Shown here: positions 1 through 64,000 of the stretch, piece by piece
How positions within the stretch are numbered: the first letter of the stretch is position 1
Layout: every line of letters begins with the position of its first letter
Assembly: GCA_001632435.1 (NCBI GenBank)
Contig: KV423991.1
Coordinates: forward strand, 38,108-102,107
DNA from: Calocera cornea HHB12733
Lineage: Eukaryota; Basidiomycota; Dacrymycetes; Dacrymycetales; Dacrymycetaceae
Length of the DNA: 64,000 nucleotides
Reading direction: 5' to 3'
Notes under the pieces: generated by a model
Database searches by the model: none
Told to the model about the DNA's origin: nothing
Seen by the model: only the letters and a program-made list of their open reading frames with translations
Made by a program: the position numbers and the translations under genes

Positions 1-1033
1 CCTGGGAGCGCCAGGCGTATGACAGCTCTGTGTCTGTGCTGTCAGACGAGGACAAGACTTTCCCTTGCCTCTATGCGACAAGAGGCGATGCAAGGCGGGG
101 TTGTCCTCGCGTGAGTCCGTTCCGCCCAGCCTTTCATTCGCGCTGATGTTGTCAAGGAACCGGGCGATTAGGAATGAGCAGCGCCTCTGAACGTCGGAGT
201 AGAGATCAGGAGGACAGGAGAAGAGTGCGAGCTGGCCTGTGCCCCTTCAAAGCAGCATGGAGTGCATCCAGGTCTGGGATGTGCCAGCTTGTAGCGGTGA
301 GAGCATGCGCGCGACGTGCACGAGCTGCGTACCGCCCCTTCAGCATGGGGCAGCGAGGTACATCTGCCAACCTCGAACACACCAAGCAAGAGGAACATGC
401 ACGCACATTCAAGTCGGAAGGCGAGTCGAGGTGGACAAGATGGAGTACCATTCCATTTCGATCTGCTGAAACTTGCAGGCAGGACGACCTAGGACAACGG
501 GAGGGCGCAGAGTACGCTGTACCTCCTACGGAGGAGAAGAGACGCACTTGTCCATTGTAGGATGTGAGGCTCAGTTTGGTTTGTGCAGCTTGACGAAACC
601 TCCAGCTAGCCTCGACTTTGGTTTCCGGCGGCCGTGGTGTTGGTGGTTCGTTCGAAAGAAGCGCCAGGCACAGGGTCCAGCATCAGGGCCGTGGCGTCGG
701 CGAACGAATCTTTGTATTCGCCCGGAACGAGATTTTCGCCTTGGTGTCCCCACCGCCCTTTTCCGGCCTAATTAACAGCGGAGAAGCTCCGTGCTGCTCC
801 TTTTCTTGCAATCAGGACTGCGAGAAGGTGCCAACGCGGAGTGCACATGGCCGCGATTCCAGCGAGGTCGACGAGCATACTCCTACCCAGGCCAACGCTT
901 CCATGTCACACGACCGCGACGGCGACTTCCTGAAGCTCAAGCTCGCCTCGGACTCCACCTGCACAACGCGGCAGCAGCCCACGCTCCCACGCTCTCCTTC
1001 CCTGCTGCTTGACACCACCCCACCACACCCAAG
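1..1033. other. Intergenic / upstream region, no supported gene
   Basis: Open frames on both strands here are short, overlap one another and are rich in Arg, Ser and Pro. None resembles a known protein or continues across a plausible intron. The right part would hold the promoter and 5' UTR of the GT90 gene that starts at 1034. I see no repeat or RNA gene. Confidence 0.5.
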
Positions 1034-3373
1034 ATGCTGCGCAGCCCGCGCCTGCCCCTTTCCTACACGCGGCGCGGCCCGCACTCGCGCCTCACTCAAC
1101 GCGCCCCGCTCCCGCTCACCGCCTCCCTCCGCTCATACTCGTTCAATTTCTGGCGCCGCATCCCCCGCCCGCTGCGCGTCGTCCTTGTCTTAATGGGACT
1201 GGGGCTGGCGGTGGTGTGGTGGAACTCTGGAGAGGGGAGGCAAAGGGTGAGCGGGAAGGAGCTGGATGCGCTCCTGGGCAAAGGGGAGGAGCTGGTGTGG
1301 GACGTGCCTGAGCCCGACGGGAGCCTGGTGAAAGAGTCGAATCAGCAGATCTTCTCCGGGGACGAAGAAGAGGACTCTGCCGCAATCCCCGCACCTCGAC
1401 CACCAGCGGCAGAAGAGCCCACCCTCCGTCCAGCGATCCCCGACCCCCCTTCCCCTCCCCCAAAACCGCAGAACCCGCACATCCGCCCGCGCCCCGCTGA
1501 GGTCCCCGCGCACTCTTTCCTCCCCAATGGTCTGCTGGAAGTGAACCCCGCAGGCCGGCATCCGATATACGACCTTATAGAGCGGGCGGAGGAAGAGTGG
1601 GCTGCGAAGCTCGCGCGAGCTAGTAAGACGCTCGAGCAGGCCGTGGGGGAGTATAGGCGGCGGTACGGGCGGAAGCCGCCGAGGGGGTTCGACAAGTGGT
1701 GCGCTTTTGTTCTCGGGGCTTGGAGCCGTCTTGTGCAAGTGCTGATGGGACGGATAGGTGGGCGTACGTGCAGAGGCACGATGTGCAGCTGCCGGACGAG
1801 TACGACCAGATCCTCGCCGACCTGGGCGGGTTCCACGCGTACAGCCCGGCCGACCTGCGCCGGCTCCAAACGACGACGCGCAAGCAGCCGGGCACGTACA
1901 CGCTCGGCACGACGTCGGGATCGCGGGGGACAGTAGAGCTCCTCGCGTCCAGCCTCGCGCAGGAGGAGGAAGCGCGCGGGTTCGCCGCGGCGAGGGAGCA
2001 GCTGGACCTGCTCGCGGGGTTCGGCGAGGACTGGGTGGATGGGGAGACGCGGAGGCGCACGAGCGTGGGGCAGGAGATCTGGGCAGCAACAGGGGAGTGG
2101 GAGGCCACCTTTTCCCTTGATGGGCCAAGGGAGCTCGCGGATTGGGGCTTGTATGAGGAGAGGAGGCTCAAGGCCGAGGCGAGGGAATGTGCGCCTATTT
2201 TTTCCCGTTCCCCTCTCATGCAGTCGACTGACGGGAAAGGAAGATATGGGCCTATTTAGGAAATCGCAGTCCGACTATCTAGGCTGGGGCGCGGCTTGCC
2301 CGCCCTCCTCTCCCCTGCGGGAAGACTGGCCCTTTCCCCCCTCACTTCCCCTCCCCCCACCCAACCCAAAGACATTTGTCCACTCCCCGCTTGCCGCGAG
2401 CGACACCTGCCTTCACCCGCAGCTCGTGCAGACCTCAGAGTTCCTCCTGTCCTACCCTGGGCGCGGGCCCGTGCTGCCCCTGCAGCCGAGGCTGTGGTTC
2501 GGCGGGCGGAAGACGGCGGCGCATGGGGATGTGCTTGTTGCTGCTGGGTGGGCTGGGGAGGGGGAGAAGGTAAGGTGGGAGGAGAAGGAGGACAAAGCGG
2601 TATGGCGCGGTGCTGTGGGGGATCTGGAGGTGGGCGCGAGGGCGGAGCAGGGGGAGCGGATGCGGCTCGTGAGGATGGTCAATGAGCGCAGTGAGGCGGA
2701 CTATCCTGTGAGCACCGCGTTTCGCATACTGTACCCTGGATGAGGACTGATTGCAGAAGGTGCTGCTGCCCGGCTCGGACGTGGAGCGCGTGGGACAGGC
2801 AGAGCCTCGCTCCCAAGCCGTGCTGAACCGGCTCGCAGACGGCGCATTCACGGGCGAGGCTCCCTCCCAGCTCTCCAACCTCCCATTCGCTCCCCCCCTC
2901 ACCCCCGCCGAAGAAGCCTCTTACAAGTACCTCATCTCCCTTTCCGACCCCCCCTCTTCCTTCCTGCGCCTCCTAGGCTCGGGCAGCGTTGTGCTCCAGT
3001 CCTCCGTCTTCCAGGACTGGTACGCCGAGCGCATGCTGCCCTGGGTGCATTACGTGCCCCTCTCTACAGGGCTGAGCGAGCTGTACGACACGCTCCTCTT
3101 CTTCCGCGGTGATCCGGAGCGGGGAGTGCCGGGGCAGGACGCGCTCGCGCGCGCCATTGGGGATGCGGGCAGGGAGTGGACGCGCAGGTTTGGCAGGAGG
3201 GAGGATGCGGTGGCTTATACTGTGCGTTCGGTCCCTTTTTTCTCAATGGCGGAGAAGGCTGAAGGGAGGCGCAGTGGAGGCTCTTTTTGGAGTATGGGCG
3301 GCTCGTGAGCGACGAGCGGAACGCGATGGTGTACGATCTGCCCGAGCCGGAGCCAGAAGAGGAGGACGGCTGA
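1034..3373 (+). CDS. GT90 (CAP10-like) glycosyltransferase, type II membrane protein
   Basis: Predicted Golgi glycosyltransferase of the CAP10 family, whose characterised fungal members are beta-1,2-xylosyltransferases acting on capsule polysaccharide and glycolipids. Five exons fit well: 1034-1698, 1758-2188, 2244-2707, 2757-3221 and 3275-3373, giving about 707 residues. After a basic, proline-rich tail comes one hydrophobic anchor (VVLVLMGLGLAVVWW, near residues 55-70), then a Pro/Glu-rich stem. The catalytic part begins near the EYRRRYGRKPPRGFDKW block and continues through WAYVQRHDVQLPDEYDQI, AVWRGAVGD and LPWVHYVPLS. Exon 3 uses the acceptor at 2243, which keeps the frame aligned with the neighbouring paralog (YMGLFRKSQSDYLGWG). 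The next gene, on the same strand, is a clear paralog, so this is a tandem duplicate. The sugar donor and acceptor cannot be read from the sequence. Confidence 0.9.
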
Positions 3374-4268
3374 TCTGCATCCCTTTGATCATTCGGTAGT
3401 TGTGTGATGTGCTCTCCACGTACATATATCCGCAAGCACCATCAGCGCTATCCGTATGTATTCCCGCAGTTTTTGGTTATATGCACCCGCTTTGGACACT
3501 TTACCATCTTCCATTATTTCTCGTGACGGCTATCATACCTTAGTTCTCCTGCTGGTCATCTCTCCTCGACTTGGTGCCGTGTGTTGGTTTGTTATCTGTT
3601 GGGTATTTCGTTACAAAACAATCAAGGGTTGCTTGGGTTTGTGCGACAGAACTGGAAAATGTTTCAAGCTGATCGACGACACCGGAGCCGTAAGCCCACC
3701 ATACAGTAGGGACGCTCTCAGCATCCAACAATATCACCTAGCACGCCCTATGCCGCTCTGTGGCACTCGTCCCGTAACGCGCCTCCCATCCATTCGCCCA
3801 CGCCACTGTGCGCCGCCAAGAATGTCGGAATAAATTATGTTCCAGCCTGGACCCTTACGTTACCCCTGACCACGCGGGCCGGTGCGGGGGAAACAAGGGA
3901 CGAAGCGCCGAAAGGGCGGGCGGGTGACAGTCTGATCGCGGGTGCTTCTCCTGCTTCGATGATGGAAAAATCGGGAGGAATCCTGACTGTCACGCTATTA
4001 CGGCGGCCAAAATCGTAAGTCTTGCCGGCAAGCTGCATGTGTTGCAGCGAATCGTCCCCATGTGCTGAATCACCCCGACTGCTTGCTGGTCGGACCATGG
4101 AGACACCGCTGGGGTCGGACCGGCTCGCGCTGCTTTGCTTCACACCATCACACTCGCTTGTTTTTGCACATCTGCACTCGCTTGGCTTGTCTTAAACCAG
4201 CCTGGCAAGGTCTTGCTCTACAGTACTCCTTACACCGCGAACACCGACGCGACGCGCCGTTTCTGGAG
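3374..4268. other. Intergenic region between the two tandem GT90 genes
   Basis: This holds the 3' UTR of the first GT90 gene and the promoter/5' UTR of the second. Open frames here are short and unrelated to known families. The frame of the second GT90 gene stays open upstream to an ATG at 4062, but that extension has no GT90-like sequence. Confidence 0.5.
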
Positions 4269-7152
4269 ATGCCCCCTCCCTCCTCCCCGCGACCGCCGCC
4301 CTTCTCCCCCCGCTCCCCACGCTCACCTCGTCTCACCCGCCTACGCGCCCCGCACTCCCCCTACCTTTCCCGCCCACCCCCGTCCGCCCTCTCCCAATGG
4401 TCTCACTCCCTCCGTAGATATCGCTCCGTGCTCAAGCTCCTCCTCGCCGCTCTGGTGATCGCGAGCGTCGTGTGGATCTGGCAGCCTCGGGAGGTGGTGG
4501 TGCCCCAGGTGGGGGTGTGGAGAGGGAGGGAGTACGGAAGGTCGGGGGGAGGAGCGGGAGAAGGAGCGAGGATCTACTCGGAGGGACACGCAGCCATGTG
4601 GGAGGCGGAGAACCCCCATTCCCCGCCGGACGTCGCGGAGAGCGCGCTGCCAGGAAGTGGCAACGCTGAAACACAGGTCGCACCGGGAAGGTCTGACGCG
4701 CAGTCAGGACAGGGAGGACAAGGAGGACAGTCAGGAGAAGGTGAGGGGAAAGAGGAAGAAGAGGACGCCCGGGGCTGGGCCAAGGACCAGCAGCGCGCGC
4801 TGAGGTTCGAAGCCAAGCGGCGTAAAGAGGTCGAAGAGCTCGCCAAGGCTGCACCCCCACCCGAGGCCCCTCCCCCTCCTCCACCACCACCTCTTCCTCT
4901 GCAGCCACTGGCAAGGCCGCCTCTACAGCAAGTAAAGGGCGACCCGGGCCTGCGCGGGCTGCAGAGGCTGCAGATGGGCCGACAGCGCTTGCAGCAACAA
5001 CAGCAACAATTGCAACATGTGCAACAGCAACAGCAAGACCAGCGCGCCCGGCAACCGCAAGACGGCCGTCAACAGCTACAGCAGGAGCCTCAACAGCCAC
5101 CAGCGGCGGCCGGTGTTCAACAACCGCCGAATCGCCCCACCTTCGAGCACGACGAGGATCCGAATGTCGTGCGTGCCATGGATTTGGCTCAGCAGGGAGC
5201 GCCGCACTGGGGACCCGGGCGGGTAGGCGGGTTGGTGCGCCCTGTGCTCGTAGGTGCAGCGGAGCACATCCCGGCAGATCGCGTGCCCGTCCCCGTTCCT
5301 GAGCGTGCTGTAGGCGAGCAGCAGCCCCTTGACCCCGCCCTCGCCCTAGCAGCGGCGGCACCAGCATCTCCGGAGCTCAAGCCGCACACGTACCTCACCA
5401 ACGGGCTGGTGCTCACGAACCCCCTCGGCCGGCACCCGATCCTCGACCTCATCGTCCGCTCCTCCCGCGAGTGGCAGCTCAAGCTCGCGCGCCAGTCCCG
5501 CTCTCTCCCCGAGGCCGTGGCGGAGTACCAGCGGCGGTACGGGCGCGTTCCGCCGAGGGGGTTCGGCGCGTGGTGGGCCTATGTGCAGAGGCACGAGGTG
5601 CAGCTGCCCGACGAGTACGACCAGATCGCGCGGGACTTGGAGCCGTTCTGGGGGGTTAGTGCAAGTGAGGCGAGGGCGATGCAGGAGGTTGCCAGGGCGA
5701 GGGAGGGGACGTACACGCTTGTGAGCAGCCGGGAGCGTGGCCGGGTAGTGCTTGGCGGGCTGAGGGTGGAGAAGGAGGACGAGCCGCGTGGGATGGAAAG
5801 GGCGAGGGCGCAGCTCGAGCTTGTGCACGGGTTCGGGGCGGTGTGGTTGGACGAGAATGGGGAGAGGACCACGGTGGAGAGAGAGATTGTGAAGGCTACG
5901 GGCGACTGGGAAGTCACCTTCGGCGCCGGGGAGACGCCGCGGGAGCTGGTGGACTGGGAGGTCGACAACGACAGGAGGTGGAAGGCCAAGTCCGGGAAGG
6001 GTGCGTGCTGCTCGCGGAGTGAGGTGGGCTGATGCTGACCATCCACAGTGGTAGAAGTAGCGAGGAAAGGCAAGCAGGCGTACACTGGGTGGGCGGCCGC
6101 CTGCCCACCCTCGTCTCCATTGCGTGTCTCCTGGCCCCGCCAGCCAGACCTCCCGCTCCAGCCATCCGAACCCAAGACGTTCATCCACACGCAGCTGTCG
6201 GCCATGAACCCATGCGAGCACACCTGGCTCGTGCACACCTCCGGCTTCCTGATCAGCCAAGCGCGTGGGCCGCCGCTCCCAGAGACCGGCTCGCTGCTCT
6301 TCGGAACGAGCAAGACGAGTCTGCACGCGGACGTGCTGGCTGTGTCGACCGAGGGGTGGATCGAGGACGTCAGTGGGGACGTGCCATGGGAAGAGAAGCA
6401 GGACTCGCGCCTTGTGTGGAGGGGTAGCAACGCTGGTGTGCCGGCCACGCCGGAGAGCCGCTGGGAGGCGAGCCAGAGGATCAGATTTGTGGAGATGACC
6501 GGCGTGCACGATGCCCTCCTCCAGTACCCTGTGCGTTCGCGTCTTCTCGCTTTCAATGTCCCTGCATACTAACCATGAGCAGGTCCTCCTCTCCCAGGCA
6601 GACAACATGCCCGTCGGCCGTCCCCAGCCTCGCCCCCAAACCTGGATGAACGAACTTCTAACGGACGCCGCCTTCGTGCGCGGCCCCGTAGAGTGCTCCG
6701 CACGTGCCTGCGACGACCTCTGGGAGCGGTTCGAGTTCCGCTCCTCTATGCCCCTGGCCACGCAATACGGGTACAAGTACGCGTTCGACCTGGACGGGAA
6801 AGGGCCGAGCGAGCGATTCAAGCGACTCTTGACGTCGCGCTCGATGGTCTTGCAGAGCACGGGCTTCACGCAGTGGTACACAGATCGTATCCAGCCATGG
6901 GTACACTACGTGCCTGTCCAGGTGGACCTCAGCGATCTGTACGATATCCTCACCTTCTTCGCGGGTGACGTGGCTGCGGGTGGGAAAGGGGGACACGATG
7001 CGCTCGCGCGGGAGATTGCGCTGCAAGGGAGAGAGTGGAGCAGAGCGTTCTGGAGGAAAGAGGATATGGTGGCCTATACGTGGCGGCTCATGCTCGAGTA
7101 CGGCAGGGTGGTGAGCGACGACAGAGATAATATGGGGTTTGAGCTGCCTTGA
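4269..7152 (+). CDS. GT90 (CAP10-like) glycosyltransferase with long Gln/Pro-rich stem
   Basis: Second tandem CAP10-family enzyme, probably a Golgi xylosyltransferase-type protein. Three exons (4269-6000, 6049-6530, 6583-7152) give about 927 residues. It has a Ser/Pro-rich cytosolic tail, one anchor segment (VLKLLLAALVIASVVWIW, about residues 57-74) and an unusually long low-complexity stem with a polyproline run and a Gln-rich stretch near 4985-5100. The catalytic region carries the same landmarks as its neighbour: YQRRYGRVPPRGFGAWWAYV, RHEVQLPDEYDQI, RLVWRGSNAG and QPWVHYVPVQVDLSDLYDI. It has fewer introns than the first copy; the donor at 6001 and acceptor at 6048 restore a frame matching the first copy. 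An in-frame ATG at 4062 would add about 69 residues; I prefer 4269 because the intervening residues do not look like a Golgi tail. Confidence 0.9.
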
Positions 7153-7400
7153 TGTTATGGCTAAGATTTGGCGGTGCTGGTTTGTGTTATACTTTGGTCA
7201 TGCCCAAGGCGCATTGTAATATCGATACCCTGTCCAGTCTAATAAATAGTTGTTCCTCCCAATCAATGTGAGGGTGGACCACGCAAAAGCCATCGGTTCA
7301 TATTCAAACGTTGGTCTGGGAACAGATACAGCATTCTTTGCTCACTTCCCTCCTCACCCATGTCACCGTTTTCCCTTACCCACAACGCCTATGGTGCCGC

Positions 7401-8016
7401 TCAGTACCCCGCGCTCGTCAGGTAGTCGGCGAGGCTCTCGGTGACAGAGGCGGCCTCGGGGTTTTGGATCGGCGCGTCGTACTCCGCGACGAGGACGGTC
7501 TGCTTCGTCTTGTATAAAATGATGCCTTTTGTCTGTGGGGACGGTTAGCTGATGTCCCGCATGGACATTGAGCTGAACGCGCCTCCCGCTCACCATACAG
7601 CTTCGCTTTATCCGCCACGAGCGTGAAGAACTTGTACCCGCTCACACGCACCCCGCGATCCTGCGCCACCGTCGGGTCATTGAACACCTCGATGATCGCT
7701 TTCTGTTCCTCGGGGGAAATCTGTGGAGTGGAGAGTGCTGGGTAAGTCACCTGGGTGGGAACAGGGAGGCCAAGGAAGGGGCAATAGAGCAGGGGAGGGA
7801 GCAAGGCAGTGGGATGGTACAGAAGTGCAGTGGGTTGTAAACGCACGGTAAACCCGTTGGTGGTTGCCCACACGCCGCCCCTCAGGCCGAGGATCGCAGC
7901 GCGGGAGACCTTGCCCGAGCCCACGAGCTGATTGTCGACGTACGCTGGGCAGTGTCAGTAGCACGCCCCATTTCAACTCATCAGGGCAGGGGGAATAGCG
8001 CACATTGCCAGGACAT
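7401..8016 (-). CDS. Profilin (first of two tandem copies)
   Basis: Small cytosolic actin-monomer-binding protein that promotes ADP-ATP exchange on actin and delivers actin to formins. Exon 1 encodes only MSWQ plus one base (8016-8004); after an intron the frame resumes as SYVDNQLVGSGKVSRAAILG. The profilin core follows (GGVWATTNGF, EEQKAIIEVFNDP, GVRVSGYKFF) and the protein ends LADYLTSAGY. The actin-binding C-terminal helix and the N-terminal MSWQ-YVD signature are both present. As I can splice it, the loop after KLYG is shorter than in the downstream copy (KLYGKQGPNG); a different junction near 7530-7590 is possible. Four or five exons in about 620 bp. Confidence 0.93.
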
Positions 8017-9046
8017 TGCTTGATGTGTTGGGATGTACTTCAACTGCGAGATAAGGAGGTGAAAGAGAAAGCGAGGGAGAGCTGTGAGTTTGAGGTGACC
8101 TGTGCTGGCAAAGTTATCGGAGGAGTGGGTCGAGGACACCGCTGGACAAGGCCCAGGGGCGGCGAGGGCGCTAGAAGGATGCTACGAAGCTAGGCTCGTT
8201 TAGGGAAAGATAGTATCAATGCGCTCCGTTGCCTGCAGGGGCATGTACGGCTATGCGCGAAGTATCATCGCGCTGTCTAATTGCGCCAGTCTTGATGCCG
8301 TAACATGCCTATCCATGTATAGTGTTCCGGCGTTTGTCAAGGTGCGGATGCCGGACATGTGACAAACTGGCATTGTGATTGTCAATTTCCTTCCTCACAC
8401 GGATATAGTGTTTATTCTCCATCAGTGCACATTGCCGCCGCCTCCCTTACTATTCCTTCTTGTATTTATTACCGGGGCCTGTCACATGTCCAGCTACTAA
8501 CTACAGTACTGTTGGGGTGCAGCAGCTTCTCGATAATGTATGACATGCTGCGGAGTCCTCAAAAGCGGAGGCACCCGCAAGGGACGTTGCGCTGCAGGGG
8601 AGGGGGAGGGGTGTGCCGATAGAGGAGGGACTAACATCTAGCTGGTGAGGTTTGAATAAGTTACCTCAGGATGGTGAGCGAAGATGGGATAACCTGGAGT
8701 GAGATCCTCAGATCTGATCAGGTGCTTGACGGAGGGTGGTCGTGTGATACTCAGCAGTGCACGAGTCGCGCTGGTAAGAGGAATATCCGTTAATGCGATC
8801 GTTCGCAATCGGGGTGCGGTACGCGTCCAGCAAGCATAGGGAATCGAGTTGACATTTCAGTTGTGGGTTTCGTTTCGGCACACGGATACAGCGTTTCCTT
8901 CTCCCCTCACTTCCACCTCACATCTCCCGCATTCTAACCCCTTCCCGCAGCACAAGCACATCCCGCCTCCCCCGATCCTCGTCCGAGCCACACGAATGCA
9001 CGAGTGTACGAGCACGCGAGCACGCGAGGAGCCGGGCCGCCTTCGC
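8017..9046. other. Intergenic region between the profilin genes
   Basis: About 1 kb with the promoter of the first profilin (read leftward) and the 3' UTR of the second. No open frame resembles a protein family. I see no profilin remnant here, so the duplication is either old or did not carry flanking sequence. Confidence 0.5.
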
Positions 9047-9823
9047 TCAGTAATTGACGCTCCGCAGGTAGTCCCCGAGCTTCTCGACGACCACGTTGGC
9101 CTCGCCGGCCAGGACGGGCGCCTTGTATTCGGCTACAACGACAGCTTGAGTTGTCTTGACTAGGGTGCAGCCGTTAGGCTGGTAAGGGGTTAGCGGGTTG
9201 TTCGTCGTTCGAGGGGATGAGGATAAGGGAAGGTGGAGGAAGTTGCGGTGGAGACAGGTATAACAAAGGAAGCATGAAGTATCACCAATAGAGGAGACAA
9301 GTAGATGGTAGGTGGAAGAGGGTATGAGGGGCCGCAGCAAAGTGCAAGGGACAAAAGGACATGGACTGGACGGTCGACTCACCCCCTGCTTGCCATACAG
9401 CTTCTGGTCGTCCACCTGGACTGTGAAGAACTTGGTGCCCGCGAGGCGTACACCACTCGCCTGCGCTGCCGAGGGGTCCTGGAACACGCGTACGATCGCT
9501 TGCTGTTCGGGGATGGACAGCTGGGAAGGAGGTCAGCGCTGTTCGGTGGGGGGTAAAAGGGGGTGGAGGCTAGGTGGATGCGGGACTGGCAAGCCAGGGA
9601 CGGGGAAAGTGGGGGTGGGAGAGAATAACAGTGGGAATGGGAGATGTACGCACGTCAAATCCCGGGCTGGCTGCCCAGACGCCGCCCTGGAGGCCGATGA
9701 TGGCGGCGCGAGAGATCTTGCCGGTGCCGACGAGATGGTCGTCGACGTACGCTTAACCCGTGTATCAGCGCGCATCCTTCGATGAAGCACATTCAGGGGG
9801 CATGACGTACCTTGCCAGGACAT
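9047..9823 (-). CDS. Profilin (second tandem copy)
   Basis: Actin-binding profilin paralogous to the gene about 1 kb to its left, on the same strand. Exon 1 is 9823-9811 (MSWQ plus one base); the donor GTACGT and a 50-60 bp intron lead to AYVDDHLVGTGKISRAAIIG. Later blocks are LQGGVWAASPGF, QQAIVRVFQDPSAAQ, GVRLAGTKFFTVQ, KLYGKQG, PNGCTLVKTTQAVVVAEY and the C-terminus LGDYLRSVNY. The intron positions after MSWQ, after GF and after the KLYG loop match the other copy, showing shared descent. One intron (about 9180-9370) is much longer than usual for this window. The start lies 371 bp from the oppositely oriented triosephosphate isomerase gene, so the two genes probably share promoter sequence. 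Confidence 0.95.
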
Positions 9824-10194
9824 TGTCTGTGAACTTGTATGTAATCTGGACGATAAGGATGCTCGAGAAAGTGAGGAAGCAAGCTGAGCGTGAGCCTGTT
9901 GTTGCGTTCGCTAAAGGGTAGGGCGTTGGCTGCGGTGCGCTGGCCGGTGGGCCCGTCCGCGGCGGTTGGGTGGCCGGCCGTGGCTGTGCATCCCGAGCGG
10001 AGGCGGATTCGGTCACCTCCGCGTGTGTCTCCGGGCGGACTAGGGCGTGATCAGTCCCCCAAGGAAGGCCGCACACACACAGGCGGGAATCAGCTCCTAC
10101 TTTCACTCTCGAATTGGGCGCATATATCTACCTGGTTCACCGCTCCCCTCCTCCGCACATTGTCTCCAACGACCTCCCCCTTGAAGCCCACACA
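9824..10194. promoter_or_regulatory. Shared divergent promoter region, profilin / triosephosphate isomerase
   Basis: This 371-bp interval separates the profilin start (leftward) from the triosephosphate isomerase start (rightward), so both core promoters must lie in or near it. A TATATA-like stretch at 10122-10127, about 70 bp before the isomerase ATG, is a plausible core element. Pyrimidine-rich sequence between it and the ATG fits the leaders of highly expressed fungal housekeeping genes. Function is inferred from position only. Confidence 0.5.
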
Positions 10195-11206
<1,012 letters not shown>

Positions 11207-11919
11207 GCGACCGCCCCCCCCCCCTTACACACACACACACACAGCAGCGGACGCGTAGGCGAAGAACTGAAGTGAACTGAAGTGAATTGAGCTGACTGCA
11301 GGGAGCTCTTCCGGAGAGACCCGGAGAGGGAATGTAATAACGAGAAAATAGAAAGCATGGGACATGAATTTGCAGCACTTCTCTACGGGCTTCTCCTTGC
11401 AGTTCCTCTTCCCCTGGCTCTGGTGCGATCGTCGGGTCAACCCCACGCTCCGGCTCTGGCTGGGAGCACCCTATTCTCTGGGAGAGAGAGGGGCGCTCCG
11501 ACTCTCCCCGCATTCTGGTCGTGTGCCCCGCACACTGCACACCACACGCCATTGACAGCTCACAGGCACAACAGACACCATACAGGCCGCCCCGGCTTCC
11601 CCCTACCTGCTTAAGCACGCGCAGAAGCCGTCTCGTGCCTGGGGCCGGGGCGAAGCGGTCTTCGAGGACGCTGAAAGTCGCCGGTTCACGCTCCCTTGGC
11701 CAGGCGTGAGTCGAGCTTCCGCGGCAGAAGCTGGGCCGGTTAAGCCGCCAGCCGGCGGGTGCTCTCGGTTGCTACTCTCTGCTGGCAGGCTTGTAAGGTA
11801 TCATTGGACATGCTAGGAGATACAATGCATTTTTACTACATGCGCTACTGCGTTAGATTACGATTACTCGCCCGGGTATTTTCCACGCAACCAGCCCCGC
11901 AAAGCTCATAGCTCAGAGT
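11207..11919. other. Intergenic region between convergent genes
   Basis: This lies between the ends of the triosephosphate isomerase gene (rightward) and the GT18-like gene (leftward), so it should hold two 3' UTRs and terminators. It starts with a C run and an AC dinucleotide repeat. No further gene is seen. Confidence 0.5.
11214..11243. repeat. Poly-C tract followed by AC microsatellite
   Basis: A run of C (about 11214-11224) is followed by an AC dinucleotide repeat (about 11227-11243), eight bases after the isomerase stop codon. It lies in the 3' UTR and is likely length-variable. Confidence 0.85.
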
Positions 11920-13456
11920 TCAGAGTTCGAACAGCTGCAGCCAACTCAGTATCGGTGTTTGAGAGAGGTGGGACGGAGAGGGACGTACGGGTTCCTCGAA
12001 AGCGGCCACGCGCCGGGAGATGATCTCCTGTGCTCTTGCGCGCCAGTCTGTCTCTACGAGCTCGTTGACGCGATCCCGGAGGGAGGACTGATACATGTTC
12101 GGGGCGATGTACCTGCAGAGCTCATTGTCAGCACCATTCACGGCCAAAAAATGCAAGGATGGCGCACCTTCCTATGGGGGTGGCCCTCGCCGTCCTGACG
12201 GCCTTCACAAGCCCCTCCCTATCCATCCTCTTCACGTGATACACGTACGGCGGCTCGAGGTGCTTCAGCGCATCATTCTGCGTGACCCAAGACTCGCGAT
12301 GAAACGGCCTCTTCTCGTCCCACCGCAATATGGGGTTCACAAACGGCACGCCGAAGCAGAGCGCCTCGTACGGCGCGGGACTGTTCGCGGGAAGCCCGGT
12401 GCCGACGAGCACCTCGCTGTGGCTCAGGAGCGAGTAGTAGTCCTCCGCGCCCATCGGCCCGTAGTTGTCCATGTACGGCGGCCAGTAGGTGTCCCACTGC
12501 GTGTCGTTGACGAGGCCGCCAACGAGGGTCACCTCGAGGTAGAACGCGTCCCTCAGGCCCCAGAACGCCCCGTCGTCCCACGCGTAGTCGCGGTGGTACC
12601 AGTAGCTCAGGCGGTCGCCCAGCACGTACACGTGCTGCTCGCGCTCCCCGCGCGGGACGAACGGCCGCGCACGGCATGCGTCCTCGACGCTGTACCCGAG
12701 CACCTGGGCACCCGTGCCGAACTCGTCCGGCGCGACGACCCACTGTGCGCCGAGCGGCTGGGTGACGGCGCCCTCAGGGGAGAAGGAGACGAGCTTCCAG
12801 AGGGGAAAGCCGAGTGAGTTGGAGGGCGACTTGATGCAGTGCGGGGCGGTGGAGCACTGGGCGATGTCCCTGCCGTCGGCGAGGACGAGCTTGACGAGGT
12901 CGGGGAAGAGCCGGTAGGCTGCGGACGCGTCCTGGAGCGAGGGGAACCAGAGGTAGGTGTACCCCAGCTGCTGCAGGGCGTTTTGTACCGACAGGGCCCT
13001 GCACCATCCCATCAGCATTATGTACATCATCCCCACACGAAAGCACCACGCACCACGCCCGCTCGGCGTTATTATACCCCTCTATCTTGGGCCCGAACTT
13101 GCTACTGGCGAGAATGACGACGCCCGCCTGATTCTCCTTACACTCCCCCCTCGCAAGGCACGCCACGAGCCTCCTGACCTGCCTCCCATTCTCCGCCTGC
13201 GCCTCGCCCTCCGCGCCCTGCAGCAATGGGAAGAGGCGGTCGAAGAGCGGGTCTTGGTCGTGTGTGTGCGGTAGGGGGTGGGAGGAGGAGGGGAAGGAGG
13301 CGGGGGAGAGGTGGGTGCGGAAGAGGAAGCCGGTGAGGAGGAGGAGCGTGATCCCGCTTAGCAGGAGGCCGCGGATGAGGAGGGATTTGGCGCTGCCAGG
13401 AGGGGTGAGCACACGCTCTTCTTTTCCCAAGGAAGATAGAGAGCGGCTTACAGCAT
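11920..13456 (-). CDS. GT18 / MGAT5-like glycosyltransferase, type II membrane protein
   Basis: Predicted Golgi glycosyltransferase resembling family GT18, the family of animal alpha-mannoside beta-1,6-N-acetylglucosaminyltransferase V. The best match is the C-terminal donor-binding region: SEVLVGTGLPANSPAPYEAL, then GVPFVNP, a Thr/Asn-rich turn and PYVYHVKRMDREGLVKAV, which follows the MGAT5 order. A strong anchor sits at the start (SLLIRGLLLSGITLLLLTGF). The start at 13456 uses a five-base first exon (ATGCT) spliced over a 60-bp intron. The unspliced frame further upstream has no ATG, which is why this start is chosen. Other introns lie near 13040 and 12125-12160, with perhaps one before the last residues (LFEL). 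It is tail-to-tail with triosephosphate isomerase. Substrate is unknown, since basidiomycetes are not known to make animal-type branched N-glycans. Confidence 0.65.
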
Positions 13457-13914
13457 GGGACGCGAGGGGAGGGACGCGTCGCTCGCTCTCGAGTGCAAGG
13501 GGAACACGAACAGGAACACGAACCGTAGCAAGCAAGTGTAGACCGACGCCTGATAATAGCGGAATGAAGGATGATCGCACTGTGCAGGTTGGAGTGGGCG
13601 GTGGACGCGTCCCGGAGGCCGAGCTTACATTGCCCCCTGTTGATATACACCTTTGCCCAGCGCTGCAAGCTTCACTTCATTAACTACTGCCGCGACCCTG
13701 CTTTGTTCTGGACGGAAAGAGCTAGCGGCTGTGCTCCCGCGTCTCACACGGTGCTGACTCACGCGTGTTTCTGTGCTTCTCTCAGGCCGCTTCTGCCAGA
13801 TTCGTGATACTTCTGATGCGGCTAACGGTCACTCTAGATTACTGTCACCACTCTGGCTAATAACGTAACTCATATATCTATCATACATCTCCAGGCACGG
13901 GGCACTGCATCATA
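13457..13914. other. Intergenic region upstream of GT18-like gene
   Basis: About 460 bp holding the leader and promoter of the leftward GT18-like gene and the 3' UTR of the SGNH gene to its right. No gene is supported. Confidence 0.5.
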
Positions 13915-15437
13915 CTACAGACACGCCCACCAGCGCTCCGGGTCCATCGCCTCCCTCAGATAATGCAGAAGCATGCTACCTCTCGTCAGCCTCCCTTCAT
14001 AACATAGATAGTAGAAGAAAAGGTACTCACTCGCCGAACAACCACGTCACCGGCCCGGGCGGGAAATGCTGTTTACCATCGTAGAAGCTGCTTGTTGTCA
14101 GGATCCTCCTGCCCAGACCGCGGAACAGCCAAAACGCACTCTGTGAACCCCTCCAGTCTGCTCCCCCAATCGAAAACCCGCACGCCCATCGCCTCCCCCA
14201 CGGCCCTCCAGCCCTGGTCCAGCTGGGCGATCCGCAGCATAAGCCCGCGGTCGTTCGACGAGCGCAGGTGGCGCGAGCGGTACATCATCGGCACTAGCGG
14301 GCCGAACTGGGCGCGCAGGAGGCGCAGCAGGGCGACGACGCGTTGCTGGTGGTAGCGCACCTGGTGGGGGTTAGTCGCCTGTTAACAGGACCAGACGAGG
14401 GCGACACACCTCCTGGAAAGACAGCCCTTCCTGCGATCTTCTCTTGATCCCAAACTCCGCAAAGTACTATCCACATTCACAATCAGCACTTGCCCCCTGT
14501 TCTCAGAACCGCCACACTCACCTGATCAAACAAATGGTCCGTATCCCAGAACAGGCTGTTGGCCATGATCATATCCGGCTGCCAGTCGGCCATCCCGTCC
14601 GCGACCATGCGCGGGAGGAAGACCTCGCTGAAGCGGGACTCGGGCGTCTTGGGCGGCTTTTCCCTGTCCGCGAACCAGGCGTAGTCCGAGTCGGTTATGC
14701 CGTACCTAGACGGGCGTGAGCTCCGTGTTGTGTTAGCGGGGAGGATAGGGAGGGAGCACGCACAGGAACCAGTACGCGATGGTGAAGTTGAGCCTCTCGA
14801 CCCTGCACCATCCGCCCGTATGCCCGCCCCAGCTCGTGTGCTTCCCTTTCATCTCCTTGCAGAAGTTAAATACATTGTTCCTATCGTGACTGTCCCTCCC
14901 CGTCAGCCGCGCCTCGCTAGGGTGTAAAAGCAAAAGAGCGCACCTATCCCCCAGGAGAAGGACGTTCCTCCCCGTTGCCCACTCGGCCCCTCCCGTGCCC
15001 ATATCGAGCATCAGCCTTTCTCCCGCTCCCAGCGCCTCCATCTCCCTCTCCGTAAGCCCCTTCCACTCGCTGTCGAGCTTGTCGAGCCTCGCCAAGCGCG
15101 GATCGGGCTTGTACGCCTCCAGATCCTGGGGGAAGGGCACCCAGCGCGTGTCGTTCGGCGCCGAGCCCCAGTGGATCATCCCCGGGGCCGAGAACGGGTC
15201 CCACGGGCACTCCGTCGCTCCCGGGTAGGCCGAAGAGGAGGAGTACAACGGCCAGGAGAACTGGATCGGCTGTGTAAGTGTCTGCCAGTGGTGCGAGAGG
15301 TGCTCCGAGAGCGCGGGGTGGAAGGAGGTGGGGAAAGGCGCGCGCTGCAGGTAGAGAAGGGTCGTGCTGATACTCAGGAGGGAGAGGCCGCACAGGAGGA
15401 CGGTGCGCATCTTGGGGACTTGGTAGCTGACGGTCAT
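13915..15437 (-). CDS. Membrane-anchored SGNH (GDSH-type) esterase/acyltransferase-like protein, copy 1
   Basis: Likely a Golgi or ER lumenal enzyme that adds or removes ester groups on glycans; the reaction is inferred from fold only. An N-terminal anchor (TVLLCGLSLLSISTTLLYLQ) is followed by the SGNH nucleophile block NVLLLGDSHDRNN, where the Ser codon is split AG/T by the intron that starts at about 14943. Later come FCKEMKGKHTSWGGHTGGWC, PDMIMANSLFWDTDHLFDQ (with the conserved Asn typical of the third SGNH block), MYRSRHLRSSNDRG and a C-terminal FYDGKQHFPPG that could supply the catalytic Asp/His. It ends LREAMDPERWWACL. A second ATG at 15410 is possible but would cut into the tail shared with the paralog. 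The gene to its right is a tandem paralog with the same intron layout. Confidence 0.72.
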
Positions 15438-16287
15438 CCTGCTCCTGCTCTTCGTCTTGGTGTGAGTTGGAGACGAGGCGCAGGGTTGGGGCGAATGGTA
15501 GTGCCTCGGTGCTGCGCCATACCTGCTATTATGGCAGAGCCGGGGAATGAAGCTTGTACACAGCGTGCGCCGTGCAGCCCAGGAATGCAGTAGATCAACA
15601 ACACAGTGGTAAAGCGCGGCCGGCCCATGGGCCGTCACCACCTGCTGGGCCCTGGGAGTGTGCTAATTATGGGGCGCGACGCGACATGTCCCGCGCCAGG
15701 GGCGGAACCAGAAGTTATGAGAACTGGTGGCTGTGCACCGGACAAACGTTACTCCGTTGGAACAGGGTACTAATTTTGGCCAGCGGTTACCCCACTCTTG
15801 TTTCTGTTTACCCCTGCTCATTTCTTTCCTGAGTTCTACTGTGTACTGGAGGAGCATAATAATGCTACAAGTGGTCGGCGTCTGGGATGTTGTGCCCTGA
15901 TACACCCGTCTCCTCCACCAATTACAGTACTTTAGACCCAACCCCAAGGGTCTGAAAAGGGGTCCCAAGCTTCGCCCGCTTTTTGTGATGAACTAGATCT
16001 CAATCCCGACCAATGATCAAGCACCACTCGAGTCGCTCCTGACCTTGGAGCAGTCTTCAGAACGCCTGACTAATCACGCCGAGACATTCCACCCCATTCA
16101 GCAGCCGAGTCGCTCGCTCATCACCCTCTTACAACGTGGGCTTTCCGACCCAAGCTCCCCCTCACAAACCGCATGGTTCGAACGCCCATCTCGTATTCTG
16201 CATAGATCGCCCAGTCCTCGCGCGCTATCAGCCTGTTCTCTTCAGTACTACATGACTCAATCCCCCCCTCCCCGACGCCCTCTCCTC
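15438..16287. other. Intergenic region between the tandem SGNH genes
   Basis: About 850 bp with the promoter of copy 1 and the 3' UTR of copy 2. Open frames are short and do not resemble SGNH sequence. No repeat is evident. Confidence 0.5.
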
Positions 16288-17923
16288 CTACAGACAAGCC
16301 CACCACCTCTCCGGGTCCAGCGCCTCCCTCAGATAGAACAGCATCATACTACCGAGGTCCATGAGCACACACTCTCTCCTCCATAAGTTTTCGGATGGAG
16401 CACTCACTCGCCGAACAGCCATGTCACCAGCCCAGGAGCAAAATGCTGCTTGCCGTCGTAGAACCTTCGCGTCGGGCCCCAAGTCAGCATCTTCCCCACA
16501 CACCATGCCAATCTCGAATGCAGCCAGCGAGGAAGCGACAGCAAAAACGCAAAACGTACTCAGTATACCCCTCCAACTTCCCGCCCCAGTCAAACACCCG
16601 CACCCCCAGCGCCTCGCACACTGCCCTCCAGCCCTGGTCGAGCTGGAACACGCGCATAATGCGCCCCCTGTCGTTGCTGGCGCGCAGGTGCCGCGAGCGG
16701 TACATCGTGGGGGTGGAGGGGTAGAGGGTGCGCAGGAGGCGCAGGAGGGAGGACGCACGCTGTTGGTGGTATCGCACCTACCCGAGGGTGTTCAGTGCGG
16801 AGAGAAGAGGAGGAGGAGAGGGCGGTACTTCTTGGAACGACAGCCCCTCCTGCGCTGAGCGCTTGATCCCGAATTCCGAGAAGTACTGTCCCCCGCACAC
16901 GCAAGGTCAGCCCCGAGCACACCTACCACCCCCACCCCCAGCACCACCCCGCCTTTGCAGGATTTCTACGCACCTTATCGAACAGATGGTCCGAGTCCCA
17001 AAACAGGCTATTGACGACCATCAAGTCCGGGACGAACTGCCCCAGCCCGTCGTCCTCCATCTGGGGCAGGAACAGCTCCCTGATCCGCCCCTCGGGCGTC
17101 TTGGGCGGGTCTTCGGCGGAAGCGTGCCAGGGGAAGTCTTGGTCCGGGAGGCCGTATCTTCCACCAGACATCCCGAGCGTGAGCTAGGGAAGTGATATGG
17201 CAAGGGAGGAGGGGAGGACGCACAGGAACCAGTACACCAGGGTGAGGTCCAGCCGCTCGACGGTGCACACGCCGCCGACATGCCCGCCCCAGCTCGAGTG
17301 CACCCCGCCGACCTCGGCGCAAAAGTTCTGCACATTGTTCCTGTCGTGACTTTCCGCCGCAGTCAGTATCAGCATCAGCACTAGGCTGTCTAGATGTGTT
17401 GGAGGGAGGGACTCAGGGGCGGGACGCACCTATCACCGATGAAGAGTACGCTCCCTCCCCTAGCCCACTCACCGCCCCCCAGCTTGAGCTCCATCATGAG
17501 CCTCTCGGGCGCTCCGAGGTCCTCCATCTCCCCCTCCGTGAGCCCCGCCCAGTACACGTCAAGCTCTTCGATCTTGTCCACCCATGCACCAGGCTCATAC
17601 GCCTCCGGCTCGCGCGGGAAGGGCACCCAACGCGTCGCGTTAACCGAGGCGCCGAAGTGCAGCATCCCCGGTGCTTGCCATGGGTCGGCTGGGCACGCCC
17701 CGCTCCCTGTTCCAGTGCCCCAGGAGGACAGCGGCTGCCAGGGGAAGTTGATAGGCTGTGTGAGCCAGGCGAGGTGGGTGGAGAGGTTGGGTGAGAGGGG
17801 GAGGGAGGCTGATGCGGCGAGGGAGGACCATTGGAGGTAGAGCAGGGTGGGGAGGACGGTGAGGAGGGAGAAGGCGCAGAGGAGGACGAGCGGCCTAAAG
17901 TGCTGCGATGGGCGGGGGGGCAT
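16288..17923 (-). CDS. Membrane-anchored SGNH (GDSH-type) esterase/acyltransferase-like protein, copy 2
   Basis: Tandem paralog of the gene at 13.9-15.4 kb and most likely the same kind of lumenal glycan-modifying enzyme. It starts MPPRPSQHF, then a hydrophobic anchor (PLVLLCAFSLLTVLPTLLYL). The catalytic Ser block reads SVLFIGD, intron, SHDRNNVQNFCAEVGG, again with the Ser codon split AG/T. Shared blocks are SWGGHVGGVCTVERLDLTLVY, MVVNSLFWDSDHLFDK, MYRSRHLRASNDRGR, FYDGKQHFAPG and the C-terminus LREALDPERWWACL. Copies 1 and 2 match in gene structure and in nearly all landmarks but differ substantially in the stem region, so the duplication is not recent. The lysine or histidine content of the DGKQH block is conserved, arguing that both are active. 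Confidence 0.72.
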
Positions 17924-18741
17924 GGCGCGTGCGAGCCGGGGCGGGCAACGCGCAGAGAGCGCGGGCAGCACATATGAGAGAGACGGCCAACGCCGCGTCG
18001 TCACAGTCTGCAGAGATCGAACTGCCCTACAGCGCCACCCGAAAGATGCCAAAAGTGAACAGCTCATCTCCAAACCCGCGAGCGAGCACCGATCCAGAGC
18101 ACCGGGCGCGAGACGCCCAAGTTACGTGAAGAACGTCCCATGCCGAGCTCATCCTGACCTCCGTTTCCGGCAGAGCGGGAGGAGAACCAGGACGGAGCAG
18201 GACGGAGCAGGACGGAGCAGGAAGGGACCTGCGGGTACATGGCGCGGAATACGCAGATCGGCTGGGGAAGGCAAGGCTCGCGGGATCGCCGGGAGGGGGA
18301 GAAGCAGCCTCGGGGGCATTTGGTTGGCATGAACTCTTGGACCATTTAGGTATCACTGTACATACATACGTACTCTCGTGAATTCTGACAGCGGACGATC
18401 ACCAGCGTTGGGTGTCTCACCCCGGCGCACTCTCGCGGATCGAACGCTCCCCGTTTTGATATCTACACTCACAAGATCATCCCGCCCATGCACGTCGCGT
18501 TGAGCCCGTCATGTCACCATCAGAGCGAGTAATAAGTGCAATTAGGTATATAACGTGTTATCGAACTATTCGAGACATCTATATCACATGGGCTAGGTAA
18601 CATAACACAACACGACATCATCATCTACACATTCAAGTTTTATCAACACTGCAACATCGGTGACTAGCCGTCTGCTACGCACGCGTTCGCCGTGGACCGT
18701 GGACCATGGAGCGTGGAACAGCGGCCCAGCCGGCAGGGAGC
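17924..18741. other. Intergenic region, GT90 (copy 3) 3' side
   Basis: This holds the promoter of SGNH copy 2 (leftward) and the 3' flank of the third GT90 gene. The segment around 18360-18660 is noticeably richer in A and T. It contains a short tandem repeat at 18191-18222 and no supported gene. Confidence 0.5.
18191..18222. repeat. 10-bp tandem repeat (GACGGAGCAG x3)
   Basis: Three exact head-to-tail copies of GACGGAGCAG at 18191-18220. It lies upstream of the SGNH copy 2 gene, outside coding sequence. Confidence 0.9.
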
Positions 18742-21700
18742 TCAATCATCGTCCTGCAGAGGATGGTCGAGCACAAAGTCCATCTCCTGCTCGTCTTGGT
18801 ACCACAGCCGGGCCCACTCGAGGCACAGGCGGTAGGTGTACACTGCGTAGCGAGGGTCAGCTGACTTCCCCTTTGGGAGGGAGACGATGACAGGGTTGAA
18901 GATGGGAGGATGGGAGGGATAAGGGGCAGGGGGCAGGGGGCAGAGGACGGGACGCACCTTCCATATCGACGATGCGGGCGTGCTCGCGCTTCCAGCTGCG
19001 GCCCGAGTCGGCGATGCTCCGCAGCGCCGCGTCGCCCTTGGGGTCGAAGACGTCTCCGGCCTGCGCGGGCGCGGCGGGGAGGGTGGGGTCGACCAAGTGC
19101 GCCGGGACGCCGACGAAGAACGCCCAGATGTTGCTGTGCGCGACGCGAGGCCGGGGTCAGCGGGGTTGTCAGCGCGAGGAGCGGGGGCAGGGGGCTTACA
19201 AGAGCTCCTCGAACGTCGAGCTGAGGGGGATGAAGTGCACCCAGGGCTGCAGCCAGTCGTCGAAGAACTGAGAGGCTCTGTCAGCGGGAATCGCGTACAA
19301 GGGGAGAACGGCGGACCTCGCGATAGATCGTCGACTTGACCAGCGCACTCTTGCTGGCGAGAAGAGCCATCGAGCGGGCAGAGTAACCCCTGTATGGGAT
19401 GAGAAACTGTCATCAACCAGCAGGACGATGCACTCACATCCCGTCCAGATCCAGAAGGATCTTGGACTTGTCTGGTCCTGCGTCAGACACCTCCCAATCA
19501 GACAGACCAGCGCACTCACAAGCCTCGTAAAGCGGCACCTTGTCGACAAACGTATAGTCCCGCATCATGCCATCGCACCCGCCGGGCTTGTACGGCGCGC
19601 ACTGCACGGCCTTGGTGAACCCCACGTCCATCGCGGCCGTGCGCAGGCTGTTGACGTCGATGCGCGTCTCGGTCCAGGACTCGGAGAGCCCGTGCCCTGT
19701 GCGGTGCAGGATCGGCTGCGAGGTGGGGTTGTCCTGCCCTGCCAGCTGTACCAGCCTGCAGTACACTTAGCATCATATAGAGAGCAAGCGATGGAAGGGA
19801 CCATGCCTGTGACGCGCGTAGTACGAATAACGGCCCTGGGGGGAAGAGCCGCCGCCCGTCGTAGCACCGCGCCAGAACATCGTCCTGTTTCTCGCTTAGC
19901 ACGCTCCACTGAACATCGAAAAGGGAAAGACCAACCCGGACTTTTCATCCCACTCAGGATCATTCGGATCGTCGTCCTGCCCATGCCCGCTGTACTCGAT
20001 AAGTGGCCGAACAGAAATACGTTGCAGGGAGGACGGAAGACTTACAGAACCGGGTCGAACCCATACGCTAATGAGGGAACAACAGTCAGCCAAGCGCGGC
20101 AAGCAAGCAGGCGGAGGACTTACTGTACTTGGGCAGGGGGACGACGTAATAGTACGAGCTGGGTTACGTGTCAGTTACGCGTGCCCGTGGGGGTGTGGCT
20201 CGCACGCACGGGATGCGGATGTCCATCGACCGCGGGCCCCGGCCGGGGCCGAACACGGGGAACGTCTCGTTGAACATCCTTGTGCGTTATCAGCGTCGGC
20301 AACACCACGATCGCGTCGGGTGATGATGACTCACGGCCAGCCAGCGTAAAAGTGTCCGAATTGATCTACCGTCCGTCAGCCCGATCCCGGTCCAGCGGAG
20401 CAGACAAGAAGCACTCACAGAACTTTTCCGGATGCGTGCAGAAGTCCAGGTCCCACTCCGTGCCGTGGAGGAAGTTTGTGAACGGGTTGACCGCCCCCTC
20501 GGTCGGGACGGCGTCGAAGTCCGTTGGGGGGAGGATAGTGGTCGCGGGCGGGAACTCGTACGCAGTCGGGTTGGTGCGCACGGGGTCGGCGGGCGCGCAC
20601 GTGTTGGTGTACTTGTACCATACCTGCGCGCGGGGGCGGCGTGAGCGGGGTGTACGCTACGGTGGGGGAAGGGGACGTACGGGGAACTCGTTGCTCTTGC
20701 TGACATAGTGCTGTGCGTCGCCGAGCGTCGGGGTAAAGTTCTGCGGCTGGGACACCTCCCACGTCGGGTACACACTCGACTCGGCCAGCCCGGACACAGC
20801 GAAGACCATGTCGGGCAGGTCATGGACGAAGCCCTGGAGGGTCTGCACGAACCCCTTGGCGCGGCCCATGTCGCCCTTCTTCGTGCCCCCCGGCCGGACC
20901 TCGTTCCCCGCCTTGGCCAGCCCGTCCTTGATGGCGACGGAGAACATGGTCTCCTGCTTGGCGGCGGAGCGGGTGCGGCTCTGGACCTCGACGGAGGAGA
21001 GCCGGCGGAAGGGCGCGAGGTCCTCGTGGATCGCGTCGAACTCGTCCACGAGCTGGAAGCCGTTCCGCGTCGCGTACTCGTACCACTTGTCGAACCCCTG
21101 CCAGCGGCCATCAGCTCCAGCATCCCATCGCCCGTGTACGCTGAATGCAGCAGGGCCCCTGCCCTAGGCACAGAGCCGAAGGAGGGAACGTACCTTGGGC
21201 GGGGCGAGCCCGTACCGCCGCTGGTACTCCGCGACGGCCTGCTCGAGGCTCTTGCTCTGCCGGCGCAGCTTGTCCTCCCACTTCCTGCGCCCGTCCTCCA
21301 TAAGCTTCTCGATCGGGTGCTTGGCGTGCCGGGTGAACGCGGCGGGGAGGGGGATAGCCTGTTTGCAGCCCTCGCTCATCAGCACCCCGCTCCTTCCCGC
21401 CCTGCCGTCGCGGGCGGGAGCGTTTGAGAGGGATGGGACTCACGGGCAGGCTGGGCAGACTAGGCAGGTTCGGCATGCGCGCGGCGTACTCGACCTCGAC
21501 GCGGTCGAGCCACTCCTTGGTCTCGCTCGGGAACGCGCGGTACGTCGCGAACGCGACGAGCGCGACGAGCACCATGAGGTTTATCGCGAGCCGGCGGTAG
21601 CGGCGGTACTTTATCAGCCAGTAGAAGGGGACGAGGTGCCTTTGGGGGAGGGGGGTTAGCACGGCCGAGGCCCGAGGTACGAGGGCCGACGGGGATGAGA

Positions 21701-21799
21701 GAGCGGGACGCACAGGAGCCAGGCAGAGCGCCGCTTGCGCTTGTCGGTGAGGACGAGCGGCTCGGCGGAGCGCGGGGCGTATCGGCGGCTGAAGAGCAT
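18742..21799 (-). CDS. GT90 (CAP10-like) glycosyltransferase, many-exon divergent copy
   Basis: Third CAP10-family enzyme in the window, predicted to act in the Golgi lumen. It starts MLFSRRYAPRSAEPLVL, has a membrane anchor LAINLMVLVALVAFATYRAF (about residues 45-65), a short stem, and the family blocks YQRRYGLAPPKGFDKWYEY, NGFQLVDEFDAIHEDL, DWLQPWVHFIPLSSTFEEL and, at the end, YRLCLEWARLWYQDEQEMDF. Between them is a region with GTEWDLDFCTHPEKFC and GRGPRSMDIRIPSYYYVVPL that the tandem pair lacks in this form. The gene is cut by roughly fifteen short introns, against two to four in the other GT90 genes, so it belongs to an older and separate subfamily. Start and stop fit the anchor and the last family block. 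Confidence 0.88.
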
Positions 21800-23538
21800 C
21801 TTGCTTTTCTAGCCCGAACTCGCTCGGGCCGTCTGGGCTGGCAGGGGGCGCTAGGTAGACGTGTGCTCGCGGGGTGCGGGGCGGCGTTGGTCGCCTCGGT
21901 GTCGCCTGGCGTGGGTTGGTGGGCGGCTGAGGCGCGGGAGGGGGACGGCGCCGCTGGGCGTGGGCGTTCGAGGAGGGCCGACGGGCGGAGATGCGATGGG
22001 ACGAGGGCGAGCGGGCGGGGGAGGAGGGCAGGTAATCCAGTATATGACCCGACCGCCCACCGGCCCAGTCCTGCCATGCTAAGGTTCTGCATGCTTTCCC
22101 CTCCCCTCCCCTCCCCTCCCCTTCTCTTCCTCCCCTCACCCGACGCCCCCGATCCCACAGAGCAGCAGGCGATCCCGCATCCCACATTCCGCATTCCCAT
22201 CCATCCATCCTCGCGCAAGGCCAGCCGGCCGGGCCAGCGGTAAACAACACCCGTAGCACTGTACTGTACCGGCAGAGCAGAGCAAAGCTTGGCGGAATGG
22301 GGGCGAACTGTGCGTGCCGGATCCCAACCAGGCAGGCTGGGGCGGGGCGTTGAGTGAAGCTTGGAATGCCAGTGCGAATAGGGAAATGTGACGTGTCGGG
22401 CGGGTCGCCCCCCACTCTCAGGGACGCGCCGCGATATGCTGCGCGGACATGCCCGGGGCGTGGACATTACGTGCCGTGCGAATTGTGTGAGTAACTTAGT
22501 TCGTTATAGCTATATCCCGTTATTGGCTGTCCGAAATAGCGCCTGAGGAGCGGGAGCCTGGGGCCATAGACTACAGTAGTACCGGCGATTGGCTGCGCCC
22601 AGTGCCTTGGGTTTGCCCATCTGCGGAGGGTATAGAAGACAAGTGCTCTCTGGTGGGGCGGGCGATCTGGAACGAAGCCACTTTGGAAGTGGGTCGCCGG
22701 GGGGGGATGCTCTTTCCGGTAAGGAACGCTACATACATCGAGGTACCGGTACGGAGCGCGACGCGTCGCGTCGCGTTCGCGCGGGGCTCGCACTTCCCAC
22801 ACGTCCCACGCACGTAACGCCGGCGCAAAGTACCAAAACTGTTCGTCATATTACTTACAGTAAGTAGACGGTCTTAAGCATATTAGGAAGTCGCCAAGCC
22901 CGCACCCGCACTACGAGTCGTGCTCTGGGACCGCCGAGGGAAGGAAGAGGGCAGAAGCTCCCATGTCCGAGCCAAGCCGGCCAGCGCCAAGGGCCAAATG
23001 TCACATCCGACAGGCTGAGCCTCAGGCTCCTCCGCTCCCTGCTCCCTGACCTTTGCTTCAATATCCATGGTCAGTGCCTCCCCCCAATGCACGGACCCGA
23101 AATAAACGGGGCACGAACCACTGCCAGCCGGCTTCCCGAATTGGAATATTGAAGCGAGCGGCGGCCTGCAGTACGCGGGGATCGGGTACGGCTCTGGCAC
23201 GGTCTGCCCATGGGGCCGGCCAGCCGATCTGCGCCCCGGCGGGCGGGCACGCATAGCGCCATATCATGCCATGTCCCTCCCCTTGGCCGCGGGCTATTAC
23301 GGGCGCGTGGACAATAGTGTGGCGCGCAGAGTCTTCGGCGGGCCTGAAGAGCGTGGCTCGCTCTCCCACGAGGCCGCTGTCACACCACCCACACACCGTC
23401 TTTACGTGCCCCGCCTGCTTGTCTCCTCTTTCGCTCGCTCGACCGGTTCATATCGACATCGACGACAGCGACGACGACAGCGACGCTTCCAACGCTTCCA
23501 ACCACGGGCGCCCTCTTCCCGCCCCTCCCCGAGCAACG
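21800..23538. promoter_or_regulatory. 1.7-kb divergent intergenic region, GT90 copy 3 / SGNH esterase-like gene
   Basis: Two divergent genes start at either end, so both promoters lie here. The stretch at 22095-22140 is a pyrimidine run built on CCCCT, followed at about 22195 by a few CATC repeats; such tracts are common in basidiomycete promoters. Long open frames on the minus strand at about 21.1-22.5 kb are shadow frames made by high GC content. No gene is supported between the two starts. Confidence 0.45.
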
Positions 23539-25481
23539 ATGTTCACGCGCCCCACGCTGCTGCTGCGCAAGCCCGCCGCCTCGCTCACGGGCGTCCTCCT
23601 CCTCCTCAGCGGCCTGCTGATCTACGCCTTCCTCGCCCCGGGCCCCTACCGCCCGCTGGACCGGCTCGACCTCCTGCACCTCCCGCACGTGCCCTCCCTC
23701 CTCCGCCCGCCGTCCCTCTCCCCGCCCGCCCAGGGCTCCTCCTCCTCCTCCTCGGCCTACTACTCCTCCTGGAACCGCCCCCAGATCCCGGGGTACTGCG
23801 ACCCGGGGTCGGCGGACGACGTGTGGGCGCACAAGTACACCGAGGAGAACTTGCTCCTCAGCCGTGCGTTCGGCGCGAGCGGGACACGCTTTCGCCGCCT
23901 CGTGCAGAAGGCGATGCGCGGCGAGCCGGTCAAGATGGGCGTTATCGGCGGGTCGGGTGCGTCCCCCCCCCCCTCCCTCGCTGACCTGCGAGCCAGGCTG
24001 ACGGTCTGCTGGGGAATATAGTGTCAAGGGGAAGGAACGTGCTCCCCTCCGAGACGTACCACGCGCGCATCTTCCGCATGTGGAACGAGACGTTCTTCCC
24101 CCACCCCGGGAACACCCTCGTTGACGGGTCAAAGGCCGCGACGGGCAGCAGGTACTTCAGCATGTGCTTCGGGTCGCACATCGACGAGGACGTGGACCTG
24201 GTGCTCGTCGAGCTGAGCATCAATGATCAGAGGTGCGCCCCCTTCTTTTCCTTGCCTCTCCGTCCGTCTCCGTGCGAAAAGAAGCTGATAGAGGGAACAG
24301 GCTGATGGAGAACGCGCTCGCGTGGGAGACGCTCGTCCGCGCGCTGCTCGAGCTGCCCAACGCGCCCGCCGTCATATCGACCAGCACGTTCGCGCTGCAG
24401 TTCATCCAGGGGTGAGTGGTGCGATTTCGCCTGCGCATGCGACGCAGCGCTGATGCTGGGCTCAGGCTCGGCGTAGGCGGCGACGTGCATCTCGGTGTGG
24501 CGAACTACTATGATATCCCCGTGATCAGGTGCGTTCCTCCTCATACCCTCGCTGCACTCGTTCCTTGGGGAACGCGCTCGCTCACCCTCCCCCCCTACAG
24601 CCTGCGCAACCCCATCCTCCCCTACCTCTTCGCGGACCCCGGTCTAGAATGGAAGATGTTCGGCTACTCAAAGGGCATCGACCGCCGGCACATGAACGCC
24701 CTGGGACACGAGATGCTCGCGGACTTTACGACGCACTGGATGCGCGACCAGGTGTGCAAGGTCCTCTCGGAGCGGGACGCCCCGCCCAGGGTCGAGAGCG
24801 CCGAGCCGAGCTGGTGGACGGCGCCCGTGGACATGGGCGAGGTGCCGCGTGTACGTGCCCTACCCCACCTTGTTCCGGTATGTATCCTAGTTACTGACGC
24901 CTCCCAGCTGCGCATGACGGACGTCTGGCTCAAAGTGAACGAGACGCAGATCTCCCTCCAGCCCAGCTGCAGGAGCACGACGACGACGCCGCGGCTCGAG
25001 CCCTCCTCCGCCTCCCCCGACTGGCACTTCGAGGAAGCCCCGCTCGGCAAGGCGTACTGGAGCGCGGACGTGCCCGGCGCGCAGATCTCCTTCGACGTCA
25101 CCACCGTCGAGGGCCGCGTGGGCGTCTTCTTCCTCCGCAGCCCGAAGCTCGGCTTGGGCAACGCCCGGTGCTGGGTGGACGGCAAGAGCACGGTCGGCGA
25201 GACCGCCGTCGGGTTCTGGGAGAAGGAGCAGTGAGTCCATCCCTCCATCCCTCCATCCCTCCATCTCCTATCCCCCCCTCGCAGTCGCAGGAACAGCGCT
25301 GACACCCCCTTGTGCTTTGCTTTGCTTTGCTTTGCGGCATGGTAGGAGCGTGGCGGACTATGTGGAGCTCGCGGAGCTCCTGGAGCCCGGAAAGCACACG
25401 GTCACGTGCGAGGTTACGACGGGCACGCGCGACCCGGGCGGCGGGCATGCGGTCAAGATCATGGGCCTGGCCAGTGTCTGA
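23539..25481 (+). CDS. Membrane-anchored SGNH esterase/acyltransferase-like protein with C-terminal beta domain
   Basis: Predicted lumenal or cell-surface SGNH-fold enzyme acting on glycans. N-terminal anchor SLTGVLLLLSGLLIYAFLA (about residues 14-32). Block I reads KMGVIGGS, intron, VSRGRNV, with the candidate Ser in GGS. LVLVELSINDQR supplies an Asn-containing block, GVGGDVHLGVANYYDIPVIS follows, and GIDRRHMNALGHEMLADF gives a classic DxxH pair. A separate C-terminal domain (SFDVTTVEGRVGVFFLRSP, DPGGGHAVKIMGLASV) looks beta-rich. About eight exons. The last intron (25230-25345) carries two microsatellites. It has a clear paralog at 35.7-37.6 kb, and it is not close in sequence to the GDSH pair at 14-18 kb. 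Whether it hydrolyses or transfers acyl groups is unknown. Confidence 0.75.
25235..25336. repeat. Two microsatellites inside one intron (TCCATCCC and TTTGC units)
   Basis: The last intron of the SGNH gene contains about four copies of an 8-bp TCCATCCC-type unit (25236-25265) and about four copies of a 5-bp TTTGC unit (25314-25335). The intron is about 116 bp, twice the local norm, because of them. Confidence 0.85.
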
Positions 25482-25835
25482 ACCCGAACGCGCTTCATCC
25501 ATCCCATGGCTAGGAGAGGGTGCGGCGGCGGGAGAGAGAAGGTCGAGGGAGAACGTGTATCCATATCAGTCTCATATTATTCCCATATAGATGGAGATGT
25601 ACAAGTAGCAGCAATGTTTCCCGGCTTGCGAGGCGAATTGTAATACCCTGCAGCGACCAACGGAGCCCCGATCTGGTCCTTCTAGTTTGCAGGGAAGGAT
25701 GCCGTCACGGCTGCTCCTTGTTGATCGTCATGAAATCTATTGGTCTCACGTGCACAGGAGTGCGACCCTCGCTCGCGGTACTGTGGTGACGTGAAGTATT
25801 TATAACAATGGTCACTTCGTCTCGATACAAGCCCA
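25482..25835. other. Intergenic region between convergent genes
   Basis: This contains the 3' ends of the SGNH gene (rightward) and the first O-fucosyltransferase-like gene (leftward). No gene or repeat is recognised. The right end, near 25830, should be the left border of a 2.6-kb tandem duplication. Confidence 0.5.
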
Positions 25836-27695
25836 TCATCTCTCCCTCACACCTGGCCGCACGTTCTCTACAGGCGGCGGAACAGTGGTCTTTGATCTGC
25901 TCCACTGCAAGAACGTGACTGGGCCGTCCTTCCAGCTCTGCACTCGTTTGCTCGCGACAACGCTGAGCGTGCTATGGTCCGTCCCGACGAACCCGTCCGC
26001 TAGGGAGTGGATCGCGCTATCGAGCAGCACCGTGTACCTGTGATTCGTTCAGCGCTCTGCCATGAAGCACCTCAGGGAAAACCCACCAGCAGCCGTATCG
26101 CTCGCAGGTACGCTCCCTTCCGTGGTCGATATAGTGCCACCCACGCTCGTGGATCGCCGCCCACCAAGCCGGGTCCGTCTCGTCGCTCGATACGAAGACG
26201 TGTGGGGTGCTGAGTCCCTTTGCTTCCAACCGTTCCTGAAGCTCCTCTATCGCCGCCGCGGCCATCTCGTTGGTTGGCATGCAGCTTCCCTTGCCGGCGT
26301 AACAATACCCGGACATGTCCCCTCTTCGTAAGTGCAGCCCGATGTACTGATACATAACCATAAGCACATGTTTCCGCAATTCAACCTGTCTGCTCACCGG
26401 TGGGGTCGGCCCATCATCTGGTAGGCCAAATAGGCGGTTGAGGTAGCGCTTCGCAAGCAGCTCAATCTCCGGATTCCACGTCAGATACTGGCCAATCTTG
26501 TTCCAGACCGGATCCCAGTCCTGACTCCAATGCTCGACCGAGTCCACAGTAGCGTAGAAGAGAGTGTCGAAGCACATGAGCTGGTCATCTGGCTCGGTGA
26601 AGTTCTTGTACCGAAGCGACGGCTGCGTGAGATTTTGCGAGAGCGCCCATGTTCGCTCGGACGGGTACCCGAGGTGCGCGAGCTTCAATATATCCGTGTA
26701 TAATCGTTGCCCATCGAGGCGATATCGATCCGCTGAGCGAAGGTTAGCTTAGCTGAAGAGCATATAGGCGCAACTTGCGATCAAGATAGGTATACGAAAC
26801 ATCTGCGTAACGGATTTCAGAACATAGCTTCCCGGCTCGACAGTGCAACTTACCGAGTTTCAAGAAATCACTAGCCGGAGAGGGGATGTGTGTTGTACCC
26901 CCAGCAGTCAATGCACTCCAGCACCCGATGTCCTCCCACTCTTTCGCTAGCGCGGCGTTCTGAGTGGGCTCCACGTTCTTCAAGTCGCGCCATTCGACGA
27001 TATCCAGCTTGACCTGCTTTCGCAGTCTGTCGAGGTCGAACACGTCGCCAAACGCTATCTGGCCCGCTGAGTGGTTCAGATGCGGGCCGGGGACGAAGGG
27101 GGGCATGATTGCTACTCGGTCGGTGTACCAGGCCAAGTATAGGAGGCTCAAGTAGCCATAAATTTGGTTGGCTGCCGGTCACGGTCAGCATTGGCACCAG
27201 TCTCCTAAAAGATGACGCACTGAATCCAGCATCTGTGAAGCCAGTCACGTATTTCGTGTCGGTCTTCAAACGGTCTAGTTCGCAGTCAGCGACAGCTGAC
27301 ATGATGATGAGCGACAGCGAACCTTTGTAACGATCGGTGATTTCCCCCTGCACGTGCGGCGATGAATCGCCCAGCCAAGCACTGACCCTTTCCGGGCCCA
27401 CGGAACGCGTTGGAGGGTCCATATAACGCATACCAGACAGTGCAGCTCCAGCGCATACCACAAGGACCAGCCAGAGTAAGACTACGCGTGTACGAATGCG
27501 ACGTTGTCGCGTGTTCGCTTGTTTCGTAGACGTCCTGCTGTCCGCCAAATTCTCATTTGGCCAGGCTGACGACCTATCATGGGTGCCTTCTTCGGCAGTA
27601 CCGGACGTTTCGCCATCAGTGTAGAGCGATGTGTCTTCGGCGCTGTAAACTGACAGTTGCTGATAGAGAGTACCTTGCTTGCCCTTCGTGGGCAT
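25836..27695 (-). CDS. O-fucosyltransferase-like (GT65/GT68-type fold) membrane protein, copy A
   Basis: Predicted type II ER/Golgi glycosyltransferase of the O-FucT superfamily, which uses GDP-fucose in its known members. It starts MPTKGKQGTLYQQLSVYSAE, with an anchor near VVLLWLVLVVCAGAALSGM. The donor-binding signature is YIGLHLRRGDM, with the HxRRxD arrangement typical of these enzymes. The C-terminal block is VFVSSDETDPAWWAAIHERG, then LLDSAIHSLADGFVGT and HSTLSVVASKRV, a standard O-FucT ending. Other landmarks are LGYPSERTWALSQNLTQPS and EPDDQLMCFDTLFYATVDSV. The intron at about 26060-26105 restores CWYTVLLD. Copy B to the right is very similar. Base composition is visibly less GC-rich than in the GT90 genes. 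The acceptor and true donor sugar are unknown. Confidence 0.78.
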
Positions 27696-28149
27696 GGTGC
27701 CTACAAGTGCAGGCAGGCGGTGTTGAGGAAGACTGGGTCGCACCGCCCGCACGCGTTCCAGCGGACGATTTCAGACTTGCTTTCATTAGTTACAGTGACG
27801 TACTGTAGGTCGCGTCGCGTCGGGCCAGCCGGAGAGCCACCGGGGGTTCCCATGCGGGAGCCGCGCCGCCGCAAGAAATGCCACAAGCCGATCGGATGGG
27901 CTACAGTCGCGCGCCTGGAGGGGAGCACAGTATCTTGTACGTGTGTACCGAGACCACGAAGGACGGGATATGCCATATATCTGGCAAGCCGAGAGAGCGC
28001 CACGATTATGAAGCGGCAGCAATGGGGCCAAATAGTAAGCGGAGGAAACCATGATCGGATGGCTTGGAAGGGACGGGTGTTTTGACCTCGGATGTGTGCG
28101 CCACACGATGCCCTGTGGAACTCTATTATTCTCCGTGACTCTATTTCAA
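27696..28149. other. Intergenic region upstream of O-FucT copy A
   Basis: Promoter side of copy A. Parts of it, such as the sequence near 27750-27800, resemble the equivalent stretch upstream of copy B (30340-30400), as expected if the whole unit was duplicated. No intact gene. Confidence 0.5.
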
Positions 28150-28420
28150 TTCAGACAGTCCATTATCCATCTTAATGACAAGACCGCCCACGGCTGTAAT
28201 CCTCCTTGCCGGGATTGCCCTCCGCCTCTGCCTTTGCAATCTTGCAGACCACCCCAGCCTGGCTCAACCCGTACTGAAAGCACTCTGGACTTGCTCATTC
28301 GTCTCGATCAAGCCGAACTCAGCGTAGTCGAACACATGTTCCTCCATATGTGCTTGTATGAGCGTGCTCTGCGGCTTCATGTTGTGTAGCGGCCACCGGG
28401 GAAAACTATCACAATGCCAT
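28150..28420 (-). pseudogene. Decayed 3' fragment of the sphingolipid desaturase gene
   Basis: This interval aligns by eye with the 3' UTR and last ~70 codons of the intact desaturase at 30.75-31.0 kb, in the same orientation. The best stretch is GCCTTTGCAATCTTGCA, identical in both (about 28229 and 30819), and similarity continues on both sides with many substitutions and no open frame. The match stops about where copy B of the O-FucT-like gene ends. It is best read as the truncated tail of a former desaturase copy left at the joint of a tandem duplication. It cannot encode a desaturase: the His-box region and the cytochrome b5 domain are absent. Confidence 0.8.
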
Positions 28421-28422
28421 CA

Positions 28423-30286
28423 TCACTCCCTGGCACTGGGCCTCGCGCTCTGTGCAGGCGGCGGGACAGTGACCTTTGACCTGTTCCAACGCAAGAACGA
28501 GACCGGTCCATTCTTCCAGCTCTGCACCCGTTTACTGGCGACAACACTCAGTGTGCTGTGATGCGTACCCACGAAGCCGTCCGCGTGAGAGTGGATCGCA
28601 CTGTCGAGTAGCACCGTGTACCTGCTGCCAGGTCAGCGCTCTGCTATGGGACACATCAAGAGAACGTACCAGCAGCCATACCGCTCGCAAGTGCGCTCTT
28701 TTGCATGGTCGATATAGTACCACCCGCGCTCACGGATCGCAGCCCACCACTCTGGGTTCGTTTCATCGCTCGATACGAAGACGTGCGTTGTCCTGATGCC
28801 CCTTTTCTCCAGCTGCTGCTGGATTTCCTCAATGGCAGCGGCAGCCATCTCGTTCGTCGGCATGCAGCTGCCGCTACCCTTGTAACAATATTCCGCCATG
28901 TCCCCGCGTCGTAGGTGCAGCCCGATGTACTACATGCAAGTCAATTCAAGTCTATGGTAGACAATGACTTGCTCACCGGCGGTGTCGGACCATGCTCCGG
29001 TACACCGAGCACTCTGTTCATATACTGCATTGCCAGCCGCTCGATCTCCGGTCTCCAAGTCAGATACTGGCCAATCGAGTTCCACACCGGATCCCAGTCC
29101 TGACTCCAGTTGTCGACTGAGTCAACCGTGGCGTAGAATAGAGAGTCGAAGCACATGAGCTGGTCGTCTGGCTCGGTGAAGTTCCTGTACCGGCGCGAGG
29201 GATGGGTGAGGTTTTGGGATAGCGCCCATTCTCGCTCGGAGGGATAGCCGAGGTGCGCGAGCTTCACGATGTTGGAGTATAGCCGCTGGCCATCGAGGCG
29301 ATATCGATCGGCTGGTGAAGAACACTATCAGACCTCAGACCAGGTTTCGGCCATTCTGTCGTAGCTTACGATCAAGGTAGGTATATGACACATCTACGCA
29401 ATGATATCAGACGCCATTAGCCCTGAGAAAGAAATCACCGCACCGAGCTTCAGAATATCACTGACAGGTGAGCGCTGAAGCTTTTCGCCCCCGGCAGTCA
29501 ACGCGCTCCAACAACCAATGCTCTCCCATTCCTTGCCCGCGGCCGCAATCTGGGTCAGCTCCACTCTCTTTAGGTCGCGCCATTCGAGGATGTCCAACTT
29601 GAGCTGCATCTTCAGCCTGTCGAGATCGAACACGTCGCCGAACGCTATCTGGCCGGCTGTATGGTTCAGATGCGGCCCGGGGATGAAGGGAGGCATGACG
29701 GCTACTCGGTGGGTGTACCACGCAAAATACAAGAGGCTCAAGTAGCTGTATACTTGATTGGCTGCCATCTAGATGTCAGCATATGCAGTTGACGGATAAC
29801 GAGCGACATACTGAAACCGAAATCTGTAAACGCAGTCACATATTTCGTGTCATTCCTCAATCGGTCTATGTAACAATTAACATTGGTGGCACAGGGAACG
29901 GAGGGGGACGAACCTCTATATCGTCCCGTGATTCGCCCTTGCAGGTGTGGGGACGAGTCGCCCAACCACGCGCCAATCCTCTCCGAGCAGACGGAGCCCA
30001 ACGGATCCTCCAGATGGTATAACACAGAGAGTGCAGCTCCAACGAGCACCACAGCGCATAGCCCAAGCAGGACTAGACGTGGACGAATGCGGAGATGTCG
30101 TGTGCCCGCCTGTTTCGCGAACCCACCACTGTCTCTCTTCTCGTTTAACCGCGATGCCCACCTGCCATCGCGAGGAGATTCCTCATCTGCCCCAGACGCT
30201 TCGCTTGTAGGGTAGATCGAGATGTCTTCAGCGCTGTACAGAGGTAGCTGCTGGTATAGAGCACCTTGCTTGCTCTTCGGCGGCAT
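28423..30286 (-). CDS. O-fucosyltransferase-like membrane protein, copy B
   Basis: Tandem duplicate of copy A with the same start (MPPKSKQGALYQQLPLYSAE), anchor (VLLGLCAVVLVGAALSVLY) and intron layout. The signature YIGLHLRRGDM is intact, as are VFVSSDETNPEWWAAIRERG, LLDSAIHSHADGFVGTHHST and VVASKRVQSW. The charged tail after the last block (SKVTVPPPAQSARPSARE) also matches copy A in position. Differences are spread through the protein, mostly conservative, so both copies look functional and under constraint. It lies between a desaturase remnant (left) and the intact desaturase (right), all on the minus strand. Function as for copy A: probably transfer of a deoxyhexose or related sugar to protein or glycan, not proven. 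Confidence 0.78.
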
Positions 30287-30787
30287 AGTGGTGCGAGTAC
30301 GTCCTGGACGACGGGGACGAGCAGGACTAGATGCTGTCGCGTACACGCGTTCCCGCAGATGATTGCATTCCGTCTGTCATTACGGTCATGTCTTCGAAAT
30401 GCGTATTGTGTGCCGTCCGGCTGGTCGGGCGCGCTCGTGCCTTGTCACTTGAGGGCTCGCTGCAAGAAGTAGCACAAGCAAACGGGCAGATGGCCTAACG
30501 TCGCGTGTTGCGGTAGTTGTCTTGCAGGCAGATCACAACGGATGAGATACTGCACATGGCCAAGCCCGGGCATGGCCAAGCCGGAGAGAACCGAGATAAT
30601 GCAGCCGTAATACGAGCAAACAACAGAGCGGGAGGCTTGGAACCGGTGCGGGCGGACCACAAGAAATATCAGGGCCGTCCCTCGGGCCTAGCCCTGAGTG
30701 GCGCAGCATATTGAACTCTAACGTCCAATACTAAGTTACTACGTGGCCAACAATATTCTATTCCAATTCTATGTACAGTCCATTGCT
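30287..30787. other. Intergenic region between O-FucT copy B and the desaturase
   Basis: Promoter of copy B and 3' UTR of the desaturase. The right end, with an AT-rich stretch at 30715-30785, has a counterpart at about 28125-28195 beside the desaturase remnant. No gene. Confidence 0.5.
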
Positions 30788-32382
30788 CTAGTTCCCCTGG
30801 CTGAGGTTCCCCTCCGCCTCGGCCTTTGCAATCTTGCAAAACACCTCGACCTGGTTCGCCACGTCCCTGAGCACACCCAGGACTTGCCCGTTGGTCTCAA
30901 ACAACCCGAACTCGGCATACTCCAGCCCGTTCTCCTTCGCGTATTCCTTCACGAGCGCGGAAGCAGCCTTGAGGTTGTGCCGCGGCAGGCGTGGGAAAAG
31001 GTGGTGCGTGACCTGCAGCTGGAGGCCGCCGTGCATCCACGCGAGCGCGTCGGGGCAGGAGATGTCGGTCGTCGTGCGCAGCTGGCGGTCGGGGAAGGAC
31101 TCCCACGGGCCCATGTCTACCGTCGACCGCGCAAAGTGGGACTGGACGATCTGCACGTGCACGGGCGAGGGCACGATCTGAGATATCATGAAGAACGCGA
31201 GGCGGGTGCGCCAGTCCGGAACACCGCTCAGGACGAGCCCGAACCATGTCCAGAATAGTGCGATGCAGACAAACTCGGCGGTGCGCCACTTGCCACGGTC
31301 GCCCTTGGCCAGGAAGACGTACGAGTTGGCGTACAGGTTGAATCGCGCGAGCGAGAGGATCACGTAGTAGAGATAGGGCTGGAAGCGGATGAGGAATCGC
31401 GACGGAGCATCGAACTCCATCACGCGGTTGTAGTACGTCGACCAGAGGGAATTGAAGAACTGCGGGGTGATAGCGAAGAAGGGGATGTGTTGGATGTCCG
31501 GGTCGTGCGTGGGGTGGTTTGTTACGACTGTAGCAGCATAATATAAGCATTTCGCCGCATATATGTGGGGATATGGGACGCACGATGATGAACGTTGTGA
31601 TTGTCCACCCACCACCCGATGCTTAGCCCACCCAGGAAGTCCGCGATAAAAATGCCCAGCACTCTGTCAATCGTCCAGTCGTGGGTGACCCCGCAATGTC
31701 CAAGGTCGTGGGCCGTGAACGTCAACTGATGCCAGAAAATACCCAGCGACACCGCGCTGAGGAGGTACCATTCCCTCCGGTACAGCCAAACGGCCAGCGC
31801 AGCAAACAGCGTGTACCTGAGGACCTCCGGCCCGTACCCGGTGATGTAGCGGCACTGGTACAGGCCCTTGCTCTTGATCTGCTCGTGCAGCTCGCGGAGG
31901 GCGATCGCGTGCGAGTGCTGCGCCTTCTGGAGGAGCGTCGTCGGCTGAGGCTCCAGCGCGCTGAGCGGCGGGCCGGCGGGGTCAACCAGGTCGGCTTTCT
32001 TGACCAGCAAGATCTCGCGCTCGTCGTGTGTGTCCACATGCCCCGCCTCGTTCACCCAGCGCACCTTGCCGTCCTTGCCTTCCTTGCGCACCCACCCCGT
32101 TTCCAGGGGCGGCATGAGCGGTGTCCAGCCCTCGGCGCCGTACTCCACGCGGCCGACGACGAAGTGCGGGAGCCGTCCGAGCAACGTCTGCGGGGAATGG
32201 AACCCGTCGATCTCGCATGTCGCGTCGCGCCCCACGAAGTGAAGAATGGCGAGCTTGCCGCCGGGGTGCTGGGCGAGCCATGCATCCGAGATCTTCAGCA
32301 CTTGGCCGTTGTAGATGACGAGAGATTGGCCGGCTCGGACACCTTGTGCGACCTCTTCGCGCGTCCACAATCGGTCCTTCAT
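30788..32382 (-). CDS. Delta-8 sphingolipid desaturase with N-terminal cytochrome b5 domain
   Basis: ER membrane enzyme that inserts the delta-8 trans double bond into the sphingoid base of ceramide, a step toward fungal glucosylceramide. The N-terminal cytochrome b5 domain shows the heme-binding AWLAQHPGGKLAI motif. The desaturase part has the three histidine boxes in the right order: HDLGH, HNVHH, and the b5-fusion type QVTHHLFPRLPRHN with Gln replacing the first His. One intron (about 31527-31586) splits the text after HNVHH and restores LVTNHPTHDPDIQHIPFF, a hallmark of this family. About 510 residues. It starts 328 bp from a divergently transcribed O-FucT-like gene, and a broken copy of its 3' end lies at 28.2-28.4 kb. 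All metal ligands are present. Confidence 0.95.
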
Positions 32383-32710
32383 GACGTTGTTGTGCGTGGA
32401 GGACTGTCCGGTCGCGACGCTGTTGTGGGCAAGGCGGGGCCCGTGGTTACCGACAAGGGAAGGAGGAAGGGACCCGGTGCCGAGTTCGAAACAAGCGGCA
32501 GCCTAACGCCACTCCGTTGCGGTTTGGGCGGCACAGACTGTATCGACCCGTCGACTGTCCTTCTTCGAACACGGCGATGAGCTTCTATTCGTTACGCTTG
32601 TGGCGCCGGCGAACAAATGCATTATTTTCACCTTTCGACGTGGGCCTGCCCCTTGTCTTCCTTCAGCTATTCTCTCCTCTGTCTGGTCGTGAGCAAGCCG
32701 TCTGGTGCCT
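32383..32710. promoter_or_regulatory. Short divergent promoter, desaturase / O-FucT-like copy C
   Basis: Only 328 bp separate the two start codons, so the two genes probably share regulatory sequence. I see no clear TATA box on either side. The sequence near 32590-32640 is relatively AT-rich and could serve as core promoter for the rightward gene. Shared control is an inference from spacing. Confidence 0.45.
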
Positions 32711-34326
32711 ATGAGAGTGGGTGCGCTCTCGTTGACGGACGGCTCGGTGCTCCTGCGCGCATGGTCTGCTCATAGGAGACGACAAGGGCCGCTGTTGTGC
32801 GCCCTGGGAGTGCTGCTATGGGTGGTTTACCATCTGCCAGTATGGCAGAGGCTGCGGGTGCAGGAACGTTCCAAAGTTGCTACTGCGTCGAACGTAACTA
32901 CGGATGAGGACGATCCGTACCATCCCTCAAAGTATACGGTGCTAGGCGGGCCCTCGATTGTGTTTTCAAGTGAGTTTGCTTACCATAGTCCATTAGTCAT
33001 ACTAACAGCCATACCAGCCAATCTCAAGCCCGAATATAGGTACATCACGGGATGGCTCAATTCCGGTTGGAGTGCGTAACCCCTCCTCTCCGTCCATTCC
33101 ATGCACCTAACATTCCTTCAGCGAACGACGTGATGACCTATGCGAACCTGCTGTACCTCGCGCACCTCACCTCGCGCATTGCCGTCCTAGGCCCCTTCGT
33201 CCCCTCCCATCTCGACATCAGCGCCGGCTACCTCCCCTTCTCCGAAGTGTTCGACATCCCGCACCTCGCGCGCGCCTTGCACATGCCTATAATGGAGTGG
33301 AGCGATCTCAAGAGCGCTGAGAGTGAGGTGGCGGAAGAGATGGGCTGCTGGAGCACGTGGATGAGCTACTCAGGTGCAGCGGGAAACGCGAGGAGCGGCT
33401 GGGTACCGGATACGTTTGCGCTCGATGTGAGCTATACGCCTGTGCCGCGTGCGTGCGCATCTCCCTTCTGGCCGGAGGATGTTTGTTGCTGATGATGTAC
33501 GTCCACAGCGGAGATATACGAGCACAACGCGCCGAACGATCCGCATATAACGTTCGCCTCGCTCCTCCCGCTCGCCTTTCCTGAAGGGCGCTCCTCCGCC
33601 CTAACGAAAGTCTCCCCGGCGCCCTCCGAGCCGTGGGGAACGGTGATGCCCCCCTCGGACCACCTACTGTGCTTCGACGTGCTGTACTTTGTGCAGGTGG
33701 GGATGAGCGGGGCCGAGTGGGGGGAGGAGTATGCGCCGGTGTGGAGGCTGGTGGGCAGGGAGATGCGGTGGGCAGGGCCGTTGAGGGAGAAGGCAGACCA
33801 GTACTTGCGCAGTCACTGGGGCGTGGAGGAAGAGGAGGAGATCCCTCCGGTGCGCTGCTTTCGCATTCTTTCATTCTATTGCGATGCTGATAGAAATCCG
33901 CAGTACATCTCTGTGCATGTGCGGCGGAATGACTTCCGGGACTACTGCTCCGGCACGCTCACCTGTATGCCCACGCTCGCCCAGCTCCAGCGGCGCGTCT
34001 CCGAAGTCCAATCACGCCTCCTAGCGGAACAAGGCCTCTCCGTCCCCAATGTGCTCGTCACGTCGGACGAGCAGTCCCCTGCCTGGTGGTCCGAGGTGCA
34101 CGCGCTGGGGTACACGAGCATGAACCACACCGAACTGAATACGGAGGGGAAGTATGGCGAGTGGTACCCCAGCGTGCTGGACGCGGTGTTCCTCAGCCTT
34201 GGGAAGGGTTTCGTGGGCACCGAGGGGAGCACGATGAGCTTGCTGGCGCGGAGGAGGGTCGAGGACTGGGGTGGGGGAGTCGCGACGTGGTTGAGGTGGA
34301 TGGGGGTGGCGCAGGAAGAACTGTAG
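32711..34326 (+). CDS. O-fucosyltransferase-like membrane protein, divergent copy C
   Basis: Third O-FucT-superfamily protein, on the opposite strand to copies A and B and clearly more diverged. It starts MRVGALSLTDG with an anchor around PLLCALGVLLWVVYHLPVW. The order of landmarks is the same: YRYITGWLNSGWS, intron, NDVMTYANLLYLAHLTSRIA, PFSEVFDIPHL, MPPSDHLLCFDVLYF, the donor-site block YISVHVRRNDFRDYC, LVTSDEQSPAWWSEVHALGY and LSLGKGFVGTEGSTMSLLAR. Here the signature reads HVRRNDF, closer to classical O-FucT enzymes than the HLRRGDM of A and B. About six exons. The frame is open to the TAG at 34324-34326. Neighbours are the desaturase (divergent) and, 1.4 kb away, an SGNH gene. Confidence 0.76.
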
Positions 34327-35735
34327 GAGGTACAGGTTCAAATTCCAATAGATGATCCCCTCTTGGCGATTGACTGGTTGGACGGACTTGGACTGCAGTT
34401 GCTTCCATTATCCTCATACATGTACCATGCCACTCCACACTGTCCCATTATACTGTGAATACGGCATCTCGGCAATTCTTCCTAACCGTTCGGGTGATCA
34501 CTTTCTTACTCAGGGAAAATTGCTTGGCGCGAAACCTTCCAACAGTTGAGAGGCTGCCAAGTGCTACTTTATTAGCTTAGCCGTCCCTATGCGTCATTGT
34601 TGTTCTTGCCCCATGACGGTGTCTAGCGTCCAGGGGATACGGAATAAACGCAGCTTGGGGACCAGCGGAAAAGAAAAAGTGGCTAGGGCGTCCCTTCTTG
34701 CCTCCGTGCCAAGAGAATCGGTACTGGTGACGGCCGCCGGTACATACAGTACCCACGCGGGTTCATAACGTACAAAATAAGATTATGTCGGCCAGTTCAT
34801 TGTAGTACTCTTACGCAATCTCCCACCGTGGCCTGACACCATCCCCCGCGGCCGTGGGCTACCAGTCTGCGTCTTGCGAAACTGTGTTGCTGCCGGACCC
34901 GGCTCACAAGGAGCTGCCACACGCAGGTGCCACACGGAGGTGCCACACGGAGGTGCCACACGGAGAAATTCGCTTGTTGTGGATGACAGAGGGTCACTAC
35001 TGTTCTCTGTCAACCGACTGGAGTCCACATGATTTCAACTTACAAACTCCGTCTGTGTTCCACAGGGCGCGCCTGTAGCCCCTTAGGACCTGTCTAGGCC
35101 GCCCGGTGTGCCGCCAAGCACACCCCTTGAAATACATTCTGAAATCTATATGTTGGATTTCGCCAAGACAATTCAAGAGACCCAAGGGACTATATCACTG
35201 GACACAGCGTGCCAACCTGTCTTCTCATCATCATCTCCGAAACCTTGTTCTCCCGCCAAGCACTTCCACCGCTTCCTCTTTAACAATCCTACAATCAAGC
35301 CATGTCATCCCCTTGCGCTCATCTGTCGACGACATTCCACACGCTCTCCACAGACTGGACGGTTGGTGCTGACGATGACTTCAAGTTCCAAGAGATGCTC
35401 TTCGAGAAACCTTAACGGGTTCATCCGTAGGATGCCAGTGGTAGTAGGTATTTCTCATTCCTACCCGCATGTACACCCAACCGATAGAAGTGCCACAGTC
35501 TCGCCCCTCTGCGACGGCCGCAAATGTATATGGTAAAAGGCGGAATGTTTGTAATTCACCATCGGTGCGACCGGTCGTTTGATTAAGGACACAAACAACG
35601 ATGCAATATGTCGGCATGAAGTGTGTGCAAGGCGCGCTGTGCAATGACCTCCAACGAACCTCACGTCTCCACACCATTCTCGCCTCGAGCACCTGAAGAA
35701 GTCCCACCAAGCAAGGCCTTTTCTCGACACACACC
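34327..35735. other. 1.4-kb intergenic region with one short tandem repeat
   Basis: Relatively AT-rich sequence between two rightward genes. It includes the tandem repeat at 34913-34966. Open frames are short and overlapping and I recognise no family, remnant or RNA gene. Confidence 0.5.
34913..34966. repeat. 13-bp tandem repeat (GGTGCCACACGGA)
   Basis: Three exact head-to-tail copies of GGTGCCACACGGA (34926-34964), preceded by a degenerate copy (about 34913-34925). The unit is CA/GG-rich and sits in intergenic DNA. Confidence 0.9.
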
Positions 35736-37601
35736 ATGCTGTCACGCCAAGCCGCTGTACCCCTGGCAGCCGTCCTCTCTCTCAGTACATTACTGGTGTA
35801 CTTCTTCCTATTAGACTCAAACGAGGATTCCTTCTACTCACTGGAACGAATCGACCTCAGCTTCCACTTGCCACAAGTGCCCACTGTTTTTCGGCCTTCG
35901 TCATACAGTCCCCTATGGAGCCGACCCGACATACCAGAGTACTGTAGCCCCGGTTCGACGGCCGACTTCTGGTCAGAGAGGTACAGGGAAGAGAACCTGC
36001 TGCTGTCGCGCGCGTACAGCGCTAGTGGCACTAGGTTTAGGAGGGTCGTAGCGAAGGCAATGCGAGGGGAGCCTATAAAGATGGCGGTACTTGGCGGGTC
36101 CGGTACGCTCGTGTCGCGTACGATATCTGTGCTTGGGCTAATGCTGAACACCTGCAGTTTCAAGAGGACGCAACTCCTTCCCAGGAGGACCGTATCATGG
36201 TCGTATCTTCCGCACGTGGAACGAAACGTTCTTCCCACATCCACAGAACACGATAGTTGATGGGTCCCGGCCGGCTACAGGCACGAAGTACTTCAGCATG
36301 TGCTGGGGAGAGCATATTCCGGAGGATATTGACTTGGTGTTCCTGGAACAGAGCATCAACGACCGAAGGTACGTGGCCGACGCGTTCCATATTCCCTATC
36401 TGTGCAGAGTATGCTGATGCTCTCAACAAGAACAATGGAGTCCGCGGACAACTGGGAGACGCTGGCACGCTCTCTGCTAGAGCTGCCCCATAACGTGGCA
36501 GTGATTTCGATCAGCACTTTCGCTCTAGAGTTTGCACAAGGGTGAGTAACAAGGGACAGCATCTGGCGCATAGCTGAGCCAGGGATAGCATCGGCAACGG
36601 AGGCGATGTGCACCTCGCGGTTGCGCAATATTATGATATTCCCGTAATCAGGTGCGAATTCCGGTCTTCTTTAATCGCACCCACACTGATGGTCCCACAG
36701 CATCAGAAATGCTATACTGCCACATCTCTTCGATGATCCCGCGCTCGAGTCAGAGGTATTCGGTGATGTGGAAAGTCCTGACCACAGCATTGACCGCAAG
36801 CACATTAACGCCCTAAACCATCAAATACTCTCGGATTTCACCACCCATTGGATGAAAGATCACATCTGCAAGGTTGCGTCCGAACAGGTGAGCCCCTATT
36901 ACTCCCTGGAATAATAAATGCTGACAAAGCTTGACGCAGGACGCTCCTGCGGCGCCGCCGGGGCGAGATCATCATTCGATGGAAGGCTGGTGGAATGCCC
37001 CCGTCGACATGGCAACGGTGCCTCGAGTATGTTCAGGCTTTTTTCGTGCTTGAGTTTCCGAAGTGACAGACTTCCAGTTACGCATGTCCGAGCCGTGGAC
37101 CACTGTGAACCAGACGAGACCCCCCTTGCAACCTAGCTGCAAGAGCACGACATCAGAGCCACGTCTGGCGCCGTCCTCCACAGACGGATGGTCGTTTGAA
37201 GAGGCACCAGGGGACAAGTTTTACTGGAGCGCGGACACCGTTGGGGCTCAGATACATTTTTCCGTTCATACTGTCAGTGGGCATGTAGGCATGTTTTTCC
37301 TCCGCAGCCCAAAACTCGGGTTAGGGAACGTGCGTTGCTGGCTGGACGGGAACCTGAAAGGGAGTAAGGTAGTGGAGGGTTACTGGACCAAAGACGTGTG
37401 AGTCTATACCGCCATGTTTAGTTCCCGCGAGCGCGGCTCTAACGACCACCTGCGTTTGTCGTTAGGAGCACCGCCGAATTTATTGAGCTTGCCACAGAGC
37501 TCCCTACCGGCACGCACGAATTGACCTGCGAGATTGCACGCCAAACGAAGGACCCAGGCGGTGGACACGCGTTCAAGATCATTGGCCTAGCAACTGTATA
37601 A
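35736..37601 (+). CDS. Membrane-anchored SGNH esterase/acyltransferase-like protein, low-GC paralog
   Basis: Paralog of the gene at 23.5-25.5 kb with the same domain order and exon junctions. It starts MLSRQAAVPLAAVLSLSTLL (signal anchor). The nucleophile block is KMAVLGGS, intron (36102-36157), VSRGRNS. Then come RIFRTWNETFFPHPQNTIVD, VFLEQSINDRR, GNGGDVHLAVAQYYDIPVIS and SIDRKHINALNHQILSDF (DxxH). The C-terminal beta domain includes SVHTVSGHVGMFFLRSPKLG and DPGGGHAFKIIGLATV. All probable catalytic residues are kept, so it is not a pseudogene. Compared with its paralog, coding sequence uses many more A/T third positions, so the two copies have lived under different compositional pressure or one was moved from elsewhere. 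Confidence 0.75.
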
Positions 37602-38477
37602 TTCGCATTGTTTGCGTAACACGCTGCATACCCGATAGATGAACCACACTTCTGCAAACAGTTTGCTGCGAGCTTTTCTGTGCGACCTAGTTATATTTGT
37701 TGTCCACCTGAAACCGGGACATGTGCCTTGGAAGCAGTTCGCATCTGGTATAACCGTATAAGTGCGCAGCACGTGGTGGGCCGTTCTACTTGGGCCGGAA
37801 AAGGACATTCTCCGTCGCGACTTGCCAACTTGACCGGGACCAGGGGCGGGTAATCGACTGATCCGAGTGCGGCACTTGCCGTGCCTGAGAGGGCAGAGTG
37901 TCTCGGTGTTAGTGTCATGCTATTTTTAGCAGCTGGAGCAATTATCTACTATGCAAGACGATCATGACGTAAGAAAATCAGGCATAATTTGTTAGTATCT
38001 AAATAGCATTGGATTCTAAACGGGGTTTTAGCTGAGCGTGGACCTAACATAGTCAATCGTTTATTTTTTTGGTCTCTCCAATGAGGCCACCTTCCACCAT
38101 ACCGCACCGGCGCACCCCGAGGGAGATGCCAATGTGTAGTACGCTCCGCGCAATCTCGCCATCCAGATAAGCGCGTCAGAGTAAAGGCAGTCACTCCCAC
38201 GAATGAGCAGCGGTTTATCTGCTGGGCTATCATACTGGGTATACTCCGGCGGGCCCCGACGGTCACCGGAAACATTGAGATCTCTTTTAACAATGCATCA
38301 TATTGATCTATTGGACACATCTTATGAATGACACAAGGATAACCAGTCTATTAGGAGACATTTGTGCCATGCGTACAATGCAACAGCTGATTATACAACG
38401 CGAAAACCCACGACAATCATCGGTGCACGATAAACCCTCCCAAAAGTCCAATTGAAACGAATAAGAGAATGGCGAGA
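37602..38477. other. Intergenic region between convergent genes
   Basis: About 0.9 kb of fairly AT-rich DNA separating the glycan-gene region from the CPL1-like gene. No gene, remnant or repeat recognised. Confidence 0.5.
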
Positions 38478-39370
38478 TCAGAGAGCCGACGGGACCTGAA
38501 CTTGGCGACGAGATCGCTTGAGCTGGGTGAGGAGGCCCTGGGTGCGCTCGCAAGAAGTGCCCATATCGCCAATCCGGTAACCCCGCTCGCAAGACTGCAC
38601 AATGCACTGACCTCCAACGCACTGGACGGTATTGACGCCTGGAATGGAGGTGCAGTCTACGCCAGTCCCCTCTCCATCATAGCCCACGCAGCCGCCGCAC
38701 GACTCAAGATCGTTATCGATGTCGAGGCACTCCATCCCACCCCTGCCGGACATGATAGGGCAGCTCATGAATCCGAGCTTGCACTGCGCCCCCGCTCGCT
38801 TCGCCTTCATAGCGCGCGGCCGATGGCTGTTGACTGCCGTGCAGGAAGACGAGCCTGAGTTTGACGTTTGTCCGTTCGGGCACCGGGTGCATTTGGTGGA
38901 GCCGGAGCTGGAGGAGTAGTATCCGGCCGAGCAGTCCTTGCAGGCTCGTGATGAGGAGGAGTCGCTGTCGTCGTTGTATGTGCCTGCGGGGCACTTGTTG
39001 ACGGGTGCATTGTTGCCTCCTGGGCACCACGAGCCAGCAGGGCAGTCGATACACCAGCTGATGGATGGTGTTAGCACAGGTGAGAGCTGCTGGAAAATCA
39101 TCAACGTACCCGTAGCTTCCGAAGAGCGTCTGCCAGTAAGATCCAGGGGAACAATAGTTGTTGGTATTGGTGTTCCGGGATACAATGCTATCCCAAGTTT
39201 CCCCACGAGCTGCTAGACGTTCGAGGCTAGGAACATAGGTCAGTCAAACTCCGACAGCAAAACCTCCATGGCGTGACGTACACATCATCTGGCACAGTGG
39301 TCGCCCGAGCACTTCCGACAAAGGCACCTGCTGCGAGTAGGAGAAGAGCAGCGCGGAAAGAGGAGTACAT
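38478..39370 (-). CDS. Secreted PriA/CPL1-like cysteine-rich protein with TNFR/GCC2-like repeats
   Basis: Predicted secreted or wall-associated protein. Exon 1 (start 39370) encodes a signal peptide, MYSSFRAALLLLAAGAFVGS, cleaved probably after SARA. The middle has a cysteine-spaced stretch with PAGSWCPGG, KCPAGTYNDD, DCSAGYYSSS and CTRCPNGQTS, like the GCC2/GCC3 (ephrin-receptor-like) repeats. The C-terminal half is a CPL1-like domain: CKLGFMSCPIMSGRGGMECL, LESCGGCVGYDGEGTGVDCT and QSCERGYRIG. Basidiomycete PriA, from shiitake fruiting bodies, and the yeast-phase secreted CPL1 belong to this family. Introns fall near 39235-39280 and 39059-39110. Related genes, without the middle repeats, lie at 50.6 and 52.3 kb. 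Role unknown; development or cell-surface signalling has been suggested for relatives. Confidence 0.82.
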
Positions 39371-39775
39371 CTCGACCGTTCAGATGGGCAGCGGTGGAGG
39401 AGGGAGGTGGCCGACGAAAATGGGAGCGTTCTCGCAACGGTGCCCAAGCCGCCCCTCCTGCGCTTGGCTCTTGTAGGTCAGTCCTCTCGCTAAGGTTTTC
39501 GTCATGGCGGGGTATGAGAAACAGGGTACGCCGGAGCCGGGGACCGGGTAGTCCCCAGCAGGCGTGACCATCGAGTCAAAGTAGGGCTGATGCAGGTATC
39601 AAGGACCAAGCAGAGACAACGAGTCGGCCCAAGTCCGGCAGGGCCCTAGCGTTACCATCGCTCAGCGCGTTCCAGTGAATCCAGTCGTGCCGGATGCGCG
39701 CATGCTGAGACTAAGGAGGCTGGCTGATACAGACGCAAGCCGTTCAGGTCAATATCCGCCCAAGGCTGGAGCTGC
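39371..39775. other. Intergenic region upstream of the PriA/CPL1-like gene
   Basis: Promoter of the leftward PriA-like gene and 3' flank of the interrupted gene to its right. No gene seen. Confidence 0.5.
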
Positions 39776-41783
39776 CTAGAGGGCGAAAAGTGGGAGGATG
39801 AAGGATTGTGCGACAAGAGCGAGGGCGGCGAGGGCACACGTTAGAGCAACCACCGTGAGACCGTCTCGCGGAGGTGTCGCTTCCGCCGTGCCAAGTGGCA
39901 CGGCGGCACGCTCGGGATGCCACGCGAGACACATGCCTGGGCCCGGAATGTCACGGAGGCATTCACACATCAGCCTACATGAGACAAGGTATGAGCGGAA
40001 GCAAAGCGTTGGGATTCCCTCTCACCAAAATGCCGGCTGAGTGTGGCTGGTGGGAATTTGAGGCATGCGCGTGATGTCTCGCTGACATAGGATTGCCCCC
40101 AGAATCCAGGAACGGTCGGTACTCAAAGTCGGCCCCGCTGGGAATGTACGGTGGATGGAATGCGAAGCTGCCCGGTTCCTTCGTCCCCCCGAAAACAAAA
40201 ACGTGGGATTGGACATCGTGCGAGGTACGGTTCCTCCAGAGCTGGTTCAGGGCTTCTCGTGAAGCGTTGTCGCGCTTGAGCGTGTACATACCGTTGCCCG
40301 GAGCAGTCAACGCCGATATCACACAGTCCTGGGGCCCCCGCACATCCGACCCTAAAAGCGCCGTAGAGGTTCATGAGTTCACACGCTTCAAGGGACGAGG
40401 GCCCGAACACGGCCGGCTTCAGACATGTGTGACAGCCACTGTTTCGCCTGCTGGATGTGAATGGTCTATTGGACAAGGCTAGGTTCTCACGCGTATATAG
40501 TCTGCCCGGCTCGCAGCATTCAGCTCTGTGCTCATTGCGGATCGTTGCCTGGATGAGGTATACACCGTCAGTATCCGCACCGCGCGTGAGAATTCGGAGC
40601 AGGTACAGCAACATCACTTCTAAGCTGCTAGTTGATGTGCCACTGTGTTGGCCATAGATTGCACATATTGCAGCCACAGTGCTTGATACGTAAGAGGCGA
40701 ACAGCATACGCAGCCGTTGGGGGGAGCTGCATGACAGCCGACCTCGGCAGATGTTCCAGGGCTGACCGGTGAGCACGGCGTGGCAGTCCTGCCACAAAGG
40801 GCACTAATGTACATTTGAGTCAATGAGTCCCACGTCATTAATGGCTCACCCAGTGGGCTCTACCAGCGATGGCGAACCATTTGGGGTGTCAATCGTAATG
40901 ACAATGACCGCGGTCTCTTTACCGTCCCTGTCCGGCATGGAGCTTGGAGGTCCAGCGGGTGGATTTCTGTGCGCAACCACGCCCGACCCTTAGCCTTCAT
41001 ATGATCGGCGAACAGAGTTCCTCCTGCTCACTGACGGTAAGGGCTACGTTCAGGCACTCCAAGATCCATACTTCTGGACCAGCTGCGTAGGATTGCGGGT
41101 AACCAGGTCTCGGTAGGGCAGATGGCGAGGAGCTGTTGACTCCCGGGAGGTTGAGCTTGAGCTCGGAAGGATAGCGATACTACCAGGCGTGCCTGTATGC
41201 GCGCATATAAGGGAGACCGAAGTTGGCCAAGGTGACAAAGTCGGACGCACAGAGCGCATCACCCCATACAGCTCAGTTCCACTGTCGTTGCGCCAAGCAT
41301 CCATGTCGACGTACATAACAATGCTCCGCCGTCCAATCGGCAAAGTGCCTTGCTCCATGCTGAACGGAGACCAGACAGCAGCCCACTCGCCCGCCCCAAT
41401 AGAATAGTATGGCCGAGCACGATGACGAGAATGCACAGGCACTGCAGGTTCAGTGCATCAGCCAAGTCCATGACGATGCCGCTTTTAGAACATACTATTG
41501 ACATGCAGCAGTATCATCCCACAGACAACGTCCTTACACGGCTCAGTGTCCAACTCGAACGTCGTCGCCTCGATCTCATCTGCTTGGCGGTGAACCCATC
41601 TCGTACTTTAAAAAGCTACGCCGGGCAAGGCGGCTCATGCAGCTCACAAGACAGGCGCCTGTCGAGCGCCTGTCGCTCGTCGAAGCTGAATATTGTGACT
41701 CATTGTCAGATTGCCGCGTACGATGAGCTGTTCATAATTGAGACCGTGCGTAGTGTAGACCGTGCCTGTTTGGTGTCGATACT
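39776..41783 (-). pseudogene. 3' part of an interrupted multi-exon gene, unknown membrane protein
   Basis: I do not recognise the family. Several protein-like stretches on the minus strand can be joined by short GT-AG introns: YRHQTGTVYTTHGLNYEQL (next to the transposon), FDERQALDRRLSCELHEPPC, ADEIEATTFELDTEPCKDVV, YYSIGAGEWAAVWSPFSMEQ, YRYPSELKLNLPGVNSSSPS, MPDRDGKETAVIVITIDTPN, HVFVFGGTKEPGSFAFHPPY and DETSRACLKFPPATLSRHF. The C-terminus is one strong transmembrane segment (VVALTCALAALALVAQSFIL) ending at the stop at 39776. The upstream end is cut by the Harbinger element at 41784, and a likely 5' part continues beyond it at 44685. No shared motif names a function. The exon set is uncertain. 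Confidence 0.5.
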
Positions 41784-42060
41784 GGATGCCTTTCCATGGG
41801 CATCTGCGAGGGATCTGCGTTGACCCAGATGTGCCACATGAGGGTCCGCCGAGATGCCGCTGTCAACCCGTGCTGTCCTGAGCACTCGCAGATTGCCAAT
41901 CTGAGAGAGGGGTAGCCCCCCCTCTCACAGACCGGAAGAACAGCGCAAACCCAAACGGAAGGTTGCGCAACCTGCTGTTGGCCAATCAAAGGATGCGCTC
42001 ATCTTGTCATGTATCAGTACAGCTCACTCTCCCGTATTCAGCTTGCGCACCTTCACCATC

Positions 42061-43246
42061 ATGTCCTACCCAAACAGCTCTCCGATGTACATCCCAACCT
42101 CTATCCCGCTGCCCATACCCATGCATGTCTCTGGCTGGCCGACCGGCAGCCCATACAGCCCCAGTCCAGCTCTATCGCACACTCCACCACTGGCCAAAAA
42201 CACCATCTCTCATTCATTTGCGGATGCAGTCGATTCTGCCCTTGGCTTGCAGCCTAGTCCTGTGCCGGACCAGCTGCCATCTAAAGCGCAACCTGGGCAA
42301 AAGAGAAAGAGAAAGACCGGAAAGGAGGATGCGCAGCCTGGGAAGAAGGTTAGCAAGGGGCGGGTTGCAGGCTCAAGGGGTTATGGCGAAGCCGAGATAC
42401 GGCGGATGGTTGAGGCTGTTGAGGAGTATCATCCTATTGGTTCAGGTGGATGGCAGCAGGTGATGGGAAGGATGACCGAGTACTGGTTTGAAGAGGGTGT
42501 ACCAGCCCGGTCAGAGGATAGTGTGAAGCGGAAGTTCGCAGAGGTGTGTAGGCTGCGCATCCTGCCTCACTCATTGTCTGACACCTCAACAGATGAGCCG
42601 CATGCCCAAGCCTACCGGTGATCCAGACATGCATGAGCTCATTCTCCGAGCAAAGAAGGTGAACATCGACATACAGAATGATGTGTATATGGGCAACCTC
42701 CAGGATGACGAGGACGAGCTGAACCAAGACGACTCCGAGATTGAATGGCCGCCTTCCCCCAACAGAGGACCAGTGCCCGAGGTTGCGCAGCCTGTCGATT
42801 TGACAAGAACAAGTACACCGGAGGAGCCAGTTCTCATCAAGCAGCGACGCCATGTCAAGGCTGCGCCCAAGACAGAGAGCCGGCATGCTACAACTAATGC
42901 GCTCCTTGCCAACGTCAGCCGTGCCTTTGATCCTGATGTTCAGGCGGAACGCGAGCAGCGGAAGGAGGTTGCGCATGCTCAGCGCAGCCTGTATCAGAGT
43001 GAAATCTCGTCTCTGCGCGCACAGCTGCTGGAGAAAGACAAGTTAATTGAAAGCCTGCGAACTCAGCTGCTTGAGGATGCGCGCAGTCACCTTGCAGTCC
43101 AACGCGAGCTGGATGGAACGAAGGCAAGGCTTGAGATGCAGGAGCAGATGCGGACAATGATGATGGGGATGGGTAATGTGGGTGCATGGTTGGCGCAGCC
43201 TGTTAGTCTTGCTCCAAACACTGGTCATTCGTCTACTACAACATAA
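42061..43246 (+). CDS. Myb/SANT-like DNA-binding protein of the Harbinger element
   Basis: Accessory protein of PIF/Harbinger transposons; in studied elements it binds subterminal DNA and brings the transposase to it. Two exons, 42061-42543 and 42593-43246, give about 378 residues. The start is the first ATG in frame (MSYPNSSPMYIPTS). After a Pro/Ser-rich N-terminus and a basic patch (GQKRKRKTGKED) comes the Myb/SANT-like fold, GYGEAEIRRMVEAVEEYHPI then GWQQVMGRM and DSVKRKFAEM. The second half is acidic (DDEDELNQDDSEIEW) and then a long charged coiled coil (SLRAQLLEKDKLIESLRTQL), probably for dimerisation. Its stop lies inside the 3' end of the transposase gene on the other strand (22-bp overlap). 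Confidence 0.85.
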
Positions 43247-44548
43247 TGAAACTGTGCAACCCGGTCTGCTCTGCGAATTTCAGGAAACAACATTGTCTGC
43301 AGGTTGCGCCACACGTGCTTCAACTCTTTCGTCTCGGTCCATATCGGTTCATACACATTTTTGAGCTGGTTGATTCCAACCAGGCGCACCCTGATCTGAT
43401 GGAGGCGGAAGATGGTTTCGAGCAGCAGATGACGAGCACTTGCATCGTTTGCATCTAGTGGGAGGCGGAGGCATCCAAAGGATCCTTGGATGGCACGCAT
43501 GCCCCATTCAGCTGACTGGCGGTAAGAAACAAGCTGATCGGTGAACTGCAGCTCTTGTTGTGTTGCTCTTGCTCCGCTTTTCAATGGTGTTCGGATCTTG
43601 CTCTTCAGGGTGCAACGGTTGTGAGGGAAAGCAGTATCAGCAGCCAGATAAAAGCCCTCTGGTGTCTTGATCTCAAGCTGCTCATACACTTTGCTTGCTA
43701 CACGCGCATCATGCCAGCTGCCTGGTGCATTGATGGCTGCATGAATCAGCTCGCCTGTTATTGTTCCTGTCAGCGAAACTCAGGATGCGCAGCCTGTGCA
43801 TACCAGAAGCAGAGAAGACAAGAACATTACTGGTGAAATGCCCGTGGAGCCAGCCATTGTACTGGGCATTCTGCCATCGCTCATCACTGGAGGTTGCCGT
43901 TGGGAGGTTGAGACCGTCAACCGATCCGAATGCCCCATTCAGCAGGGGATGACAAGCAACAACCAGATCTCTGAGTTGCGCAAACTCGTCATCCTTTGGC
44001 CACAGGATGCGCCCTTCTGGGATATGCCGCAGGGTGCGCAAAAGCAGGTGAAGCGCAAACTCGCGATATCGTGTAATGGTTGAGGGAACAAGTGCAAACA
44101 GCTGGGAGAGTGTCTTGTCGATCATTGTGGAGTTAAGCCAGTAGAGGAGAAGACCGAGGCCACCTGCTGCATCCAGGCTGCGCTGATGTGGCCTTGGCTC
44201 ACTCGAAGGCGCAACCTCGCTTCGTGGAATGGGAGTTGTATTCCAGGCCACCTCAAAGCCTGCGCTCAGCAGACGCTTGAATGTCTTCACATCAAGCCCC
44301 ATTGTTGCGATATAGGCCCGGTCAACTTCTCCAGTCAGGACCTGCTGAAATGGTGTCTGCCGACGTGGGTGTGGTAGAAGGTCGTGCCGAGTCAGGTATG
44401 CTCGGTGGGCAGCTCTGTCTTGTGCCTGATGGAGCGCAGCCTGTTGCAGAACCAGCAGGAGAAAGGCTGCAGTCCGCTCATGCTCGTCAGATGAGTCGTC
44501 CGATTCTGTATCAGACGGCAGATGCGCATCCTGAAGGTGAGAAGCCAT
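43225..44548 (-). CDS. PIF/Harbinger DDE transposase
   Basis: DDE-superfamily endonuclease that would cut and paste the element. Two exons, 44548-43804 and 43766-43225, with a 37-bp intron, give about 428 residues. The N-terminus is acidic (DTESDDSSDEHE), followed by a helical region. The catalytic core reads GAFGSVDGLNLPT (first Asp), NGWLHGHFTSNVLVFSASGT, AAINAPGSWHDARVA (second Asp) and RQSAEWGMRAIQGSF (the Glu), in the spacing of Harbinger enzymes. The intron junction restores SASGTITGELIHAAINAPGS. No stop or frameshift is seen, so the enzyme looks intact. It converges on the Myb-like gene and the two reading frames overlap by 22 bp at their stops. Confidence 0.92.
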
Positions 44549-44681
44549 GCCACAACAAGCAAGCTGCGATGCTCCGCAGATCTACAGGGTGCGCTCATGG
44601 TCTGCGCATCCTCCGAAAATCTGCGATTTCTCTTCCGGCCATATGCTTCCATCTACGATCTGCAACTATGGAAAGGCATCC

Positions 44682-45085
44682 ACTAAACCAGGTAGGGTGC
44701 TTCAATGTTGTATATTTCCATGGTGTTTGGATAAACTATCCGCATTCATGGAAACACGCAGATCTCCAGCGCATGACTGGTCCGGATGGATGCACGTAAG
44801 AACGCCGCACGCCAAGCAGTGCCTTTCCATAGCATCGCCAGTGAAAATCCAATCTGGGTCCGTTTTGGACCCTACAGATCGGACGACGCGTCCCGTGGCA
44901 CACCCTCGGCGCGTCCTTCTGCTCTTGCCGTGTCTACCCTGTCTTAGCGCTCCTCTTCTGCAATGAATTCGGTGTATGCGAGCGCCTTTGCTCTGCAAAC
45001 CCTGGCGCCATAACCGATTCTTGCAGGAACGCCTCCAATGTCTCAGCAGAACTAGCACCTGCGGTCTATTCTTACGTCCTGGGCC
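44682..45085 (-). pseudogene. 5' part of the gene interrupted by the Harbinger element (uncertain)
   Basis: Minus-strand stretches that look like protein continue the gene found at 39.8-41.8 kb: SAETLEAFLQESVMAPGFAE and RRSHTPNSLQKRSAKT, then after a probable intron PRLDFHWRCYGKALLGVRR, then YPNTMEIYNIEAPYLV up to the transposon border. Reading across the target site without the element keeps the frame but meets a TAG there; a splice acceptor ending in TTTAG at the same place is an alternative. Start codon and first exon are not determined. Family unknown. Confidence 0.4.
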
Positions 45086-45834
45086 CATGTCGAGGGTGAT
45101 CTGAGATGCCCAGCGGGGGTTTTCCGCACGCGAGGTATATCAACTCGTGGCGAAATCGACCTGTCTCAACAGCAACCAGCCGCCCATCGTGCTTCTGCCC
45201 AGCTCGGCCCTTATTACCAGCCTTCTCTCACGTGTCGCTATGGTCATTACTGCTGCGGCTTGTTGTTCTCGTGACATTTCAAACATCACACGCGTCATGT
45301 CCCTTCGTCGCGCCTGATCGACCGCGTCCGGCTGGCTAATTCTGGGCAAGTCCTGGTGCCTTGCTCTTTCCCGGTCGCGATGGCCCAGCGCCTCGCATAC
45401 ACTCGTTTACGTTCCTTACCGAAGCCTCGCCGGTGCCTGGTTGCGAATCTAAACAAGGTACGGGCATCAACATCGTCGCGTCGGACCATAATACGCCCGG
45501 CCAGCCACCGGCTCTAGGTCGTCATCTTCCTGAAGTCGATCGTTCCTCTCCACTTGTCTCTTCCGTCTGTCCGCTTCCCTCAACCTTCCTCTCTCTCCCT
45601 CACCCTGTGCCATCGGCCACCGCGCGCAACAAAGGTCTCACACAGCGCTCAATCGTCCCTCGTTGTCTCGCACACATAGACTGATTAAAGCGGCAAGGGA
45701 AGCTCGGACGTCCTCTGCTGGACAGAGGATCACGACCTCTTCACGACTCTCAACACAACGCTCACGACCGTTCGCGACCGATACATACGACACCCACAGC
45801 GACAGCAACACAAACAGCAGCCCAACTGGCCAAC
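45086..45834. promoter_or_regulatory. Upstream region of the alpha-1,3-glucanase gene
   Basis: About 750 bp before the glucanase ATG. From about 45540 it becomes pyrimidine-rich (many CT and TC runs), and just before the ATG it is CA-rich, both typical of leaders of well-expressed basidiomycete genes. It may also contain the first exon of the interrupted leftward gene. Confidence 0.4.
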
Positions 45835-48800
45835 ATGCTGTCTATTCTACTCCTCTCCGCCCTCTCTCTGTCCCTAGGCGCATATAGCCTCCCCCAACCA
45901 ACACCGACTGCTCCTCCGATCGTCCGCGTCGCCCCTGCACTTCACGCCCGAGCCACCACCACCGTCTGGTCCTCCGTGGGCTGCTACTCCGATGCAGGAT
46001 CGCACGCACTCACAGCAACATCGCTCAACTACGCCGGAACCGACGTCGAGTACTGCGAGAACTGGTGTCAGACGCGCGGGTTCAGCCTGGCTGGTGTGCG
46101 GAACGGCAACCAATGCGCATGCGACAACGCCATACGCAACGGTAACGGGGTCGCCGCAGCAAGCGCATGTAGCTTGCCCTGCGCAGGAGACAGCTCGGAG
46201 ACCTGCGGAGGAGGACACTACCTTAATGTCTACTCTGCTCGGGCCATTGCCTCGACGACGACGACGACGACTGCGACCACAACTGCCGCACCTTCGGGAA
46301 GCTGGTCATCCGCCGGCTGCTACTCCGATGCTGGCTCTCACGCTCTTACCGCAACTTCGCTCAACTACGGCGGTACCGATGTGGAGTACTGCGAGAACTG
46401 GTGTCAGATGCGAGGCTTTAGCATTGCCGGCGTGCGCAACGGCAACCAGTGCGCCTGCGACAATGCCATCCGTAACGGCAACGGGCCGGCTGCTGCAAGC
46501 GCATGTAGCTTGACTTGTGCAGGCGACAGCTCTGAGATATGCGGAGGCGGGCATTATGTTAATGTCTACTCGTTCAAGACGGGTACTGCGACTACGCCTA
46601 CCAGCACGACCATGACCACGACATCTGCGCCGACTACGACGGCTGCACCCACGGGTGCCTCTACGTGGTCCTCAGTCGGGTGCTACACCGATGGAGCATC
46701 TCACGCCCTCACTGCGACCTCAGTCAACTATGGTGCAACGGACGTCGAGTACTGTGAGAGCTGGTGCCAGACGCGGGGATACAGCGTCGCGGGTGTGAAG
46801 AATGGGGACCAGTGCTTCTGCGACAACGCGATCCGCAACAACAACGCTCCAGCACCGACCAGTAGCTGCACCCTTGCATGCGCGGGTAACAACAACGAGA
46901 TTTGTGGAGGCGGCCACTTCCTGAACATATACCAATATGTAGCAACAGGGGCTACTTCTACGACGACAACAACGTCGGCTTCCCCCTCCTCCACTGGTTG
47001 GGCGAACCTCGGGTGCAGGGTCGACAGCGACTCGCGTGCGCTGACGGGACCCATGCAGCAAGTCAGCACGAATACGGTGGAGAGCTGCGAGCAGTTCTGC
47101 TCGTCGCAAGGCTACATATATGCGGGTGTTGAGGTGCGCATATATTTCCTTCTCGTCTTGTTTCAGCATACTGATGATTTCGTAGTATGGCAGCCAGTGC
47201 TTCTGCGGTAACACGCTCGCCAACGGGGCTGGTGGGACAACAGCAGTATGCACGCCTTCCAATGTGGTTAGATTTCAGAGCGCTGACCTTGTTGTAGTCG
47301 TCCGATTGTAATATGGCTTGTGCCGGCAACTCGGCAGAAACCTGCGGAGGTAGTTATCGGCTGAACCTGTACAGCCACATCGGAGCAACCGCATCGGCAA
47401 CCTCCACCACCATGACCTCTACCAGCTCCGCGGCCACTAGCACGAGCTCTGGTTCGAGCACCACTGGCGGCAATGGACAGAAGTACGTCGTCGCCCACTT
47501 CATGGTGGGGAACACATATCCGTATGCACAGTCGGATTGGGCGAACGACATTGCTCTAGCGCAGGCGAACGGCATTGATGGCTTCGCCCTGAACTACGGA
47601 TCAGATAGCTGGCAACCTGCGCGTCTTTCCGATGCCTATGCTGCAGCTACGAACTACCCGAATTTCAAGTTGTTTCTGTCTGCCGACATGTCTTCGCTCT
47701 CCGGTTCTTCCACTGGCGACGCGACGAACCTTGCCAACCAGGTCAAACAGTTCGCAAGCCACCCGAACCAGCTCAAGTACAACAACGGAATCGTGCTCAG
47801 TACCTTCTCAGGCGAGAGCAGCTCCTTCGGCCAGGGCAGCGTGAATGCCGGCTGGCAGAGCGTGATCAGCCAGATTGGTACCCCAGTCACGTTTATCCCG
47901 GCGTGGTTTGTGGATCCTAGCACATTTGGAAACTACCCGGTCCTGAGCGGAGCTTTCAATGTGAGTATATGCGCACAGGCGATGTGATCTCAGTTGACGT
48001 AGACATTAGTGGAACGGCGGATGGCCAATGTCCAATACAGATATCACATTCTCGAGTGACCAACAGTGGATCAGCGGGCTGAACGGAAAACTGTACATGG
48101 CACCAGTCACTCCTAATTTCTTCACAGTGCGTACATCTTCGTGCAGTTCTGTGCCAAGAAAGGGGCTGATACCGTTGTCTGCAGCATTATTCCCCCCAGA
48201 CCTACAACAAGAACTGGATTTATAGAAGCGACGACAATCTGTATGCGACCAGGTGGGAGATGATGATCCAAAACCGGGCTCAGATAGCGATCACCGAGAT
48301 CATCACATGGAACGATTACGGCGAGTCTCACTATATTGGGCCTATCGAGGGCGCCCAGCCAAACTCGCAGGCTTGGGTCAACGGCTATCCCCATACCGCC
48401 TGGCTGGACATGACCGGGTACTACGCCACAGCATTCAAGACTGGGATGTACCCCTCAATTCCGAAGGACAAGATCTATATCTATGCTCGGCCCCATCCGA
48501 AGGCTGCTCAAGCGTGCTGCGACTCAGTTGGGCAACCGGCGAATTGGCAAAACACCGATGATAACTTCTATGTCCTGGTTATGGCCACGGCAGCCGGGAC
48601 GATCATTCTGGGCACGCCACCAACGCCATCGTCGAACACCCCGACGGCCGCCGCGGCCAGCCCTTCCACTGCGGCTGTCACCGCAGGGGTCAACAAGTAC
48701 AAACTTGCCCTTACGCCCAGCAATGGTATGCGGGCTACACTCATGCGCGGCACCACCCAGGTTCTCGATCTCTGGCCGCAGGATTATGTCTTCAACCCCA

Positions 48801-48850
48801 CCCCGTCCGTGTACAATTTCAATGCATACGTCAACATGGCTTCGACATAG
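45835..48850 (+). CDS. Secreted GH71 alpha-1,3-glucanase (mutanase) with four WSC domains
   Basis: Extracellular glycosidase expected to cleave alpha-1,3-glucan of fungal walls, with carbohydrate-binding WSC modules. Signal peptide MLSILLLSALSLSLGAYSL. Four WSC domains follow (about residues 42-130, 153-242, 277-365 and 385-475), recognisable by GCYSDAGSHALTATSLNYAG, YCENWCQTRGFSLAGV and ETCGGGHYLNVYS, joined by Thr/Ser-rich, probably O-mannosylated linkers. The GH71 domain begins at KYVVAHFMVGNTYPYAQSDW and includes DIALAQANGIDGFALNYGSD, FIPAWFVDPSTFGNYPVLSG, WNGGWP and EIITWNDYGESHYIGP; the C-terminal part is PATAYYATAFKTG-like and then a Pro/Thr-rich linker and a beta-rich tail. Introns lie near 47133-47186, 47241-47297, 47960-48010 and 48127-48200. 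WSC 1-3 are closely similar to each other, while WSC 4 is distinct. Confidence 0.92.
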
Positions 48851-50606
48851 GCATACTGCAGCGTTAGACAATACTATACTATCTTCCATATCTCATAATT
48901 CTCTGACGCTTTTAGTTTGCGCATTGGCAATGACAGGCGCCCCACAGGGAGACAACGTCATAACAATCGTGTGGCAGGGACGTCCTTCTTGGAGATAGCG
49001 GAAGATCACACCAAGCAGGTGTGCTTCGCGCGATAACTGAGGCTGCCCTGCAGATAACAGGGTGACACCCTCAAGGCTGACATGCAGGCCAAGCCGACAA
49101 GCGCGCTGAATGGACGTCTTCTTAAGAAGCGCAAACACAGCCCCCGGATGGCGGATCGGATTCCGGCGGTGGTCCCATCGCAAGCTCGTCTGGCATGCAA
49201 ACGGGGTTGAATCAATATTGATGCTTCGCTAGCAGGCGTTTGACCGATAAAGGATATAAGTGATATTGACCAAGCTCTGCTGCATGAGCAGTTGTGGCTG
49301 CACAAGTTGCAGGCAATGTCAGATTGAGGATGGCGCTCCACAAGTGTCATACATATCTAATTCGTGCTCATATCCTCGACGTTCCAGCTCGCTCAGAGGG
49401 CAGGAACAACACGATGACAGTGTGACAGATGCACTGAATCTATGGGTTGCGGTGGACAGAAATAGTCTCGGAAGAGATGCAAATGCACGCCGGAGAAAAT
49501 CACCGTCACTACAGCTGCAGGTTCGAGGACCCTAACTTGCACAGGCCGTCGTCACCATTCTGTGCGACGATTGTGCGGCTTTGATAGTCGCAATGAGCGT
49601 CTTTTATGCTTGCCATTTCCGAAGAAATGGAGTTGCTCGGAATTGTACACGAACGTTTGCGGCCAAAGCGCTCGGCTGGTGCTGGTGTATTTACGAACAT
49701 AAACATGCGACATGTGTAGCGGACTTCTTATAGCCGCGTTTGGCTCCGGCGGCATGCGTCAGCGCCTGAGACCCTTTACATTTCAATCGGTGCACCCTGG
49801 AATTCCCGCCAATCCATAGCGGCCGTTGAGTTCGGAACGTTGGGGAATAGCCTGGTCCTCGGCCGGCCAGGGGCGCTTACGTTCTCTGGAATGTTCTATC
49901 GAGGGGCCATCGGGCCAAGAGTAGCCTATCTATTCACGACGCAAGAGTCGGCATCATTTGACGCCGCAGGTGTGCCATCTTGAGTAGGCGTCGTAGACTG
50001 TCACGTCTGGCAGTTCGGGGAGGCGCTGGTTTATTTGCAAGTTTCAACCGCCCTCTAGAACAAAAAAGCCAGTGTTTGGTAGAGAGAAGTAGCATGAGCG
50101 CTCGTCCACAGCTGTGCTTAGACGGAATTGCCTTATCCAGAAGAAAGCGAACTGGTTCTCGGGCCATCAGCCCTTTCACCGCTTTCTCTGTGTCGCATCG
50201 GGCAGATTCTCCGGCAGGAAGGGAAACTTTGTGACATCACACTGGAATCCGCACACTTGCTCAATGGCGCGCATGTGAAGTGTCCACTGGTCAGCCCGTG
50301 ATGTTCCGCCATCAGCGTTGCAAGGGCCACGTTCCTGCAGTGAGGGTGGCAAATGGGTCCAGAGCATCATGAACTTGACTTAGATGGCCGAGCAGGAGAC
50401 GTCCGCGTGTTTCTCATCCGCTCTTCGGAGGCTCCAACGGTCTGCGGTGATGGGTGATCACGACGATCGGAGCAAACACTCGTCCTTTCTCCGGATGCAG
50501 AAGGCTTCCGCCCTGTATCGATGCCCTCTGGCGCCCATGCAGGAATTACAAAAGGGAGAGATAGGGCAACCTGTGCTCGGGCTGGCAAGTCCCCCAGCTA
50601 ATCGCG
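48851..50606. other. 1.75-kb gene-free region
   Basis: Lower GC than its surroundings. Open frames are short, lack family resemblance and do not join through plausible introns. I looked for remnants of the neighbouring CPL1-like genes and of transposase sequence and found none I could support. A decayed mobile element is possible but not shown. Confidence 0.45.
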
Positions 50607-51408
50607 ATGTACACGGTTCGTTGTTTCCTGGGCGTTGTGCTCTCCCTCCTGGCTCTGAGCCTCCCCGCCGCTGCGGATTATGCTTGCAACGTAAGCCTCA
50701 ACCGGAGGGTATGTTCGGCCCATACTGACTTGCTGGATTACACTAGGCTCGTCACCAGTGCCCCGACTCCGTCGGGACTGACTCCTTCTGCTCGGGTTTC
50801 CTGTTCAGCTCTGGCCTTTGCTATTATTGTGAGTAGGTTTCATGCTCATAGCGCACTCTGGCTGACCAGATGTACAGCAAAGTGTCACTCTCCCGTTCGT
50901 ATTTTCGGTTTGCTCCTTTATTCAACCTCTTGACGTTCCATTTCAGTATGAGCTGAACGATGCGGACTGCGTCAATGTTCCCTTCGAAGGCAAGAAATGC
51001 GAATGCAAGTCCAAGCTCACAGGAAGCAACTACAAGAGGAAACGCGACCTGGAAGCTTGCCCCTTGATGCAGCTGCGTTGCCCGGTCTATCATGGTCGTG
51101 GTGGTAGCGAGTGTGTCGACGTTGCTAGCGACATCGAGTCTTGCGGCGGCTGTGTCGGTCTGGACGGCAGTGGCACTGGTGTGGACTGCACAAGCATCGA
51201 CGGCGCGGAGTCTGTGAGCTGCATCGACGGCACCTGCGTCATTGGTGAGTCCTATTCGTCTTCAGTTGCCTGCAGTACACTAATAAGTATGACTTCAGAC
51301 GAGTGTGCGCGTGGTTACAAGTTGGAGCGCAACCGCTCGACCTGTACGCCAATCGCCGGCATGCGCGTCCAGAAGAATCCCTTGAAGCGGAACTTCCGTA
51401 TGGAATAA
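50607..51408 (+). CDS. Secreted CPL1/PriA-like cysteine-rich protein (micro-exon gene 1)
   Basis: Small secreted protein. Signal peptide MYTVRCFLGVVLSLLALSLP, then a short cysteine-rich module (CPDSVGTDSFCSG, SSGLCYYC) and a CPL1-like domain: CPVYHGRGGSECVDVASDIE, SCGGCVGLDGSGTGVDCTSI, VSCIDGTCVI and ECARGYKLERNRSTC. A basic KRKRDL motif, a possible processing site, precedes the CPL1 domain. Exons: 50607 to about 50691, about 50749-50828, a 17-bp micro-exon 50878-50894, 50947 to about 51244, and about 51299-51408. Joining exons 2 and 4 directly breaks the frame, and the micro-exon (encoding roughly SKCHSP) repairs it. The same happens in the paralog at 52.3 kb. Function not known; a surface or effector-like role is plausible. 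Confidence 0.83.
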
Positions 51409-52332
51409 GCGCAGTTTGGTGCACGGACTAAGTAGTTCTTTATGAATGAACCGTCTTTTCGCATAGGACGTTTTAGATGTAGTGTCACGACTCGCTTTGT
51501 TTTGCAACGATACATGGTTCTTTAGTCTTTCTAATCATGCGGGTCAATAGAAAACAGTGTGCGAGAGTCTTGTGCAGCCGGCGTTCCAGACAACCTTATC
51601 TTGCGCGGCGTTTCAAATGGTTGTATGTGGATGGGCCGTGAACGGTACCGTGCTTTCTCTGGCCCATACGTCTTCATGCATTCTTGAAGACGGGGAAGCG
51701 CAGGGGAAGCGCAGGGGAAGCGCAGGTGAACCTATACGAATACCACGTGAGTCCTGTATTTCCCTGGCCATAGTGTCCATTTGCAGGAACTTCCGCGCGC
51801 TGACGCACTCCAGTGCAGAGTGTAACGTTGCAGACAGTAGAGGGCGGGTCGAAAAGGCACGTGACGTCTCCACAAGCTGCGGCCCGCGAAACCAACAGAG
51901 CAGAGCTCACACTCTCGTTTTCATCTGGATGCCGCTCAGCATCAATTGCTATATTAAGGATGGATGCCGGTCGCTCTCAATCTGGGTGATAATAGCTTTG
52001 TCAATAAGCTATGTTTGGGGGGCCGGGGAGGTGGCACCAGATTGTCAACATTCGAACCAGAGTTTTCCTCTTCATGACTCCAAACAGGTTGTCTTGCAGA
52101 TCATATTACCTGTTTTTACAGCATCACAAGACGGGATCGGAACTCCTTTGATGGTTCCTGGTAGGCTTTATCAGTGGGCGGAAACACGTCGCTTTCGGAT
52201 TTGAACACCTGCACCACAATCCCGCTCGAAAACCCGCCACGATAAGATTCCCCTAAACCTGCCTGGTACACGCAGAGGTATTAAAGGCAATGGAAAGCCC
52301 CCCGATCCCCCCAGACTCAAGACGCTATCGCC
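51409..52332. other. Intergenic region between the two micro-exon CPL1-like genes
   Basis: About 0.9 kb, with a small tandem repeat at 51692-51724. Direct repeats shared with the genes on either side were not obvious. No gene. Confidence 0.5.
51692..51724. repeat. 11-bp tandem repeat (GGGGAAGCGCA x3)
   Basis: Three exact head-to-tail copies of GGGGAAGCGCA between two CPL1-like genes. Confidence 0.9.
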
Positions 52333-53113
52333 ATGTCTGCCTTGCCCTCCTTCCTGTGCTTTGTGATCTTCCTCATGGGTTCGAGCCTCCTCGTGATCGC
52401 CGATCAGGCCTGCAGCGTAAGTTTCAATCAAGCACCCATTCCCCACATACTAACCTGGTGAACTATGACAGGGCAACACCGACTGCTCTGACACCGTCGG
52501 CCTGGAGCCTTTCTGCTCGGGCAGCTCTTTCAGCCCTGGACTGTGCTACTATTGTGCGCATGTCCAGCTGACATCCTAACCTTGCCTGACCGATCCGACC
52601 CACAGCAGAATGCGAGACACCGGTCAGTGGTTTTCACTCACCTAAACTCAGACAGTCTCCCAACTTTCCGTTCTAGTATGTGCTCAACATCGATGACTGC
52701 GTTACTGTCCCGCCCGGGATCAGGAAATGCCAGTGTAGGTCCAGACTCACCGGGAGCAACTACAAGAGGAAACGCGACCTCGAATTCTGCCCCTTGAAGC
52801 AGGAGCTATGCCCGATCTATCACGCACGTGGTGGGAACGAGTGCATAGACACGACGAGCGACATCGAATCCTGCGGCGGGTGCGTGGCTCTGGATGGAAG
52901 CGGCCCCGGCACGGACTGCACGAGCATCGAGGGCGTCGAAGCGGTCCGCTGCCTCAACGGCGCTTGTGTCATTGGTGAATACATTCGCCTGCGGGTACCG
53001 GCCAATATGCTCACCAGCCTTCAGACGAGTGCTCCCACGGATACAAGCTCGATCGGAAGCGGTCGACCTGCTCTCGGGCAGGCCGCATGCACATCCAGGG
53101 CAGAGGAGAGTGA
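52333..53113 (+). CDS. Secreted CPL1/PriA-like cysteine-rich protein (micro-exon gene 2)
   Basis: Tandem paralog of the gene at 50.6 kb, 0.9 kb downstream on the same strand. Signal peptide PSFLCFVIFLMGSSLLVIA, first module CSGNTDCSDTVGLEPFCSGS and LCYY, the KRKRDL basic site, and CPL1 domain CPIYHARGGNECIDTTSDIE, SCGGCVALDGSGPGTDCTSI, VRCLNGACVI and DECSHGYKLDRKRSTC. Exons: 52333 to about 52417, about 52471-52553, micro-exon 52606-52622 (17 bp), 52677 to about 52975, about 53026-53113. All cysteines of the paralog's CPL1 domain are kept. The tail after the last Cys is shorter (RMHIQGRGE). Secreted; role unknown. Confidence 0.83.
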
Positions 53114-54164
53114 TCAACACGTCGCCCGCAGCCAAATCAGCCCACACACCTAGCTGTTTCTCCTTCTACCAGTTCTTCCTTCTGCGTTATCTCAAACGGT
53201 CTCTCTCGAAGTGTTACAATTAAGAAATGTGAGCGTCCAGTAGTTTTCCGGATTCCCGAGGCGTCCTGCAGCCAACGGAGAAACCGATCAATAGCGGAAT
53301 CGTGCGCATGAGTCGGCACCACTCACAGCGCTCATCAACCCTCCAAACCCGCTCTTGATAGGGGTACCCGACCCGTAAAGGCTGTGGCGCACAGTGATAA
53401 TGAGACCGTAACGCGCGATAAGCCCAGGAAGCTCTGGTTGCACGAAGCGCAAGCTCGACGCTCTGCCAGCCACCCCTGACAATGTGAGACATTCCAAGCA
53501 TTCCAGCCATCGCGCGTCCCGTAACTGCCGTAAGCCCCTGGTCGCGCCGGCGGCACGACCGAGTTGGCCTGGTGTCCGCTGGGCACAGCAGCAGCAAAGC
53601 GTTCCATAGCAAGGAAAGGGGGCACGAAGGTCTCCAACATAGCACACAAGAATGTATTCCTCTCTACGTACGACAACCAACGGGGCCCGGGCGCGACGCA
53701 CTCTCCCGATCCGATCATCTCCGGGTGCCCCCATCTCTCTCACACGGGAGCGGTAAACAAGGAGTCCTACAACAGCGAGCTACGTGTGGGTTGTGCCTAC
53801 TAGTACTGCTACTACTGCTACTGCTACCAAAGACGGAACAAGGGATGGAGGGATGAAAGGATGGAGTGAAGTGACAAGATGGGCGAGGAGGAAAGGGCGA
53901 GCAAGCTGGCGGGCCGACCTCACCCACTACTGTATTGGGGAGAGGGGCCAGGGAGCGGCAAGACAGACCAAACCAAAAACAACAGCCGGCGGGTAGGGGC
54001 CCGTCGAGAAAATATCAGAGCAAAGGTGGCAAGGGAATGAGGTACATAGCGTAAAAAAGGGGGACGGTGGTGGTCGTGACAGAGATGTAGGCCAACAGTT
54101 TTCAGTTTTCAATGAGCCCCCACCCTGGCTGGGGCTGGGGCTGGGCTAAGGGCGGCGCTCCCGC
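53114..54164. other. Intergenic region between convergent genes
   Basis: This lies between the end of the CPL1-like gene (rightward) and the end of the peroxiredoxin gene (leftward). A TACTGC/TAC trinucleotide-type repeat occupies about 53799-53828. The overlapping open frames are shadows. No gene is supported. Confidence 0.5.
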
Positions 54165-55229
54165 CTACTTGCGGCCCTCGAGGAAGGCGAGCACCTGCTT
54201 TGGGCTCTCGTCGGGCTTGACGGCGAGGGTCTTGAGGATGAGCTTTCCGGAGCCCTTCTCGAACACGAAGTGCGAGCGCTTGGTCTTGTTTCCCGGGGAG
54301 GAGGCGCCGAGGAGCTTTATGAGCTTGTGCGAGGGGTCGGAGAGGAGCGGATAGGGGAGCTTTTGCTGTGTGCCGGGAGAGGGGACGGGAGGAGCGGGGT
54401 TAGTGGGAGGGGGGATGGGAGCGGGAGGGAGGGGACGCACAGCCGTCTGCCACTTGGCTTGCGCGCTCGGGGCGTCGCCTGAGAGGCAGTACACCTCGTA
54501 GCCCAGGCCGGTGTAGGACGGGTATGCGTCCCTGAACCCGCACGCCTGCCTCGTGCACCCCGCTATGCACACACCCCATGCCACATTAGCTCCTGGTCCC
54601 GGCAGTCAAGAACGGGAGGAAGGGGACGCACACGTATTCGCCTTGGGCACGAGGAAAAAGACGAGCCCCTTGTCGGCCGTGATGAGCGACTCGACCGCCA
54701 CGTCCTCCTCCTTCTGGTTCTTGAGCACCAGCGCGGGGAGCGTGTCGCCCAGCTCGAGCTCGGCGTCCGACGTGGGTGCGGGGGCCTCCTTGGGGGCTTC
54801 CTTGGGGGCTTCGGCAGCGGCTTCCGCCTCGGCGGCGACGCCGTCCTCGACGGGCTCCTCTTCCTTCGCAGCAGCAGCCGCGGCGGCCTTCTTAGATGCG
54901 GGCTTGGCCTTGGACGCAGGCTTCTTCTCCGCCGCAGACTTGGGCTAGCAGAACGACCCATCAGCTCCATCAACAGCACACCGCCCGAGCGAAGAAACAC
55001 GCACCTTTTTAGCAGCGGGCTCCTCCTTAGTCTCCTCCGCCGCCGCGCGCTTCTTGCCCTCCTTCTCCTCCTTCTCCTTCACCGGCGCAGGCGCCTTCTT
55101 CTCCTTGGCAGGAGCAGCAGGCTTGGCCTTAGGTACCGCAGCCGCAGCGGGAGGAGCGGGCTTGTCGGCGAGCCGTGTCGAGCGCCTGGTCGGCTCAGGC
55201 TGCGAGTCCTTCTTAGCGCGGGGAGCCAT
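54165..55229 (-). CDS. Nuclear-type peroxiredoxin (Dot5/BCP-like) with lysine/alanine/proline-rich N-terminal tail
   Basis: Thiol peroxidase that reduces hydroperoxides, of the BCP/PrxQ class. The relative in yeast, Dot5, is nuclear. The peroxidatic site lies in KANTAGCTRQACGFRDAYPS, with TxxC context and a second Cys five residues on that can act as resolving partner. Flanking blocks are LVFFLVP, YEVYCLSGDAPSAQAKWQ, LPYPLLSDPSHKLIKLLGAS and HFVFEKGSGKLILKTL. A long charged N-terminal tail, MAPRAKKDSQPEPTRRSTRL and then Ala/Lys/Pro repeats of about 130 residues, carries nuclear-localisation-like basic clusters and probably binds chromatin. Four exons, junctions near 55010/54943, 54632/54563 and 54440/54366. 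It faces away from the CPL1-like gene with about 0.9 kb of promoter to its right. Confidence 0.9.
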
Positions 55230-56154
55230 TTTCTTTTTCGTTTAATAATGGAGCAGCAGCAAGAGCGAGTGCAGGAGCAGCAGCAAAGGGAGGTGGAGGA
55301 TGAGAGGAGAGAGGAGGTGGTGGGCGTGAAGCAACCTGACGCGTTGGTCGGCGTGGGGGGGGGTTCTAGGGATATGTGGGGTCGCCTGGGCGAGGGGTGT
55401 TGGGCCCTGTGCGGCTGCTGAGCCCTTCGAGCGCTGCTGTTGCGGCCAGACGGGGTTTGCTTCCGCGTGCACTCGAGGTGGACAGTGCGCACTAGAACAA
55501 CAACAGTCCGAGACGCGCCCTCTGCGCGTGCACGAGGCACATGATGCACAGGTGAACAGTCTACAGTCCACACGAACCCACGTACCAGGAGGGAGCCCAT
55601 CGTGAGGCAACGACGCTCACGATCGCGACCGGGCCCGACTTCCCGCACACGGGGTTTATTCGCATCAAACACGCAAGCACGCAACAAGGCATAAACATTC
55701 GCGCCAGCAGAAGGGGCCCGAACCTTTTTACGCTAAATTATTCAAATTCGAATGCAATTCAATTCCCGTCCCGCCCCGTCCTATTCCACTCGACTGCCCC
55801 GCTGCTGTAAGTACTTCCGATGATATGTAAAGGGCGCCTCCCCAACAGCAACAGCTGGGGATGGCACATATAATGTCGGGCGATATGCTCGATTAAGGCA
55901 TGAATGGACTGGGGACTGGGACCGCAGGCGATGTGCAGGGTATCAACTGTGGGGTGATGTCCTTGCGGAAGCAATAAGATATAAAAGAAAAGGGTGGGCC
56001 GGACAAGAAATATTATCAATGAGCGCCGCGCCCCCGCTCCGACGCAAGAGGGGCGGCCAGATCGAGCACCAATCTCAATCGTCCACCGTCGGTGGGTGCA
56101 TCCAATCCGCACCACGCGCACTTCGAGTGAGGGCAGGACAGGGAGAGACGGCAC
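55230..56154. promoter_or_regulatory. Peroxiredoxin promoter and LRR-gene 3' flank
   Basis: About 0.9 kb. The left part upstream of the peroxiredoxin ATG has CAGCAGCAAGAG-type purine/CAG-rich repeats. The AT-rich stretch near 55720-55760 and the region around 55960-56020 are candidate terminators or transcript ends of the LRR gene. No gene seen. Confidence 0.45.
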
Positions 56155-59100
56155 TCACGGCCTGATCTGGTTGGGGAAGAACCCAAGCCCGTTCTGCTCG
56201 TCCACGGGGCTCGGCTCCTCAGGCAGGGGCACGGTCCTAGGCGGCGGGCGCTTGACCTCTTTCTCAAGCAGCTACAAGCCGGCGGGCCATTCCATCAGTG
56301 TCTGGCGCAGAAGGGCACGGGGAAAAGGAAAGGGCGAGGGAGAAGACGCACCTCCTTCCGCAGCTCATCCCCATCGACGTCCTTCCTCCCCCCACGCTCC
56401 TCCATCTCGTCCTCCGTGAGCAGCGCGTGCCCGCGGCGGAAGACCTCGCCCTCCTCCTCCACCCAGTACTTGCTCCTCTCCTCCACCGGGCTCGCAAGGG
56501 GCACCTTCACCCCCGGCGCGGAGCTGCCGCTGGCAGGGGAGGAGCTGCTCGATGCTACTGCTGGCGGGGGAGGGGGCCGGGGAAGTCCGGGGGCAGTGCT
56601 GCCGCCAAACGTCACGGACGCTGACACGCGCGGACGGATGTCCCTCCCCAGCTCTTCGGGGTCCGGGTCCACCCCGGCGCCGAGCGGCTCCTCGTCCGAC
56701 GCGTCGTCATCGCTCCCCGAGGTGATGCTGAATGCGGGCGAGAGGGCGTGCGCGAGCGGGCTGGTGGACACCGTCTGTGTCGGTGACAGAGAAGCAGCAG
56801 CGACGGGGGTGCTCGGGCCCGAGCCGGCGGCGCTCCCACTGCCGCTGCCGCTCGGGCTCGCGTGCAGCCCGTTCAGCCCCAGCCCGACGCGCCCATCCCC
56901 GTTCACCCCCTGCGCCTTCTGCCGCGCCTTCGCGCTCAGCTTGGCACTCGCCGTGAGCCCATCCATGAGCTCGAGCAGCTGGGCCAAGCGGTCCTCCGCC
57001 CGCTCAGCGCGGATCATCTCCTCGAGCCGCTCGACGAGCGCCTGGCGCGCATCGTCCCCGACGTCCCTTTCGCCACGGCAGATCTCGCCGACACAGTCGA
57101 TGACCTCGACCTCGGAGAGCTTGACGACCTTGAGCCGCTCCTTCTCGCTCTTGCCGAGCGGGCGCGCCTCCTCCGACGCGGGCTTGGCAGCCTTCAGCAC
57201 GTCCGGGTCGCTCCCCTGCAGGGTGTGCAGGATCTCGCTCTTCCCGAGCAGCTCGGCGCCCCTCCCGGCCTTCTCGGTGTTGCGAATGCACGCCTGGAGG
57301 ATGTCGCGCGAGCAGCGCGCGGCCTGCTCGTCGTTCGGCGGGATGGAGAGATCCAGGCAGCGCAGGGTGAGGTTGGACCGCATGCCCGCTGCGAGCGCGA
57401 GGATGCCCGCGTAGTCGAGGTCGTTCCGCGTCAGGTCGAGGTGGAGCAGCGTGTGCGTCTCGGGGATGAACTCGGCCAGGTGGATGGCGGCTTGCGACGT
57501 GAGGTTCGTGTTGGAGAGGAAGAGCCGCCTGAGCGAGCGGTTCACCGTGAATGCCATGCGGAGGGAGGTGACCTGTCAACCGTCACCCAGTCAGCCTGGT
57601 TGATCCACACGCCGAATTAATCCTGGCACAACGCACCCCCTCCAGACTCGGCCCGCAACACGGGTTCCCGCTCAGGTCGAGCGTCTCGAGCGTCTCGTTG
57701 TACTTGAGCGCCTCGGCCAGCGCCGACAGGCCCTTCTCGTCGATCCTGTTCTCGGCGAGGTTGAGCACCCGCAGCGTGCGGTTCCGCTTGAGCACCTGGG
57801 CGATGTACGTCACGCCCGTCTGCGCACGCACGGACACACGGGAGATCAGCACTAGTGTCCCACTTTCAGGAAGGAGGGAGGGACGTACGCGGATATCGTT
57901 CCCCTTAAGGTCCACCGTCCTAAGCTTCCCCAACCTGGGCACGTCATCTAGCCCCCGAACGCTGCTCAGCAGCGCGGGGCTGGGCAGCCCACCCCCTCCA
58001 CCAGCTCCACTGCTCCTCCCGCCCTCCGCCCCCGCTCCCGCTCCTCGCGCACCGTCGCCGGCGTCGCGCCACTGCCGGCTCGTGATCCCCCCCGAGTCAC
58101 TGGACGTTATGATTGGCGGGCTGCTGCGCCTCGGCGTGCTCTGGCTCCCCGCCCCGGCCCCGCCTCCAGCGTAGCCCGATCCAGGCAGGGCAGTAATGCT
58201 GCCCCTGGGCGACTGCGACGGAGTGCTCCTCGGTGTCCCGCCCGCGCTGCTCACACTGCTCCCCTGGGCACTGTTGGCCCCCTGAGCCTGGAGGCCCGCG
58301 AGCGCGGCGGGGAGCGGAGGCACGGGGTGCAGGGTCGGCGGCTTGCCCTGCGCGAGGAGGGCCGCTTGCTGCTGCTGGATGCGCTTCACTTTGGGGACGT
58401 AGGCGGCGTACGTCGTCGTGTGCGGTGCTGCGCCCGCGCCGGACGGCTGGGCGGGCTGGGCAGCCGGCGGGCGCGGGGGCAGTAAGCGGGGCGGAGGCGC
58501 TGGCGAGCCAGACTGGGAGAACGAGAGCAGCGACTGCTGGGAGTGCGATGCCGGCAAGGAGGGGGCCATGACGATCGGCGCAAAGGCCGTGTCCGGGTAG
58601 TCTTTCATCAGCACTGCGAGGGCGACGGCGCCCGAGGCGGAGATGCGGTTCTGGCGCAGGGAGAGGTGGCACAGCTGGGAGGGGCGGATGGCGTGCGCTG
58701 TTTTGTCACCGAACCAAAACCAGAGACCGCGTTAGCACGGCATCCTTTGCACGAGCACGAGGCAGGGAGGGGAAGGGGGACGCACCAAGAATCTCCAACG
58801 ACGCGGGCTTGAGACTGCAGTTGTCCAGCCTGAGCGTGACAAGCCCGTCGCCATCGTCCACGCCCTCCTCATGCCACGGCTCGCTGAGCAGCAGGCGGGC
58901 GACCTCCCAGTCCTCCTTCCGCACGCCCTTGCCCTTCATGCTCGGGCTGAGGGGCGTCTCGAGCCCGTCCCCGCCCGGGCCGTCCTGGTTCGGGTTCTGC
59001 GCCTGCAGGACTTGGACGATGATCTGTGCGCAGGCGGGGGGGAGCGGGATGCCAGAGAGGTCGAGCGAGGAGAGCCGGCGCGCGCGCGCGAGGTACGTCT

Positions 59101-60286
59101 GGAGCAGGGAGAGCGCGGGGGCTTTCAGGCGGGGGTTGTTGGCGAGCGAGAGCGCGGGGAGTGAGGCGCTTATTAGGAGAGCGTGGAGGATTGGACTGAG
59201 GCTCTGTGTGCAACAACAACAACAACAACAACAACAACAGGAAAAACCAGGAAAAACAAGAACGGCATGGTCAGCGGGAGCCCGGCCAAATGGGGAGGAA
59301 GCACCGCACCTGCTCATCAAGATCGCACCCGTCCAGGCTCACTTTCGCGAGCCGCAGGTTGAGCGCAAGCACGTCCGCGACCGTCGCGGCGTGGTACGTG
59401 CTCAGGGTTATCCCCGAGAGGTCCAGGATCCGGGGCTTGTTGTTCAGGCCGTGCTGGGGGATGGGTCAGTACTGGGCTCAGAAGCGGGGGATGCGGAAGG
59501 GGGTGGAGCAATGGTGTGTGATAGCGGGGAAGGATGGGCGAGAGGTTGTGAAGATGGGCTGACGGCGGGAATACGCACCTTGATAGCGATGACGATCCTC
59601 TCGTCCGGCCTCTCCTCCCTAGTCCGACAGCAGTCCCTGTAGAACCCCTCGACGCGCTCTGCGCTCCACGTGCTCTGCCTGAGCGTGACGAGGGTCTCAC
59701 GGAGGGCCTCCTCAGCCTGGATGCGGGACTTGCTCGTCTCGGGCGAGCATGGCGGGAGGGCGGAGGAGATGGAGTAGGTGACGGAGAGGACGGGCATGCG
59801 GAAGTGCGCGCGCTTGAGCGGCTTCTTGTTCGCTGAGGATGCTGCTGCTGCTCCCGGGGCAGAGAAGGAGGGGGAGGAGAGGGCGGCGGAGGTTTGCACG
59901 GCGAGCGCGGGCGGGTGTGTGTCCCTGCCGCCTTGCTGGGCTTGGGCCTGTCCGGGTGCGGGTGCGGGTGCGGAGGTAGGCAGGCCGAGCTTGGATGGGA
60001 GGGAGAGGAAGTTCTGTGTGAGGGAGGTGAAGACGTTCTTTGGCGGCGGGGGGGGCGGCCGGAGGATGCTGCGGAGCGGCCTGTGTGGAGAGCGGTAGAT
60101 CGGGGAGAGGGGCGTCGAGGGCGGGGAGAGGGCGGCGGCGGCGGCGGAGGAGGAGGAGGCGACGAGCACCTTTGTCAGGTCGGGCGTGCTGGGCGTCGGC
60201 GGCGCTGCGGGGTCGAGTGCCCGTTCCCGTTCCCGTTCCCGGGCCGGAGCCGCGGGAGAGGGCGAAGAAGAAGAAGTGGTCGCCAT
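56155..60286 (-). CDS. Large leucine-rich-repeat (RNI-like) protein with disordered regions
   Basis: Predicted intracellular scaffold or regulator. It starts MATTSSSSPSPAAPARERER, followed by a disordered Ser/Pro/Ala region containing RSILRPPPPPPKNVFTSLTQ and the basic block KKPLKRAHFRMPVLSVTYS; KRAHF resembles the RVxF type of protein phosphatase 1 docking motif, which is only a suggestion. Leucine-rich repeats then run in two groups: PRILDLSGITLS, KVSLDGCDLDEQ, SLDLSGIPLPP and LRLDNCSLKPASLEIL; after a long Ser/Gly-rich linker, LRTVDLKGNDIR, LRVLNLAENRIDEKGLSALA, LETLDLSGNPCCG, LRRLFLSNTNLTS and LLHLDLTRNDLDYAG. The C-terminal part is charged, then disordered, ending in LGFFPNQIRP. The nearest known architecture is the PP1 regulatory subunit 37 / RNI-like class. 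About seven exons; an intron holds a CAA repeat at 59211-59239. Confidence 0.85.
59211..59239. repeat. CAA trinucleotide microsatellite in an intron
   Basis: About nine to ten uninterrupted CAA units (GTT in the coding orientation) within an intron of the LRR gene. Its antisense reading makes a poly-Asn frame on the plus strand that is not a gene. Confidence 0.9.
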
Positions 60287-60783
60287 GGTGTATATATGCC
60301 TGTCCGCCGCTTGTTCAAGGAGACGAGTCGGAGTATGAAAAGAAAGGGAGGCAAGAACAGGTTGAGCAGGGCAGAGCAGCTTGAGCAGGGCAGGAAATGT
60401 AGGGTAGTGTAGCAGCAGAGCTCTGACGATGGCTCGATTGCGCGGTCGCAGGCAGGGGCCAAGGGTTGCCGCGGCGGTGCACACACCCAGCGGGCGCAGA
60501 TTCCTCCCATCGGAGACCCACTCGGCTCCGGGGATTCATGGCCCCGGGTTGATGGGCTCACAACCCGGTAGGCTGATAGAGGAGTGATGGGATTAGGACC
60601 TGGAGCGCAAGACCGGAGACTCGGCACGCTGCCCCTGCACCGGCTCCACTCGTCCATCCGGTCCCAATACACATTGTGATTTCCATCCTTACTTCATTCA
60701 CACCATCCCTACACCCCCAACCCCACCCCCACCAGACCCTGCGAACCCTCGCCTGCAGCACAGTAGACCACACCCCCGCTCCC
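60287..60783. promoter_or_regulatory. LRR-gene promoter and beta-lactamase-like gene 3' flank
   Basis: About 0.5 kb. A TATATATG-like sequence lies only about 5-15 bp upstream of the LRR start codon (60289-60298), so it is more likely leader than core promoter. Purine-rich sequence (about 60310-60410) precedes it. No gene seen. Confidence 0.45.
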
Positions 60784-62549
60784 TCAGGGAGCCAGCACCT
60801 CATAGATCGTGCTCTCCACCTCCCTGAGCAGCTTCTGCACGCACGGGTCGCCGCTCGGCAGGATCTGGCTGCAGAGCACATACTGCCCATTTGCAAACCC
60901 AAGCGTCGTCAGCCCGAGTCCCACAACACCCATGATCAAGTGATAAGGGTATTAGGGTGTTGCAAGGGACAGGAGACGATGAGCGCGGCACGGCCGTGGA
61001 AGGGGTGGAAGAGGTGGTTTGGACGAACTTGGGAGAGAGGGAAGGAATGAAGGACGCACCCCAATGTCCTTCTTGGCGTCCACGAGCCAGTAGCAGTTTG
61101 CCACGCCCGCCCACTGCACGCTGCCCGCCGCCCGGCCGGTCGGGAGAGGCTCTTCGAAGACCATTCCAATCTGCGCTCGCGAGGCCAAAACAACCACATC
61201 AGCGCCCATCCCCCTCTACAGCCTCCACGGCAGCACTGTATCGTGTATGAGCGAAGGCAGCACTCACCAGCGCGTAATCCCGCTTCGCCCCCGGGAACTT
61301 GCTCAGCGTCGTCCCCGGCAGTTTGTGGAACGCGTTGCAGCTCTCCTTGGCCTCTGGCTCGAGCGCACCCGACATGCCGAGTGCGTAGGTGGCGGGGCTG
61401 AGGATCTCCTGTCCCGAGGGGGTGCGCCCGCCCAGCAGCAGCATGCGGACGAACTTTGCGTAGTCGCGCGCTGTGCTCCAGGAGCCTGGGTACACCACGG
61501 TCAGTCCTGTACTGGCTGCAGGAAGCGAGAGGGGAAGGGGGAATGAACAGGAAGCAACGTACCCCCGCCGCCCATGTCCACCTCGACCTTATGCGGCCAC
61601 TCGTCCGCCCTCGCCACGGCCCTCCCGTCCGCCTCCCGCTGGAACAGCGTCGTCTTCCTCTCCAGCAGCTGCGGGGTGAGGTTGAACACCGTCGAGTCCA
61701 TGCCTAGGGGCCCGCGGATCTCCTTTTGGAAGATGTGCCCCAGGCGGTCGGCGGAGAGGGACTCGACGAGGAGCCCGGCGTAGTCGATGCCCTGGGGTGG
61801 GGTCAGCGCCTCATGACGAGAGACAGCGGAGGGAGGGAGGGGAGAGCGGAGAGAGAGAAGTGGGGAAAGAGGCGGCAGGGTAAGGGGAGGAAGTACATAC
61901 CATGCCGTAATGCCACTCCTTCCCCGGCTCATGCCACGCCGGGAACTTGAACGCGCCCCTGCTCGCGGTTCTCACGCTGGGGATCCCATTCCTGGCCATA
62001 TATTGGACCCCGTGCGGGTAGGCGTGGCCGTATATGAGCCCGTTGGAGTGCGTCAACAGCCGACGTAGGGTGACCTTCTCTTTTGCGGGGGCGAGGACGT
62101 AGTCGCCGGAGGAGAGGTTGGGCGCGGTGCGGTCGATACTATACGTCTGATTGTTAGCTGCGCGGGAGGAGGGAAGGGGAGGACGTACAGCTGGACGCTC
62201 TGCAGCTCTGGAACATAGGGCGAGACGTCCTCGTCCAGTCCTATCAAGCCCCGCTCAACACACTGCAGCGCCGCGACGCTCGCTGTCACCTCATCAGCGC
62301 TCGCCCCAACACCAAAGCAGTTCAGCACGCACTCATCGCCTTGGTCATACTAGCGATCCACACGACGGTGTCGACCGTGAAGGGCTTGCCCGACTCGAAG
62401 TCCGCCACGCCCGAGCTGCCCTCGTACACGTTCCCGCCCTTGCGCACTACCACCAGGGCGACGCCGGGGATGCCCAGGGCACCGGGGGCGGTCGCGGCGC
62501 TCAGGAGCGCGTCGAGCTTCGTCTTGAGTTCTTGTTCCTGGGCGGACAT
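60784..62549 (-). CDS. LovD-like serine beta-lactamase-fold hydrolase/transesterase
   Basis: Class C beta-lactamase-fold esterase or acyltransferase; fungal relatives include the LovD acyltransferase and many uncharacterised EstB-type esterases. It starts MSAQEQELKTKLDALL. The nucleophile motif SxxK is at VWIASMTKAM (Ser about residue 62). The general-base Tyr is in EWHYGMGIDYAGLLVESLS, joined across an intron. Other blocks are LRRLLTHSNGLIYGHAYP, GPLGMDSTVF, VYPGSWSTARDYAKFVRMLL and a C-terminal NGQYVLCSQILPSGDPCVQK. Substrate not predictable, and no secretion signal is evident, so it is probably cytosolic. About eight introns, most 50-80 bp. Nearest neighbours are the LRR gene on the same strand and gene-free repeat sequence to its right. 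No tailoring-gene partners suggest a metabolite cluster here. Confidence 0.88.
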
Positions 62550-62826
62550 GGTACGGTAAACCAACAGGTCGATCGTCGAGCGTGCAGTCTGATGGCAGCC
62601 GGGAAGAGCAGCGCCTAGGTACATATGGACTGAACATGCGCCGGACGGATGGTGCCATCGGTCCGAGTGCCAGGGCCAGATGGAGGTTGCCGGGGACGTC
62701 ACGGTCGGTATGGAATCCTCCATAAACTAATCGCGGGTTGCTGTGGCGGTGAGGGCCGCGCACGTGGGAAAAGCACGTGGCTCACGTGGCGTTGTCCGCG
62801 TCGCACCTCAGGGGAAGGGGTCCAAT

Positions 62827-62879
62827 GGAAGCAAATCAGTGGAAGCAAATCAGTGGAAGCAAATCAGTGGAAGCAAATA
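62827..62879. repeat. 14-bp tandem repeat (GGAAGCAAATCAGT)
   Basis: Three full copies of GGAAGCAAATCAGT at 62827, 62841 and 62855 and a fourth, partial copy at 62869. Confidence 0.92.
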
Positions 62880-62881
62880 TA

Positions 62882-62915
62882 GCTAACCCCTAACCCCACA
62901 CCCCAACCCTAACCT
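62882..62915. repeat. Short degenerate telomere-like block (CCCTAA type)
   Basis: The sequence reads CTAACCC, CTAACCC, then the variant CACACCC, then CAACCCTAACC, i.e. four to five degenerate units of the C-rich telomere strand (TTAGGG on the other strand). It is interstitial here, flanked on the left by a tandem repeat and on the right by the minisatellite. Confidence 0.65.
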
Positions 62916-62998
62916 GAGTGCACCATTAGCTGTACACACCACATAGTTATTTGGGGAACATTAAATAAATAAAACAATTGGGGCAATGAGGGGTAGAT

Positions 62999-63044
62999 GA
63001 CAGGAGACGGGAGACGGGAGACGGGAGACAGGAGACGGGAGACG

Positions 63045-63078
<34 letters not shown>

Positions 63079-63121
63079 GGGAGACGGGAGATGGGAGACG
63101 GGAAATGGGAGACGGGAGATG

Positions 63122-63162
<41 letters not shown>

Positions 63163-63190
63163 GGGAGACAGGATCAAGGGAGATGGGAAA
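62999..63190. repeat. 7-bp purine-rich minisatellite (GGGAGAC/AGGAGAC)
   Basis: About 25 units of GGGAGAC, AGGAGAC and GGGAGAT alternate for about 180 bp. They are highly strand-biased, with G and A on the plus strand. A diverged continuation with the same units occurs at about 63320-63410. Runs of GGG at 7-bp spacing (for example 63068-63125) fit the G-quadruplex pattern. Confidence 0.93.
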
Positions 63191-63319
63191 CAAGATCAAG
63201 GGAGATGAGAGCAAGGCAGTCAGAATACAATCAGAGTAGTCCAAAAATATCTTGGCTCAAAATAGTACATTATGAAGGGCAAGAGTAGATTGAAATCTTG
63301 GCAAAGAACTTTCAACAAT

Positions 63320-63410
63320 GAGGGAGACAGGAGATGGGAGATGGAGATGGGAGACAAGAGACAGGAGATGGGAGATGGGAGACAGGCAGAAGATGGAAGA
63401 CAGGCAGAAT
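63320..63410. repeat. Second, diverged block of the GGAGAC minisatellite
   Basis: Units such as GGGAGAC, AGGAGAT and GGGAGAT recur about 130 bp after the main block, with insertions between them. It looks like an older part of the same array. Confidence 0.8.
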
Positions 63411-64000
63411 ACAGTCAGAATATGGTAGTTGGCAGGGTATGTACCACACTGGCCAGACGTATAAGGGGAAAGGCCAATGATGGACGTATATATGCCTCAA
63501 TGGCACATGGATCAAAGCCCCCATGCTATGAGGGCACACAGTCTAGCAAAGCTGCCAACTAAACCTGACTGAGTTGAAGAGACCGAAGATGAGGGATTCG
63601 GAGGAGGTTGTGGCTGACAGTATCCAATAACCAACCAATCGTACCCTTCATAAGTCCAACTAGGAGATACGTGGGACATTGAAGGTAGTTTGGATGAAGC
63701 AAGCAGAGTTCGGAGAGAGTTCGGGAGTTCGGAGCGGGAGGATGGACGTGATGACCAGGCTTTCTCACAAGACTATGAAGATTCCTCAGAGATCAGATCT
63801 AAGGAGAAGCTACCCAAGGTACCAAAGGTTATATACGAAAAGAGTGAACATAGCCTCAGCTTCTCCTGAACACTCCAAAGTGAGACCCAACACTGCCTGA
63901 AGCATTGCCGACCACAGCATTGCTCATCCGAACATAGCCAAGTACTGCCCCGCACAGCCAAAAGGTCACAGCCTTGCTTACCCTTACCTAATCCTGTGCC

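What the first reader, a model, noticed from the sequence alone, without database searches (positions are those of the whole stretch)
1034..37601. Dense cluster of glycan-building and glycan-decorating enzymes
Within 37 kb there are three GT90, one GT18-like, three O-FucT-like and four SGNH proteins, nearly all with one N-terminal membrane anchor and lumenal catalytic part, plus a sphingolipid desaturase. Such a mix of transferases and probable O-acyl esterases/transferases is what a pathway building and acylating one surface or lipid-linked glycan would need. In Cryptococcus, capsule genes of these families are mostly scattered. The profilins and triosephosphate isomerase in the middle argue against a simple operon-like cluster. 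No clustering of this set is known to me.
Basis: partly seen in the sequence, partly recalled or inferred. Interest (0 to 1): 0.88.

Follow-up and report, generated by a model that had tools for sequence, protein, structure and literature searches.

The report
Glycan-decorating gene cluster in jelly fungus
A jelly fungus carries about 22 genes for building and trimming sugar coats packed into one 75-kilobase stretch of its genome; two related jelly fungi carry counterparts of several of them together on one stretch too, so this may be a locus that makes part of their gel or cell-surface sugar.

Summary
The window is contig C78 of Calocera cornea HHB12733 (Dacrymycetes, jelly fungi). The set runs left to the contig end: about 22 secretory glycan genes in ~75 kb (5 GT90, 4 O-FucT-like, 3 GT61-like, 3 GT18-like, 3 SGNH with a C-terminal domain, 3 PC-esterase-like, 1 unassigned), among about seven unrelated genes. 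Of the members found in this genome, 3 of 3 GT18-like, 3 of 3 PC-esterase-like, 3 of 4 SGNH and 5 of 9 GT90 lie here. Relatives of the PC-esterase-like, GT90 and O-FucT genes share one contig in C. viscosa and one scaffold in Dacryopinax. The genome encodes enzymes towards GDP-fucose, UDP-xylose and UDP-galactose, and two CAP59-type genes elsewhere. Best reading: a Golgi kit that decorates a secreted or wall heteroglycan with fucose, probably xylose, and acetyl; possibly the gel. Against: no polymerase or exporter found inside; unrelated genes between; no expression data; ordinary synteny not excluded. Ten literature searches showed no such cluster. Polymer, shared pathway and gel link are inference.

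The parts
1034..3373 (+). GT90 glycosyltransferase c, N-terminal anchor
   Evidence: genome Pfam search, 23.4 bits alone and 24 with its neighbours, the cut-off; 37-47% to other GT90s; anchor
4269..7152 (+). GT90 glycosyltransferase d; groups with one gene each on the C. viscosa 119-kb contig and the Dacryopinax 961-kb scaffold
   Evidence: 56.9 bits
11920..13456 (-). GT18-like glycosyltransferase c
   Evidence: PF15024 42.8 bits over cut-off 28; MGAT5 chains in PDB E 1.1e-5; 3 of 3 genome copies on this contig
13915..15437 (-). PC-esterase/TBL-like protein 2 (P0001, CALCODRAFT_498379)
   Evidence: GDSHD and YDGKQHF motifs; top fold match XOAT1 from a low-confidence model
16288..17923 (-). PC-esterase/TBL-like protein 3 (P0005, CALCODRAFT_498385)
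   Evidence: the published model ends before the second motif
18742..22187 (-). GT90 glycosyltransferase e, divergent (first predicted as two models)
   Evidence: BLAST to the other GT90s, single-gene model; no Pfam GT90 match for the two exons tested
23539..25481 (+). SGNH hydrolase-like protein 2 with C-terminal domain
   Evidence: RiCE17 chain 6hfz E 9.3e-14 with GGS, SxND and DxxH regions aligned
25836..27700 (-). O-FucT-like protein 2 (P0032, CALCODRAFT_344209); upstream end approximate
   Evidence: PF10250 52.3 bits over cut-off 31.5
28410..30290 (-). O-FucT-like protein 3; exon frames open, boundaries approximate
   Evidence: tblastn up to 72% to copy 2; frames; genome hits
30788..32382 (-). 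cytochrome-b5/fatty-acid desaturase; possible bystander
   Evidence: PF00173 42.2 bits; PF00487 22.5 bits, below its cut-off, for the first exon
33133..34326 (+). O-FucT-like protein 4 (P0034); the published protein is longer at its N-terminus; groups with one gene each in C. viscosa and Dacryopinax
   Evidence: 30.8 bits against a cut-off of 31.5
35736..37601 (+). SGNH hydrolase-like protein 3 with C-terminal domain; exon boundaries approximate
   Evidence: tblastn, ORFs, genome hits, comparison
7401..8016 (-). profilin, unrelated gene inside the cluster
   Evidence: PF00235
10195..11206 (+). triosephosphate isomerase, unrelated gene inside the cluster
   Evidence: PF00121 292 bits

Best explanation
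A glycan-decoration gene cluster of Dacrymycetes. Its products are mostly single-anchor (type II) Golgi enzymes. GT90 and perhaps GT61 members add pentose or hexose side residues (by analogy with Cryptococcus Cxt1, beta-1,2-xylose), O-FucT-like members add fucose from GDP-fucose, GT18-like members add a further sugar. PC-esterase/TBL-like members O-acetylate, and SGNH/CE17-like members transfer or remove acetyl. The likely acceptor is a secreted or cell-wall heteroglycan, probably mannose-based, whose backbone would be made by enzymes encoded elsewhere, such as the two CAP59-type genes on C90 and C170. The end product may contribute to the gelatinous matrix. Shown: gene content, clustering, hydrophobic anchors, catalytic motifs, co-location of relatives of three families in three genomes, and nucleotide-sugar genes. 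Inferred: donor and acceptor specificities, Golgi location, one shared pathway, and the link to gel.
For: 22 genes of six families plus one unassigned in C78:1.2-75.7 kb. Of the members found in this genome: PC-esterase-like 3 of 3, GT18-like 3 of 3, SGNH 3 of 4, GT90 5 of 9, O-FucT 4 of 9, GT61 3 of 7. PC-esterase-like, GT90 and O-FucT relatives on one contig in C. viscosa (3, 1, 2) and one scaffold in Dacryopinax (1, 2, 1); trees group several of them one-to-one across species. O-FucT model (mean pLDDT 88.5) matches POFUT1 first, and all 50 listed matches are fucosyltransferases. SGNH2 matches RiCE17, described as a 2-O-acetylesterase on mannan (PMC9487903, passage). The PC-esterase-like model has xylan O-acetyltransferase XOAT1 as top match. 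Genes for GMD, UDP-glucuronate decarboxylase and GalE. A CAP59-type gene next to the fourth SGNH gene on C90.
Against: No polymerase or transporter found among the modelled genes, and no clear nucleotide-sugar enzyme: the NmrA-like protein passes the broad Epimerase model by 1.8 bits but is NmrA at 125.6 bits. C78 4.3-11.3 kb has no model. SNARE, ribosomal S11, two profilins and TPI lie between. GT90 copies on C186, C50 and C60 branch among the cluster copies, and four O-FucT copies sit on C199, so the families are not confined to the cluster. The C90 SGNH copy next to CAP59 seems to lack the catalytic Asn and His, which weakens that link. The XOAT1 match rests on a model of mean pLDDT 50.8 with small GTPases at similar E-values. 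No expression or chemistry.
Confidence: 0.5

Rival explanations
1. No shared pathway: a region where old tandem duplications of several basidiomycete Golgi enzyme families accumulated, kept together by ordinary synteny within Dacrymycetes.
For: Adjacent same-family pairs (GT90c/d, PC-esterase-like 2/3, GT61b/c, GT18a/b, O-FucT2/3); interspersed housekeeping genes; the other two assemblies are of the same class.
Against: Six families co-locate, far more than random placement gives (families chosen after the fact); tandem duplication cannot bring different families together; members of one family are also dispersed among the others over tens of kb.
Confidence: 0.3
2. The cluster acts on glycosphingolipids (inositol phosphoceramides), with the desaturase as part of the pathway.
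For: Desaturase between O-FucT genes, and a fragment of its tail beside O-FucT3; Cxt1 also xylosylates cryptococcal glycosphingolipids (title of reference 32 in PMC12493134).
Against: No inositolphosphotransferase or ceramide glycosyltransferase among the modelled cluster genes; lipid specificity of the desaturase untested; two kinds of O-acyl enzymes fit a polysaccharide better (inference).
Confidence: 0.1
3. The cluster makes the acylated long-chain glycolipids known from Dacryopinax spathularia (sugar part recalled, not looked up: xylose-xylose-glucose).
For: The class makes such glycolipids (PMC11066560, passages); GT90-type Cxt1/2 are beta-1,2-xylosyltransferases (PMC12493134, passages; the GT90 label is recalled).
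Against: No polyketide synthase, P450 or transporter among the modelled cluster genes; 17 of 18 enzymes tested carry a membrane anchor of the Golgi type.
Confidence: 0.05
4. The set glycosylates secreted proteins, like animal POGLUT1 (GT90) and POFUT1 (O-FucT) on EGF repeats.
For: Closest solved structures of GT90 and O-FucT are POGLUT1 and POFUT1.
Against: Acceptor repeats were not searched for; O-acyl enzymes and five divergent GT90s do not fit a single protein O-glycan (inference).
Confidence: 0.05

Closest known systems
Galactosaminogalactan (GAG) gene cluster of Aspergillus and other Ascomycota (PMC4817252, PMC8224951 and PMC11356417, starts of abstracts in a search listing only)
   Same: A fungal exopolysaccharide gene cluster that combines synthesis with de-acetylation of the glycan
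   Different: About five co-regulated genes including a synthase and an epimerase; here about 22 genes of other families, no synthase found, interspersed housekeeping genes, co-regulation untested
Cryptococcus GXM/GXMGal capsule enzymes (Cxt1/2, Cas1, Cas3/Cap64 family, Cap59; PMC12493134 and PMC12892975, passages)
   Same: Xylosyltransferases and O-acetylation proteins decorating a mannan; CAP59-type genes are present in this genome
Fucose-containing GXM-like polysaccharide of Tremella (PMC8355462, passages)
   Same: Jelly-forming basidiomycete, GXM-like glycan with fucose; CAP homologues and a putative GDP-fucose synthase reported for two basidiomycete genomes
   Different: Not Dacrymycetes; no multi-family gene cluster for it in the passages seen

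Membership tests
GT90 (PF05686) | Match over the Pfam cut-off of 24 bits | tested here: met
   GT90d 56.9, a 49.7, b 26.9, c 23.4 (24 with its neighbours); GT90e not matched, by homology only
GT90 beta-1,2-xylosyltransferase (Cxt1-like) | Transfers xylose from UDP-xylose to mannose | not testable with these tools
   Only a Vanrija homologue named beta-1,2-xylosyltransferase 1 appears, 37% identical to the first row of A1; it branches outside the Dacrymycete clade
GDP-fucose O-FucT (PF10250) | Match over the cut-off of 31.5 bits, and fucosyltransferase fold | tested here: met
   O-FucT1 46.9, O-FucT2 52.3 (met), O-FucT4 30.8 (just below); Foldseek POFUT1 E 1e-14 for O-FucT1; O-FucT3 by homology only
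GT18 (PF15024) | Match over the cut-off of 28 bits | tested here: met
   GT18c 42.8 bits, residues 276-413 of 437; copies a and b by homology to it only
GT61 (PF04577) | Match over the cut-off of 27 bits | tested here: inconclusive
   GT61b 33.2 in the genome search but no match for the exon piece; GT61a 14.5 and GT61c 17.2; homologous to one another
SGNH/GDSL (PF13472), CE17-like | Pfam cut-off 32.9 bits | tested here: not met
   24.5 and 19.0 bits; RiCE17 chain matched at 54.3 bits with aligned GGS, SxND and DxxH regions: works like, not filed as member
PC-esterase/TBL (PF13839) | Pfam cut-off 27 bits | tested here: not met
   13 bits in 1 of 5 proteins, no match in the other 4: works like, not filed as member
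PC-esterase/TBL (PF13839) | GDS serine motif and D..H motif near the C-terminus (PMC2824669, passages) | tested here: inconclusive
   GDSHD in 5 of 7 published models and D-x-x-Q-H in 5 of 7; the gaps look like mis-splicing; spacing is DxxxH, not DxxH
Fungal exopolysaccharide gene cluster of the GAG type | Contains a polysaccharide synthase | tested here: not met
   None among the gene models of C78; C78 4.3-11.3 kb has no model
Fungal exopolysaccharide gene cluster of the GAG type | Co-regulated expression | not testable with these tools
   No expression data at hand
Cas3/Cap64 family | Sequence homology to Cap64/Cas3 | not tested
   No reference sequence fetched; family limited to Basidiomycota per PMC8374607 (passage)

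The most novel reading that the evidence does not exclude
The first large exopolysaccharide gene cluster recognised in a basidiomycete: a Dacrymycete locus that assembles and acetylates the fucose- and xylose-bearing gel of jelly-fungus fruit bodies, built by duplication of an ancestral GT18 / PC-esterase-like / GT90 / SGNH / O-FucT cassette. The same order and orientation of these five recurs in the two halves of the cluster; signed shuffles reach this in 1 to 5% and unsigned ones in 22%, so it is only suggestive, and the GT90 tree does not support it.
Probability: 0.25. Interest if true: 0.85.

Novelty: new variant of a known kind. Interest (0 to 1): 0.62.

Why it matters
Basidiomycete surface polysaccharides are studied mainly through Cryptococcus capsule genes (general knowledge). 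A dense locus in a harmless wood-decay fungus would offer a ready list of enzymes to assay, could show how fucose, xylose and acetyl are put on such glycans, and would make the origin of the jelly texture a testable genetic question: gelatinous genera of Dacrymycetes against crust-like Cerinomyces.

Tried and rejected
Home-made gene finder: the first version merged almost everything into five genes and stopped with an error; it was replaced by one with costlier introns and gene starts. It mis-splices some genes: in PC-esterase-like genes it lost the SHD of GDSHDRNN, so the published proteins P0001-P0007 were used instead. Forced single-gene models returned nothing for O-FucT2, O-FucT3, SGNH3, GT18a, GT18b, PC-esterase-like 1, the unassigned gene, or C78 4.8-11.2 kb on either strand; O-FucT3, SGNH3, GT18a and GT18b rest on tblastn.

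Block duplication: same signed order in both halves, but shuffles reach it in 1-5% (signed) and 22% (unsigned), and the GT90 tree does not pair GT90a with GT90e; not claimed. Profile search of the PC-esterase-like alignment against PDB sequences gave only chance-level matches. GT61a has no PDB relative (best E 0.74). NCBIfam named none of P0034, P0001 and P0008. The gene at C78 25.5-27.2 kb has no Pfam match; that it may be a glycosyltransferase is by eye.

Conservation outside Dacrymycetes could not be decided for GT90 and O-FucT: candidate lists were cut at about 8000, and known C. cornea copies are missing from them (all its GT90s; O-FucT3 and the C199 and C2 copies). By eye, no contig length is shared between the non-Dacrymycete rows of the two lists, but the species hardly overlap. 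The PC-esterase-like search listed only Dacrymycetes, with a single-sequence query. SGNH, GT18-like and GT61-like relatives were not searched for in other species. GDP-fucose synthase was not sought with a dedicated query.

Literature: searches showed no report of such a cluster; the library holds only open papers, only the listed rows were looked at, and no paper was read whole.


Full report
Identity of the window. The window is G000:C78:38108-102107; C78 has 143,544 bases in a 32.1-Mb assembly of 302 contigs. A predicted protein of the window is 99% identical to CALCODRAFT_498379 of Calocera cornea HHB12733, on a contig of exactly 143,544 bases; this is a dacrymycete. Window position plus 38,107 gives C78 position.

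Gene content. A self-trained gene finder with short introns was run on the whole contig and checked by Pfam, BLAST and published proteins. From left to right in C78 coordinates: GT18a at 1.2-2.4 kb and GT18b at 3.4-4.2 kb (minus; core exons only); PC-esterase-like 1 at 11.3-12.7 (minus); NmrA, a longin/synaptobrevin SNARE and ribosomal S11; GT61a 18.0-19.7 (minus); GT90a 20.3-22.7 (minus); SGNH1 23.4-25.3 (plus); an unassigned gene with an N-terminal hydrophobic segment 25.5-27.2 (minus; no Pfam match); GT61b 27.9-29.8 and GT61c 30.2-32.1 (minus); GT90b 32.6-34.8 (minus); O-FucT1 35.7-37.1 (minus). Inside the window follow GT90c, GT90d, two profilins, TPI, GT18c, PC-esterase-like 2 and 3, GT90e, SGNH2, O-FucT2, O-FucT3, a cytochrome-b5 desaturase, O-FucT4 and SGNH3, ending at window 37.6 kb. 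That makes 11 glycan-type genes in the window and 11 to its left, 22 in about 75 kb. To the right lie other genes, among them a WSC/GH71 protein. One further GT61-like gene stands alone at window 84350.

Is it more than chance? Genome-wide searches gave: SGNH 3 on C78 and 1 on C90; GT18-like 3, all C78; PC-esterase-like 3, all C78; O-FucT 4 on C78, 4 on C199, 1 on C2; GT61 4 on C78 (3 in the cluster), 1 each on C35, C10 and C26; GT90 4 on C78 plus GT90e by BLAST, 1 each on C186, C60, C50 and C231. These are exon-wise searches and lower bounds. Counting each family once per place gives 17 loci; random placement put five or more of the six families into one 75-kb stretch in 0 of 100,000 trials and four or more in 3. 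The choice of families was made after seeing the cluster; with an assumed 100 to 300 comparable loci in the genome the corrected probability is 8e-5 to 0.04.

Conservation. PC-esterase-like: 7 proteins at E of 0.001 or less, all 7 Dacrymycete: three on the C. cornea contig, three on one 119,386-base contig of C. viscosa, one on a 961,128-base scaffold of Dacryopinax primogenitus. O-FucT: 65 listed, 6 of them Dacrymycete, 3, 2 and 1 on contigs of those same three lengths. Quick trees (SH-aLRT support only) group GT90d with one gene of each foreign species, GT90b with a second Dacryopinax gene, O-FucT4 with one gene in each species, PC-esterase-like 1 and 3 each with a C. viscosa gene, and 2 with one gene of each. 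So parts of the cluster predate the split of these genera. Cautions: the GT90 and O-FucT lists were cut at about 8000 candidates and miss known C. cornea copies; queries were the cluster genes themselves; sharing a 961-kb scaffold is not close linkage; and contigs may be collinear throughout, so conserved co-location is not by itself evidence of selection. GT90 copies on C186, C50 and C60 branch among the cluster copies.

What the proteins look like. A single hydrophobic segment in the N-terminal part was found in 17 of 18 cluster proteins tested, as expected for type II Golgi enzymes. O-FucT: a model of O-FucT1 from 39 sequences (pLDDT 88.5, pTM 0.89) matches POFUT1 best (E 1e-14), then POFUT2, FUT8 and NodZ. 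GT90 profile: the three solved chains matched are POGLUT1, POGLUT2 and rumi. GT18-like: MGAT5, E 1.1e-5. SGNH2: RiCE17 (6hfz), E 9.3e-14, with the GGS, SxND and DxxH regions aligned and an insignificant second match in the C-terminal domain; a review describes RiCE17 as an SGNH plus CBM35 enzyme with mannan 2-O-acetylesterase activity (PMC9487903, passage). PC-esterase-like: no Pfam match over cut-off, but a GDSHD motif in 5 of 7 published models and a D-x-x-Q-H motif in 5 of 7, close to the pattern described for PC-esterases, whose spacing is DxxH (PMC2824669, passages). A low-confidence model (mean pLDDT 50.8) has the xylan O-acetyltransferase XOAT1 as top match, E 6e-4, TM 0.32, followed by small GTPases at similar E-values, so this is a lead supported by the motifs.

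Donors and backbone. The genome has GDP-mannose dehydratase (C100; five exon matches of 242.7, 99.4, 70.1, 68.6 and 29.2 bits; no single exon reaches the cut-off of 415, the sum of about 510 is mine), UDP-glucuronate decarboxylase (C84; one 54-residue exon matches 2b69 at 66.7 bits; partial model) and UDP-glucose 4-epimerase (C2, 306.2 bits over a cut-off of 262.3). CAP59-type matches (PF11735) lie on C90 (226.4 bits) and C170 (116.1 bits), none on C78. On C90 the CAP59-type gene and the fourth SGNH gene are divergent neighbours whose predicted ends overlap, a contextual tie between this SGNH family and mannan; but that SGNH copy seems to have lost the catalytic Asn and His.

Interpretation. 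The simplest reading is a set of Golgi enzymes that decorate a secreted or wall heteroglycan with fucose, probably xylose, and O-acetyl groups. In Cryptococcus, Cxt1/2 xylosylate the capsule polysaccharides, and Cas1 and the Cas3/Cap64 family are putative O-acetyltransferases (PMC12493134, passages; PMC12892975, passages). A fucose-bearing GXM-like polysaccharide is reported for Tremella (PMC8355462, passage). Dacrymycetes are mostly gelatinous, with Cerinomyces traditionally crust-like (PMC8645972, start of abstract in listing), so a role in the gel is attractive but untested. Glycosphingolipid, Dacryopinax-type glycolipid and protein-glycosylation readings are less likely, since their own core enzymes or acceptors were not seen here.

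Verdict. No report of such a cluster was found in the ten literature searches made, within an open-access library.

Noticed in passing
G000:C90:87336-91452: CAP59-type gene and a fourth SGNH-like gene as divergent neighbours; the SGNH copy seems to lack catalytic Asn and His
   Followed up: partly
G000:C199:8000-27700: Four O-FucT-like genes by tblastn in 20 kb, a second concentration of this family
   Followed up: partly
window 28214-28404: Fragment matching the tail of the desaturase at 30788, next to O-FucT3: trace of a local segmental duplication
   Followed up: partly
window 9047-9775: Second, diverged profilin copy next to the first
   Followed up: no
window 45835-48850: Predicted protein with WSC domains and a GH71 glucanase domain
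   Followed up: no
window 43225-44581: ORFs that look by eye like a DDE transposase; no Pfam match for the larger one
   Followed up: no
window 84350-86114 (C78:122457-124221): Stand-alone GT61-like gene 64% identical to GT61b of the cluster
   Followed up: no
C78:1-75705: GT18(-) PC-esterase-like(-) GT90(-) SGNH(+) O-FucT(-) recurs in the same signed order in both halves; 1-5% of signed shuffles reach it
   Followed up: partly
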